NCBI GenBank assembly: GCA_001599975.1
Contig: BCIO01000006.1
Span: 1,705,652-1,769,651 of the forward strand
DNA from: Cystobasidiopsis lactophilus
Taxonomy: Eukaryota > Basidiomycota > Agaricostilbomycetes > Agaricostilbales > Chionosphaeraceae
Direction of reading: 5' to 3'
DNA length: 64,000 nucleotides
Part shown: positions 1 to 64,000 of the stretch, in pieces
How positions within the stretch are numbered: position 1 is the stretch's first letter
Layout of the letters: every line of letters starts with the position of its first letter
The notes under the pieces: model-generated
The model's database searches: none
What the model saw: only the letters and a program-made list of their open reading frames with translations
What the model was told of the DNA's origin: nothing
Translations under genes and position numbers: made by a program

Positions 1-1222
1 TGTTGCTGGCAAGGCGGGCTAGGGAGGCCATGATCGTCTCGGCACCGTGTTCCGCATGGCGAACATGGATGTAGACTGTGAGATGTTCCAGTGCGGGGTG
101 AGCAAGGGTGTCCAGCTGGAGAGCTTGCCGAGAGAAAGAATCTGGAAAATCGGGCCAGCCCGGCGCCCGAGTCGTGGGACCCACGAAAGTGACAGAAAGA
201 ATTTGGAGTTGAGCAAGGCGGTCGAGCGACTGCCAACCTCGAAGGTTTTCGAACCTCAGGTTCTCCATTTCCGCGAAGTCGTATTCTAGGAGAAGTTCGA
301 GGTTGGTGAGGGTGACCGGCAATGCGCTGAGAAAGGGCGACCACTCGATGCGAAGATGGGGAAATAGTGCGGCACGAGCACGGACGACAAGGGAGGTGAC
401 ATCCGACGGGTCCCCCAGAAAGTCTCGAAGGCGGTCCAGTGCCCCAGGTCTGTTGAGGACGTGATTATCGTTCAGGTCGATGCATGGGTCCACCATCTTC
501 AAGCGACCAGATGCTCGGCAAACACTCCAAGAGCAAGCTCCGTCAGGCCCAGGGAGTTCGTAGAAGGTTTCGTTGTAGGAGAGTGTCACCATATGAAATG
601 CAATTTCGACGGTTTCCAGGCGAAGAAATGGATCGAGGACGATAATCGCAGAGCTGCCGGGCTGAGTGCTGCCGCTTCGGTCGTCGACAATGGATATCCG
701 CCTGAGCCATTCCGGTCGAATGCCTCGAATGGCGAAGGCCGATTGGATCGCGAGCGGCGAAAGCTCGGTAAAGCAAACATCGACCGAGGTAACTTTAGTG
801 GCCGGGAATTGGGGCGCCTTCAAGATCAATTCCACGAAAGGAAAACCGTAAACCGCCAAGGTAGGACAGAACTCGAGAGTAAGTTGCCGGAGCTGGGAGA
901 TGGGCCGAGCGTGGTGCTGCAGGAAGGCAAGCAAGGATGCCTTGTGTTTCTTGCAGTACGAAGCCAGAGTATGATCGAAGAAATCGTCGGCGGGGGCGTA
1001 GGCACTGAATGTGAACCGAAAGCTTCGCAAGATGATGGGCTGGAAGAGGTCCAAAAACAGCTTGGAAACTCGCAGAATCTGCCAATCTGGCTGAGGGTGG
1101 TAGGAGAACAGAAGGCCGTGCCAGTGGATGCTGATCTCCAAGGCGCTGCACTCCTCGTCGTCAACAAGCGCTTCGCCAATACATCGCAGCACGTCCTCGG
1201 GCAAGTCCATCAGCTCGGGCAT
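1..1222 (-). CDS. F-box-like protein, array copy 1 (C-terminus cut by window edge)
   Basis: Reading the minus strand from an ATG at 1222-1220 gives an uninterrupted frame of 407 codons that leaves the window at base 1 without a stop. It opens with MPELMDLPEDVLRCI, the same N-terminal pattern as the six neighbours (small residue, LDLP, hydrophobic, L..I), followed about 40 residues later by a 'L.VSKLFLDLFQPIIL' segment. Together these resemble an F-box (Leu-Pro start, V(C/S)K.. centre). The remainder aligns by eye with the other copies, including a '..FE.LRGWQSLDRLAQL' stretch. F-box proteins usually bring substrates to SCF ubiquitin ligases through Skp1. Substrates of this family are unknown, and no Skp1 binding can be shown from sequence. 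This copy appears intact over the visible part. Confidence 0.7.
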   Translation of the reverse strand, partial: MPELMDLPEDVLRCIGEALVDDEECSALEISIHWHGLLFSYHPQPDWQILRVSKLFLDLFQPIILRSFRFTFSAYAPADDFFDHTLASYCKKHKASLLAFLQHHARPISQLRQLTLEFCPTLAVYGFPFVELILKAPQFPATKVTSVDVCFTELSPLAIQSAFAIRGIRPEWLRRISIVDDRSGSTQPGSSAIIVLDPFLRLETVEIAFHMVTLSYNETFYELPGPDGACSWSVCRASGRLKMVDPCIDLNDNHVLNRPGALDRLRDFLGDPSDVTSLVVRARAALFPHLRIEWSPFLSALPVTLTNLELLLEYDFAEMENLRFENLRGWQSLDRLAQLQILSVTFVGPTTRAPGWPDFPDSFSRQALQLDTLAHPALEHLTVYIHVRHAEHGAETIMASLARLASN

Positions 1223-1851
1223 TTTGGACGAGCAAGAGCTGCTGTTTGAGGCGAGAGTATTCTGCGAGCAGGAGGTTGATTGAGTGCCGCCCCGACAGAC
1301 AAATGCCAGGCCACAGAATTGACGGACCTGAGCCAATTCAAGGACTTGTCGCCTTCCCAAGCAGCTGCAGCCCGTAAGTCTGCATCCAGTAGGCCAAAAT
1401 GATTTGCAGTGTTCAGTGGTGTTTTTGTTAGACCGCCACAAGGCCAAAGCACGGCGGCAGAGCGAGGGGCCGAAGTGAAGATGTCAAGCGGGCTGCGAAG
1501 CGCGTTCAGTCAAAGCCCAGCTGGTGACAGCTCCCAGTGACGCACTGTGTGTCCTTGCTACAGCTAGGTCGTGAAGGCAAGCCAACGCACAGCCAGGCCA
1601 GACGTCGGAGTGACAGAACGCTGTTCAAAACAAAGCGTCGGCCGCTGAGTCGTTGGCTCAAAGTGGCAAATCTCAGGCTTCTGGTGTACAAGCTCCCAAA
1701 TCCTTCCATCGCAGACTTCAACGGGTGATCTAATAATGCATTAGGCAGCTTTGAATCCTAGGTCGTCTGCGCCATAAACAACTTCCTTCTGCCTCTGCTG
1801 CTGGAGCCTGAAGTCTGAAGGAGCAGCCAGTCACGCCCTTTCTTCTCTCGC
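1223..1851. other. Spacer between array copies 1 and 2
   Basis: About 630 bases holding the presumed promoter of copy 1 and the 3' end region of copy 2. I see no credible gene, TATA box or repeat. Confidence 0.5.
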
Positions 1852-3288
1852 TTAAACGGCATAGTTCCAGGCTCTCGGTGAGACCCTGCGGAAGACCTTG
1901 AGCCGACAACCTAGGCCAGGAAAGAGTCGGACCCACCATTCAAATTCACCATCGATGCCAACCTCTGCGCAGGCCTCCCGGAACTCGTGCACCAGCTCGG
2001 AGTCGAAGTCGTAGCACGTCTCAACCGCCACATGCGCTAAAGCCGGCACCGATGTTCGGCCGTCCTTGATCAACGTTGTCAAGGAACTGAGGATAACCGT
2101 GGGGTGGCAAACGTGAGTAACCGCCCGGATCTTGATGTTTAAGCTCTTGAGACTCGAAAGGGAAAGAGAGTCGAGGTCGACGATGGTCGGCCGAGCCAAA
2201 TAGTCGATGCTGAATGGGGATGGTGGTTCGAAGGGGCTTTGATCCGGTGTCGGCAGCGGCTCTCCATAAAGAATGATTAGGTGCGAGAGCTCGCTAAACT
2301 GATCGAGGCTGTTCCATCCGGTAAAGGTGTGGAACCGCAGGAACGCGAAGTCGGAAGTCGAGTAGTTCAAGTCGAGCCGCAAGGTCTTGACATTGCGAGG
2401 CAGCCGCGCCATGAAAGTCCGCCAATCCAACCGCCCATCGACTGTTTCGTCCGCCTCTTCAGCAACAATGGTCATAGCGAGACTGTGTCCAGGAGAGCTG
2501 AGAAGGTGCTGGAGGTGACCATGATTGCCCGGCAAGTAGTCAGGCCACGTCTCTTGATCGATGTGAAGCACGACGGTTTCCAAAGCGAGACGGCCCAAGG
2601 CTCGGTCTACCGTCCACACGCAGGAGTCTTGCGTGCTGACAGGGGTGGAGGCTTGGCCTCTGAAAAGAAGGGTTGGAGAGGCGTGCTGGCCTTCCCACTG
2701 CCTGCTGATCGAAACTGTGCCCAACGCTGCCAGGGGATCGAGATCAAGGCGGACGCCGCCGAATGCTTCGCAAGACTGGAGCGTCAAAGTGGTGATCCAT
2801 GTTGGGTCCAGCCATGGGGAAGTCAGCATTTGATGAATGGTTGCGGTGAAGAGTCGTTCGAAGTGTAAGGCAAGTCCCACTTTTCTGTGCCGAGGGTAGT
2901 GTCCGTCCTCCATGATGTGTTGAAGAACAACAGCCGAATGATGCTCTCCCCCGCGTCCACGATCGTTTGACCACACTTTAACAAGGAGTGAATTGAGATT
3001 GCTTAAGGGACGCGCAAAGTGGGTGCAGAGTGACGAGATTTGGCGAGAGTGTGGATCCAAATTAATGCCATGGCAACTGATGAGCAGTCTGAGCTGCCCC
3101 CAAACGACTGATTGAAAAGCCGGAACCAATTGGCGGCATATCAAGAGCGTTGGCAACGCAGTGCTTGGATAGAAGTCCACCGCAAACGAGGGACCGACAA
3201 CCACCAGGCTGATACAGCCGGGAAGAGGGTCCAGAAACTCGCAGATCTGCTGTAGAGTCTCTGTCGGAAGCGCGACAAGGGAAGGCAT
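1852..3288 (-). CDS. F-box-like protein, array copy 2
   Basis: Single open frame of 478 residues with no intron needed. It starts MPSLVALPTETLQQICEFLD, which is an F-box-like opening, but the usual 'VCKRL' centre is weaker here (LLICRQLVPAFQSVVW), so the F-box is divergent. The middle has short hydrophobic repeats of leucine-rich-repeat character (LPRNVKTLRLDLNY, FSELSHLIILYG), and the C-terminus carries the family signature 'HEFREACAEVGIDGEFEW'. All seven copies share the order F-box-like start, leucine-rich middle, and D/E-F-(R/Q)-(E/N/A)-A-C tail. The predicted role is substrate recognition for an SCF-type ligase, by family analogy only. The first ATG is adopted because it aligns with the start of the other copies. 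Confidence 0.72.
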   Translation of the reverse strand: MPSLVALPTETLQQICEFLDPLPGCISLVVVGPSFAVDFYPSTALPTLLICRQLVPAFQSVVWGQLRLLISCHGINLDPHSRQISSLCTHFARPLSNLNSLLVKVWSNDRGRGGEHHSAVVLQHIMEDGHYPRHRKVGLALHFERLFTATIHQMLTSPWLDPTWITTLTLQSCEAFGGVRLDLDPLAALGTVSISRQWEGQHASPTLLFRGQASTPVSTQDSCVWTVDRALGRLALETVVLHIDQETWPDYLPGNHGHLQHLLSSPGHSLAMTIVAEEADETVDGRLDWRTFMARLPRNVKTLRLDLNYSTSDFAFLRFHTFTGWNSLDQFSELSHLIILYGEPLPTPDQSPFEPPSPFSIDYLARPTIVDLDSLSLSSLKSLNIKIRAVTHVCHPTVILSSLTTLIKDGRTSVPALAHVAVETCYDFDSELVHEFREACAEVGIDGEFEWWVRLFPGLGCRLKVFRRVSPRAWNYAV

Positions 3289-4251
3289 GGCGCTCGTCCT
3301 GAGGTCATCTCAGTCCATGCACCCCCGTTTAATCAGATATCTCAAGTAGTCTACACTTACGGGAACAGTGCTCTACTACTGCCACAGCAAGGAACTCGCG
3401 GCTGGAAAAGGGCTCTGCACTTGAGGTCTGCCCCACAACTTCTGAGCCAGAGCCTTCCTCAACGACGGGCTCGGATGGATCTGCCTTAATCTAAGGCTCT
3501 TCAATTACGTCCTATCAGCTCCACGGGCCCATCAGCAAAGCACGCCTGCTGCTGTACAAAAGGCGGAAACGCACCAGATTCAACAATCGCGTCGAAATGT
3601 TCGTTGGCGTGCACGAAGCCGCTTTCCTTATATACGTGGAGCGCTGAATACTTGAGAGAACCTATTAAGCTGTAAAAAGCGAGACACAGACGCGCCAAAA
3701 GTCGACAAGTGCTTACTGAAGCGATACCGAGCAGGAATTGCGAACGAGCGGGCCCAAGGTCAACTGCCCTTTAGGGACGGCTTGGCCTCAAGCGCGTCCA
3801 GCAGAACGAAATCACGCGAATAACAAGATTAAAAGACCCAGAGACTGAGAAGAGAAGGTTGGCAGCAAGAGAGCAAGAAGTTCGCCGACCCGCCAAAATT
3901 TGCCGCACGAGCGCACAGACCATCAAGGGACAGCAGTCAGCTCATCTTCAATATCGCGAACAGCTCGCAAATGAGTCGTAAGAGGGCAGCAAGTTAGCGA
4001 TTCGGGGCAAGGTGGGAGTTTCATTCCAACAGTGGCAGGCGCGCCCTCGCGGTGGCAAAAACGCTGCTTCTAATGTGCACGCCCCACGCGCCGACAGCCA
4101 ACATTGAGAACCCTGCGCTGAATGCGTTCAACCTGCACTTTTGGCTCTTGACTGGCAGGCTGCCAAGACTCGTCGTTCAATCGGTAAAGGTCCACCTGCT
4201 GGGCGCGGTCCTGATGCAACATGAGTATCAATCGCGACAGGGTGCAGGTCA
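3289..4251. other. Spacer between array copies 2 and 3
   Basis: About 960 bases. A TATA-like TTATATACG lies near 3628, but it is not well placed for either neighbour. Nothing else is recognised. Confidence 0.4.
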
Positions 4252-5676
4252 CTAGCAGAACAGGGCGTACCACTTGTAATGGCCGTCAATCTGAGCTGCA
4301 CGGCAGGCTTCCTGGAAGTCGTGGACCATCGAATACCTCATGTCGTAAGTGCATTCCACATCCACTCTGGCTAGCGATGGCACTAAAATGTCGGCGTTGC
4401 GGATGAGCTCGGTCAAGGAGGGAAGGAGCGTCGTTGGGTGCTGCATGCGCGACTCGAGCAGCATCAGGACCTTCAGCTGACGGAGACAAGGGAGTCGAAT
4501 GTTCTCGAGCAGACATGAAGGCGGGCGTGCATGGCGTTCAGGAATGCGGTATTCGGCCTCGTCTCGGGAGTCCCAGACGAAATCAGTGTCCCCGAACGTC
4601 ACCTCCAGCGCGTGGAGGCCGTCGAAGCGAGCCAGCCGGCCCCAGTCCCAGTTAATGTACCTCAGGTCGTCGTCCATTTCGTACCTGAAGGTCAGTCGCA
4701 GGGACGTCAACTTCTGGGGCAAGGCGGCGAGGAAGGGAGGCCAAATGACGGGGTCCCACTCGTCCTGGCCTAAGTGCAGCTGCAAAGTGATGTCTGGCTC
4801 GGTGGCGCAGGACGAGAATAAGCGGAGGACAGGGTGCGACTGGTTGACCTCGACGGAGTGGCTCGAAGGGGCGCCGGTAAAGGCGAAGGTGGCGGACGAA
4901 AGCGAAAGGCCCTCATCTCCCGCTGTAGCCCAGATGTAGACGTCGTCTGAGCCAGCCAAGGAGTAGGTGTAGCCCTTGATACGAAAGGTTGTAGCCGGGA
5001 GAGTCTGGTTGGACTCATCGTTATCGGCCCCGTCCAACGTCAGCGCTTTCAAGTTGCTGAGGACATCGAAATCGATCAGGCTGGACGAAGAAAACATGCA
5101 TTCCTTGAGGAAGACAGCGACGACCCAGTGTTGACGTGGGCAGAGCAGCGCTAGAATGAGTTGGATGAAGGACGGCGAGAGTTGGAATATGACGAGCGAG
5201 AGGGCGAGCTTCTTGTGCGCCGGGAACGTTGGCGCGGTGAGGAAGGCTTCCACGCAAGCAAAGAGGACGGCCTCCATGGTGCGCAATCGCTTGGGTTTCG
5301 CTCGATCCTCGGAATACCTCTCTAGGCCGCAGAGCGTGAGGGTAAGCGTCAGGCGCCGCACATGCGCAAGCGATGCTCCGATCTGTGTGCAAAAGGCCGA
5401 TAGCGCCAGACAGGCTTGATCTCGAGAGGCTTCAAGATGGGAGGCTTTGAAGCGGCCAACCGTGGACACATCAATGGCGAGCGAGCGGTGGACGACGAAG
5501 CGGAGATCGTTGTAAAAGCGCTTGTTGACGAAGAGGAGGCGGACGTTGTCGGACGGAACGAAGGTAATGTCGGTGTCGGCCGCCGCGATCTTGATGTGGA
5601 CGGCGTTCGCAGGGACATCAATCTCCTCGACGATTTGTTGGAGCACTGAGGTGGGCAGGTCGAGCAAGCCGGGCAT
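4252..5676 (-). CDS. F-box-like protein, array copy 3
   Basis: Open frame of 474 residues from the ATG at 5676-5674. The frame stays open 42 codons further upstream, but the internal start is chosen because MPGLLDLPTSVLQQIVEEID aligns exactly with the starts of the other copies. The F-box-like centre is 'VRLLFVNKRFYNDLRF'. The middle has leucine-rich stretches (LPQKLTSLRLTFRYEMDDD, FDGLHALEVTF), and the end carries 'HDFQEACRAAQIDGHYKW'. A TATATA lies only about 20 bases upstream of the chosen ATG, so transcription may start very close to it. Function by family analogy: adaptor for protein ubiquitination. The substrate is unknown. Confidence 0.72.
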   Translation of the reverse strand: MPGLLDLPTSVLQQIVEEIDVPANAVHIKIAAADTDITFVPSDNVRLLFVNKRFYNDLRFVVHRSLAIDVSTVGRFKASHLEASRDQACLALSAFCTQIGASLAHVRRLTLTLTLCGLERYSEDRAKPKRLRTMEAVLFACVEAFLTAPTFPAHKKLALSLVIFQLSPSFIQLILALLCPRQHWVVAVFLKECMFSSSSLIDFDVLSNLKALTLDGADNDESNQTLPATTFRIKGYTYSLAGSDDVYIWATAGDEGLSLSSATFAFTGAPSSHSVEVNQSHPVLRLFSSCATEPDITLQLHLGQDEWDPVIWPPFLAALPQKLTSLRLTFRYEMDDDLRYINWDWGRLARFDGLHALEVTFGDTDFVWDSRDEAEYRIPERHARPPSCLLENIRLPCLRQLKVLMLLESRMQHPTTLLPSLTELIRNADILVPSLARVDVECTYDMRYSMVHDFQEACRAAQIDGHYKWYALFC

Positions 5677-6480
5677 GGTGACACGCACACGGGTATATAT
5701 GATCCTGTCTTGCATCCTGTCAGACGAACCAGCGCAAAGAATCAAAGAGCAAGAGCTGCCAAACTGACCTAACCTCAGAGTCTGCCTTGGACTGCGCCCC
5801 AAAATTCAATAGCAGTCGCTCGCCAACTGTGCCCAGTTTGCAGCTCGTGCGCGCCAGTCAACGGTCTATGTGGTCAAGCACGAACGCCAGGAGGCTCGAG
5901 GGCGCCAACGGGCTCGCGCGCAGGGCTGGGCGGACCACAATGATCTTGGGCGGCGAGCGAGCGGCTTGTTGTTTGCGTCGTGTCCAGTGCAATAGGCGGG
6001 CAGGCTAGCAAGCAGGTTGCTGTGACTGGTTGCAGAGGGCAGCTCAAGGCCAAGAAGACGCTGACTTCGTAGGTCGCCGGCTCAGGCAAAGGGTCGCCCA
6101 CTCAAGTCGGCCAGCTGGAGGTGGCAAAATGCAACTCCCGGTTTCCATGCCTCGACCTTGCGCTACACATTTCTTTTACACTGTGAACTAATTCGTAGCC
6201 GAACTGACAGGTCCCGAGGCCCCAAACAACGTCAACGAGCGAGCTGCCGTCCCTCTTGATCGCTGTGCCGACTGCCCAAACGATCCGCTGCTTGGCCCCG
6301 CTGCTTGGCCTCTGCCATGTGCCATCATCTCCCTGCAATCAATGCCGAGCCGGTGGTCGCTAGCACTCGACCTTGGCACGGCCTCGTCTCGATGTCTAGC
6401 CAGCAGGGCGCAAATCAAGGACGTCGGGCCGAGGAGCTGAAATGAATGAGCTTAGTGGATGCAGGTTCAACGCAAGCAGC
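5677..6480. other. Spacer between array copies 3 and 4
   Basis: About 800 bases. ATATATAC at 5693-5700 (minus-strand GTATATAT) could be a TATA element for copy 3. No gene is seen. Confidence 0.35.
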
Positions 6481-7887
6481 TTACAATTGGTAGTCTAAGT
6501 CGACCTCACGAAGATCGCAAGCATTGGTAAGCTCTTCGACCATCGGGGCGGGAAAGTCGTCCAAATCCGTCAACGATAGAGAAAGAGAGCCGAGGGCGGG
6601 GACGAGGGTCTCGTCTTGAATCAGACGGACCAGCGAATGGAAGATGTCGTTACGGTGATCAGCTGCGCCATGCCGAAGGTTGATGCTCACCGAGAGGGAC
6701 GAGAGGGTGGGATGTTGCAGAGTGTCCAGCTGTATTATCTTCGAGGACGAGACCCTATCACTCCTGCGAGGGGGCGGCGGATCGACCTCGTCAGTGTCGA
6801 AGAAAATCAACAAGCCCTTGAGTTGATCGAAGCGGGCCAACGAGTTCCAACCATCAAAGTCTATGAAGCGCAAATCCTCCATGTGGGGCTGGAAGTAGGT
6901 GAACATGATGTCGAACTCGGTGAGGGAACTGGGTAGCGCGGCAAGAAAAGAGTCCCAAGGGATGCAGGTGATGGAACGAAAGATTGGAAGGGCGGTGATG
7001 GTTAATGATTCGGTCGGCGGTGGATCTATGGAATCCTTGAGCTGCTCCAGTCCTCCACTGCGCCACAGAACGTGGTCGTCTTCCAAAAGCATGGCAAGCC
7101 GCGCCAAGCCGAAGCCACTTCTTTTCCTCGTCCAAACCCATTTGTCCCCTGGGCCCACCGCCACAAGGTGTTTTCCATCCAACTCAAACGAGATGGTCGG
7201 GTGGGACCAAATCGCTATCCGCTGTAGGCGTAGAAAAGGTTCCAGGCCGATCACCACCGGCTCGAAGAAGGGCCCCTCTTCCGCATCGATTCGGTCGGTA
7301 TATCGCACATCTATGCGAGTGATCCACTCTGCCTTCATCCCAAATTGACACAAAGCTTGTTGGCAGGCCAAAGGCGAAAGTGTGTCCAACAGCAGATCAA
7401 CCTGGAGGCTTTTCTCGGCCGGAAAATGAGGGGAGGACAAGAACTTGTGAACGAAGTGGAGCAGATAGGTGTCTGGCGTACGGATGTGTTGATGAGAAGA
7501 ACCGGTGACTTTCAAGCTGAGGTGCCGCAATTGGGAAAGCGGGCCACGAACGCGGGCGCAGAATTCGGTGATGATGGAGGCGTTAGCTCTGGAGTACGCT
7601 GGCAAAGGGTTAGCATGTTGCTTGATTGCCCGTTTATCGCTGCCGATAGTGAACGACCAGTGCCGCCAAAGGATGGCGTACAAGTCTTGGCGAAACTGCT
7701 TGCTAACCAACTCGAGCTGATTGCGGTGAGGGCAGAAAGAGACAGTGACGCCTTCGCGCTTGAGGGTGCAGTGGATACCGTTGCTATCCCCAAATGGACT
7801 CGAATTCGGGCCAAAAGTGTCCCCTCGGATCGTTACCTCCGCAATGGTCTGCAAAACCGTCGAAGGCAAATCCAAGATGCCGACCAT
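6481..7887 (-). CDS. F-box-like protein, array copy 4
   Basis: Single open frame of 468 residues beginning MVGILDLPSTVLQTIAEVTI, with the F-box-like centre 'NQLELVSKQFRQDLYAILW'. The leucine-rich middle includes LPSSLTEFDIMFTYF and 'FDGWNSLARFDQLKGLLIFF', both shared with copies 5-7. The C-terminus (MVEELTNACDLREVDL) keeps only a weak version of the family tail. The N-terminus is most like that of copy 5, suggesting these two are a relatively recent pair. Likely a ubiquitin-ligase adaptor by analogy. Nothing in the sequence identifies a target. Confidence 0.72.
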   Translation of the reverse strand: MVGILDLPSTVLQTIAEVTIRGDTFGPNSSPFGDSNGIHCTLKREGVTVSFCPHRNQLELVSKQFRQDLYAILWRHWSFTIGSDKRAIKQHANPLPAYSRANASIITEFCARVRGPLSQLRHLSLKVTGSSHQHIRTPDTYLLHFVHKFLSSPHFPAEKSLQVDLLLDTLSPLACQQALCQFGMKAEWITRIDVRYTDRIDAEEGPFFEPVVIGLEPFLRLQRIAIWSHPTISFELDGKHLVAVGPGDKWVWTRKRSGFGLARLAMLLEDDHVLWRSGGLEQLKDSIDPPPTESLTITALPIFRSITCIPWDSFLAALPSSLTEFDIMFTYFQPHMEDLRFIDFDGWNSLARFDQLKGLLIFFDTDEVDPPPPRRSDRVSSSKIIQLDTLQHPTLSSLSVSINLRHGAADHRNDIFHSLVRLIQDETLVPALGSLSLSLTDLDDFPAPMVEELTNACDLREVDLDYQL

Positions 7888-8977
7888 TTTGGCCTGCTAG
7901 CAGGGGAGTCTAGGCTTTTTTCTTGATGATAATGTCAATGTGGGCGGCTACAGGAAGACGTGGCAGGCTCACGGTGACCAGAGGCGGCAATGCACTTTCG
8001 GATTCCGTGAGCCGGCGCGGGCGCTTGAAGAGCGACCGGTCTGCAGCAACACCTTCTCTCAGTATTAAACAGACAATACAGCAGGCAAACATAGCGCCAT
8101 ACGCAATGGATCCGAAGCAAGTTGAAAGTCCAAAGCGGCTCTCAAGTTGAAGTCTCAGCGCGGCGGGAAAGGATCGGGAGTCGACTTTGCAGGGACGACA
8201 CTGTCCAGCTCTCTGTTGGGTGCAAGAAAACTGCCAAAAGAGCCCAGGTTCAGGGTAGAAAAGTTAACGCCTTGATGGCCGAGGAAGAAGGACGACTCGA
8301 TGAAGCCTGAAGCGGGCCCGGTGGCGGCGGCCCCCTGTACTTATGGTCTTTCGGCCTTTACGGTATATGGTCTCTGAGAACACTCTGCTCCTTAGCTTGC
8401 GTCTGGAGATGCGAAGAAGCAAAGGTGCAGTCGAGTGGCAAAAAGAGGCGAGAGTGATGGGCAATCGCTCGCACGTGTTGGCAATGAATTAATCGTAACG
8501 CAGGCCTTGCAAGCTAAAGAAAAGCAGCGAAAAGGCGATAACACGTCAGGTGGTCAAAAAGAAGTCAAGGGTGTTGAACAAAACGATGCGCTCGCTCCCG
8601 ATGCAAGGCACTCGTCAACCGTGTGCGACCTGCTTGATCTTCCTCTGAGAAAGATATAGACAAGTTGAAAAGAAGCACAGACTTACTGTACTGGAGCAAC
8701 ACGGATTGACCACCGAAGTCAGCGACAGGAGCACAAAGGCCACAGTGCGATCATTCGAACCCTGCCCTTGACCCCTAACGGAAGCACTGTCCTCGCACCC
8801 GCCCCACACCTTCGTCCAGCCAAAGACCCTTGTCATCTACTGCGTCCACAATCCACACGCCCTGACTTCGTTGCCAGCCGCCGTCTCTCCGTCACTTCCC
8901 TGTCCCTGGTGATACCCAACGCCTACAGCTCATCGTACCGCATCTGGTCCAATTCAAGGTCGTATTATGCTGACGGA
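7888..8977. other. Spacer between array copies 4 and 5
   Basis: About 1.1 kb, the longest spacer in the array. Short frames occur on both strands but none has recognisable protein character. Nothing else is seen. Confidence 0.4.
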
Positions 8978-10381
8978 TTAACCCTGCAGCACAGCAAATG
9001 AGCAGGACAGAAAGAAAGATCTGGCTTCAACTGACCATTCGAACTCGCCATCAATGCCACGCTCTTTGCAGGCGTTTTGGAAGTCGTTGACCGCCGATAC
9101 TCGATAATCGTAGTGTGATTGGACCTCGATCCTCTTGAGAGCCGGGGTCAATGCTGCGCTGGCTCGGGCCAATTGGGTCAAGGAGGGAAGAATTGTTGCC
9201 GCTCGGCGTTTCTGGTGAACGACACGACTAAGAACGGTCAATGACGAAAGGGTCGGGTGGCACAGGGAACTGAAGTCGACAATGGTCTCGCTGAAGGAAG
9301 GTGGCAGATCCGTGCTGGTGGGACGGTTGGCGGACGGGCTGATGAACTGCACGTGCAAAGTTTTGAGTTGGTCAAAGCAAGGCAAGCGGTGCCAGCCGTC
9401 GAACTGCGTGATATGGAGGTCTTCCATGTTGGCGAAATCATAATGGAATACCAGCTCCAACTCTTCGACGGCCTTGGGGAGGGCGTCCAATAATAGTGCC
9501 CACTGGACACGAGTAGATGCACTGACAGCATTTGCGGCGCAAATTTTAAGTGGGAAAGAGTCAGCGTGGTCGTTAAACGAGGCGGCGAGGGCGTTCAATC
9601 CACCGGTCCTGCAAAGGCGATTATCGGTGTCAATATCGACGACAGCCTTCGTGAGCCGCAGGCGAGGTGCCTCCCGCACGACCTCCCAGTTGTACTCGTC
9701 CCCAGGACCGACAAGCGAATACAGCTTTCCTTGAAAGCTAAAACTGATGTTCCAGTAGAAGGAGTTGCTGACCACTTTCAGGCGAGTAAACCGATCGAGA
9801 GTCAAGATTGAATCCGGCCAGGGCGTGCGGTTGCTAAGTTGAGAATCCACCAGTTCGATTGAGGTAAGCCATTCTGGTTCAATCCCCGGCAAGCTGAGAG
9901 CGAGTTGGCATGCTAGCGGCGATAGTTGATCCAGTCTTATGGAGGTGTCCACAAGTTTGCCGAATCCGATTGCTCGACTGGCAAACATTGTCTCCACGAA
10001 GGGGAACAGATACGTCTCTTGAGCTTCTTTGCTGCACTTGAGGGTCAAAGAAAGTTTTCGGAGCTGTGATAAAGGCCGAGCGAGCTGGAGAAGGAGCCTA
10101 GACATGTGTGCCGAGTTGACGGAGACATAATCTGGGAGGGGCGTGTTGCCCTTATTTGTCGACGCATTGAACGCGATGGCAATGGTCCGCCAGATAACCG
10201 GACTGAGGTCACGGAACAGGCGTTTGCAGACGAGAAGCAGCTCCCAGTGAGGATGAGGGTCGTAATCGATGAGAAATCCGTCGTCGTTCAAGAGTAATTG
10301 GATCGCACTTTTCGCAAATGGGTCTACGTCGATACACACTTGCTGTAAGATGTTTGCAGGAAGATCTAGTATGCCGACCAT
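8978..10381 (-). CDS. F-box-like protein, array copy 5
   Basis: Open frame of 467 residues starting MVGILDLPANILQQVCIDVD. The F-box-like centre 'WELLLVCKRLFRDLSPVIW' is the best match to an F-box in the array (V-C-K-R, then W). The middle includes LPKAVEELELVFHYDF and 'FDGWHRLPCFDQLKTLHV'. The family tail 'NDFQNACKERGIDGEFEW' ends about 20 residues before the stop. The last residues are hydrophobic and unlike the siblings, so either the reading frame runs through a missed 3' intron (a GTCAGT near 9037 and a CTGCAG near 8990 on the minus strand would serve) or the C-terminus has changed. Adaptor function is by analogy. Confidence 0.72.
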   Translation of the reverse strand: MVGILDLPANILQQVCIDVDPFAKSAIQLLLNDDGFLIDYDPHPHWELLLVCKRLFRDLSPVIWRTIAIAFNASTNKGNTPLPDYVSVNSAHMSRLLLQLARPLSQLRKLSLTLKCSKEAQETYLFPFVETMFASRAIGFGKLVDTSIRLDQLSPLACQLALSLPGIEPEWLTSIELVDSQLSNRTPWPDSILTLDRFTRLKVVSNSFYWNISFSFQGKLYSLVGPGDEYNWEVVREAPRLRLTKAVVDIDTDNRLCRTGGLNALAASFNDHADSFPLKICAANAVSASTRVQWALLLDALPKAVEELELVFHYDFANMEDLHITQFDGWHRLPCFDQLKTLHVQFISPSANRPTSTDLPPSFSETIVDFSSLCHPTLSSLTVLSRVVHQKRRAATILPSLTQLARASAALTPALKRIEVQSHYDYRVSAVNDFQNACKERGIDGEFEWSVEARSFFLSCSFAVLQG

Positions 10382-11221
10382 GATGCCGGTTCAAGGAGGT
10401 GCCGTGTGAGCTGTGAGGTCCCAATCATTAGGATAAGGCAGGTCGAGACCAAGCCACCTCACAATTGGTTATTGCCAACGTTCAGTGTGAAGGCTCCGCC
10501 ACCTCTGCCTCGCTGACGCAGACACCACCTTCAACAGATCCCACTAGCTACATGACACTATCAGCCCTACTTTGAGGCTGCAGTCAACGGACCTTACCCA
10601 GAGAGGTCTTCAAGAAAGGTTCGCCGTTCGCCCTTTGAAACCGAGAGCCCCGAAAGCCAATGGCGAGTAAACGGCCGGAGAGACGGTAATGGGGAGAGTG
10701 TATGCTGTCGTAGCAATCGCCAGCAACGAAAGGAAAACGGAAAGCAATGGCTGAGGCAGTGAGGAGTGCCGCACGGACGGCAAAAAATCAAAGGCGACGC
10801 TTGGCTCGAGTGCAGGCGCTGGCGGTTCAGAGACGAGCCTGTGCCGCTCGCCCTGAGTTGAGTTCAGTCGATATTGGGTGACTATCCTCTGTGAGGCTGC
10901 AGTCGATGCGGCCGTCTGCTCAAGGAATTCGCGCCGCCGCTGCGAGTGCGTGATTCGGTCACGGTGGCGAACTTTTGGTTTAATTTTCTCAGGCTGGAAA
11001 GGTTAGGGAAGGTGCTTTACAAAGTGGAGCCAAAGAAGACGCTCTATGGATCTGCCCGGCCTGTTCAGAACGACGATGATCCGACCTATCCAACGCTGGC
11101 CGCCCTTCAACTTTGAGCATAGAGCACGTTCCTGCTTGTAGTACTGACATTCCGATGCCTACGCTTGGATTCTGCGGAGCACCATTAGGACGCGAATGGG
11201 GAGAACCATGGCGCAAGTCGC
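10382..11221. other. Spacer between array copies 5 and 6
   Basis: About 840 bases with no credible gene and no repeat noticed. Confidence 0.4.
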
Positions 11222-12618
11222 TCACAGTTTGAAGTCGCAGCCAACGCCCTGCTCAAGGCAGGCTGCTCGAAAGTCGTCCACCAGAGAGACACGAAAATCA
11301 TAGCGAGACGAGAGCTTGACGCTTTGGAGAGACGGCACAGCGGCGCCTTTGATTCGCACCAGCCTGGTGAGAGAAGCCAGAATTGCTTCTGGATGTCGCT
11401 CGGCATGGCAAATCCATATATACACCGACAGCTCACGCAGAGTGGGGTGGGCCATTGATTCCAGGTAAATGAGATCTTGGCTGTGTGAGGGCGGCAGATC
11501 CGTATGCTGGGGCGCTTCGGTTGAAAAGGTGTGAAAGCCGATGGCCAGGCGCCAAAGTCGATGGAAACGGGCGAGGCTTTGCCACCCGTCAAAGGATGTG
11601 AAACGTAAATCTTCCAGCAAGACAGAGGTAAAGGCAAAGTTGAGGTGTAGGTGCTCGATTAACGCTGGGAAGGTGTCCAAAAATTGCGTCCAATCGATGC
11701 GAGTAGCAGCAGAGCGGGCCTGCTGCGCACAGAATATCAACCAGTTCGTGCCTTTAAAGCCAGCGACCAGACGCCGGACGCGGTCAAAGTCGTCCGTCGT
11801 GTTCCATGGTTGGTCCTCGGCCAGCTCAAAGCGGGCGAAGCCGAGCTGCAGGCGTCTCGTTCCCTTCGCGATGTCCCATCGGTATTCATCTGCGGCGTTG
11901 ACCAGGCCATGCTGAGAGTGACCTAAAGAGAAACCACACTTTGAATGCCATTTGTTGGACACGGATCGAAGGCGAGGATACGCGTCAAGAGCGAGAACGG
12001 CAGGGAGGCGGCAGAAATGGCTCGCCCAGTCGTCTACGACCCTGAGAATCGTGAGCCACTCCTTGTGGGATCCCAAAGTCCAAAGGGCGACTTGATTGGC
12101 CAAGGGCGAAAGACCGGTTGACTGCATGCGGATGGCCAGTCGCCTCTCCGAAGGAAACGCCGGTGCGTCCAGGAATGCTTCGAGAAAAGGGAAGATGAGA
12201 GTCTCGGGGGCGGTGGGGTTGGAGACAAGGTAGAGCGTGAGGTGGCGCATGTGAGAGAGGGGGCGTTGCATGTGTCGGCAAAACGCAGCGAGCGACGAAG
12301 TGTGCTGGGATATGTAATCGATCGACGGTCCGCCAACGAAGGAGCTGGATGCAACGGCGGCAGAGAAGGTGACGTTCAATGCCCGCCAAAAGACCGAGCC
12401 GAACACCGCTTGGAAGCGTCTATGATAGACACAAGGGAAAGGCGCCAGTCATAGCCAGGAGTGACGGTGAACTTGAGACCCTTCGAAAGCACGTCTATTC
12501 TGATGGATGCAATCCCACTGATGAGAGAGTTTTCGATGCCGGTGGAGGTAGAGCTGGCGCAGACGTCTTCACAGATCTGGTGGAGAATCGAGTCTGGCAG
12601 GTCAAGAAGATTCGGCAT
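11222..12618 (-). pseudogene. F-box-like protein, array copy 6, one frameshift
   Basis: The first about 62 codons from ATG 12618 (MPNLLDLPDSILHQICEDV) align with the other copies up to 'DWRLSLV'. That frame then runs quickly into a stop at 12376, while the sibling-like sequence (RRFQAVFGSVFWRALN onward) continues in another frame to the stop at 11222, ending 'DDFRAACLEQGVGCDFKL'. The switch falls within about 12413-12437. No intron of usual size fits, since the only GT...AG pair there is 13 bases apart. A one-base loss (or two-base gain) explains it. Either a young pseudogene or an assembly error. Everything else is well preserved, which argues against long decay. Confidence 0.65.
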
Positions 12619-13425
12619 GTTGTCCAGTCAGCCTTCACTTGCTTATTGAAGCTCTGCGCAGGTCAACTCCCCTTGAAATGACATAGCGAAGGTGAACAGG
12701 CCGGGACTCACGTTCGACAGGCTCGAAGGAATTGGTGCCAAGTCAATGCCGTCCGGCCCACGATCAAGCCCTCGCAGAACCACCCCCAGACCAGAAGCGC
12801 AATGCAGCAGAGTGTGTGCGTCCAGTACCCAGAACTCAATCGTGCGTACTTTACTCGCCTGCAAAGATCCTCGCCCTTTCCTAGCGACGAGATCCTCGGG
12901 CCCAACACCAAGGCAGTGCGAGGCCGCCTCTAGCTCTCACGATGCGGCAAGCTATAGCAACCAAGAGCCGGGTCGTTGGGTGGTCAGGAGAGCGGACCTT
13001 AAGCCCAGTTGGGAGCGAGCGACTGAGGAGTGCTGCAGGCGAAGGCGGAGCTGATGGACAGCCAGGGCTTTGCAGAGGAGTCGATCAGAGATGTTGGCTA
13101 GCTCCAAGGTCGAGATGCCAAGGACCACAGCGTGGAGGACTGCGGCAAGAGCAAGCGGGCGCCGCGCTCAACTGAAGTTGAACTTAGGGCGAGTCGGTGG
13201 CAAATCTTGGTCCTCACTTTAATGAACTCAAGCAGCGGTCAAATGGTTGAATGCGATGCACAGGACTTCGTGTCTTCCAAGGTTAAAGTGCAAGCCTACG
13301 TCCCAAACCCTTGGAGCCCTAGGAGCCGGTCATCGAGCGACATTTGCGGACTACGACGCCAATCCGCCACCCTTTGACACACCACTTATATCAACAAAGC
13401 CTAGAACTCGATGCTGGCGTTGCTG
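12619..13425. other. Spacer between array copies 6 and 7
   Basis: About 800 bases. No gene or repeat recognised. Confidence 0.4.
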
Positions 13426-14843
13426 TTAGTTCGCGTATAGCGATTCGATTCGAAGGGGGAAAAAAGCGTACAACTCGAACTCGCCAGCCACGCCCTGCTC
13501 AACGCAGGCGGCTCTGAACTTGTCCACCAAAGAGACGCGGAGGTCATAGTACGATTTGACCTTGACAGTCTGCAAAAAGGGGACGGAAACCGCCTTCGTT
13601 TGGATGAGCCAGGTGAGGGACTCGAAGATGGGCTCGGGGTGTCGCGTGGCGTGGTGAACGAAAAGATGGACAGACAGCTTTCGCAAAGTGGGGTGGAGGA
13701 GGGTGTTGATCTCAAGGACGTGCTCGCTGAAGGAAGGCGGCAGGTCCGAGTATTCAGGCGGCTCGGTCGACGTGCTCAAAAACCCGATGGTGAGCTCCTG
13801 CAGCTGACCAAAGCGGCCAGAGCCTGCCAACCGGTGAAATGGGTGAAGCGAAGGTCTTGCAAGCGATCACAGTCGTAGGTGAAGTCGAAGCGCAGAGTGG
13901 TGAGCCCAGGCGGGAAAGTCGAGAGAAAACGGGTCCAGTCGATGCGAGTGAGGGGGTGGATCACCGCTTCCGAGTGAACAATCAAGCGAGAAGTTTGGGC
14001 GAGGCTAGCGAGCACAGCGCGCAGAAAATCAAAGGCCTGCGTCCCGTCGAGCAGGTGGTCGTCATCAAGCTTCAACTCTGCGCTGGCCAGGACGAGCTGG
14101 TGAGCATTGCTGGCGACTTCCCAGATGAAGAAGTCTCGAGGGTTGAGGAGGCTGTAAGCGGTGTTGCCGAAGACGAAGGCGCATGCCGAATAGCAATCGT
14201 TCGAAACTCGCTGGAGGCGAGGATAGCCGTTCAAAGGTATGACGAGAGGCGAGCGAGTCCGAGGGCGCTCCCCGTCAGTATCATCGTCAACGTGTATGCG
14301 TTTGAGGTGCTGGCGCAGCGCGCCCGAGGTCATCAGAGCGGTCTGTACGGCCAGGGTCGTCAAGCCCGTCATCTGAAAAGCAGCGATGAACAGAGGCTGG
14401 GTAGACAACAGGGGGTTCAACCCCGCGATGAGGTTCGTGTAAAAGGGGAGCAGCAGGGTCTCAGGGGCCCATGGGCGGGAGACGAGGCGAAGGGTGAGGT
14501 TTCGCATGTAAGCGAAGGGCCGGTGCAGGCGCTGGCAGAGTAGGCCGAAGGCCACAGAGTGCTTGTATATATAGGGCATTGCGGGGACATCGAGGAGGGC
14601 GTCCGCTTGGAAGGTTGCGGACATGGTGATTTCGAAGCGTTCCCAGATGGCGGCGCGGAAGACGTCGACGAGCCGTTTGCATACAGCTGGCAGCTGCCGT
14701 CCTTCACAAGGGTCGATCGTGATCTGGAAGCCGGTGTGACGCAGGTCGATCCTAATGTAGTTGAAGCTGTGGACGCCGTCGCCGCGCACCGTTTCGCCAA
14801 TTTGGTGCAAAATCGAATTGGGGAGGTCCAGAAAGCCCGGCAT
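13426..14843 (-). pseudogene. F-box-like protein, array copy 7, one frameshift
   Basis: The frame from ATG 14843 (MPGFLDLPNSILHQIGETV; centre LPAVCKRLVDVFRAAIW) matches the family for about 340 residues to 'FTHFTGWQALA', then changes frame. The rest of the family sequence (GRFGQLQELTIGF to 'DKFRAACVEQGVAGEFEL') continues in a second frame to the stop at 13426. The break sits at a GGCC (13814-13817) where siblings have a Trp-Gln-x-Leu-Ala-Arg-Phe order, so loss of a single C restores the alignment. The translation is otherwise intact on both sides, so this is either a very recent pseudogene or a base-calling error in a C run. Confidence 0.68.
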
Positions 14844-15985
14844 GTTGGCTGATGCTCTGCTATACGTCCACGCCGTGTCTCAGGTAGCCTGCATCGGTCA
14901 GAGGGTCAGCCTGGAAGCCTGGTCATGGCAAGCATCGCGAACTGCGCAGACGGACCTGCAACTCCAAAAGCCGCTCCGTGCAGCTCTATGCCGTGCAGAC
15001 GAAGGCCTGTCGCTCCCGGTAGCTCTTCTAAGGCGAGTATCAAAGTAGCAGGCGCGTAGCCAGTCCCGAAGCGGCGAGTGCGAGCGCCCCGCCTCGGCGT
15101 GCAGGATTCGGTGGTGCTCGCTGGCCCGTTGGCTTGCCAGTGTAAGGGCGCGCAGGAGAGGGCGTTCAAGAGGTTGTCACCAGTGATTGCAAGGTGCTAA
15201 ACGTGGTAACAAATGACTAAAGTTGGCTCAGTCATGGCAGGGAGGATGCCGGCCGCTCGGCAAGATCTGGTTTGTCACTTGCCAGCTGGCCACCATCTCT
15301 GCGCTCTTGCTGCTGGTGCTGCTGCCTGTTGTGTTTGTTTGCGCTCTTGTTGACATCTGGATCCACGATGCTGCCCTGCTTGCGCTTATGCACCTTGGAA
15401 GCTTGGGGCGCTTGCCTATTTTTGCCCGCCAAAGTTCTCTGGCCACGGACTGGAGCTTCTTCGTGTAAACAAACGGCACCAGTCTATGGGCCCTGACTCG
15501 ATGAACTGCCTGCGCTAACGCTTGCTCAGATCTGCGTGTTGTGCTCCATCGTCTTTTGTCCCGGCCAAGAAGCCCAAGCCTCTGCCCCGCGCCACCAGCA
15601 TCAAGCGAAGCCCCGGTCCGGTTTCTCGTGCTGAGGGCTTCGCCGTGGCCATCGTGTGGAGCAACGTAATGGCTCATCCCGCTTTCGTGAACAAGTGTGG
15701 AGTAATGGCGATCACAGCGACTCGAGTCACTTCCCCGCGTTCAGATCTGGCCGCGTCTCGCGAAATTAGGCTTTTGCGCAACGCTTGGCGGTCCTTTGCC
15801 CTGGCGAAGAAAGACTGCGGAGGAAGTGTTGCCCAACACGGTTCAAAAAGTGTCGCCCAACCTGGGGCCCAACTTTGTGTCCGGTCGCTCCACTTTTCCG
15901 GGGTCGAGACGCGGAGACCAGGGCCTCTACCTTTTCGACTGCTTGTTCCTCTCTTCTTCCACCACCAACCTTCCCCCAGCACACC
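14844..15985. other. Intergenic region, array to sugar transporter
   Basis: About 1.1 kb between the divergent F-box copy 7 and the transporter, so it should hold both promoters. A pyrimidine-rich leader (CTTCTTCCACC...) precedes the transporter ATG. No credible gene was found. Confidence 0.4.
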
Positions 15986-18370
15986 ATGTCGCACCACGAG
16001 CAAGATGTGCTCGAGAAGGAGCTCACCAGCCAGCAAAGCCACCTGCCGTCGCCTCCCACCCTCGGCGAAGAGGGTGTGATGACCAGGAAGGGTCTCTCGC
16101 GCAAACTCAAGCTTGCTTCTCTCATTGCCTACCTCGCTGGTACGCGTTGCTTCCCTTCTACTCGCACTTGGCCTGAGCTGACTGCTGTCCTTAGCCTTCA
16201 ACTTCGGTTACAAGTGAGTGGCGGTGGCAAACTTGTTTACTCCGCAGAAAGCTTATTCGACTTCTTCCTCCTCGCCAGCAATGCTATTATCGGTGAGTCC
16301 CACGCTTTGTCTCTCCTTGTGCGGGCCGCAGAGCTCATCGTGTTCTCTTATAGGTTCCACTCTCGGCCAGGCCAACTTTTACGTCTACTTCGCGTCTGAG
16401 CTCGACCCCACCACTGCCAAGGGCTCCAACTTGATCGGCTGCATCGTCGCCATGGTCTCTGTCGGTGGTGCTTTCGGTGTGCTGTCAGTCCCATGCGATT
16501 TCGTGGCAGTGGGACCTTGAGCTGATTTTTTTTGGACGCGCAGTTTCAACTCCTGGATCATTCAACGCTTCGGTCGTCTCGCTGGTTTCCGCTCTGTCGC
16601 TGTCATCACTTGCATCGGTGTCGCCATCACGGCCGCCGCCCAGGATTTGGCCATGGTCAACGTCGTGCGTCCTTTGCTCGTTTCCACTTCCTCGCGCTCT
16701 CTTATTCTCTTTTCCAGGGCCGCTTCGTCTCAGGCTTCGGCGCGTGGGCTGGTGTCAACACTGGTATCGTCTACGTGCAAGAACTCGCGCCTTCGGGCTA
16801 CCGAGGCGAGTTCGGTGTCGGTATCGGCCCCTCGCTTAACATCGCCTACTTCCTTGCCGCTTGGGTCCAAGGTAAGCAGACCTTCTCAGTAGCACTGAAC
16901 ATGTGTCTAATCGTATCGAACAGTCGGCTTCTACTACGTCAAGTTGGCCGTCAACTGGCGCATTCCCCTGATCATCGGCGCCGCATGGGCCATCATCCTC
17001 TGTAAGTCTCCTGCTTTCGAGGTCCTAGGATAGCACTCAAGGACTACGCAGTCGCTGTCTCCTTCGCTGTCCCCGAATCGCCCCGTTGGTTGATCTGGAA
17101 TGGCCGCAATGACGACGCCCTCCGCATCTTCGAAGACTTCCATCGCGATCCCCGCGACCCCGAGCACCTTCTCGCCCGCGAGGAGCACTACCAAGTCGTG
17201 AAGCAGGTCGCCCTTGACAAGACCCTCCCCTCGAGCTGGTATCACATGTTCACCCGCTACAAGAGGCGCACTCTCGCGGCCATGCTCGTCACCTTCAACA
17301 ACCAGGTCGGTGGTATCCAAGTCGTTACCAACTACGGTCCCACCATCTACGCTTCTGCTGGTTTGTCCGGAGGAATGCCTTTGAGTGCGTGAGATCTCGA
17401 TCAAACTTTGCCGAACTTGCTGATCGAGATTTCCATCGACAGTTGTTGCCGGCGCGTGGTACATCTGGGCAAATATCAGCGGTTTGTCCCTTATTTCCAC
17501 CATTCCAGAGTCTCGGAGCTTACACGGGTTCCCTAGCCGCTTTTTGGGCCACCTTGGTCGACAAAGTTGGTCGTAAACCCCTGCTTGTCTGGAACTCGAT
17601 CACCTGCGCCCTCTCTTTCTCCATCGTCATCGGCCTTTACGGCGCTTTCGTCACGCATGCGGCCACCGCAACGAACCTCAAGGCCGGCCAGGCGGGCCTC
17701 ATCTTCTCTTTCTTCCTCTACGTCTTCTTTTACGAAATGGGTGAACCGATCATGTTCCTGTGAGTTTTCCACGTTCTACACCCCCTTCAATTGTCCTGAC
17801 AGCTGTGTGCAGGTACATTGGCGAGATCTTCCCTATGCACATTGTGAGTTTTGCGGCATTTGACGGCGATCGCCTCATTCTAACCGGACTTCTTGCCCCC
17901 CACAGCGCGCCAAGGGTGTCGCAGTCGGTCTCTTCTCACTCAACATCACTGCCGCATGGGTCACCCTTGTTTTCCGTGCGTTGCCGTCGCTCTCACTGCC
18001 TTGGCGTCGGCTAAATCTTTCCTTCAGCGATCGGCGTTCTTGCGGGCGGCTACAAGTTCTTGTTCCTCTTCTGGGGCTGTCTCGTCATCTGCGCCGGCCT
18101 TCAACAATGGGTCCTTAAGGAATCTCGCCACATTCCTTTGGAGGAAATGGCTGTGTACGCCCCTTTTTTCGTTTTTCTCGTTTTCTTCGAGCGCGGCCTT
18201 ATTCTTTGATTTTAGGATCTGGGGGAACGCCGACGAAGTGGCAATTTTCAGCAAGGATATTCATGCGGGTGAGCCGTCGGACCTGTCCAAACTTCAAAAA
18301 GGCCCAAACTGATTTCGTGACCGCAGATATGTTGGAGCCTGCTCACTACTCTGGCCAATCTAAGGCCTAA
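15986..18370 (+). CDS. MFS sugar transporter (sugar porter family), many introns
   Basis: Proton-linked or facilitative uptake of a hexose-like sugar across the plasma membrane is expected; the substrate cannot be read from sequence. The ATG at 15986 opens a spliced frame (at least ten introns, GTGAGT/GTACGC/GTGCGT donors). Landmarks in order: an N-terminal cytoplasmic segment, TM1 'FNFGYNLFDFFLLASNAIIG', a 'IIQRFGRLAGFRS' loop after TM2 equivalent to the sugar-porter G-R motif, 'GRFVSGFGAW...YVQELAP.GYRGE' matching the second sugar-transporter signature, 'PESPRWLIWNGR' before the central loop, 'DKVGRKPLL' between later TMs, and 'YIGEIFPMH' before the last helices. The last exon ends 'MLEPAHYSGQSKA' with TAA at 18368. 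Exon edges are my own reading of splice signals. Confidence 0.85.
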
Positions 18371-18569
18371 GCTAAGCGTCTGCTGTTGGACGAATCGCGC
18401 AATGTTAGCGTACGGTTTGGGGTGCATGTTGTAATAGGGTTTCAAGAGGAGAGAGAGCCTTGCTTGATAGACTTTGTCCAATCATTAGGTGTTCGATCTT
18501 TCATGTCACAAACTTGTCTACTTCCTTCCAAGTTGAGCTCGCCTCTGGACGAGGTTATAAAGCTCAACA

Positions 18570-19680
18570 GCCATCATCGACGAGAAGAGCATGGTCAGTC
18601 GGCAGATGCTCGGCAAGGTTGACCTCCGCCTTCGCCAACTCTTCCCCCAGCACCACGATCAACTCTTTTGGCGGCCGCAGCCTCTTGCTCTTTGGCGACT
18701 TTGCTCAGCTACCACCCGTTGGGGAGACTGCCCTCTTCATCTCTAGCTTGACCAAAGCCGGCCAAAAATGCGGAGGACATGGCAGGCATCAATGCCTACC
18801 TGTCCATCAACGAGAGCATCACCCTGAAGGGCCCAGATGCGTCAACTGGGATCTGATCTTGTCGCTGTCATGCTCCGCGAGGTTTTAGGCCGACTTGCAA
18901 GGGACGAAGCGACCGAGGACGACCACACCTTTCTGTGACTTCTGTCTGCTCGGTTTTGGCCTCGCTTGTCCCAAGAGGAGCAGGATTCTTTTGCGCGCGG
19001 TCTTCGGAATCATGTCTACTAAGTCAGCAGTGTTCGAGACCAACCAGACCGCTTTGCTCACCGCCAACAAGCCGGTCTTGAAGGTGCATGCTCGACACAC
19101 CGGCGCCTTGGCCAAGCGGGCTCTGGAGGAAGATGCAGGAGGGTTGGATCCCTACTTGCATGTGATGGAAGGTGGTCGGGTAATGCTGTCTCGCAATCTG
19201 TGGACAGCAAAGGGTCTGACGAATGGCTCTACGGGATCCATCGGTGCGTCGCATGTCTTCTCGCCTTGCTTCTCTGGCTTTGCTGTCGAGACTAACAGAG
19301 CCTGTTTAAACAGGCAGTGCACGTCATTTACAAGCGCAACGCCTCGCCGGCTTTCGATCTGCCAGAGGTCGTGTTCTGCCACTTCCCAGCCTACACCGGC
19401 CCAGCGCGCTGGTTTCGATGATGAAGAATCGCCCGCTCGTTCCAATTGTCCCAGTATGCACGCGCTGGGACGGCAAGGATGGCAAGCCCAGCAGCCGCAG
19501 CCAGCTCCCCCTCAAGCACGCCTACGCGGTCAGCATTCACAAGTCTCAAGGCATGACGCTCGAGAAGGTCATCATCGACATGGGTGGCAACGAGTTCTCC
19601 CGCGGCATTACTTTCGTGGGCATCTCAAGAGCCAAAAGTTTGGGCGGCATCCGCGTTCCAATCCGGCTTCACCCTGCATC
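18570..19680 (+). pseudogene. Decayed PIF1-like DNA helicase fragment
   Basis: Translation in shifting frames recovers PIF1 helicase motifs in the correct order: 'IIDEKSMVSRQM' (Walker B, about 18573), 'FGGRSLLLFGDFAQLPPVGE' (motif III, about 18668), 'LTANKPVLKVHARH' (about 19056), 'GLTNGSTGSI', then after a plausible intron (GTGCGT...GGCAG, about 19242-19318) 'LPEVVFCHFPAYTGP' and 'HAYAVSIHKSQGMTLEKVII..ISRAKSLGGI' (motifs V-VI). At least three frame changes are needed between 18640 and 19000. The Walker A region is missing: the 200 bases upstream, back to the transporter stop, contain no GxGKT. Such helicases occur both as cellular genes and inside Helitron transposons. No Rep/HUH domain is visible here, so the origin is undecided. 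Confidence 0.75.
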
Positions 19681-19689
19681 GCCTCCAGC

Positions 19690-20489
19690 ACCTCGGTGGC
19701 GGCCTCGACACCTCTGTGAAGGGATGGTAGATGCTTTGCGGCTTTCCAAGGTTCGTTGTCCTCCCCCATGATTCCTGGAGAACAGATAGTGAACCAAGAG
19801 CGAACAGATGCAGGAAGCGTGCAGACTCAAAGTGGCGAAGGCGCTGGCTGGGAAGCCGCTTTCCTTCTGAAACGCTCTTCGTAGTACGTTTACATCCCGC
19901 CCTCATTCGTCATTACTCATATTGATTACGGCTATGATTAGACTCCAAGTACGATATAGCTGAATTGCAGGTAACGCGACATCATTTGCCACCTTGCCCT
20001 CGGTCCCAATTTGCCACCTCGCCATTTCCCTCTTGAACGCCCCCGGTTGGCCCTCAAACGCCGAGTCTAAACAAAAGATCGAGTTTCAGGTAGCAACGGC
20101 ACAGGGATAAGAAGCTTTCAGAGCGCACACGTTTGGCCTTTTGGACTCCACGTTCAGCTCTCGCAAATCACATGCTGTGCCAATCTATCTCGGTCTTTGG
20201 GCGTTAGATCTGTTTGTTTGCATCTTGTTTGAGCTCCAACAGCGAGTGCCTTTGCTTCCAAGGCGATATTGAGAGGGCCGAGCTAGAACCACTGGTAGCG
20301 AACCCGCCGCCGCGAGCTCCTCCAAAACTGGCGGCGCTCGCTGACAAGTCAAGCGTCATCCGCCAATTGCTTGCTCCCAGGCAGCAACATCCGCCATCTC
20401 ACCTAGCAGCAACGGCAGCCCTACATGCATCCAACCCAGCCCCTCGGCACCCCAGCAGCAGCAGCACGCAGCAGCAGCAGCAATCCAGG
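19690..20489. other. Intergenic region upstream of KCS1
   Basis: About 800 bases. The KCS1 frame remains open back to about 20214 without an ATG, so part of this may be leader or an unrecognised first exon. CAG-rich sequence lies at 20455-20482. Nothing else is seen. Confidence 0.4.
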
Positions 20490-23400
20490 ATGCTAGGCTC
20501 TGGCTCAGGGGAGACGGCCATCTCCTCCTCCGCCAAGCTCGACTCGCTCACTTCGCCCTCGACGACGGGTGAGACGGCGGCGCTGACTTCGCTGCTGCTC
20601 AAATCCCCCTCGCGCTCGACCACCGCTGGCAACCAGGCGGCGTCGTCCACGGCGGCAGGCGGGCCAGCAGGCGAGCAGGGGCCAGGAGCGGGCCGCAAGA
20701 GCTCCGTGTCTTTGCAGCTCTTCTCCAAGTCCTCCTCGAACCAGGGCACAGAGCATCAGCGGGGGACGTCGCCGGTTCTGCGTCCAAACGGCCAAGGGGA
20801 AGGCAGGCCATCGCCGAGCCGCAAGTCGACTTCCTCCAGATCCCGGCATGCGTCTCCGCTGTCTGAGCTGGTCCTTGGCACCCACCCGCACGAGGGCGAT
20901 GGGTTCAGCCTGCCGGCGCCAGCTTTGGCTTCGTCAACACCCGGCACACCTAAAGCCTCTTCGTCCTCCCACGCCACCCACCCGGTGTTCTCTCCGCCGC
21001 CAGTCACTGCTTTGGACTTGGCAACTGTCATAGAAGGCAACGGCATCCCTTCCCTACGCCGCAAATCGTTAAAGTTAGTCAGCTCGGCACCTCGCCCTTC
21101 CATGACCTCTCCACCTCCGCCATTGCCCACAACGACATCGCCTACGTCTTATCACACTTCCAGATCCACGCCGCCGTCAAGTGCCGGCAGCTCGGGTCAC
21201 CATTCGTTCTTTGACCGTGGCCATGAGGGATTTAGGAGGTTCGATTCGTTGATCGCTTCCTCCCGCGAAGCCAGCGACATCGAGGAGGAAGAGTCCGCCC
21301 TGGATTCTGCTCAGTTGGTGCGTTGTCCTCCCCATCCCTCACCTATAACAATGAACTGAGATGAAGCATGTGTTGTATCGCACAGTCGGACGCCTCGTCC
21401 ACCACCGACCAATCCGTCACCGACACGGACGTATCCGATGACGATCAAGCTTACGACTACGCTTTAGACGTTGGGCCTTACCCTTTACCAAGAAAATCCA
21501 CGACGAAACCCTCGACTCCGCGACTCCAAGCCGCCTCGCAAGAAAGCCTGTTGTTAAGTCCCCAGCCTTCCCCGGACATTCGGCCCCTAGCAGTACCGCT
21601 GGAGCCGTACAATAATCAAGTGGGAGGCCACTCGCATATCTTCAGGTTCTCCCGGAGGGCGGTTTGCAAGGTTCGTTTGCGCTCTTCCTCCAGTCAACCT
21701 TCTTCCGAAAGCTGACCATCGTCTTTGCAAACGATCAGCCACTAGTCAGCAGGGAAAACCAATTCTACGAGTCCCTCGAGTCGGGCCACCCAGAGCTGCT
21801 CGCTTTCGTCCCTCAATACTTGGGAGTGTTGAACGTCACTTACCGGCGCGCGACCTCCGCCGAGCGGCACTCTCCACCGCACGGCTCTCCAAACCAAGTG
21901 CCAACGACTCAACGCCGGCAGATTTTCAGGACTAAAGAAGACGAAGGCGAAGGCGAGGGCGACGAGTTGGAGGAGATTCCGGAAGTGACGCTGGAGCAGA
22001 ACCAGCACATCCTCATGCCGGACTCGTCGCTTTGGGGCATGTTTGCGGCTTCTCGCATGGGAGCAGACGCTGGAGGGGCTGGAGGGGCAGGCAGGGCGTT
22101 GAAGAGCAAGCGGTCGAGTTTGCGGCATTCCTTGTCCAACTCTGGCTCGTCCTCGGTTTCGCCTCATCCACCACCGCCACCCGGAACAGTAGAGGAAGGA
22201 TCACCTTCGAGGCTGACAGTGGGGGGTGTGGACTGGCCTTTACGGTCCCAATCTCCAGCCGACGTTTCGACCCCGCCGCCGATCCCAATGGCGCCTTCTT
22301 CCACCCCTTCACTAGGTACTCCTTCTGGTCACCCTCGCCCTCATCTTGGTCCTACAACTTCAGATCCCTTCATCCCATCCGACCACCACGAAACCGACGC
22401 GCTTTACAGAAGGCCTTCCCAGGTTCAACCGGTCATTTACAACACTGGCTCGACCCGAGTCAACAGGAAGCTGTGCGAACAGGTGTTGAGGGAAGTGTTC
22501 AACTCTCCCAAGCTTCGGGACTCGCCAGCTTCGAGTTGGCGGAATGGCAAGCGTGTCAGGGGAAGGCAGAGCTCGGATGTGGCAAGGCAGCTTGCTCCCG
22601 AGCCTTCGTCTTCCTCGATGGACGAGGTGAAAGAGGAAGGAGGCCTGGGGAGCAAGAAGGGAAGTGGAGAGTCGCTGGTGCGCAAGACTCAGTCCGACAC
22701 CTCGATGCCTTCCCTCCTCCGCGAGTCCTCTCCTTCCACGTCCACAACTGCACAAAACGCCGCACCATTGCTGCCTTCACCTCCGGCACTGGAGACATCT
22801 GCGTCGGCACCAGTCAAACCCTCAATGACCGCTGCGGTGCTCAAGCAAAAACCTTCGGACGGCGAGCTGTTGCAGCATTCCGCCGCGGAGAGGAGGGCTA
22901 TGTTGAGGCACTACGACTTGGATGCTCCGTTTGTCCACACGCCTGACCCCTCGACGAAGGAGGACTCGCTGGCCAAAATGCTGCCGGATGTGGTCGAGCC
23001 CAGGCCGAGGGGGACTTCGCCAACGAGGCAGGAGAAGTTCTTATTGATGGTGCGTGCTTTTCCTTTCTCTAGCCAAGCTTCCAAGGAGCACGCGCTAACA
23101 AGAGACATCGGGCAATTCAGGAGGACTTGACGGGCAGCTTGAAGGCGCCTTGCGTGCTCGACCTCAAGATGGGCACCCGCCAATTCTCGGTCTTCGCCAC
23201 GCCGGCCAAGAAGAAGTCCCAAACTGCCAAGTGCGACCGGTCCACCTCGCGCACTTTGGGCGTCCGCGTCTGCGGCATGCAGGTCTACAAGCCGCACCAG
23301 GACAAATACTTCTTCCAAGACAAGTACTTTGGCCGCAAGGTCCAGACCAACCAGTTCCCCTCTGTTCTCTCAGAGTTCATCGACGATGGCCACCGTGTGC

Positions 23401-24164
23401 TCGTCTACCACATCCCGTCCATGCTCCGCAAGCTGTATCGGTTGGCGTCTTTGGTTTGCCAGCTCAAGCGCTACCGCTTCTACGCCTCCAGCCTGCTCCT
23501 TATTTATGACGGCGACGAAGAGGCCCAGCGCAACTACGAGGAGAGCGTCAAGCCCCAGCGCGGGCGCACTGGCCGGCCCGCCGAGCGCCGCTTTCACCCA
23601 GACGACGGCGCGTCCGCTTCCTGGCAAGAGACTTCGCACCTGGACAGTGCCGCTAAGGCTTCAGGCTCCATGCAGCGTTCTCACAGCGCGGATCAACACC
23701 GTCACCATTCAAAACCGCATCACCACTCGCACCACCACAAAAAGCGCCGGGGCCAAATGACCATGCGCCTGATTGACTTTGCGCACTGCACGACTGGCGA
23801 TGACTTCCAAATCATCGAGGAAGGAAAAGAACCCGACGCAGACGATACTCGGCCAATCGCCACCTTCCCTCCCACCCATTCGGATTTGCCCGACACTGGC
23901 TTCCTCCTGGGCTTGCGCAGCCTCTGCCTGGCCCTGGAGCAGATCTGGCACACTGAAAAGCTGCGCAGAGAGGAGGAGGACATGGAACTCATTGGCGACT
24001 TGAACTCGGCGGGCGAAGAGTTCTGGGCCGAGATCTTTCCCGATGTGCGTCGCTTCTCCTCCCTTTCGCAGAGAACGCCTCTCATGCCACGGCTGTGACC
24101 TTTACAGGGCATTGTTGAGGAGGCGGCCAAGCACGGGTACATTGATTTGAAGCAGTCCGCATAA
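20490..24164 (+). CDS. KCS1: Inositol hexakisphosphate kinase Kcs1 (IP6K)
   Basis: Makes 5-diphosphoinositol pyrophosphates (InsP7) from InsP6 and ATP, signals used in phosphate sensing and vesicle traffic. Five exons fit in frame: 20490-21317, 21386-21670, 21739-23049, 23121-24044 and 24108-24164, giving 1134 residues. The catalytic block is unmistakable: '[12 protein letters not shown]' (about residue 817, the inositol-binding P-x-x-x-D-x-K-x-G motif), then '[20 protein letters not shown]' and '[17 protein letters not shown]', and finally '[13 protein letters not shown]' (about 1022, metal-binding Asp). A His-rich insert (HHHSHHHKK) precedes the last motif. The first about 800 residues are Ser/Pro-rich and low in complexity, as in other fungal Kcs1 proteins. 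The start is the first in-frame ATG; an upstream coding exon cannot be excluded. Confidence 0.9.
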
Positions 24165-25171
24165 AATGTCTCGCGCATTTTCTGCCTTTCCCTCTCGTTA
24201 AACATTCCCGCTCTCCCTTTTATAGAAACCTCATTGTGTGCGCTGTGTAGTCTAGAGAGGGGCCTGGCTCAAAGGTCGCTTTTGTAACGTCTGGAAATTG
24301 AATTTCAGAAATTTAAATCCTGCCTTCTACCTGCCTTCAAAGGTGCACTGAGTGGTTGACCTTTCAAGGTCTCACATTGTTGAGAGGTCGCAGGAGCACC
24401 TTACAAGGCGGCTTAGGCGATCTTCGAAGGAAGTCACGGCTTGCAAGGTGGCGGCCGCCTTCAGGTGCCGGTGACGACTTCCAAGGCTGAGCCCCTCTTC
24501 AGGTCCGACTTCCTTTCAGGATCGCACTGGCTATAGAGGCTCCAGGAATTAAAAGCGACTGTGTAATCTAAGGCGGCTCTGACTAGGCAGGCGCCCGGAG
24601 CACGAGAGCAAGCACACGCGCAGGCAGCCCCTTAGATCAATGCAAAAGGCCAAGCAAGCAGAAACAGTAGATACAGAGGCCGTCGAAAGAGTCGACCTCA
24701 TGCGAGCTAAGTGGAGCAACGCACTTGAGAAGTGAAAGCGTCTAGTAGTCTGAGAGTTAGAAGATCGTCTTGTTCCCGTCGACCACCATCATCGAGACTT
24801 CTAAAGGGCAAAGCATTGTGATACGCCAATGAGGGAGCCCGCCACGTTAATGATAGCCGCGGATCAGCTGTACGCGTGCGTCCCAGGTTCGCGAAGATCA
24901 CTTCAGAGCCTTGATCGCCTTGGCAGCCTCCCTGATCTGAGGTAACTCAGGGAGCTTGCCGCAGAGAACCACAAGATGATACAGAGCAGCTGTGCTTCAT
25001 TGTCGCACAGGGGAGAGATGCATTTTGCTCGGCGAGCGAAAGAATGACGCAAGGCATCAAATTGGAGGCAGGGCACGGTCATACGAATCTGACAATGGCC
25101 AAGGTATTCAGTATGATTGGAAGATGCGGACCAATGGCAAGAAGGACCCTACTACAAGGAGAGTTTCGGCC
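24165..25171. other. Intergenic region between KCS1 and TBCA 3' ends
   Basis: Both neighbours point into this 1 kb, so it holds two terminators. Two to three short AAGGCGGC/AAGGTGGC-like blocks occur at 24400-24460. On the minus strand, 24904-24960 reads 'GKLPELPQIREAAKAIKALK' and stop, which has exon-like character but no supported link to TBCA. No gene is called. Confidence 0.4.
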
Positions 25172-25740
25172 TCAGAGCGAAGCCACTTCCAAAGCCTCTT
25201 GGGCCTCTTTGAACTCGTCCGCCCCGTGGTCCGCCTCTTCGCCCTGTTCGAATCCGGTGGATCAGTAAGCATACTGTGTGAAAGTACGCATTGAGGGGAG
25301 GGCACGAACCATTAGAGAGCGCAGAGCATCGACAGCTTGGGACAACCGCTTTTGCGAGTCTGGAATCATCTTATCCGCGTCTGCCAGGACCCTTTGCTAT
25401 CACCACAAACAAGAATGGTAACAAAATACAAGGGCGAAGAGCACAAAAGAAGGGCAAGAAGAGGGAAAGGGAGGGGCGAAGCAGCCTGTCAGCTTTTGAG
25501 GAGCGGCGTGGAAGGTGAAAGGGCACGAACCTGGTTGCGAAGCTCGTACTCGTCCGCGTTGGAGGCTACCATCTTGTCCACTTTGATCCGCTGCTGCTCG
25601 GCTTCCGTCTCGTACGATTTCACCTCCCGCACCAGTCTGCTCATGGAAGCCAGAGTCAGCCCAAGTTTCGGGCTGGAATGAGGGGCAACCACGAACCGCT
25701 TGACTGCTCGTGCTCTGATAGTTAATTGAGAAGGAGCCAT
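25172..25740 (-). CDS. TBCA: Tubulin-binding cofactor A
   Basis: A small cytosolic chaperone that holds beta-tubulin monomer during alpha/beta dimer assembly (yeast Rbl2). Four exons on the minus strand fit exactly in phase: 25740-25697, 25636-25531, 25396-25310 and 25243-25172, giving 102 residues, the usual size of the family. The protein begins MAPSQLTIRARAVKRLVREV and continues KSYETEAEQQRIKVDKM, 'NADEYELRNQ', 'RVLADADKMIPDSQKRLSQA' (the most conserved TBCA segment) and 'EFKEAQEALEVASL', a three-helix coiled arrangement. All three donors are GTTCGT, and a CTTACTGAT branch-point-like site precedes the last exon. Convergent with KCS1. Family assignment is strong; exon edges rest on phase and conservation. 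Confidence 0.85.
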
Positions 25741-26181
25741 TGATCGAGAAAGATGTGGCAAATGGACGTCCGGGTCCAAAAGGCGCAAAAGGCGAAGTGG
25801 AGAGCGACCGCCATCCAATTGGCCACTTCTGGCTTGTTCGAGGCTCTCATGATGTTCTCTGCTGCTCTTCAAGACTGCTAGGCCGGGCAATGGGAGGCCA
25901 GAGTCGACCGACATGCCCTTCCCGCCCTGCCTGTCACTCATCCTCAGTAGACGCTCTGTCGCGCTCTGCTTTGGGTTCTACGCCGCCAGCTTGCACCTGC
26001 TCATCTACTGGCCTCAAAAGTTGAACATCGACGGCGCGTAACAACAAATCGATGGAAAGATTCAGTTTGACAAGCAGACCACCTCTTTCTTTCGAGCTTG
26101 TCAACCCCTTTCCACCTCGGCCCCCTCGGCGACTGGCCAATCTTGTCTTGCTCTCCTCCAACCAGTGGTTGTACCTGCAAT
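25741..26181. other. Divergent promoter region, TBCA and Myb-like gene E
   Basis: About 440 bases between two divergently transcribed genes. No TATA box is obvious. The leader of gene E contains no other in-frame ATG. Confidence 0.4.
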
Positions 26182-28155
26182 ATGCCCAAGAGGCTGCGAG
26201 AGGGCGAGCTGGCCATCCAGGCTAACGAGGAAGGCTCCAAAAAGAAGGTTGGCGCCCACCTCGCTTTCACATCCTCCTTCAAAGGCCTGAAAAAGGTCGA
26301 CTTCTGTCAAAAGTCGAAAAAGAGGCGAAAGAAGAGCTTCCGAGCTGCGACGCAGATGGTGACGGACTCGGACGAGGACGAGATCAAGTCGGAGGATGTG
26401 GGCGAGCTCGAATCGCAGTGGATTGGCCTCGAGGGCGATCTGGGGCTGCAGAAGCAAAACTCTGCCGAACTCAAAGACGAGGAGGAGGACGAGCTAGCTT
26501 GGCTCGAGGCCAGCGCCGACTCGATGTTCAAGCAGCAAGCCAAGGCCCCTCAGCAGCAGCAGGCCGGCGCTGAATTGTTGTCGGAGATGACCCCCCATCA
26601 AGAAGTGCTAGACAGCTCAGGCATGCGGCTGGACATCGCGCGGCTGGCCTCTGTCGTCCAGCACACCGTCGAGCATTTGGGCGCCGAGTACGACCCTCAC
26701 CTCGGTCGGTTTGACATCGGAAGGCCGCCTGCTCCACGCTCTGCGTTTTTATCTCAGAAAGAGGCGGGAGATGACCCAGTCGTTGCTCACGAGGAGGAGG
26801 AGTCGAGCCCGGAGCCAGCTGTCCAGACGGAAGAGGAGGGAGCGCCGGCGCATCCAACGCCATTCAAGCAGCCCGCGACGTTCTGGGTCGAGGTGCCGCG
26901 CGTTTTCGTATCAGCTTCAGAGAAGGACGACTCTCCCACGCTCGAGCAAGAGCCTCCCTCCGTCCAGCGCCAACGTGGCCCTCCTTCTCGTCGTGGACCA
27001 GGCCGCCCTCGCAAGAAGTCATCTCAGCTCAGGGACCACAAGCAACCAGCTCGAACCTACTGCCCGCCTTCACCTCCGCCATCGTCGTCATCTGCCGGGT
27101 TGGAGACCGGGAGGAAGGAGACCTCGACGGACGATGCAGAGCAAGGCTCGGAGCCCGAGTCGGAGGAGGGTAGCGCCGTCGTCGCTTTGTCGCCCAGCCC
27201 GCCCCCTCCTTCTCTACAGCCCTCACCTCAAGGGCACAAGCGTGTGACCAAGACCAAGACCGCCCCCATCAAAACGCCCACCAAACTCAAGGCAATACGC
27301 AACGTCAAGGATAAGCCGATGGGAAAGCCGAAGTCCAAGTTCAAAGAGGGAAGGGCCACGCCCGATCAAGCCAGTGAAGAGGAGTGGCAACCCTTGCGCC
27401 GCAGACCAAGAGGACAACCCAATACCAACCCATCTTTACCCAAGAAACGGCTGAACCTCAATCAGGTCCTCTACGACCCAGATGAGGACGCCTCCGTCCA
27501 TCTACCGGAGCTTCCTGCGCCCTTTTCTGAGCCTGCGCATCCTCTACAAGACTTCGTCTTTAGACGCGAATCGGCTTCCAGCGAAGCTGGCCTCGAACTT
27601 GCCCATCACCCTTGGCAGTTTTTCATGCCTGCGGGCGACGGCACTGCTGCATTGGTCCCGACTGACGATGGGTTCAGTCCTAGCATGTACCCTGGCCGGC
27701 TTGCCTCAGAAGAAGATGGAGATGGTAGCCCCACAACCAAGGTGCCCAGCCCGAAGCAGTGCATGCAGCTCAAATCTGAGCAGCGTTCTTTAGCGATGGC
27801 GACGCGCTTGGTCCTTTCCAACCCGGCTTTGACCCAAGCGCAGGCTCAAAAATATGGCGATGTTCTCGGATTCCGAATTCGCTACGGAACATGGACAAAG
27901 ACTGAGGATCGGGTCATCCTTGATGCCGTCGCTCAAGCCGCAGACTCGCACGCTGTTCAGCACCGATCTTTGATCCAATGTTTTTGGGGAGAGCCCTCCA
28001 CCAGCCCTCGTTTGGCGGCGGCCTACCAAGAGCTTCAAAGCACGCTCCTCCATCGCCTCTACCGTCGACCCCTCAAAACCATCCTGGCTCGAGTTCGGCA
28101 AATCGTGACGGTCTGGTTCGTCTCCCTTCCCTGCTCCTCTTGTTCTCTTCACTGA
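26182..28155 (+). CDS. Truncated Reb1/TTF1-like protein (family member E)
   Basis: Open frame of about 657 residues from ATG 26182 (MPKRLREGELAIQANEEG). Long acidic, Ser/Pro-rich and Lys-rich segments suggest a nuclear disordered protein: 'DSDEDEIKSED', 'RRGPGRPRKK' (AT-hook-like GRP core, about residue 270), 'KKRLNLNQ'. Near the end, 'YGTWTKTEDRVILDAVAQAA' followed by 'LLHRLYRRPLKTILARVRQI' matches the first lobe of the Myb-like region of genes A-D ('KWSNSESAAIEAG', 'LLDRRPLRTIKTRA'). The two canonical Myb repeats that should follow are absent. The frame ends in a region with a possible GTTCGT donor (28118) and TTACCAG acceptor (28173), so a short alternative ending is possible. DNA binding would rest on the remaining lobe and AT-hook. 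Function unknown. Confidence 0.65.
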   Translation: MPKRLREGELAIQANEEGSKKKVGAHLAFTSSFKGLKKVDFCQKSKKRRKKSFRAATQMVTDSDEDEIKSEDVGELESQWIGLEGDLGLQKQNSAELKDEEEDELAWLEASADSMFKQQAKAPQQQQAGAELLSEMTPHQEVLDSSGMRLDIARLASVVQHTVEHLGAEYDPHLGRFDIGRPPAPRSAFLSQKEAGDDPVVAHEEEESSPEPAVQTEEEGAPAHPTPFKQPATFWVEVPRVFVSASEKDDSPTLEQEPPSVQRQRGPPSRRGPGRPRKKSSQLRDHKQPARTYCPPSPPPSSSSAGLETGRKETSTDDAEQGSEPESEEGSAVVALSPSPPPPSLQPSPQGHKRVTKTKTAPIKTPTKLKAIRNVKDKPMGKPKSKFKEGRATPDQASEEEWQPLRRRPRGQPNTNPSLPKKRLNLNQVLYDPDEDASVHLPELPAPFSEPAHPLQDFVFRRESASSEAGLELAHHPWQFFMPAGDGTAALVPTDDGFSPSMYPGRLASEEDGDGSPTTKVPSPKQCMQLKSEQRSLAMATRLVLSNPALTQAQAQKYGDVLGFRIRYGTWTKTEDRVILDAVAQAADSHAVQHRSLIQCFWGEPSTSPRLAAAYQELQSTLLHRLYRRPLKTILARVRQIVTVWFVSLPCSSCSLH

Positions 28156-28435
28156 TTGCCCCCGTGCTTACCAGACGTCGTTCTTCGGGTGCGAGAGGGA
28201 GGGAGGATGAATGGCAAAAAAGCAGCTGACACGAGTTCCAAAAAGACTTGAAGGTGATGGGGAGGGAGTTTCGAGTAAAGAGTGGCTTTAGATGATCGAC
28301 AGAGTGCAACGTCCAAAAAAGTCTCATGTCCGCCTCCTTTGAGATGCGCGCACAGAGATTCGATTGCATAGCGAGCGGAAGGAAATATATGTGCCCTCGA
28401 GAGGTCTCTCAGAAAGGCCAACTGCAGCCCATCTT

Positions 28436-29719
28436 CTAGGTATGCAGAGCAGACAGCTGGTCGAGCAGAGTTTGCTTCAAAGGCAACCAAGAGCGGCCAG
28501 CATAGCGCTGAAGTAGCTCGTCCGATCGTGTCCTATCCAGCTCTTGCTTACCAGCAGCCGGCAGGTCAAAGTCGGCGACGATCTTCTTGTTGGGGTAAGC
28601 TTCGCGGAAGATGGCCAGAATGTCGTTGATGCTCGTAGGCGGGACACCGGCAGCCCAAAGGCGCTCGTGGTTGAAGTCGGAAGCGAGCAAGGCGCCGACG
28701 TGGACCACAGCCGAATCGCGGACGTCTACGATCCAGTATGGAGGCGAGAACTGGAAGCAAGAAGCGACTTCTCAGGCTCGGCTCAGGACATAATGGAGGT
28801 GGAAAGAGCCTACAAAGCCAATGATTGGGTTGTTCTCGACCTGACCTTGAAATAGCATCGACAAATACGTCGAGGTGGAGTAGACTCCATCGGCTGGGTT
28901 GGCAGGAGGGCCCAAAACGACGTGCGGCAAGACAGTATTGACAGCAAATGTGGGCTGGTATGCACCAGACCGTTTAGGCAAGAAGGCTCTGTGGGGGCGA
29001 GCACGGCGGGCTCACCTTGGCTTCGGCTACCCACTTCCAAAGCGCTTGCTCGCCGCGAACCTTGCTCGCAACGTAAACCAATGTGCCTTTGAAAGGGTGG
29101 TCGTTGGGCAGCTAAAAATGTCCCATTGTCAGAACGTGCCAATCACAGCGACCCAACGACTCACTTCGTACGCCATTTTGGTGGCTCCTTCGTTCCATTC
29201 ATCGGTCGAGACCTTGACATCAGTTCCAGCCACTGGCGAGTAATGAGAGACACAAGATGAGGTGACCACCACGCTCTTGACGGTCGACACTTCGGTGGCG
29301 GATTTGAGGATGCCGATGGTCATGTCGATAGAGGAAGCGACCGACTCGTCGATGTTGGCGGTTGGGCCGAAAGCTTTGCTGGGATCCAAAGCAAGATGGA
29401 CAACGCCGGCAACGCCTTCAAGAGCTGACTTGAAAGCGCCAGGCTGTTCGGCGTTGGGAACTTCAACGAAGGAAAGATGACCAGCTCCATAGAGGCTATC
29501 GATCTTCTCCTTGAGGGGCTTGGCTTTGGTGGCGCTGCGAATGACACCCTTCACGTTGTAGCCTTTCGAAACAAGTTCTTCGACCACGGAGCTGCAGAGC
29601 ACGACACTGAGCACGGGCGGGTAGTCCAATTGAAACTCGAGAACCCACGCGCCGAGGAAGCCTGTTGTGCCTGTAACCAGCACAGTGGAGCCTTTGGGGA
29701 GTCTGTCGGTAGCAGCCAT
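28436..29719 (-). CDS. NAD(P)-dependent reductase, extended SDR (GRE2/CCR-like)
   Basis: A ketone/aldehyde reductase of the extended short-chain dehydrogenase family (dihydroflavonol/cinnamoyl-CoA reductase and yeast Gre2 branch). Five exons fit: 29719-29649, 29591-29165, 29111-29016, 28954-28814 and 28750-28436, making 349 residues, typical for the family. The Rossmann motif 'TGTTGFLG' is at residues 16-23. The catalytic 'YVASK' is at 179-183 and 'VVTSSCVSHY' supplies the upstream Ser region. 'LPHVVLGPP' and 'WIVDVRDSAVVHVGAL' are the usual downstream landmarks. Substrate not predictable. Donors GTGGGT, GTGAGT, GTGAGC and GTAGGC differ from the GTNCGT set of the housekeeping genes. Divergent from gene A. 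Confidence 0.88.
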
Positions 29720-30501
29720 TGCTGTGGAAGGAAGCCTGACAAGAGGTGCCAAGTGCCAGTTCGCTCCGGCTTTTGCCCGGACATCGTTGCTGATCAAACA
29801 CCGCGTTTAGTCAGCCTGAACCGGGCTCCGTATCACATGTCTCCGCATCTGCGGAAGGGCATTGCGATTCCCAAAATGCACGAACGCGTTCATGGCCGTC
29901 GGTGGCAAACGCAGGCAGGTCGAGCTCGAGTGTTTCTTTTCTCTTTTTTTTTCTTGCGGCACGAGCGGCGGTATTTCTTTTCTCTCTTGTTCTGCGGATG
30001 TCCTCTGGCCCTCACGATTCTTTGAGAGCAGGTCGTTTGCTTGCAGCCATCTGAGTCACTCCGATCGTCTGGAAGTGACTGAGGATGCCTACTTTTCCAG
30101 GAGCCCGAGACTTGAGACCTGACCAACTCGGAGCGCCTTGTCAAACCGCGACGGATTGATTCTTGCTTTACTTTCTTCGCTGTTTACCTCTTAGGCCTTT
30201 GATAGCATCACCAAGAAGTGCAAAAGTTTCAAAGATGCCACCCAGCTGCCCTTCGTCGCGCTCCCGGCTCGCTCGAGATGATTTGCTCACTTTGCCCAAT
30301 GTCGCGTCTGCTCCTGTGTCTTCGTTTGAGACGATCATTTGACATCTACAACACGATGAAGATCAGGATGGGACGCTGGTCGGACCAACTTGGCCTCAGA
30401 GGACGCGTCGTGACTGCTCTTCTCTCGGAGACTTTTTTGACAGCAACCCTGTTCTCTGCTTGCCTTCTTCTCCTCGCTCGACCAGCACAGTTCTGCTTGC
30501 C
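29720..30501. other. Divergent promoter region, SDR and Reb1-like gene A
   Basis: About 780 bases. The right part, from about 30193, is near-identical to the upstream region of gene D in inverted orientation (see the repeat entry). The left part has a T-rich tract (29936-29954). In gene D the upstream frame is open for 95 codons before the ATG; here it is interrupted by TGA at about 30340, which supports the ATG at 30502 as the start. Confidence 0.5.
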
Positions 30502-30735
30502 ATGCCACACCTGCGTTGGGACGACAACGGCACAGTGCTGCCTGCCAGTGGGAAAGCTGCAGAGGAGCCTGTAGGTTCACTTTCTATGGAAGCTGGGAGG
30601 AGAGACGTAAAGCTGACAGCTGTCAAGTTGCATGCCTCTAAGAAGCGACCAGCGAACCCAGTCACACGAGACGCAGATGGTATGAAGCCAGAGAATCAGG
30701 TAAGCCCGTCTCGACGCTCGAAAGGCGAAACACTC
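30193..30735 (+). repeat. Near-identical duplicated block, copy at gene A 5' end
   Basis: Starts TTTGATAGCATCACCAAGAA and covers the upstream region, all of exon 1 and the first intron of gene A. The minus strand of about 57970-58505 reads the same with only scattered differences. Similarity is much higher than between the downstream exons of A and D. Confidence 0.8.
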
Positions 30736-32460
30736 AAAGGTGGTGATCCAGCTCAACAAAACATTGCAAACTCCAAGGGCTGCGAACCAAACGCCGACCA
30801 TCTTCTTCTCCGGGCCTCAGGTCATCACGAAGCAAATTCCCATTCGACCCACTTTCCAACGTCGTGGCCCGCCTTTCTCCCAGCCTCCCTTTCGGCGCCC
30901 TCTTCCACCTCTCAAAGCCGCTCCCTGGCCATTGCCACGGATTCCGACTCCCTCCGACACCTCTTCTGACGACGCGCCGCTGCCCAAGAAGCCGTGTAAT
31001 TTGCTGATCGGTGACGACGACTTTGATTTGGTCGCACACTCTGCCCGATCCTTCTTCAACGGACTTTCGCCGTTTGCCAAGTCTTTCCTCTGGGAATCTA
31101 CCTTGACCAAGCGGAAAGCTAAAGCTGTTGAACACCTCTTGGGCTTCGCCGTTCGCTGGAACAAGTTCTCCAAGGCGGAACTGCGAGCTATGGAGGCTGT
31201 TGTGCGAGCAGTTGCAGGTCGGCATCAGATAACCGACGAGACATTGATCAACATGTTCTTGTGGCACAAGAGAAACGACGTCCATCTTGAGCCGGCCCTT
31301 CATGACCTCTATTGTGGATGGCTCCATGTCCTCGACAGGCGTCCCTTACGAACTATCAAAATGCGAGCTTCGGTCCACTTCGATCCTCTCCGAACTGCTC
31401 GTCGGGCGTGGACTACCGCCGAGTGCGATCGCTTCGAAGCTTTATACGCCCAAATGGGCCCCAAGTGGAAACAGATGGCTCCTCGGATGGGGCGGTCGCG
31501 GTCCACCTTGAGCGCGCACTTTCAAAACTCTCGGGACCTTATGCTGCAGCACAAGAGCGGTCGATGGTCAACTACAGAAGATCTGAATTTGCTCGGCCTT
31601 GTTGCGAAGCGGCCAGCACTATGGCGCCAAAAGCGCTTGCGATACTGGGACTTAATTGGATCGGTGGTCGGAAGGACTGGGAAGCAATGTGCATATCGCT
31701 GGTAAGCCTTTACCCCATGAAGAGGAGCGTTGCTCAAGTCTATGCAGGGCTTACCTCCAGCGCGAGCGCGTAGGTGGTCCGACTTCGACAGGACCCTATG
31801 ATCGCTGGACACCATCACGCCAATCCAGGCTTTTTAAGTAGTGAGGTTGGAACTACTGTGGTCCTTCGGGTGTGGGCTAATAAACCTTTGGGAAGCTTGG
31901 GGCAATTTGCGGATTCGTCTGACGTCGATTGGGTCGCCGCCAAGTGTAGCACCAACCTCAGCATGTTCAGCCCTCCTCAAATCAGGTCCTTTTGGGCGCA
32001 CCGCGAGACAACTTTTTTGCACAAAATTGATCCTCTCGGCACCTTTCGAGAGGCAGTTGCCTACCACCTGGCCCAGGCGAAAGCGGAAAAGCGCCAACTT
32101 AAAGAGGCGGACTCTGCTGTGGTGGATCGGGTTGCTTTAGGCCTGGCGGACGAGGAAGATGAGGTGGTGGACGACGAGGCTCCAGTCCAGCAGCCCAAGA
32201 AACGCAAGCGGGTGGTGGAGGCGGACCCGGACCAGACCCTGCAGGACGTCGACCAAGCTGGCGAAAAGCGCTCCAAGCAAAAGAAGAAGCGCAAGCAAGC
32301 TGAGATGGAAGCGGACGAGGTGCCCAGCAAGAAGCGCAAGAAGGCGAGCCTGGAGCGAGGCGAGGTGGCGACCAAGGAGGACAAGCCCAAGAAGAGGAAA
32401 CGAGCGACAGAGTCGGAGCAGGACTTCATCATCAAGAAGAAGAGCAAGAAGCATGTCTGA
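30502..32460 (+). CDS. Reb1/TTF1-like Myb-domain protein (member A)
   Basis: Four exons fit in phase: 30502-30699, 30752-31701, 31748-31837 and 31896-32460, giving about 600 residues. Order: a basic N-terminus starting MPHLRWDDNGTVLP; the block 'FFSGPQVITKQIPIRPTF' plus Pro/Arg-rich sequence, shared by A, B and D; acidic 'DTSSDDAPLPKKP'; a Myb-like region of three parts ('RWNKFSKAELRAMEA..LLDRRPLRTIK'-type lobe, 'RRAWTTAECDRFEAL...GPKWKQMAPRMGRS', 'SGRWSTTEDLNLL...VGRTGKQCAYRW'); a conserved C-terminal domain ('FSPPQIRSFW', 'AYHLAQAKAEKRQLKEA'); and a Lys/Arg-Glu tail ending KKKSKKHV. The repeated W-x(n)-W spacing and final 'QC.YRW' are typical of Reb1/Rtf1/TTF-I. A nuclear DNA-binding factor is likely; its target is unknown. 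Confidence 0.75.
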
Positions 32461-33405
32461 GGGACTTGGGGCCATGGGACTTTGTCTGGTTCCAAGCCGT
32501 AGAGGCAGACGGGTTTGGGACCAAAGGACTTGAATGCGACCCTTTCTCCTTGCAGATTTGTCTCGGGGGACAGTGATAGCATCAAGTTTTTGGCTGCAGT
32601 GAAAGCAGCAAGTGGCAAACCTGAGAGCTGAAGGACGCCGCCGCGAGTTTGAACTTCAGGTTGGAGACGAACGCTGACTTGATCGCAATGCTGCCCTCAC
32701 TTCCTTGCTCTTTGCCGCGTCCAGCGATGTATGCTTAGATTCAGAAGTCAATCACCCAATCCAGGGCTTTGGAAGTCCCTCTAGCGGACGCACGATTGGG
32801 TTCGCTCACTTTGAATCTGCTCCGAGTTCTGCACGCTGCTGACTTCTCGGAAAGATATCGAGCAAAGCAGTACAGTCTCACCCTTCAGATTCAACAAGAG
32901 CAACTGCCATACTTCCTCGCTGCCGCGCTGGTCTTGCCATGCTTCGCTCCCGCTTTCATTCGCAAAGTGCCAATTTACGGCCATGTCCGATTCCAACACT
33001 GGCTTGACTCAGATGCTGCACAATGCTTTCAGCTCGACTTGTTGCGTCTGTTGGTTGCCCGAGTTTCAAGGTGGTCTGTGCTCAGACGTGCATCGCAATT
33101 GGCGTGACTTTTCTTGCCGAGCTCGTCTCTTGTCCTGTCTCCACGACTCGAGGCTACTTTGACGTGGCTAGGCGCATACAGAGGCAGGGTCAACCAGTGG
33201 ATCAAGAGCAGCTGGTCAGCGCGGTCACAGGCAAGCTCATTTGAGAGGTGTGTTTCGAGCGTCGCTCAGACCTTTTTTGACAGTAGCTTGCATCTGGCTA
33301 AGTTCACTCGATCCAGCTCTTCATCGCTTGTCCCACTCTTCCTCGCGGCCACCAACGGGCCGCACCGCGCCGAAGCCAAAGCAGCTTCCTCGTCCGCCGC
33401 AACAA
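32461..33405. other. A-B intergenic region with conserved upstream frame
   Basis: The first about 180 bases match the 3' flanks of B and D. At 33102-33243 a frame 'VTFLAELVSCPVSTTR' up to 'TGKLI' is conserved with the region upstream of gene C, but here it ends in TGA where C has CGA. It may be an untranslated or lost first exon. No separate gene is called. Confidence 0.4.
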
Positions 33406-35437
33406 ATGCCTCGAGACGTTCACGGCACCTCAACTTCCAAGTGGCGTCCCACTCCTCCACCGAAGCTTAAGCAAGATACCTCAAGTGCCCGCCCCAGGGC
33501 TGATGGTGAGACAATCCCATCTGAATCCACTTGATCTTCCTGAATTGGCTTCCCAGTGGCTTTGATTTCAGGAGACGCAAAGCCATCAGCCGCCCAGATG
33601 TTGGCCTCGGATGTGCGAGCGGCGAGTCGATCAGATGCCTACAACTCGCAGGATGGCAGGACAGAAGAGCAGGTAAGCCCACCTCGAAGCTCGAAAAGCG
33701 ACACACTCAGAAGGTGGTAATCCAGCCCAACAAATCTCAAAACTCAAAACCTGCTGCTGCGAAACAAAAGCCGACCGTCTTCTTTTCTGGTCCTCAAGTC
33801 ATCACGAAGCAGATGCCTGCTCGTCCTACTTTTCGGCGTCGCGGCCCGCCTTTCTCCCAGCCTTCCTTTCGACGACCTCCCCCGCGTCCCAAGGCAGCAC
33901 CTGCACCAATCCCACGGTTTCCAACCCCCTCTGACAGCTCTTCCGACGAGGAGCCGCTGCCCAAGAAGCCGCCAACCGTCCTCATCGACGAGAACTTTGA
34001 TCTCGCAGCTCACATGACCAAGTCGTTCTTCAGCCAGTTGTCTTCCTTTGCCAAAGAGACTTTGTGCGACTTGACTATCACCAGAGCAGAGGCTGCACGC
34101 CTTCGTCCACGGCTTGGATTCGACGTTAAGTGGTCCAAATGGTCGAATTCAGAGTCGGCGGCAATAGAGGCGGGCCTGGCGATCGTCGCTCGTTGGCACA
34201 ATCTCTCCCAGGAAACCTTGATCGACATCTTTTTCGACCAAAAGGCCATGCGCAATCGACCAGCCTCTTATGCCGATCTTTGCTTCGCCTGGCTCCACCT
34301 CCTTGATCGACGGCCACTTCGCACGATCAAAACGCGGGCAGCCCTCATGCTGGATCCCTATAGCCATGTCAAGGGAACGTTATCGTCCGCCGAAGAGATC
34401 CGATTCGACCAGCTCTTGCTCGAGATGGGGAAGCGGTGGGCGAAGATAGCACCGATTATGGAGCGTTCCCGTCGGACACTTCAGGACCACTACCGCCGAC
34501 GACAATCAAAATCTATGCCACATAGGAGTGGCCGCTGGACAAGGACAGAAGACGACGACTTGCGCAAGGCCGTGGCAGCGGCCCGCCGAGACGGAGTGCA
34601 GGGTCCTTTCTGGGCCTCCATTGGCGCCATTGTTGGTCGAACTGACTTACAATGTGTATACCGATGGTAAGCCAGCATACAAATCTATGAAGCTGAGCTC
34701 CACCAATGCCATGTCGCAGGAATCAACTTCAACGCGACCCGACAGAGCGCCCGAGCTGGACGAGGCGCGAAAGCTTGTGGACACCAAGCCTTATCTGCAG
34801 GTTGCTCAAAAAGTAGGAGCTATCACGTTTTTCAATCTTGCCTGCCAAGGCTGATCGAGTGCGGGCCAGCCTTCGTCAATATGAAGATGCAACGGCGGTC
34901 ATCTGGTCGGTGGTCAGAGCAGAGGCCAAACTCACCCTCTTTAGTGCCTTCCAACTTAGAGGCTTCTGGAACCACCGCTTCCGCCACTTTTTGCAGGTCA
35001 TCGACCCTCAGGGAAGCTTTCAAGATGCCGTCGTCTACCACCTTACCAAGGCGAAAGCGGAAAAGAAAAGGCTCAAGGAGGCCCAGTCTGCAGTGGTCGA
35101 CCTGGCTGCTCTTGGTCTGGTGGACGACGACAAGGAGGAGATGGTGGACGACGAGACTCCAGTCCAGCAGTCCAAGAAGCGCAAGCCGGTGGTGGAGGAG
35201 CACCCGGACCAGACCCTGAGGGACGCCGATCAGGCTGACCAAGCGCGCTTCAAGGGAAAGAAGAAGCGGACAAGAGCCGAGATGGAAGTGGACGAGCTGC
35301 CCAAGAAGAAGCGCAAGAAGGCGAGGCGGGAGCGAGGCGAAGTGGCGACCGAGGAGGACAAGCCCAAGAAGAGGAAGCGAGCGGCAGAGTCGGAGCGGGG
35401 TGTCATGATCAAGAAGAAGAGCAAGAAGCACGCCTGA
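33406..35437 (+). CDS. Reb1/TTF1-like Myb-domain protein (member B)
   Basis: Five exons fit: 33406-33505, 33572-33672, 33711-34666, 34720-34800 and 34870-35437, giving about 601 residues. It starts MPRDVHGTSTSKWRPTPPPK, the same opening as gene C. After 'FFSGPQVITKQMPARPTF' and an acidic patch come the Myb-like parts: 'KWSKWSNSESAAIEAG' and 'LLDRRPLRTIKTRA' (about 207-280), 'LLEMGKRWAKIAPIMERS' (about 310), and 'SGRWTRTEDDDLRKA..VGRTDLQCVYRW' (about 340-385). A conserved C-terminal domain ('YEDATAVIW', 'VYHLTKAKAEKKRLKEA') precedes a Lys/Arg-Glu tail ending KKKSKKHA, which would act as nuclear localisation signal. Exon phases are the same as in A, C and D from the Myb exon onward. Role inferred as sequence-specific DNA binding. 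Confidence 0.76.
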
Positions 35438-36202
35438 GCTACTTGGGGGCGCGGGCACTTTGTTTGGTGCCAAGCTTCAGAGGCGTAAGGGTTTTAGACC
35501 GAAACTTTTGAATGCGACCCTTTCTCCTTGCATTGCCCTCTCACAGACAGTGATAACACCAAGTTCCTGGCTACAATTCAAGCAGCAAATGGCAAACCTG
35601 AGAGTCGAAGAACGCCACCGCGAGTTTCGATTTGGAGACGGACGCCGCCGCCGACTTTGTCTTATTGTGGCCCTCGCTTCCTTTCTCTTTGGCTCTTACT
35701 TCCACGATTGCCTGATGAAACAGTCAATCCATAATTGGTTCGATTCGGCAATGAGTCGCCTCTCAAAAAGGACGGTCTCCGCCAATGGCACCTCTCTGCC
35801 GGACTGCTATTCTGGTTAGAGCCCTTTTGACACCTCTTTTGCCCTCGTCTCCTTTTGTTCAGAACCTAAATCGTGCCTGTGACACACCACAAGGAGCCAC
35901 AGCGAGAACTTGTGCTTGCCTCTGCCCCTCCTTTGCCTTCGTCGGCCAAAACGTCAAGTTCCACGATGTCGCCTCCCCCAGCGTCTTGCCCTGTGCCTTT
36001 GCTTGCGCCAACTTGTGTGCTCGCTGCAGAGAGCAGGCTTGCCGGCAGGCGATCGCCAGGGCACCTGACCCCGCCCGGCGCAGATCCTTTTCCGCATTTG
36101 GACAAGTCAAGTGGAAACGGCAGTTAAGCTCTGCAACACGCCCAGCAGCTGAGACGTGCTTGCCTTCTCGATTCTTACAAGCTTTCTCCTTCACCAGCAG
36201 TC
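35438..36202. other. Intergenic region, gene B to oxidase
   Basis: The first about 220 bases repeat the 3' flank seen after A and D (shared GAATGCGACCCTTTCTCCTT at about 35511). The rest is presumed promoter of the oxidase. No gene seen. Confidence 0.45.
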
Positions 36203-39200
36203 ATGATTGGCGCGTGGTTCCTCCTTTGGGCGGTAGCATTTGGCGCCGCGCTTTTGGACGCGAAGCAGCCTCATGAAGCAGGCGTTCTGCGGCCTCACCA
36301 TGGCTTCCGGCGCCTTGAACCAAGGGCAAAGACTACTTCGACCAAGGCGACATCATCGTCATCGATCAAAGCGACATCATCGTCGGCCAAGGCTTCCTCA
36401 TCTTCTTCGGCGCCCGCTGTCTCGACCTCGGCCCCATTGGGTACCACCAACATAGCGCGCCTTGCGTCATGTGTGGTAGTGGCTTCGTCTGAGACCGTGG
36501 ATTCTCCTGCCATCGCTGCGGTCGATGGCAATTTAGGCGGCTACACCAATTCTGATTCCGACCCAGCTGTGCACTTCGAATGGTCTTCGAACGGCCAAAC
36601 GACGGGCGCGACGCTCAAGCTCTCATGGCCTTCTGCCTACCTTATCTCTGAAATCCAGCTGTCGGATAGGCCCAATTTGGTGCGGGCCGTTTGTGTCCTC
36701 GATTTCTTCCAAGACGCTGACTTGCGCTCATGGTTAGGACGATCGGATCATGAATGGCACTATCAAATTTTCAGACGGCTCCATCATCTCTACTGGGGCC
36801 TTGAACAATGTGCGATCTTCATTCGCGTTTTGACCGAGTGCGGCTTATAATCCATGCAGGATGGCTCGATCAACGTCTTCGAGTTCCCGCCTCGCATGTC
36901 CAATTCAATTCTGCTCACAATTACGAAAGTCTCAGCGACCACCGCCAACTCTGGCTTATCGGAAATCAGGTGAGGCTGCACGTTCTCGCGTGTGAATCGG
37001 TTGTTGCTCAGCTTTGGTGCGCAGAGTGTTTGCGCCACTCAACTCGGCTTCCTCTTCCGCCAGTATGTCTTTGAGCGCCTCCAAGTCTTCCTCCGCGTCG
37101 TCTTCGGTGGTCTCCTCCTCCAGCAAAGCGAGTTCCTCTGCCTCCAGTAAAGCCAGCTCTTCCGCCTCCAGCAAAGCCAGCAGCTCAGCGTCGTCTTCCC
37201 TCAAAAGCTCGTCTGCTCCGCAACCCAGCTCATCTAGCGGTCCCATATCCACCGGCCTGGTCAACATCGCCAACTTGGCCGTCGTGACTGCTTCGTCTCA
37301 GGCCCCAGGTTCGCCTGCGTCGGCGGCCGTTGACGGCATCAACGCCGGCTACTTGACAAGTGACAACGACCCTGATCAAGACAAGGAGTGGAGCTCAAAC
37401 GGCGAGGGCAAGGGTGCCTGGTTGAAGCTCGTCTTCCCAAAAGCTTACTCGGTAAGTTTTTTTTGAAAATTGGTGGGCATTTCTGAAGCCTTCGCTCCAG
37501 ATCTCGGCCGTTTCCCTGGCTGATCGTCCCAATTTGGTGGATCAATGCACATCAGCAACCTTGACGTTCGACGACGGGAGCACCATCCCCATCTCTGCCC
37601 TCAATAACAATGGAGCTTTTACAAACTTCACCTTCCCTGCCAAATCGTCCAAGTCGCTCTTGTTCACAGTGGTCACAGTCTCTACGAGCACAGTTAACGT
37701 CGGACTTGCCGAGATCCAAGTCTTCGCGCCAGGAACCGCTGTACCCAGCTCGGCTTCTTCTAGTGTTCGGAGTTCCATCCACAATTCGCGCAAGAGCTCG
37801 AGTAACAGTGGTTTGCAGTCGCTCTCTGGCTCTTCCTCTGGCTTTAGCAGTACTATCAGTGGCTCAAGCCAGGCTAGCAGCTTGGCCTCTAGTGTTCGCA
37901 GTTCCGTCCACAATTCGCGCAAGAGCTCGAGTAACAGTGGCTCGCAGTCTTCCTCTGGCATCGGCTCTGGCTCCATTACTGCCAGTAGCACAATCAGTGC
38001 TTCGCTTTCATCCAGCTCTCAGCCATCTAGAAGCGGCAGTTCATCACATGCCAGCTCACTTGTCAGCCAATCCACTTCTTCAGCTCCTGTTTCTGCATCC
38101 ATTAGCAGTGCGTCTTCGAAATCCAGCTCGTCCGGCAGTCAATCCGGATCCTCGGCCTCTCCTTCTGCATCCAGCCAGTACAATCTTGCCCGACTAGCTA
38201 CGGCGACGGCGTCTTCCCAGGATCCCGGCTCCCCAGCTTCTGGCGTGAACGACGGCATTATCGCCGGCTACATTAGCAAAGATAGCGATCCAGATCAGGA
38301 CAAAGAGTGGGCGACATTGGGCGAGAAGGCGGGAGCGTGGATCAAGCTGACTTGGCCAGTCCCATACGTGGTGCGTGTGATCCAGTATCTCTCTGCCCCT
38401 TCTGACTTCCGTTCCTTGTTACAGATGTCAAGCGTCGCCATATCAGATCGTGTGAATCTCAACGACTCGGTTACCTCGGCGCGCCTCACCTTCGAGGATG
38501 GTTCGACTGTGCCCATCGGTGCCTTGATTAACGACGGTACTCCGACTCCTTTCAGCTTCGCTCCGAAGATATCCAAGACCCTCCTCTTCACTGTATTGTC
38601 GTGCTCGCCCGACACCTTCAACATTGGACTCGCAGAGCTCCAGGTCTTTGGAGCCGACAGCAGCATCACCTCAGGCATCAGCTCAGCTTCTCCGTCCGTC
38701 TCGGCTTCCGGTTCTAAAAGTGCCAGCGTGTCGGCATCAGCGTCCAGCGCTTCAGGCAGCGGGAAGCCGGCAGCCTCTGGCCTGGTCAACATCGGTCCCC
38801 GAGCGTTTGCTGTGGCTTCCTCAGAGGCATGGGGTGAGATCGTTTGCCAAATGCCTTTCAAGCTCCCGAATTTATGGCTGTCCACCACAGGTGCATCACC
38901 TGCCAGCGCCGCTATTGACGGAGTCGATGACGGCTACATCGTGCGTGTTTGAACTTCTGTCCATGCCGACCTTGCTGAGAGACCCAACAGAGCAACGACA
39001 ACGACCCAGGGGTCGCGAATGAATGGGCGACGCAGTATCAGACAGTTGGGGCCTTTTTGAACCTGACTTGGGACCGACCCTACCTGGTGCGGGCCTTTCT
39101 GGTGTGATTGAGACCAAAACCTCACGCAAAGCCGCAGATTTCGGCGCTGTCAATTGCTGATCGGTACGAAATCTTTTGCTGATCCCGCACGAAGAGAATC

Positions 39201-41843
39201 ACTCTGATAGACTTTGAGCAGGCCCAACGTCGCCGATCAAGTCACGAAAGCCACCATCACTTTCGGCAACAGCAATGGCTCGGCTTTGACAGTAGGGCCT
39301 CTTCTGAACGGCTATGGATATACGAATGTGTCTTTCACCCCGCGTATGGCAAGTAGCTTGCTATTCACGGTGACGGCGGTTTCTGCTTCCACCGTCGCCG
39401 CTGGTCTGGCGGAAATTATGGTCTGGGCAGTCGACAACCCACTACCTGCTGTAACGCCCGGCGCTTGGTCTCTTGTTCGCGGGCCCTCGACGAAGGTCAA
39501 CGCCATGCAAGTGACGGTAGTGGGGCCGAACTCCGTCCTCATCTTGGACAAGGCCGAAAACAATCCTGGAACGGCCAATTCTTTCTCAGGGTGGTCTTGG
39601 GTCGAGCACATGAACTTGGCGACAGGACAGCACCAGCTTCTGCCCGTTCAAACGAACTCGTATGTCTCAGCTTGTCTAGCTCGTCGCAGCCGGCTCAGTT
39701 CTCACTAGGTTCTGCGCCGGTGGCTCGCATCTTTCGAACGGCACGATGGTCAGCCTTAGTGGCAATGCTCCATACGGGTGAGTCAACGGGACGATTAATA
39801 TCAGCTCGAGTCTAACGAGGTAACACCAGGTTTGGTGATACGAGCGGCGTCACTTCGGCCCGCCTGTTCCAAAACTGTGGCGACAGCGGGTGCACGTACC
39901 AAGAATGGGCTTCGACCGTTCGCCTCTCTACACCGTGAGTGACTCATCTCTGTCTTAGCGGAGAAGCACTAAAAGGCCACACAGTCGGTGGTACGTCGGC
40001 ACGTGTCGACTCCAAGATGGCTCTTTGATCGCTTTCGGTGCGTATCGATTCATGCCCGATGAAAGAAGGGCCTAAAATGATTCTCAGGCGGTATGAACCA
40101 AACTGGGTTCACTGTAAGCCAATGCGGGCTTTACTACGCCACCGTTTGCTTACCCTACTTCCAGAACGAGGCCGACCTCGACAACCCGACCTACGAATTC
40201 TACCCGTCTAAGGGCCTTGGAAATGGCTTGCCGATCTATTCACCTTTATTGCATGATGCGCTGAACTCCAATGTTCGTTTTTCCCTTCGCACTCGCTGGC
40301 GCGCGCTCATGTCCGTCTGCAGCTCTTCCCTTTCATCGCTCTTTTGCCAAGTGAGTGCTACCATCGCTTCACTTCAATGCCACTTCTCAAAGATCAGCCT
40401 AGATGGCAAATTGTTCGTCGCTTCGAATCGGAAGGCCATGATCTTTGACTGGCAAACAAACACCGAAACAAGATTGCCCGACATCCCAAAGACCCGCATC
40501 ACCTACCCTTACACGGCTGCCGCCACCCTTTTGCCTCTTACGATTGCCAATAACTGGACTCCAGAGATCTTGCTCTGTGGTGGCAGCAATGTCAGTGATG
40601 CCCATTGGTTGCCATTGCGTGACACGCTGACGAGGTTTCCAGGTCGGATCGGATTCTTTGGACACCGGACTTTTGAGCAGCCAGAACCCTGCTACTAACA
40701 TCTGTTTGCGAATGGTCCTGACCTCTTCCGGTATCGCGGCTGGCTGGAAGCAAGATTCTGAAACGCTGCCCGAGAATCGTGTGATGGGCCAAGCGCTTTT
40801 GCTTCCAACTGGGCAGTGCGTACTTTGCGCATGAGGTCCTCAATTCAGCAGACTGATGCTATTTCCAACAGGGTCGTGATTGTGAACGGCGCCCAGACTG
40901 GTGTCGCAGGTACGTCTTGTCCGAACGCCGATTGCGTAGCCACCACTCATAGTTGAGCAAAGGCTACGCCGATTTGAACGATTGCGTTGGGTACTCGAAT
41001 GCGGACCACCCAGCTTTCCGGCCTGTGATGTATACACCCACCAATGCGCCTGGCTCCCGAATCTCCAACGCAGGGCTGCCGACTTCAGATATCCCAAGGA
41101 TGTACCATTCCTCGGCTACTCTGATGCCCTCTGGTAACATCTTTATCGCTGGATCCAATCCCAACGACATCTATCAGGGTGAGACTGCTCTCAAGTGCTC
41201 AAGACTTTCCGCTCACATCTTTGTCAGCTCCCGGCACCGTCAAGTACTTCACCGAGATGAGGACGGAGTTCCTGAATCCCTACTACATGTCGATGCAAAG
41301 GCCCAACATCACATCCGGACCGTCTTCAATGGGCTTTGGGGCCACAGTCACGATCAAGGCTCAGCTACCTGCTGGACTTCCGACTGCGAACGTCTCCGTC
41401 GTGCTCATGGATCTGTAGGTCCTCAATGAGCTTGTTCAAGCTCAGAGCTTTGCTGAAAGGCTTTCCGCAGTGGCTACTCAACTCACAGCTTGAACGTCGA
41501 CCTCAAGCTTGTCGAACTCGTCGTCAAGTCGGTGGCAGCGGACGGCACCCTGACTGTGACTGGTCCAATCAATGGATCGATGTTCGCCCCTGGGTGAGCT
41601 TTGGCCCTTCCCTTGCATCCTTGCTTCGTGCTCAAGCGCTGGCATAGCTACGGCTGGATCTTCGTGGTTTGCCAAGTGGGCGCCGTCGGTGTGCCGTCGG
41701 AGGGCATCAAGGTCTTGGTCGGAAGTGGTGCAGATCCGCCATACGACGCGGCTGCCCATGCCAACATGCTCAAAACCTATCCCGTCGCTGGCTTGGGCCC
41801 AGCGAAACTGCAAGCGAGGAGCAATCGCCTTTATTACAGCTGA
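36203..41843 (+). CDS. Secreted glyoxal/galactose-oxidase-like copper radical oxidase with four discoidin-like repeats
   Basis: Predicted to oxidise small aldehydes or alcohols to acids with release of H2O2 outside the cell. It opens with a signal peptide ([20 protein letters not shown]), then a Ser/Thr stretch and four related modules, each starting 'N(I/L)A.LA...ASS....SPA' with 'DGI.AGY' and 'EW' landmarks (about 36450, 37255, 38180 and 38785), separated by Ser-rich linkers. The oxidase part follows: '[20 protein letters not shown]' (39716, radical-site Cys), '[12 protein letters not shown]' (40184, Tyr ligand region), '[20 protein letters not shown]' (about 40769), '[20 protein letters not shown]' (about 41098, His ligand) and a C-terminal Ig-like domain (DUF1929 type) ending RLYYS. 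Many short introns; I did not resolve every exon, so protein length (about 1,400-1,500) is approximate. Confidence 0.8.
37759..37950 (+). repeat. Direct repeat in the Ser-rich linker of the oxidase
   Basis: A block of about 64 bases beginning TCTAGTGTTCG at 37759 recurs at 37888 with few differences (period 129 bases, in frame). Both encode S-V-R-S-S-(I/V)[11 protein letters not shown]. The linker has grown by in-frame duplication. Confidence 0.8.
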
Positions 41844-42776
41844 TCGATTGGCTGTCTTTGTATTTGTTTTATCAAATGTGTGTGAAATAGAAGGAACGGG
41901 CTGTATTTGTTAGACTTGGAAGAAACTCCCGACACTGAGCTGAGTTGTTTGCGCCTTATATTGCCAGGGCAAGACGGCGGAATATGAGGCTCTGGCCCCT
42001 CCAAGATCTGTAAGTATAGCACATGGTCTGTGAATGAGCCATATCGTCACTGCGGAGAGAAGAGATGGAACGAACGCACCAAACACCGAGCTCGAAGCAT
42101 TGCCACTGCCATCTCTTCCTGTTCCGCCTGCCTCAGCGCCGACGCCCTTGCTTCAGTCTAGACACTTGACACAGTACCTCGTCGGATTGGCGAGCTGAGT
42201 TGCAAGGGAGTTCACACGCCAAACATCACCAACGACAACAAGAGAAGAATCCAAGCCAACTGGCGCTGCAGGGCTCCATTGAAGCATTGGGACGAGCGAG
42301 CGCAGTCCTTGTCGTGTGAGGAAGAGCAGCAGCAATCGGAGAGCACAGTTGCCAAGCCCAGCAGTCACCGTCCGGAGGCAAGGAGCACACCGCGCACCAA
42401 CTCGGCGGTCTGGAGCGGCCCGCCATCATGCTACCCTGCTTCGGGTCGCCTTTGAGCAGTTCTACAGCTCATTTACATTGTCCTAGAGCTACAGTCCTGT
42501 CCAGAAGTATAGCACGCTCGACCGGCTGCCCTCCGAATGCTCTCCAAGTCACCTCCGCGCAGGAAATGCCCCTCCTCGCTCTTCGTCTCTGCCCCTGTGG
42601 CTCTACGGCGCGGCACTCCATACAACCAAGACCCACATCGCGTTGCTGATGGGAGTTCAATGAAGAAGATGTCAAGGATACGATTCGAAACTTGCTCTGC
42701 CTGGATTGCTGTCCGTGCGCTGAAATTTTATCCCTCGGCACACTTGTCCTTTGTCCTCTAGCGGCCATCTTGAAGT
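41844..42776. other. Intergenic region, oxidase to gene F
   Basis: About 930 bases. Nothing recognised on either strand beyond presumed terminator and promoter sequence. Confidence 0.4.
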
Positions 42777-44470
42777 ATGGCAAAGCGTCGTAGCAAGCCT
42801 CGCCCGCCCAAAGAGCCTGCAGCGAACGTAGGCTCAATGCGCACCCTGGCTTTTGGACTTCACTCAATGCTCCCTGCGCGCAGACTTCGAAATGGCACAA
42901 AGCCAAGACGCGTCCTTTGCGAGGCTGCTCTGCCACATTCACCAAGTCTTCGGTCCACCTTGTGCGGGGCGAATACAGAAGTCGCTCTTCAGACCGACGT
43001 TTCGCCGGCCTCGAGATCGATGACCTCGACCTACATTCCGAAGTCGAAGACGACTTGAAATCCCGCAAGCGCTCGACCAAGACTCTTTCGGTTGAAGAGA
43101 GATGGCGGCGCTGGGGCTGGGAGCCACGCAGACGTCGCTCTCCCAGTCCTCTGCCCTATCTTTATTGGTGCTACGCCGACAACCCAGTTCTCCGCCGCTT
43201 TCGAAAGGAGACACCACCGCCCACTTATCCCCTTCCTGCCTGGGCGACTGAGCGCCCTCGTGATTTGTGCTCGCCCGAACCACGCCCGCTCCCGCCGAAG
43301 GCTAAAGCATTCTTTGCGATGCTCGACTCGTCCGACGACTCGGACGCTGTCAACGATTCCGACACCCCTGCTTCTTCGGAAACGTCCAGCGATTCCGAAG
43401 AGACTAGCTCAGACTCCGATGCTGACCAACATTGGCCTGACGACCCACCTTCGGTCGAATCGCTCATGCTCCAATATCAAGAGGCGACGACGAAAGCGAA
43501 GGCGCAGCCCGAGACGGCTGTTCAAGAGGATGACGCAGTTGACGGGATGGCGCCAGATCCGACGTGGTACGGCAATTCGGCGTGGGAGGCAGACGAGGCA
43601 GCCGAGGCTGGTGGCGAGCAAACGGTGCCGCAGGAACCCGAGGCGGATAACGGCGCCTTCTCCTGGGCTCAATTCGGTCGGGACTTCAAGCTCACAGCCG
43701 ACTTTGCTGTCGACCTGCTGTTCCAGGGTTTGCCAGCGGTCGAGGTCGAGCGCTACGTCTTCCACCACCCGAACTTCAACGACGAGGAAGCGCTCAAGAT
43801 CGCCGCGGCCGTTGGCTTCTTCATCGAAACCAGCGACTACACACCGGACGAGGACTCCCTGATCATCGAGACCTTCGACGAAATGATCGACCTATACAAC
43901 ACGACCCGCCGCTACATGGCCGCTGAGCTCTACTTGCCGGGCTCTGTCTCCCGCTGCTCCTTTGCCATGGAGTCCTTTCAGAAGCTCATCGTCCAGCGCC
44001 TGAACGTTCGCACCTTGTCGTCCCTGCTCGACCGAACTCGAGAGCTCGTCCCTTGCGATGGCCGCATCGAGTTCGACTACCGCCTGCGCCGCGACGAAAC
44101 GAAGTACAACTTCTCAGAAGCGACGACGGCACCGCCCGAGCAGCAGGATCAAGAGATGTCAGAAGCCGATTCAGAGGCCGATTCACTTTCAGACACATCC
44201 GACGAGGATATGAACGAAGCGGTGGCGACGCTGGGGCAATTGCTGGATCCCGCCTTGGTGGCAGAGATTGTGGAACATGAGTCATTCAAGAAATGGGAGA
44301 ATCCCGCCTTGCACTGCCGCAACGAAGGTGCGAACGCGGGCCGGGGCGCGCCGATGGGCGAGCATCGTGGGATCGCTTGGGAGCACTTCGATTTTGCTGC
44401 CCTGGCTAAGAGTGTTGGCATGGAGGGGTTTTTCGACAAGAGGCCGGGCCGAGGGCACAGGGAGTATTGA
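42777..44470 (+). CDS. Acidic Myb-lobe protein related to the Reb1-like family (member F)
   Basis: Two exons: 42777-42827 (MAKRRSKPRPPKEPAAN) and, after a 56-base intron (GTAGGC...GCGCAG), 42884-44470, giving 545 residues. The basic N-terminus is followed by a Ser/Asp run ('SDDSDAVNDSDTPASSETSS') and other acidic tracts. At about residues 335-410, 'YTPDEDSLIIETFDEMIDLY', 'FQKLIVQRLNVRTLSSLLDR' and 'TRELV' follow the pattern of the first Myb-like lobe in A-E (aromatic-T-x-x-E-D, then L...L..R....L..R.R). The two standard Myb repeats are absent. This link is weaker than for E and rests on spacing and a few residues. Function not known; acidic composition would suit a nuclear or chromatin role. 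Confidence 0.62.
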
Positions 44471-44680
44471 GTGTAACTTAGCGCCTTTTGCCACCTCGGC
44501 GATTTCTTTGGATTCTTCCGACTGTGTAATCTTAATCACAAGACTTTCGTGGCTCTCGTACTCAGGGTTGACCAAGTGACACGACAGGTTGAGAGTGGGT
44601 AAACGACGAGGGCAAAAGCGAAGTTGCAATTAACAACAACACTTGGGATCTCTGATCTAAGAAGTGCGATGACAAAACTC

Positions 44681-46346
<1,666 letters not shown>

Positions 46347-47411
46347 GATTGCCTGCTGCTGTTAAGATGCTGCTGCTTAATACAGGCAGTCAACGACGCT
46401 GTTGCTCGACAACTGGTTGCGCACCTGAGAAATTTTCTGCAGATCGGCGACAGAGCTCAGAGGATCGCAGTTCTTGTGAAAGTTGGCGCAGATTGCCGCG
46501 CTTGCTTGCTGGGTTGGAGAGCGACTCCCAACTGCTGACCTTTTGCTGCCATGGTGGAGTGATTATTCGGAGCTCATTCGAGCAGTTGGCTTCGATGCGT
46601 CCAGATTCTGCTCTTTCTTCGAGACCTCTCAGCGACTGACAGCGAGCTCCTCTGGAGGAGACTGCAATTGTTTCTTTCTTTGCCTACGCAGCTTCGTGGT
46701 GATCATTACCGCTGATGACAAGGGCCCTCGGGCTCGAGCCTGCTGGGATCGCGTTCGGTGGCCATTGGACTTCGTCGCTCGCTCGGTTGTACCTGGCCCT
46801 TCGCCGACTTCAAGTCCTCCTTAGTTGTCTGCCCATGCGAGACGCACATTCTCATCAGAAACTTCTTGTTTCTCTTCTGTCTCGTTCTGACCTACATAGC
46901 CCTAATACCCTCGATCCTTTGGCTCCCTTCGTTTGCCTGGCGCTTCCCAATGTTCGAAGCGCCGGCCTTTGCAGACTCGTTGTCCATGAGCAGCATGCGT
47001 GAGCCATATCCTCACGCAAAGGCAACACTCAGCCGGACGTTCGGGCAGACCCTTTGTACTCCAACGCAGAGTGGCGGCGAGTGTGGCGCTGTTTGTCTTC
47101 CGTCCCCGGTGGAGTCCAGACCCAGGGTTGTTCCTGCGCAATCGTGTCCGAGACTCCCTAAGACATCCTCGGTCGCCTTTACACCCTACCAGCATCCTGC
47201 CCGAGGCTGATCTGTCCCGACCGATCCCTCTACAAGTCTATCATTCTCGTACCTGCCTTTGGCCGCCCTTCGAGTCGTTCACCCACCACGTCCGACAGAG
47301 GCTTTGACCTTTCCTCAACCTCTTGCTTCAGCGAAATCGCATATGTGAGCATCTTCATCGCAGGAGGCATGCCATGGTCTAGACCTCAACCAAATCCCAC
47401 GAGCAGCACCC
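46347..47411. other. Intergenic region, PRMT1 to hypothetical gene
   Basis: About 1.06 kb, divergent on the left. Open frames overlap on several strands but none has coding character or consistent splice signals. Nothing further is seen. Confidence 0.35.
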
Positions 47412-48017
47412 ATGGCCCCGTCTCAAGCAGTCCTCAAAGCATCCGTCGATGTAATCAACTATATCGCAAAGCATTTTAAAGGGCACCCTTACACGTTTGA
47501 GCTTCGCCTCGGCAAAAACTCGGTCGTCGAGTACGATGCCTCGCACCCACTGACCAGGAGCGCTGTACCTTCTTTTTCAGCCAATCGAACCTATGCGCTG
47601 GTAGCAAAGGAATCCAACGGCAGTGATGTCCTGGTCCATTCTTTCTCGTGCAGCGGCGAGACCTTGGATTTCGGACTGACAGCCTTCAAGGTCCAAGAGC
47701 CGCCGGTCCTTCTCACTGAAAGCAATCACTCGTTATCCTTTCCCTCTGCTGTTTCCCTCATGGTTATAGAGTTCGCCAAAACGGCCGGCTGCCACCATAT
47801 CTACTTCAACGCCAGTACCGAGTCTGGCCAGAAGCTTGGATGGCGTTTCTTTCGGGAATCAGCGCAGCAAGTACACGACGAGCTTGAGCTGATTGAAGGC
47901 GATGCATATGCATTGACAGCTCACGTAAATGAAGTACCGGCGTGGGAGCATCTTATGCAGGAACATACCGAGGCTCAGTACGCCAAGGCGTGGGGACAAT
48001 CTGGGCCAGGCTTCTAG
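47412..48017 (+). CDS. Hypothetical protein, 201 residues
   Basis: I do not recognise this protein. An uninterrupted frame from ATG 47412 to TAG 48017 begins MAPSQAVLKASVDVINYIAK. There is no signal peptide, no membrane segment and little low complexity. The composition is mixed and soluble, with two halves that both look like beta-rich segments ('YTFELRLGKNSVVEYD', 'LSFPSAVSLMVIEFAK'). The C-terminus is acidic-amphipathic ('HDELELIEGDAYALTAHV', 'EHTEAQYAKAW'). Normal codon character and intact length support a real gene, transcribed away from PRMT1 and in the same direction as the membrane protein downstream. Confidence 0.55.
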   Translation: MAPSQAVLKASVDVINYIAKHFKGHPYTFELRLGKNSVVEYDASHPLTRSAVPSFSANRTYALVAKESNGSDVLVHSFSCSGETLDFGLTAFKVQEPPVLLTESNHSLSFPSAVSLMVIEFAKTAGCHHIYFNASTESGQKLGWRFFRESAQQVHDELELIEGDAYALTAHVNEVPAWEHLMQEHTEAQYAKAWGQSGPGF

Positions 48018-48357
48018 AACCGCACTATTACTCTCCCCAAAGCCGCTGGCCGGCTTAAGGTATGACCGTCTCTGCCATTGTCGGTCGTGTACCAGCGCTC
48101 AACCGAGCCCACAGTTCTTATGCAATTCACCGAGCTTCCTATTGGAGCCGCCATTGATTCTTTTATCACTATCGCCATCTGTAACCACCTATCATCTCTG
48201 CATCTCTAGACCCTTGCATCGCGTTCCACTCTCACATAGAACTTGCGGCCACCAGCGGACTGTTGGCGACAGACCTGAGGCCATCACACACCTGTGAAAC
48301 TTGTCACTCTTTTTCGCCCTGATCTTTCTTCTTCCCACTCGACGAGCCTAGGTGCCG
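48018..48357. other. Short intergenic region
   Basis: About 340 pyrimidine-rich bases before the membrane-protein ATG. No other feature seen. Confidence 0.4.
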
Positions 48358-50700
48358 ATGGAACACCCTCCGCCTTCCGTGAGGGTCAGGCGGGCTCAGA
48401 CCGTGATCAGCCGAAGCCCGCCAGCCAATCCTCTACCGGCGATTGATCAAGCCGCCAGTAATGCATTGCCGCGCACTGGGCGTCCCCGGGCGCCGTCCAT
48501 TCAGCAGCGATTGAACCAGCAGTTCGAAGCTCAAGAAGCTGCTGCACGACCTCGCTCCAGGACCATCGCAGGGGCAGGCGCCAGGCCGCGGGCTTTCACG
48601 GTTGCTACTGCCGCCATCTCAGAGGAAGAGCCGGTCGACTTCCAAACCGCTCCTCCTTCGGCTACCACTTTGGACCCCTCTTCGACCAGGCTCACATCCG
48701 CCGTGCCCTCTCGCCAACTGTCCACAACGCAGACTTCGCCTGCCACCCCAGCGGCGCCGAACAAAGAATCGACTTTCCCTCCGGGCCAAGCGAATGCCGA
48801 CTTTCACCATGCTCAGCAAGTCGCCTTGCTGGACGTGGTCGACCCTCAAGTCAGCGCAGCTACCTACCTGACCAACATTTCCAACTCGATCGCTTTGCCT
48901 TACAACTTGCCTTGGATCTCCAAGAAGCCCATCCTCACCCCTTTTGAGCCGTTGGTGGATGTCTCGACCACCAGCATTGACTCGCCAGCGACTGCGGCCG
49001 AGACTTCGACTGAACCGCCGACCCCGGGTACGGAAGAGGAGATCCACTTTGACCATCAAGTCGAGCGCATCCAGCATGCCATGTCTACTAGCAAGAAGGA
49101 GTTTATCAAAAGGGCGTGGCAGGGTTATTTGGCGTTCGCGAAGACCCCCATGGGCGTCTTTTTTACGGTTGGTTCCCTTCCATCGCTAGGTTTCCGGCCT
49201 AGTCCTGAATCGCTGGTCAACAGATTTATGGCATACTGGTCGTTTTCTGGGGCGCTGCTCTAGTGTTGATTTTGATTCACGCCATTCCAATGTGGGTTCG
49301 CCAGAAAAAAAAACTGTCTTCTCCGTCTCATCTCCGGGCTCAGGCCATCGTCCTATCGGCGAGAGTAAGTGCTGGTTGCGATCTCGCTCTAACTTGTGCT
49401 TATGAACGGTGATAGTGTTTGGGTTGAGATATGTAAGTCTGGTGTGTTGCCAGGTGGAGCACTGCTCACAGCCCTCGCAGGCTCCCAAATTCTCAATGGA
49501 CTCTGTGGGTTGATGGCCCTTTTTCAAACTCTAGCCACAGTCTAACGAAGGCTCCCAGTCACTGTGACTGGTCTCGGCTTCTTTCCGTGGCGGGTCATCG
49601 ACACCTGGAATATGGTGCGGATCCTCTCTTACCTCGTCCGCTGAGATGTTCAAATGTTGGTTTGCACAGTCTATCATATACAGCTTGAAGCGTCGCACCA
49701 GAGAGCGCCGGATCAAGCGAGGTTTGAGCAAGTTGGCCGACGTGAACGACCTCCCGTTGCACGAGAAGACCACGGCCCCGCCCAGCGCCGCGACGACGCC
49801 CTCTGTCCTCAATACCCCTGCCACACCGTTCTCTCTAGATAATGCACTCAACGATTCGGTCGCACCTCTCGCTCTCAACGCAGAGCATGAAGAGGAGTAT
49901 GTGTTGACCGAGGAAGAGGAGAATCAGCTCTACAAGGCGACGGTCGCCTTCCAGAAGTCCCAGACTTGGTACCGACCTCACGAGACGTCCACCCACAAGG
50001 TCTGTTTTCGAACCTTTACACCAAAAACGACGATACTGATGCAGCTCCGGGCGCCCAGGCCTTCCCAATCAAGATTGCCCTCATAATCTGCCTGTTGATT
50101 GATGGCAACTCGATCTTTCAAATGTGCGTTCCCACGCTTTCAAATCACATTCTCTTGGGCTGAGATAGAAGACGGTCCATCGAGTCCAGGCTTCTCTGCG
50201 GTGAGCAATAGCCTTTCTTTCATTGGATCGTGGAATCTTTCAGCTAAGGAACGCGAGCTTGGTCTCCCAGTGGCCATGTGGGGTTGGAATTGGAGACGCC
50301 GTCCTGCGGTCAGTGCAGCTTTTCTTTCCACGCACCCGGATCTTTCCCGCCGGATTGGGGCCAGGGCGCCAAACCGGCGGACTCCGTGGTGATTCTGCTT
50401 TGGGGCGGGAATGCTGATCTGCTCCTCCTCCTCTCACAGTGGACTACAGGCACGTTTGACACTAAAAAGGTCACCATTGGGGGCATCGGGACTAATTGAT
50501 TGGGCGCAGGTTGTTTGATCCCCCTATCCTTCGGCTGTGGGATCGCCGCGGCTGTCATGATCTGGCAGTACGGCAAGAGGTGCAAGAAGCGCAGCGAGGT
50601 CGAGAAGGCGATTCAAGAGGCCGCCAAAGCTCGCCGCCACCCACACACTCCGCACTTGCCCCATTTCCTCCAGCACCACTCGGGCTCTCTTCCCGCATAG
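48358..50700 (+). CDS. Multi-pass integral membrane protein of a fungal DUF2985-like type
   Basis: The spliced gene starts at ATG 48358 (MEHPPPSVRVRRAQTVISRS). The first exon encodes a long disordered Ser/Thr/Pro region and then 'FIKRAWQGYLAFAKTPMGVF'. Membrane segments follow in later exons: 'IYGILVVFWGAALVLILIHA' (49224 on), 'GSQILNGLFTVTGLGFFPWR' around 49485-49590 (Trp-Arg motif at a membrane edge), 'FPIKIALIICLLIDGNSIFQ' (about 50061-50120) and 'IPLSFGCGIAAAVMIWQYGK' (50518 on), ending in a Lys-rich tail. The 'SQTWYRPHETSTHK' motif before the third TM and the overall order resemble fungal proteins annotated DUF2985, from memory and not checked. Function unknown. At least six introns; several edges are uncertain. 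Confidence 0.65.
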
Positions 50701-51042
50701 ACCTCATGTTGCGTTGTTTCTCGGTAAATTTAGGTTATGCCAGCTGTAATTTAGGGGGCCCAATGGACGGACCACCATGAGCCGAGCCATTTCACGCGAT
50801 CTTGAACGCGAGAGCGAGACTTCTCTCGTGGAACGAATCGCCCGCCGCTGTCTGTGCATCTGAGTCTGTGTCTGTGCATGTATGTTGTGCTTCTGTGCCT
50901 GCTTGTAGCTGCTGTCTCTTGTACCCGGTATACCACGACGTCGTAGTCGAACGAGCGGGCGAAGAAAAGGGAAGCGACCTGTGCGTTCGCCTTTTGTGTG
51001 TTGAGCTTTTGATTGCTCGTCACTGACAGGCCTTCCTTGCAG
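50701..51042 (+). other. Leader of the HSF-type gene with likely 5'UTR intron
   Basis: CCTTCCTTGCAG ends immediately before the ATG at 51043 and looks like a 3' splice site, so an intron probably lies in the untranslated leader (candidate donor GTGCGT at 50981). Upstream ATGs at 50763 and 50777 open only very short frames. Confidence 0.45.
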
Positions 51043-52690
51043 ATGGACGTCGAAGCAGAACACCACTTCGGCATGGCAGCAGCCCAGTACGCCAACTTCG
51101 CTCCGCCCCCGACCACCGTCAGCGGCCAGCAGTTCGTCAATCCCACCGACCTCTTCCCCGGCTCCACGTCCATCGCCGACGAGGTCAAGCGCCTCAATGC
51201 TGCCTACCCGACGCCGCCCATGTCCCAAGGCGCCTTCCAGGACCCGCCAGGCAGCTCGTCCGCGTCCACCAGCTTCTATGCGCCTTACGCCCAGCGTCAT
51301 CGGCCCCAGCGCTCGCGGAGCTCCAACGACGTCCACACCGTCGCCGCCGCCGCCCGCTTCCAGGCCGCCAGAGCCCAAGGCCTGCCCCTGCTCATCAACC
51401 CGCCAGACATCTCGATGTTCCACCAGCCGGACTACAAGCCCTTTCAGCCGGTCCACAAGCCCATTGGCAACGTCGGCGCCTTTGTCTACAAGCTCTACAA
51501 GTGCGTTCCCAGCTCTCTGTCTTAGCACTGATCAATGCTAACGATGCGACGCGGCGCACAGCATGCTGGAGGATCCAGAGCACCAGCATTTGATCTGCTA
51601 CTCGGCGTCCGGCGACAGCTTTGTTGTCTCCAACGCGCAGGCCTTCGGTCGCGAGGTGCTCGCTAAGCACTTCAAGCACAGGTTCGTTGACTTTCGCTTT
51701 CTTGTTCGTTGGGAATGGTTGGTTGAATTCTGCGAACAGCAACTTCTCGTCCTTCGTGCGCCAGTGCAACATGTTCGTGGTTTCCCTCACTCTTGCTCAT
51801 TCTTTGTCGAGCTTATGCGAGATTCTGGAACAGGTACGGCTTTCACAAGGTCAACAAGACGCCTCGAGGCCAGAAGACTTCGCCAGAAGGCCAGGTGTGG
51901 GAGTTCACGCACCCCAACTTCCACCGCAACCGCCCGGACCTGCTGGAGACCATCAAGCGCAGGACAGCCGAGAACGAGGCTTTGGGCTCCGGTCAGCCGT
52001 TGAACACGACGGCGTCCTCGGCCTCGAGCGTGGCTGCTTCCATGTCCCCCTTGTCGAGCCCACCACCTTCAGCTGCGGCCCGCCTACCTTCGCCCCCTCC
52101 CCCAATCACCACCCAGCATATGCACTACTACACGCCTCCTTCATCTGGCAACAGCTTGAATAACCAGGACCGCGTCGGCCAGGAGCCGCAGCCTCATCAG
52201 CACCAGCCCCAGCCACGGACCCCTTATGAAGAGACCTACGAGGACCAGCAGATCCACCTCCACCACCTGGTCGCCTCCCTGCAGCGCAGCAACTACGCCA
52301 TGCAGTACGCCATCACCGACTACGTCCGCATCCAGGACGCTTTGGTCGAGCTGACGTGCAACCTCTATGGCGCGCTCCAGCAGGCCCACGGTGGCTCTTG
52401 TGGGTTTCCTCACTTTGCTCTAGACACCACCCATGGCTAAGCAAGCTCTGCGTCGTTGGCTACTCACAGTGTCCTTCCCCATACCTCAAATCATGCTGCA
52501 GCGCTTCCACCAGCGCGGCCCACAATCTATGGTGTCCACCAGCCCGACCTACTCCACTCGTGGCGCTCTGGAGCGTCAACAGCGCCAATACGCACACCCG
52601 ACTGCCATCAATACCGCTTTGCCGCCTTCGCCGATGACCCCTCTTCACTTTACCCCCCACCACGGCCATCCTGCTGAGCAGGACTCTTGA
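51043..52690 (+). CDS. HSF-type DNA-binding transcription factor
   Basis: A nuclear regulator with a winged-helix heat-shock-factor domain. It starts at MDVEAEHHFGMAAAQYANFA (51043). Exons 51043-51500, 51562-51681, 51740-51772 and 51834 onward join in phase. The domain runs from about residue 140: 'GAFVYKLYNMLEDPEHQHLI', 'FGREVLAKHFKHSNFSSFVR', 'QCNMYGFHKVNKT' (recognition helix and wing) and 'VWEFTHPNFHRNRPDLLETI'. The short 'F-VRQCNMYGFHKVNK' exon uses a GTTCGT donor inside the Met codon. After the domain come Pro/Ser/Gln-rich sequence and a helical stretch (LHHLVASLQRSNYAMQ), with a last exon ending GHPAEQDS. Could be Hsf1, Sfl1 or a mating-type-independent paralogue; domain context alone does not decide. 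Confidence 0.85.
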
Positions 52691-53108
52691 TTCCTTCATC
52701 ATCAATACCACTTCTTCTTTCTCAGACCCACCAAAAAAGTCAAATACCCAGCGTCTTGTGGTTCTCTCTTCACGCCGACATCATCGCCCACCCCGGTCAT
52801 TTTCAAAAGAGCGCATTTTTCATTTTCCCCATTCTGTTCCCTTTCAGTCACGCACTCTCAAGGTCCACGAAGCACAAAGGCTTGTTGTACTAATTGTGGA
52901 TAGCACGCGCGGGGATGGGTTTGATACTTGTCGAATACTCAAAATGTTTCTCGTTGACCTTTCATTGAGTCTGATGTGTGATGAGCTGAGGAGCTGAGCA
53001 GAGTTGTTGCAGATCGTATTGTAAGGAGCGTCGATTTGTCGTGAGTTGAAAAGCGGGCTAGCATACATGAACAAGTCTCCAAAGTCCGTCCCTCGCCACC
53101 ACCGAAGC
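52691..53108. other. Convergent 3' region, HSF-type gene and gene C
   Basis: About 420 bases containing two gene ends. The 3' flank shared by A, B and D is not recognisable after gene C. No gene seen. Confidence 0.4.
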
Positions 53109-55449
53109 TCAAGGCAAGATCTCCACCACTTCTGAGATGCTGACGCGCTTCTTCCTCTTCTTCTTGTAGGCCACCGGGTAGACCTGCGGGTGCTGCTGCC
53201 ACTGGGGCTTTGGCGCTTGGACCGTGCACAGCCACTCCGGCTCGCTGCCTTCCGACTCCTCCTCGAGCTCGATGTCTTCGGGCCGCAGATGCACCAGCTT
53301 CTTCTTCTTTTGCTTGATTGGCTCCTCTTGCACGTCGTTGGTCGCCGGCATGGTCGAGATGAAGGGCTCTTCGGTGGCGACTCGCTTTCGCTTCTTCTTC
53401 TTGCGCTTGACCGGCTCCTCCTGCGACTTGACTTCACCGGCCGCGTCTTCGTCGTTCTCTGGCACTTCCACCAGCTCCAGACGTTGCTTGCGCTTCTTCT
53501 TCCTCTTCCTCTTGGCCGGTGGCTCCTCGACGTCCTCGACTTTGGGCTTGACGTCCTCGATCTCGGCACCGACCTCGCCAGAACGGTCCTTCTCGGTGCG
53601 ATTGCGATGCTGCACGTCGTTGGTCGCCGGCATGGTGGAGACGGAGGGCTCTGCGGTGGCGGCTCGCTTTCGCTTCTTCTTCTTGCGCTTGACCGGCTCC
53701 TCCTGCGACTTAACCTCAACGGCCTCGTCCTCGTCCTTCACTGGCGCTTCCACCAGCTCCAGACGTTGCTTGCGCTGCTCCTTCTTCTTCTTGGCCGGTG
53801 GCTCCTCGACGTCCTCGACCTTGGGCTTGGCGTCCTCGATCTCGGGCGCGACCTCGCCAGAACGGTCCTTCTCGGCGCGCTTGCGATGCTTCTTCTTGCG
53901 CTTCTTCCTGGGAGCCTCCTCTTCCTCGGTCTTGACGGACGCTTCCTCTTCCGCAGTAGCACGCTCTTCCGCCACCTCTTCCGGCGTGCGCCTCTTGACC
54001 TTCTTCTTGCGCGGCTGCTCTACGTCGTCGTCCGATGGGTCGCCAATGGTGATGTTGCAAAGAGCCTCAGCCTCGGCGAGTTCTTCGGCTTCTTCGAGGT
54101 CGCGCAGCTCCTCTTCGGCTTTGGCGAGGTAGTAGGCGATCGCTTCTCGGAAGGTACCGACTGGGTTGACATCGCGAAGGAATCTTTGCTCGCGCTTGAG
54201 CCAAAAGTCTCGAATTTGTGGTACGCTGAAGAGCGTGAAGTTCAGGTCTTCGCGCAGGGTTGCCCAGTGAATGGCCGAGGTGTCCTCAAAGTCCTGAATG
54301 CTGACATGATCTCTTAGTGTCATCGGAAGGGAGCGATGATGCCAAAGGCCTACTGCCGAAACAAGGTCACGCAGCGAGAGGGGTTCCAATGATTAGCCCG
54401 ATTTCTCGCCGGGTCCTGGACTTGAGTCTGGTCGCGCTGGTGTCGACGCCTTCCCACACTTTCAATTGACGTCACAATGTGCAACATGAAGCTTACCAAT
54501 GGCTCTCGCATTGAGAGGCCGTCCGCCCGACAGCTGAACCGACAAACGCCCAAAACGCGCCGGGAGGCGGATGCTTTCGGGCCGAGAGGACAGTTTGGCG
54601 CAAGAGTTCATCTTCATCAGGAGTCCACCTGCCAGATCGATGGGGCATACGTAGGTCTCGGGTACTGATGAAATGATCGTGCAGGCTGGATCTTGAGCGC
54701 TGCATGAAAGGCTGCATTTTCGTCCATTTTGGCCCCATCTCGGCGAAGAGCTTGTCGAAAAGGAGCACTTCATCGGCAGTGAGAGGACCTTTGACATGAT
54801 AAAACGGATTCAAGACTTTGGACGCCCGGCTCTTGATTGTCAACAAGGGGCGACGATCGAGTGCGTGAAGCCATGCCTCCAGTAAATCGATGTAAGGCTC
54901 GGGGCGATTGAACACCTGCGAATTGTCGAAGAACATATCGACGAGGGAATGCCGGTCCATCTTGTGCAACTTCGCGATTGCGGTCACGACGACTTCAATG
55001 GCTCTTGACTCGGTCTTGGACCACTTCTCCCATTTTACTTGAAAGGAAAGTTTCCCTTCAGTGTAGATGGCAGCTGCTTTTACTTTGGTGAGGCGTAGGT
55101 CACAAAGGAGTTTCTTTTCGAAAGGCAAGAGTTGGGAGAAGCGTGAAGTTTCGGTGAGAGTAAGCAGACTGAAATTGTCGAGGTCGAGCGGGAACGTTGA
55201 GGCAGCCGGCTTGCTGACAGCTTCATCATCCGAGCTGGACTCGCTCTCCTCCGACGTCTCGTCCTTCAGGTCGAAATGGGGAATGGGCCTCGGCAGCTTT
55301 CCTTTCGAAGGATGGGGAGTGGGACGTCGTTTGATTGCTGGGCCATCATCAGAGTCGGACTCGCTGTCGCTTGGGGTCTCTTCTTTGAGCTTGGGATGAG
55401 GAGTGGGTCGCCGCTTGGAAGTTGAGGATCCTTGGGCGTCTCGAGGCAT
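53109..55449 (-). CDS. Reb1/TTF1-like Myb-domain protein (member C), expanded tail
   Basis: Three exons on the minus strand: 55449-54497, 54449-54354 and 54300-53109, giving about 746 residues. It starts MPRDAQGSSTSKRRPTPHPK, like gene B. The 'FFSGPQVITK' block is missing and is replaced by two Ser/Asp-rich repeats ('SDSESDSDDGPAIKRRPTPH', 'SEESESSSDDEAVSKP'). The Myb-like parts are intact: 'KWEKWSKTESRAIEV', 'LDRRPLLTIKSRA', 'FAEMGPKWTKMQPFMQRS' and 'SGRWTPDEDELLRQT..VGRTASQCESHW'. The conserved C-terminal domain ('FEDTSAIHW', 'AYYLAKAEEELRDLEEA') leads to a very long Lys/Glu tail containing a 94-residue tandem duplication, which explains the extra length. The frame is open upstream to 55776, so an earlier start is possible. 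Confidence 0.74.
53331..53894 (-). repeat. Tandem 282-base duplication inside gene C
   Basis: The unit 53331-53612 repeats as 53613-53894 (CACGTCGTTGGTCGCCGGCA begins both). The period is 94 codons, so the frame is kept. Encoded landmarks in each copy: STMPATNDVQ, EKDRSGEV, KPKVEDVEEPPAK, RKQRLELVE and EVKSQEEPVKRKKKKRKR. Differences are scattered, so it is not brand new. Confidence 0.85.
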
Positions 55450-56239
55450 TTGCGGCGGCGGACGAGGAGGCTGCTCGGGCTTCTGCGCTCTGCGGCCCGA
55501 TGGTGGTCGCCAGGAAGAGTGAGAGACGACAGCAAAGGCTTCACCAAGCGAGTTTAGGACAGATGCAAGCCACTGCGAAAAAGGTCTGAGCGACCCTCGA
55601 AACACACCTCTCGGATGAGCTTGCCCGTGGCCACACTGGCCGACTGCTCTTGGCCCAGTCGCTGCCGCTGTCTTCGCTTGCTCCTGGCCGCGTCCAAGTA
55701 GCAGCGAGTCGTGGAGACAGGGCAAGAGACGAGCTCGGCAAGAAAAGTCACGCCTGTACGTCTGAGCACGGACCACCTTCGAACTCGAGTTGCTATTGGT
55801 GCGCCTGGGCAGCTAGACTGTAGTGATTTGGCCGATCTCTCAGAGAATTCGGCAGCGCGCAGGAATGGTGGATTTGGATCGGATTCGCAACAGATTCGAA
55901 GTGTGCCCAATCGTGCGTCCGCTAGAGCGACTTTCAGAACTCTGGCTCGGTCGATTGACTGCTGGAGCTAAACTTTCAACGGAATGCGACGCAGAACAGA
56001 GCAAACGATGACGACAATGCGACTAGGTCGGCGTTCGTCTCCAAAGTCGAACCTCACGGTGGCGTCATCCAGCTTTCAGGTTTGCCACTTGCTGCTTTCA
56101 CTGCAGCCAAGAGCTTGATGGTATCACTGTCTGTGAGAGGGCAATGCAAGGAGAAAGGGTCGCATTCAAAAGTTTTGCTCTAAAACCCGTACGCCTCTGC
56201 AGCTTGGCACCAAACAAAGCGCCCGCGCCCCCAAGTCCC
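55450..56239. other. D-C intergenic region with conserved upstream frame
   Basis: Counterpart of the A-B intergenic region, inverted. The minus strand at about 55610-55755 reads 'VTFLAELVSCPVSTTR' to 'TGKLIRE', then GTGTGT, which could be a donor. The 3' flank shared with A and B lies next to gene D. Confidence 0.45.
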
Positions 56240-58206
56240 TCACACATTCTTGCTCCTCTTCTTGATCTTGCCTTGCTGCTCCGACTCTGCCGCTCGTTTC
56301 CTCTTCTTGGACTTGTCCTCTTCGGTCGCCACTTCGCCGCGCTCTCGCCTCGCCTTCTTGCGCTTTCTCTTGGGCAGCTCGTCCGCTTCCATCTCGACTC
56401 TCTTCCGCTTCTTCTTCTCCTTGGAGCGCTCTTGCCCAGCTTGCTCGGTGTCCTGCTGGGTCTGGTCCGGGTGCTCCTCCGCCACCCGCTTGCGCTTCTT
56501 GGGCTGCCGGACTGGAGCCTCGTCGTCCATCACCTCGTTCTCGTCGTCCGACAGTCCAAGGGTAGCCAGGTCGACTACGGCAGAACGAGCCTCCTTGAGC
56601 TTGCGCTTCTCCGCTTTGGCCTGAGCGAGATAGTGCACGAGCGCTTCGTGGAAGTCGCCATCAGGGTTGACCTTTTGCAAGAAGCGCTGGTAGCGGGCGC
56701 TCCAGAATCTGTTGATTTGAACGGGGCTAAAGAGGTGCAACCTGGCTTGGACTTTGAGGGTAGACCAGATGACGGCGGATGTGTCTTCGTATTTGTGCAA
56801 GCTAACGGTCATGATGTAAGGCTAGAGAGCGTATTTGACAAAAAAAAGCCCAGCTTACTGTCGAAAAAGCCTGCATTGACGTGATGGAGTCCACAGGTTG
56901 CGGCGTCCGGATGCATCTTGAGAATCTGCGCGATCCCGTTGAAGAAGAGCCCTGAAAGCTCCCTGAGATTTCGTTCCGTCTGTGTCTATTAGAATGACTG
57001 ACCATCTACTTTTACATTGTGCGTCGTTTCGCCCAACTGTGCTGGCAATAGATGCCCAGGACTGTCTCGGCCGCCCACTTTCGCGACCTTCTGCCACTGC
57101 CTGCAACAACACGCGATCCTCTTCTCGACTCCACCGACCAGATCTGCGCGGCATTGCGTGCGTTCGCTGCTGTCGGTGGTGGGCATCAAGCGCACTTCGA
57201 GAGCGCTGCATCAGAGGTGCCATCTGGGTCCACTTTGGTCCCATCTCAGCATACAGCTTTTTGAACCGGACAGCCTCGGCTGGCGTAAGGGGTCCTTTGA
57301 TGTCGTGGTAAGGATCAAACATCAAATAGGCCCGAGTCTTGATTTTGTTGAGCGGCCGGCGATCGAGGAGATGCAGCCAAGCATACATCAGGTCATCGTA
57401 GGGAGCGGGCCTTTTGTATCTGTTCTTGGAATCGAAAAGCATGTCGATGAGAGACTCTTGGGTGATTCGATGCCATTTAGCGACGATCGCAAGACCCGCC
57501 TTGATGGCGGCCGACTCCGAATTTGAGAACTTGGCGTATTTGACATCGAAGCCCAAGCGAGTTCGAAGTTGAACGGCTTTTGCTCTAACTAAATTCAGGT
57601 CGCAGAGAGTCGCTTTCGCGAACGGGGACAGTTGGCAGAAGAATGACTTGGTCGAGTGGGAGGCGAGGTCGAAGTTCTCATCAATGAGCACAGTGGGCGG
57701 CTTCTTGGGCAGCGGCTCCTCGTCGGAAGAGCTGTCAGGTGGGGTGGGTAGCCGTGGAATTGGTGAAGGAGCAGCTTTCGGAGGAGGGCGCTGAAAGGGA
57801 GGCCGGGAGAAAGGCAGGCGACGGTGTTCGAAAGTGGGTCGAGGAGGGATCTTCTTGGTGATGACCTGAGGGCCGGAGAAGAAGAACGTGGGCCTCTGTT
57901 TGAAGGCAGTAGGCCTGGAGGTTTGTGACTGCTTCGAGGTTTGCGACTGATTCTCGAGCTGGAGCACCACTTGAGTGTGTCTCTTTTCGAGCGTCGAGAC
58001 GGGCTTACCTGCTTCTCTGGCTTCAAACCATCTGCGCCTCGTGTGACTGGGTTCGCTGCTCGCTTCTTAGACGCATGCAACTCGACAGCTGTCAGCTTTA
58101 CGTCTCTCCTCCCAGCTTCCATCGAAATCGAACTCACAGGCTCCTCTGCAGCCTTCCCGCTGGTAGGCAGCACTGTGCCGTTGTCGTTCCAACGCAGGTG
58201 TGGCAT
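56240..58206 (-). CDS. Reb1/TTF1-like Myb-domain protein (member D)
   Basis: Four exons fit in phase: 58206-58009, 57958-57003, 56951-56859 and 56801-56240, giving about 602 residues. It starts MPHLRWNDNGTVLPTSGKAA, nearly the same as A. It contains 'FFSGPQVITKKIPPRPTF', an acidic 'DSSSDEEPLPKKP' (shared with B), Myb-like parts 'KYAKFSNSESAAIKAG', 'LLDRRPLNKIKTRA', 'YAEMGPKWTQMAPLMQRS' and 'SGRWSREEDRVLLQA..VGRNDAQCKSRW', the C-terminal domain 'YEDTSAVIWSTLKVQARLHL', and a Lys/Arg-Glu tail ending KKRSKNV. The third exon needs an acceptor at TTTCAG (56952-56957), and the second needs CTCCAG rather than the site used at face value in A. With these the protein is intact. Role as for A. Confidence 0.76.
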
Positions 58207-58505
58207 GGCAAGCAGAACTGTGCTGGTTGAGCGAGGAGAAGAAGACAAGCAGAGAACAGGGTTGCTGTCAAAAAAGTCTCCGAAAGAAGAGCAGTCACGA
58301 CGCGTCCTCTGAAGCCAAGTTGGTCCGACCAGCGTCCCATCCTGATCTTCATCGTGTTGTAGATGTGAATTGGTCGCCTCAAACGAAGACACAGGAGCAG
58401 ACGCGACATTGGGCAAACGTGAGCAAATCCTCTCGAGCGAGCCGGGGGCGCGACGAAGGGCAGCTGGGTGACAATTCTGTAGCGTGGGCACTTCTTGGTG
58501 ATGCT
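57970..58505 (-). repeat. Near-identical duplicated block, copy at gene D 5' end
   Basis: Inverted partner of 30193-30735. It contains the upstream region, exon 1 and first intron of gene D. Small differences include loss of two bases at the first-intron acceptor and a CGACCAATTC / CGATCATTTG difference that keeps the upstream frame open here. Confidence 0.8.
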
Positions 58506-58795
58506 ATCAAAGTGTTTGAGAGGTATCCAGCGGACAAAGCAAAGCAAAAATCAATCCGTCGTGGTTGCATTCCAACTTGCGCGGTGGCGAGCGGGATTTG
58601 GCCGCTTGCGTGATCAGTCGACTTTTGCCCTCAAGTTCGGTTCTCTGAAGACACACCAATCCAAGGATGCGGGTCGGACATGGATCAAGAACGATTACAA
58701 GAGAATTTGCATTTATCAGAAGTCGGAACGACTCAAGGCCTATCTACATTGTTATATGAGGAGTATGAGGACATTACATGGGGCGTGAAGAGGAA
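58207..58795. other. Region upstream of gene D
   Basis: The first about 300 bases belong to the duplicated block. The remainder up to the 3' end of the claudin-like gene shows nothing recognisable. Confidence 0.4.
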
Positions 58796-59822
58796 TTATG
58801 CAGAGGGAGGCGAAAGATGAGCGGAAGAGGAGGTGCGTTGGTGGGCATAGTCCGGGATGGGCTTGTAGCCCTTCCGCTCTGGAATCTCCCAATGCCCCGC
58901 CAGGCCGGTGCCGACCATGATGAGAGCAAGCAGGACGTTCAAGCTCCACGCCAGAGCGGAGAGGATGAGACACCAAGACAAGGAGGAGCCGTAGTAGAAG
59001 CGCGAGTCCGTCCGGTAGGCGTGCACGACGATGGCGAAGGTGGCGATTTGGAAGGCGGCGTGTAGGCCCACCAGGCCAGCACAAAGAGGCCAACCGGACT
59101 TTCTACGCTTGCGGCCACCGCCTTGGATGACAAGGAGGGAGAAGAGCGAGGCGGCCCCAAAAGCGATGGAGAGCTGTGAGAAGTAGCTGTGGGCCCGAAC
59201 ATTGGGTGGTAAGCACAGCACACAAGGAAAAGAGATTGGGTCTAAAACGCACCCGGCCAATCGCCAGTAGGAACAGAACTGGGAGTAGCGGTACTTGCGC
59301 CTTAGGTCTTGGAAGAGCGAGGCTGAGGGCGCCACCTGGAGCTGGCCAAGCAAGTCCCAGAACCAGTTGTCCTCCGTCCGTGGTAGATCCTCCTCATCCC
59401 GCGCCAGCCCCTGCGAGCCAGTCAAAGTGGTGGCAGCGGCGGTGATGGGTGGCGATGGCAGAGGTTGAGGCCAAGCCAGTTCTCGGCAGTCGGCCTCCAG
59501 CTTCGGGTCTGTGAGACACCCTTCAGGACCTTGTCTTCGTAGTAGTTAAGAGGAAATGGGCACAACGCACACTTGCGGCAGATCCACTCGCTCCCGTCCA
59601 GGATGCTCTGGTCGCATTTTTCGAACAGCCCATAAACCGACGTCAACTGCACAGGCGAGGTTGGCGGCGTGGTTTGATGGATCCTGTGAGTCACCAAGAT
59701 GAGCGGCAGAGCCAAGATGGCACGATGACGACGCACCAGTGAGGCTGGGCCGCCGCAATCAGCGAGAGCACGACCGAGACCAATGTGCAGCCCGTCGCCA
59801 GCGAGAACAGAACGAGCCGCAT
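58796..59822 (-). CDS. Four-TM membrane protein, claudin/Sur7-like topology
   Basis: Four exons on the minus strand from ATG 59822. TM1 is in the first exon (LVLFSLATGCTLVSVVLSLI). An extracytoplasmic loop follows with three cysteines in 'GLFEKCDQSILDGSEWICRK' and 'YPKLEADC', the W-x-C-x(n)-C layout seen in claudin, PMP22 and Sur7/pali-like proteins. TM2 'YFSQLSIAFGAASLFSLLVI', TM3 'CAGLVGLHAAFQIATFAIVV' and TM4 'WCLILSALAWSLNVLLALIM' follow. The C-terminus is short and Ser-rich. All three donors are GTGCGT, and phases agree across the junctions. Probably a plasma-membrane domain organiser or uncharacterised tetraspan; no specific function can be named. Confidence 0.75.
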
Positions 59823-60022
59823 CTTGGCTTTGCCTCAAACGCACCAGACGCAGTCTCTGAGCAGCAACCGCACGCAAACGGCACCCAAAAGCAAGCTGGT
59901 GTCGTCGTCCAGCTCCAGCCTCTCCTCGCCGCCTTGTTGTGCTGCGTCATCCAAATGCTGGTCCTTCTTCGAGGCTGCCCTGCTTCCTGCTGCGTTGTCT
60001 GTACTACCTGACCTCGTCTGAG

Positions 60023-60268
60023 ATGGCGCAGCTCCTCGCCAGCCTGGCTGCTTGTCTGGTTGCCTTCCCCAGCCTCACGCCCCTAACTCCTCAGCTGGTC
60101 TCGGGAGTGGCCAGGGCGCCTGCAGTCTTTCCGACTCGCTTCTGCCTCGCTTCTAGTGACAATCAAGATCCAAAATACTGCAGCGCCACAGAGTACAAGC
60201 ATGGCAGGGACGGTGACATCGCGCTGGCCAAGTTCGCCGTGGCGTTCGAGTCTGGAGTGCTCAACTAG
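60023..60268 (+). CDS. Possible small secreted protein, 81 residues
   Basis: ATG 60023 to TAG 60268. A hydrophobic start (MAQLLASLAACLVAFPSLTP) looks like a signal peptide, followed by a soluble region with two further cysteines (FCLASS, YCSATE). It lies 200 bases from, and divergent to, the claudin-like gene. The frame is open further upstream without a better start. Small secreted proteins are common in fungi, but length alone gives limited support. Confidence 0.35.
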   Translation: MAQLLASLAACLVAFPSLTPLTPQLVSGVARAPAVFPTRFCLASSDNQDPKYCSATEYKHGRDGDIALAKFAVAFESGVLN

Positions 60269-60551
60269 CCTTTGCATGGGCCTTTGTTTGTTTGGGTGCC
60301 TCTAACAGTCTATTTAAAGTGGAATTCATCGACCCGGACTCAATTCAAGCTTCAGATTGCCATCCTCAGCCTGGACTCTTTTTCTGCCCCCACCGGCTGC
60401 TTTTTCTGCCTTCTTGTCCTCTCTGGGCCTTCCTTGTCGCCTTGATTTGGCAGACCGTGCTTGTGTGATTCTGTTGAGATACCAACGCCAACTTGTGCTC
60501 GTCGGTTTTGGCTTCAAGAGCCATCGTCGTTTTTGGCTTCAAGAGCCAGTG

Positions 60552-60902
60552 ATGTCTGAGTCGAGCGACCTCTGGATTGGAGATTTGGGACTAGCCATGA
60601 ATTTGTACGTCAGTTCTCCACACACTTTCTGTCTAAGGAACCATCCGGTCTGAACAGGATCTCTCAGTGCGGACCAAACCTCTCCCGCCAGTGCTTCGAT
60701 TCAATATCTGCGATGGCAGCTTGGAGCTCACTTTCTCATGCGTATGTGGAGATCGCCTTTGTAATCCCGTGTTTCCTGACTGATTCTACATACATGCAGC
60801 CCAAGACCAGCCCGGTTGCCCCCAATTCCCCTTCCTTGTTCACCCTACACCTGGCGCACCTGGCGCCTAAACCTTCCCCGCAAGTGGCTCAATAGAGTGT
60901 AG
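60552..60902 (+). CDS. Doubtful small three-exon gene
   Basis: MSESSDLWIGDLGLAMN at 60552 is followed by a good intron (GTACGT...GAACAG), a middle exon rich in Ser and Ala, and a second intron (GTATGT...CATGCAG) that leads to a TAG at 60900. 'DLWIGDL' resembles the start of an RNA-recognition motif, but the rest of such a domain is not present. It would overlap the 3' end of the convergent zinc-loop gene by about 36 bases. Included because both introns are well formed; it may be noise. Confidence 0.2.
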
Positions 60903-61789
60903 CTCCACTACAGCGCTGTCAGTATGCCGCTCGATAGGTGGATGATCAGTGCTGATTACAAATTTCGGGGATCGCAACTGCAGGCGGCCAGGAGACTCCA
61001 CATCGGATTGATAGCGTCGGAACATTTCTCTGCCTTCTGCAGTCGTCGGTGAAGCTCGTTTGACGATAAAAGAGGTCAAGCAAATTGGTTTGTGCTGGCA
61101 AAGCGTGAACGTTTGAAACGGCTCTTCGACGATGGTGGTCCCTGGACAGCCATTGCGTTCGACATTGCAGGCGTGTTCAGACCAAGTTCCATGTTCTGCG
61201 TTGATGCATCGGTGATTGTGACAGTAGTGTGACCACTCGACGCTAGTGTCGCTCGGAAACGACCACCTTGCAAGAGCTGCAATGTGGTACAGCCTGGGAA
61301 GAGACGTTCATAAATCTTTCACAGCTCACGTACTGAAATACCACGGGCTTACTTTACGTGCGCATCAATTCGGGTGCGGCAACCGCTCTCGTCAACCAGC
61401 TCCACTGAAAGTTTCCTCTTCGGCCTTTCCCGGCTTTGCATGCTGCCCGGAACCAAGCAGTCCCCTCGTTCACTACTCCTCCCTGCGAAGCAGGGAACGA
61501 CCACTGCCTTTTCGCGCAGGTTGTCCGTCAACCACACCATAAAGTCGCGGCCCGAGCCTTCGAATGTTCCGTCGTCGTTTTTGCCACCGGCGTAAACGAC
61601 GTTTGCGGCCTTGTAAATCGTGATAAGAGCTGCAATGCCCTCGACCGGTTTGAGATCCGAATCCTTCTCGGTCAGAGCAACGTCCCTTTTCTTGCGCAGG
61701 CTGCTTCGAGCTTGCGCGGCTGAAAGTTCATGTGGTGGGATTTTGCATTTCGGTTTGACTTGCTGTCTCTGCTGCTTCGCTTTGGGCAT
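60867..61789 (-). CDS. Protein with a zinc-binding loop of the His-Me endonuclease type
   Basis: Two exons: 61789-61353 and 61293-60867, joined across a 59-base intron (GTAAGC...CCCAG), giving 287 residues. The N-terminus is basic (MPKAKQQRQQVKPKCK). In exon 2 the sequence 'SHYCHNHRCINAEHGTWSEH', continuing A-C-N-V-E-R-N-G-C (about 165-195), has the pattern S-H-x-C-H-N-x-x-C-x-N-x-x-H-x(3)-E-x(4)-N-x-x-R-x-x-C. This is the zinc-binding loop described for I-PpoI-type His-Cys/His-Me finger endonucleases and widespread in uncharacterised fungal proteins. The intron is essential: without it the frame stops before the motif. Whether it is an active nuclease is open; no second catalytic segment was identified. 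The neighbouring sequence shows no transposon ends. Confidence 0.65.
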
Positions 61790-62879
61790 TGCAATGGTGC
61801 TTGTCTATGGAAACAGCCCCTCATTTACGACGTGTGCACTCCCTCTGGCTGCTTCTAATGGCTTCTTGCTCGTCGACGAGGAGGCGGACGAGGTCGACTT
61901 GTGGGTTTATGTCGCTTTTTGAAACGCTTAACTTTTGGCCGTTCCAACGAGTCTGCGACCCTCAAATCGGGTTCGTTGCCGGCCTCAACCTCACAGAATG
62001 GCCAATTGCCAAGCAGGGAGACGTGCACTGGTCTTTCATCGAGCTGAAGGATCCATAACGGAGTGGTTTCGATGCCGTTTTCGTGTTTCACTTATGTGCT
62101 GCTTTACGTCAAAAATCTACTGCTCGGCCAACAGGACATCTAGAGGGTCCGTTGCAGGTGCGATAAGCTTTTCAGAGCAAAGTAGGCCTCCACACTGACT
62201 ATGGCCGCAGTTGGGCATCATTTGGCCGAGTCACGTATCTGACACATATTCGGGGGCCCCGATATCAAAGGTATGAACGCTTCTGGCTATAAAAGGGGTC
62301 CTGAAGCAAAGATTCGCTTCTCTTCCAGCTTATGGTGTCGTCAAAACCCTTATCGGACCAAAGTCGGCCAAGATTTTACCGGCTGAACTTTGCAACCGGT
62401 TGTTCCAGAACGACGACGCTTGGGATGACTGAACAGCCTTTGCCGCGCTGCTCCTCTGCCCGAACATTGCTTCGAGACATGGATATGCCTTATCGGACCG
62501 TTGGTGCCCATGCTATCAAGATCGCAAGAACTGCCCACGCATTGCTTGCGCTGACGGAAACGCTATCCTAACGAATGCTGTGGTGACCGTGCCTTGCTGC
62601 CTTACTGCTTATGGTCTATCACATCAACGTTCTGCTGGAACGTCGGAGCCATTGGCGCCTAAGATAGCAGAAAAAAATGGAAAGTACCTTCACTGCGAAT
62701 CGAATCGCGGATGCGCCACACGCTGTGGCTTCGCCCGTTCAGCGGAAAGGCTGGGCGGGCTGCTGCATTGGCATTGACACATACGCGGGGAAAAATCCTT
62801 TGCAGACGACTTGAATTGGAATGGGGTACTGTAAGCAGTAGAGTAGCCTTGTTGCTACGATCTGCTGAGGTTAAGCCCT
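61790..62879. other. Region with a TATA box but no convincing gene
   Basis: About 1.1 kb. A well-formed TATAAAAG lies at 62288-62295, and 37 bases further an ATG (62332) opens a 79-codon frame (MVSSKPLSDQSRPRFYRL...). The frame has no recognisable domain. Otherwise nothing is seen. Confidence 0.35.
62288..62295 (+). promoter_or_regulatory. TATA box candidate
   Basis: TATAAAAG in a GC-balanced context, 37 bases upstream of an ATG at 62332. The clearest TATA element in the window, but its gene is doubtful. Confidence 0.4.
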
Positions 62880-64000
62880 TTATTCTATAGATTTGTTCGC
62901 TNGTCGAACGTCTCTCTCTCTTTTTTCTATTCTATCAGAACAAGGGCGGGGGCCGTTGATGTGCACGGACCCTTTCAATTTTTTCTGGGCCCAAGTTTTG
63001 GTTCGCCTTGGGCACCCCCGCCTTGTAGCCAAATTTTCATTTTTTTCAGTGTGTCTGAGAATTGGCTTGCGCAGGGCGGGCTTTTTTGAACGCACGATGT
63101 CCGCTGTTTTTGAAGTGAAGTAGGCCAATTTTTGGTAGGAATAATTGTCACAAGCTGGCGATTTGTTTGAGTGGCCGGGTCAAAAGCGATGGGGAATGTG
63201 TGGACCCCCGCCCTCTTAAGACGTTTGATTACCTTTTGCAACGCGTTCGTTGCCTTTGATGCTGCTCCCCTTNGGTAAGCAGAGAGGTGCCTCGGGCAAT
63301 GACATTGAGCGAAAGGGAAAGACCCGTTTTTTGTAAAAAGGCGCGTCTTGGGCTTCGATGCTTGCCGCCTTTGGAATCAAGCAAGGGCTTGTGCACGCAA
63401 TCGCCCCCGCCCTATGACCTTTTTTGTACCCGGCCTGCTTTGCCANCGTTAACTCACTTTGGCCCTTGATCACTTAGGCCCTTTATGCCCAGCGTGTTTG
63501 TTTTCCCTTTTGGCGATGGTCCATGGTCAAAGGGGGAAAGGACGAGACGAGAAGCGAGCGAAGGGGCCTGAAACTCGATTTGCTTCGCCGTGCGAGCGGG
63601 TTGCGAGCGAGGTACATAGCACAGGGCGTGTTGCCACATGCTAGCGTTTTTGCCTTGGTAGCGGGTTCCTCACTTGGCTTTGGCTTGAGTGCTGGTGTTT
63701 CGTCGAGGAACCTAGGCTTCGCCTGGACAGGCTTGCTCGGGGCCTTGCTGCTTNATTTGGAGCAAGGGTACATGAGGGCGGCCTGTTTGGGATCTCAATA
63801 AATTGCATTTTGGGGCCTTTGGCAGGGCCTCGTTAGTGGGACTCGCCTTTGAACGAAGGGCGAGTCCAAGTGCGGCCAAAGTGGGAAGGCCCCCGCCCTG
63901 CCAAAGGCCCTGCTGACCGAAAGCGGGCAACTGTTTTTCGGTCGGCACTTGACCCATTTGGCTCCAACAGTTCGCTTTCCAAGGCGGGGGCGTTCGTACC
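62880..64000. repeat. Gene-free tract with CCCCCGCC clusters and hairpins
   Basis: CCCCCGCC or its complement occurs at about 62944, 63014, 63205, 63404, 63890 and 63983, with a shorter GGGCGGG at 63074. A perfect 15-base inverted repeat pairs 63813-63827 with 63896-63910, and a second hairpin (GGACTCGCC / GGCGAGTCC, near 63839-63868) sits inside it. Poly-T tracts alternate with these clusters. Undetermined bases lie at 62902, 63273, 63446 and 63754. The pattern recalls GC clusters of fungal mitochondrial DNA, but no mitochondrial gene is recognised. Confidence 0.5.

Follow-up and report, generated by a model that had tools for sequence, protein, structure and literature searches.

A clustered family of Reb1/TTF-I-like Myb genes with similar ends and diverged cores at a contig end of Cystobasidiopsis lactophilus

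The window analyzed here is a 64,000-nt stretch of contig C6 whose end coincides exactly with the end of the contig. It carries six genes of interest, A to F, and the start positions proposed for all six in the initial annotation fit the sequence. Four of them encode full Reb1-like proteins, each with two Pfam Myb stretches in the spliced model. Genes A (30502..32460, 600 AA; exons 30502-30699, 30752-31701, 31748-31837 and 31896-32460) and B (33406..35437, 600 AA; exons 33406-33505, 33572-33672, 33726-34666, 34720-34812 and 34870-35437) are located on the forward strand. Genes C (53109..55449, 746 AA with a longer tail; exons 55449-54497, 54449-54354 and 54300-53109) and D (56240..58206, 602 AA; exons 58206-58009, 57958-57003, 56951-56859 and 56801-56240) are located on the reverse strand. 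After splicing of GT/AG introns of 46-66 nt all four are intact, uninterrupted frames, and two intron positions 3′ of the Myb region are common to them.

In the products of A, B, C and D a MybAD-like lobe is followed by two Myb repeats, then by a conserved C-terminal domain and finally by a Lys/Arg-Glu tail. The full architecture that had been ascribed to these four genes was confirmed by the spliced models, the Pfam Myb matches and the composition of the tails, which contain 25-30% K+R and 22-23% D+E. The Pfam Myb_DNA-binding profile matched each protein above the cut-off in two stretches (E 2.4e-12 to 7.6e-14), revealing the two tandem Myb repeats (R1 and R2) expected of a Reb1/TTF-I protein; with matches listed up to E 10 it was found in seven of seven cores of the family. 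The Q-C-x(2)-(R/H)-W signature is exact in all four (QCAYRW, QCVYRW, QCESHW and QCKSRW). The first tryptophan of R1 is substituted in B, C and D, and because of this replacement R1 may bind DNA differently in these three proteins. Repeat finding also revealed an internal, in-frame tandem duplication of approximately 282 nt in the tail of gene C.

Genes E (26182..28155, lobe at ~27811-28095) and F (42777..44470, lobe at ~43748-44050, with an intron placed by eye at ~42828-42883), both on the forward strand, were said to keep only the first lobe. This holds clearly for E, which was recovered by tblastn with the D core (E 7.5e-5) and by the lobe HMM (E 1e-21, with the database size set to 12000); R1, R2 and the C-terminal domain were not found in it, and it gave no Pfam match. 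E is open over 657 AA, so nothing obvious marks the lobe-only form as a damaged copy. For F, a distant and probable lobe-only gene, the signal is weak (lobe HMM E 0.04), with tblastn from the E lobe giving E 8e-4, the back-search from F to E giving 0.004, and an hhalign score of 27.6 vs. a maximum of 15.7 among 30 shuffles; the Pfam scan of F gave no match, Myb included. A third open frame, member I, aligns with the family only within the lobe. With R1 and R2 missing from the Pfam results for E and F and from the alignment of I, we regard the three as lobe relatives and not as full members.

A genome search extended the family upstream of A-F by two full members, G (C6:1663.5-1664.5 kb) and H (C6:1690.9-1693.1 kb), and by the lobe-only member I (C6:1693.4-1694.8 kb). 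The count of six members in 32 kb was thus too low: A-F belong to a set of nine in about 100 kb, all within the last ~106 kb of contig C6. Among the genome matches listed for the lobe of member I, eight of eight fall in this cluster, and the search recognized no copies beyond it apart from a dispersed Reb1-like relative, gene R (C1:3624.8 kb). That A-D form a real multigene family is evident from their cores, whose pairwise alignments have E values of 8e-79 to 1e-139, far beyond chance. The kind of protein is already known; it is the size of the cluster, the clustering itself and the patchwork evolution of the genes that are unusual.

Three readings of the genomic context were rejected. A mating-type supergene does not fit, with STE3-family matches on C4 and C1 and none on C6. 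A telomere-linked repeat was not supported either: nothing else in the assembly matched the last 2.5 kb of the window in a search that passes over simple repeats and very frequent words, and exact TTAGGG x3 was not found when the telomere repeat was sought; for these two reasons the term 'subtelomeric' stays unproven. A second Myb family cluster at C2 4.05-4.36 Mb found no support, as the longest blastp alignment of its members to each other or to A-D was 52 residues in a comparison covering five of the 11 Myb matches (four different ORFs).

Kinship with Reb1/TTF1 had been put forward in the initial annotation as a refutable claim, and it is backed by the profile match to S. pombe Reb1 (5EYB) and by the fold ranking of a weak model. 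Searched against PDB sequences, a seven-member profile gave 5EYB as the best match in one collinear stretch (E 8e-20), with a narrow lead over SNAPC4 as a close second (5e-19). A profile made of A-D only placed 5EYB third (E 5e-9), behind SNAPC4 and c-Myb chains; its single 5EYB stretch begins furthest upstream among the Myb matches listed (column 252, the next at 273). The 5EYB alignment runs from the second half of the lobe, unbroken through R2, into the C-terminal domain and does not reach MybAD1, so that from the second half of the lobe onward a MybAD region lies immediately upstream of R1 with Reb1 spacing. c-Myb and SNAPC4, the runners-up in the seven-member search, share Myb repeats with the family, but match it as separate repeats, without the in-register upstream lobe and C-terminal domain. 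An AlphaFold model of the D core was of low confidence (pLDDT 64.9, pTM 0.44; TM to 5EYB 0.31). Foldseek with this model ranked 5EYB first and second (probability 1.00 and 0.99), with no match at E 0.001 or better. By the seven-member profile and this fold ranking, Reb1 is the nearest solved Myb protein across the whole core. These sequence and model comparisons support the view that the family members are relatives of Reb1/TTF-I.

The C-terminal domain had been described as novel, a claim that found no support: gene R and members G and H carry the same domain, and 5EYB (about 280-315) aligns into its first ~35 residues. The domain profile alone gave only two sequence matches, both at chance level (E 0.94 and 1.3), and its AlphaFold model (pLDDT 80.2) a single fold match at E 9.5. 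By its position the domain would occupy the place of the Reb1 termination domain.

According to published work, Reb1 binds rDNA terminators and arrests replication forks (PMC5368702), winding across two DNA turns by means of MybAD1, AD2, R1 and R2, followed by the termination domain (PMC8970589). The end of the lobe, R1, R2 and the start of the termination domain are collinear between S. pombe Reb1 (5EYB) and our proteins, whereas the nine-gene cluster with lobe-only members and the long Lys/Arg-Glu tail are not features of S. pombe Reb1. To our knowledge, Reb1/TTF-I proteins are encoded by one or few genes per genome; the fission yeast has Reb1 plus Rtf1, the latter a single gene. In S. cerevisiae, the paralogs Reb1 and Nsi1 are not known to form a local cluster. 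Rtf1 is by description similar to the proteins studied here, being a Reb1-like Myb protein with its own site and role, and the RTS1 barrier requires it (PMC10473836). Mammalian TTF-I is described as having a Reb1-type Myb domain, binding the rDNA terminator and causing polar fork arrest (PMC11358750). The same source names both Reb1 and Nsi1 of S. cerevisiae, by description a comparable case of two Reb1-type Myb proteins per genome. Compared by description, TTF-I differs in that its regulatory region is N-terminal, and the available text mentions no such cluster. A local Reb1-like expansion was not found in the titles and abstract starts of the literature matches listed, which is weak evidence as subscription journals are mostly missing from them.

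Comparison of the genes at the nucleotide level revealed strong similarity of their ends. By self-blastn and repeat finding, A from its 5′ flank into its N-terminal part (30144..31080, forward strand) shares 83% identity with D 57615-58566, which is inverted relative to it, and 94% over 30291-30737 vs. 57971-58417. In self-blastn, the tail and 3′ flank of A (32068..32825, forward) is 78.7% identical to D 55885-56629, and A 32014-32714 (forward) is 78.5% identical to B 34988-35691. In B, the C-domain together with the tail and 3′ flank (34878..35647, forward) shares 80% identity with D 56029-56793, and the 5′ flank with the N-terminus (33060..33485, forward) is 79% identical, inverted, to C 55370-55787. 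At fourfold sites, identity of A and D was 51/70 in the N-terminal part and 26/33 in the tail vs. 21/68 in the core (Fisher 1.3e-6 and 6.4e-6). The tail likewise exceeded the core for A and B (27/32 vs. 18/62) and for B and D (27/32 vs. 32/85). The contrast of N-terminal part and core was not significant for B-D, B-C and C-D (p 0.29, 0.18 and 0.17) and was reversed for A-C (0/11 vs. 19/59, p 0.029). Across lobe 1, R1, R2 and the C-domain dN was 0.24-0.82 (24 comparisons), while dS was saturated in 13 of these and 1.3-4.4 in the remaining 11, for which dN/dS was 0.13-0.32. A, B and D are mosaics: their ends and flanks are similar, and synonymous sites in their DNA-binding cores are at or near saturation.

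The N-terminal quartet tree (74 codons) firmly gave AD|BC (AU p about 1.5e-6 for the alternatives). Core quartet trees did not resolve, and the topology of the N-terminal part was not rejected by the core (AU p 0.23); the argument for conversion is therefore one of unequal divergence and not of discordant trees. In the unrooted family tree only the A-D grouping was well supported (97/98), and the branches of R, G and H were very long. We propose that the members would have arisen through local duplication at one contig end, with A-B and D-C as an inverted pair of one two-gene unit, as the observed flank homology suggests. The ends and flanks of A, B and D would then have been homogenized by ectopic exchange, for which gene conversion is the simplest mechanism, and judging by the unequal synonymous divergence the DNA-binding cores would have stayed anciently diverged yet constrained.

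DNA binding by the family may be expected from its kinship with Reb1/TTF-I: the MybAD-like lobe together with R1 and R2 would form a DNA-winding core, and the very basic-acidic tail is probably nuclear or nucleolar. Eight positions of R1 and R2, which we take to be the Myb base-contact positions, carry 3.12 residue types vs. 2.26 for the rest of the two repeats (permutation p 0.022). As the contact residues vary among paralogs, each full member probably recognizes a different site. By analogy with Reb1 and Rtf1, bound members would most likely be tight roadblocks to Pol I, replication forks or nucleosomes, and site-specific DNA roadblocks are presumably the candidate function of the family. 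Gene R probably retains the housekeeping rDNA role, and lobe-only E, I and perhaps F may, speculatively, compete or heterodimerize. In the window, the yeast Reb1 core hexamer was not enriched (10 found vs. 10.55 expected) and an Rfam scan gave no match; rDNA was not found in the assembly with one exact 18-base 18S probe.

Taken jointly, a Reb1/TTF-I-type sequence-specific DNA-binding family that was locally duplicated, with exchanged ends, diverged cores and a roadblock role, is a reading we consider fairly probable. A bolder version, which we hold to be quite doubtful, sees the contig end as a diversifying bank of putative fork-barrier or terminator proteins, with interchangeable, differently targeted cores between similar promoters and tails, lobe-only relatives serving as partners or inhibitors, and an exchange that may itself be driven by forks stalling at the members' own binding sites. 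The cluster could show whether programmed fork barriers multiply via gene duplication; its similar ends and diverged cores would make it a natural set for studying target-site change in roadblock proteins, and the lobe-only proteins a natural test of the MybAD region acting alone.

The genes could instead be redundant or decaying copies, ordinary and without special diversification, of a transcription factor of Reb1 type; the cluster would then be a by-product of an unstable chromosome end, with most members doing little. Inverted and tandem local copies close to the contig end, the lobe-only E, I and F and the tail duplication of C fit this possible but rather unlikely explanation, and it would become ordinary duplication indeed if members shared one site or were unexpressed. 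Yet the frames of A-D are intact with conserved splice sites, E is not an evident broken copy, and in the 11 estimable comparisons the old cores are constrained.

The same constraint makes it improbable that this is a conflict-driven family whose cores change so as to track or evade selfish elements (transposons, rDNA parasites, drive loci), much as in other clustered DNA-binding families. Clustering, diverged cores between similar ends and the excess variability at contact positions speak for such conflict, but no dN/dS above 1 was seen in lobe 1, R1, R2 or the C-domain (the sole such value, 1.39, belongs to a 20-codon linker in A vs. C), and a scan of 30 other frames recognized no enzymes of mobile elements; the one exception, below threshold, was a Pif1 2B-domain match at 18898-19716 (17.5 bits vs. 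a cut-off of 23.9).

Finally, although some transposons carry the Pif1 2B domain and the genes occur in several copies with inverted repeats, it is most unlikely that they are Myb-domain proteins encoded by a mobile element, the alternative against which the initial annotation had set its claim, as the scanned frames hold no transposase, integrase or reverse transcriptase, a scan for viral relatives with two peptide patterns gave 22 matches of which 0 were confirmed, all recognized copies except gene R lie within one 100-kb region, and it is the genes that make up the large inverted repeats.

All six start codons proposed in the initial annotation, which described a six-member Reb1/TTF1-like Myb family within 32 kb, are present in the sequence. 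Four of the genes encode uninterrupted proteins with GT-AG introns: A (start 30502, + strand, 600 aa), B (33406, +, 600 aa), C (55449, −, 746 aa) and D (58206, −, 602 aa), with B, C and D being 52%, 38% and 59% identical to A. The Pfam family Myb_DNA-binding matched two stretches in each of A–D (E-values 2.4e-12 to 7.6e-14), with Myb_DNA-bind_6 as the sole other family above cut-offs; genes E (26182, +) and F (42777, +) gave no match in the Pfam scan. A tandem duplication of ~282 nt (53329–53890, 91% identical) was seen within the tail of gene C.

The six genes in the window stand, yet the family is larger. A search of the genome (22.1 Mb, 8 contigs) with the DNA of A, the D and H cores, the lobes of E and I, and F as queries placed all further cluster members on the same contig, C6: full genes G (about 1663.5–1664.5 kb, +) and H (1690.9–1693.1 kb, −), and I (1693.4–1694.8 kb, −), containing lobe 1 only. 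Together with A–F these make nine members in about 100 kb. As the window ends at the final base of C6 (1,769,651), all nine fall in the terminal ~106 kb of this contig. The contig end (62900–64000 of the window) carries scattered N and repetitive-looking text, with no further match elsewhere in the assembly and no exact threefold TTAGGG.

A dispersed relative, R (C1:3624.8 kb), has the full order of lobe, R1, R2 and C-terminal domain, shares 19–25% identity with the proteins of the cluster and is a candidate for the housekeeping Reb1/TTF-I. Weaker matches on C2 and C5 cover only the Myb-repeat part of the query. Myb_DNA-binding has 45 matches in the genome (33 above cut-off), and no second family cluster was found among the 18 loci compared outside the C6 cluster, which represent part of these matches (one is R and two are the same ORF). 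A clustered expansion with lobe-only forms was absent from the matches listed in the open-access literature, which is weak evidence of novelty.

The proposed Reb1/TTF1 kinship of the Myb-like region was supported by profile searches. With the A–D profile, S. pombe Reb1 (5EYB) was matched at an E-value of 5e-9 in a single stretch running from within the lobe through R2; SNAPC4 and c-Myb scored somewhat higher, but via separate repeats. With a seven-member profile (A–D, G, H and R), Reb1 was top among all PDB sequences (8e-20), SNAPC4 being a close second (5e-19), and its alignment ran as one stretch beyond R2 into the C-terminal domain. The AlphaFold model of the D core, built from four sequences only, was poor (pLDDT 64.9, pTM 0.44) and gave no Foldseek match at an E-value of 0.001; the two 5EYB chains nevertheless ranked first and second (1.5e-3 and 3.4e-3; probability 1.00 and 0.99; 257 and 259 columns; TM 0.31 and 0.30). 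The full genes make up a genuine and well-formed family related to Reb1/TTF-I, of a kind already known.

The C-terminal domain, modeled alone as three main helices (pLDDT 80.2), had no significant match among PDB sequences (best E-value 0.94) or PDB folds (sole match 9.5). Its kinship is based on its position, the 5EYB alignment and the fact that G, H and R also carry it (exon borders by eye). Since it is not specific to A–D, the claim that it is novel fails.

That E and F keep only the first lobe holds for E, whereas F is a probable case. At a database size of 12000, set by hand, the lobe profile matched E at 1e-21 and I at 1e-14; F reached only 0.04. The hhalign score of F was 27.6 vs. a maximum of 15.7 across 30 shuffles, and E and F retrieve each other genome-wide (8e-4 and 0.004). 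Homology stops just past the lobe in all three of E, I and F. An N-terminal motif (W..F.P.....AALVLT-like) common to E (26182–28155), G and H, recovered as weak tblastn pieces (E-values 0.03–0.05), was not seen in A–D, a split that suggests two subfamilies.

The family has evolved as a patchwork. In the window self-comparison, A and D share their 5′ flank and N-terminal part (83% over ~950 nt, 94% over 447 nt), as do B and C their 5′ flank and N-terminus (79%), and the tails and 3′ flanks of A, B and D are mutually 78.5–80% identical; A-B and D-C therefore represent a single two-gene unit present twice, in inverted orientation. The DNA-binding cores are mostly without nucleotide match, the exception being one stretch in which B and D are 69% identical. 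The clearest contrast between gene parts came from fourfold-degenerate sites, compared separately for N-terminal part, core (lobe through C-terminal domain) and tail: identity was 51/70, 21/68 and 26/33 for A-D, 28/51, 18/62 and 27/32 for A-B, and 25/53, 32/85 and 27/32 for B-D. N-terminal part vs. core was not significant for B-D (p 0.29), B-C (p 0.18) or C-D (p 0.17), and for A-C the contrast was reversed (0/11 vs. 19/59, p 0.029). The simplest explanation is that genes with long-diverged cores exchanged their ends ectopically, although these last four contrasts count against it; replacement of the cores would look the same. Codon bias is an unlikely cause, as tail identity with C is low (A-C 3/11, B-C 3/15, C-D 2/11). 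Core trees gave no resolved topology and did not reject the N-terminal one (AU p 0.23), so that no conflicting trees are demonstrated.

Across lobe 1, R1, R2 and the C-terminal domain dN was 0.24–0.82, and dS was saturated in 13 of 24 comparisons; the other 11 (dS 1.3–4.4) gave dN/dS of 0.13–0.32, which fits constraint. The A-C linker, with dN/dS of 1.39, is too short (20 codons) to weigh. At eight positions of R1+R2 that we take to be Myb base contacts, assigned from c-Myb structures, A–D show 3.12 residue types per position vs. 2.26 in the rest, and none of the eight is invariant vs. 28 of 95 (permutation p 0.022); because exposed helix positions vary anyway, this does no more than hint at different target sites. 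Interest in the cluster is moderate, and would be greater if its members prove to bind different sites.

Reb1 is described as binding through four helix-turn-helix units across two DNA turns, with a termination domain dispensable for binding (PMC8970589). Bound at rDNA Ter sites, it is reported to arrest forks and Pol I, besides other genomic roles (PMC5368702); the RTS1 barrier is described as requiring Rtf1, Reb1-like by model comparison (PMC10473836), and TTF1 is given as the mammalian relative (PMC11358750). By analogy with Reb1 and Rtf1, the cluster proteins would most likely bind DNA in the same fashion and, once bound, most likely serve as roadblocks or organisers of chromatin, each at its own sites. 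A single exact 18-base probe for 18S detected no rDNA in the assembly, no Rfam family matched in the window, and the yeast Reb1 hexamer was not enriched there (10 found vs. 10.55 expected).

From 240 stop-to-stop frames of at least 100 aa in the window, 30 outside A–F (20 of the 25 non-family frames picked by coding score, and 10 others) were scanned with Pfam at an E-value of 0.01. These 30 yielded no transposase, integrase or reverse transcriptase, which speaks against a known transposon-encoded protein, a possibility raised in the initial annotation. Matches comprised inositol polyphosphate kinase, epimerase, tubulin cofactor A, arginine methyltransferase, an HSF-type factor, and two DUF7402 pieces with a glyoxal-oxidase-like piece (36206–41426); the remaining frames had none. 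A Pif1 2B-domain match (18898–19716) fell below cut-off (17.5 vs. 23.9 bits), and none of 22 pattern matches to viral contigs was confirmed as a relative. An 85-nt direct repeat (37759–37972) lies within the DUF7402/glyoxal-oxidase-like region, and two ~220-nt stretches (11231–11450 and 13477–13696) share 69% identity and may represent a further small local duplication.
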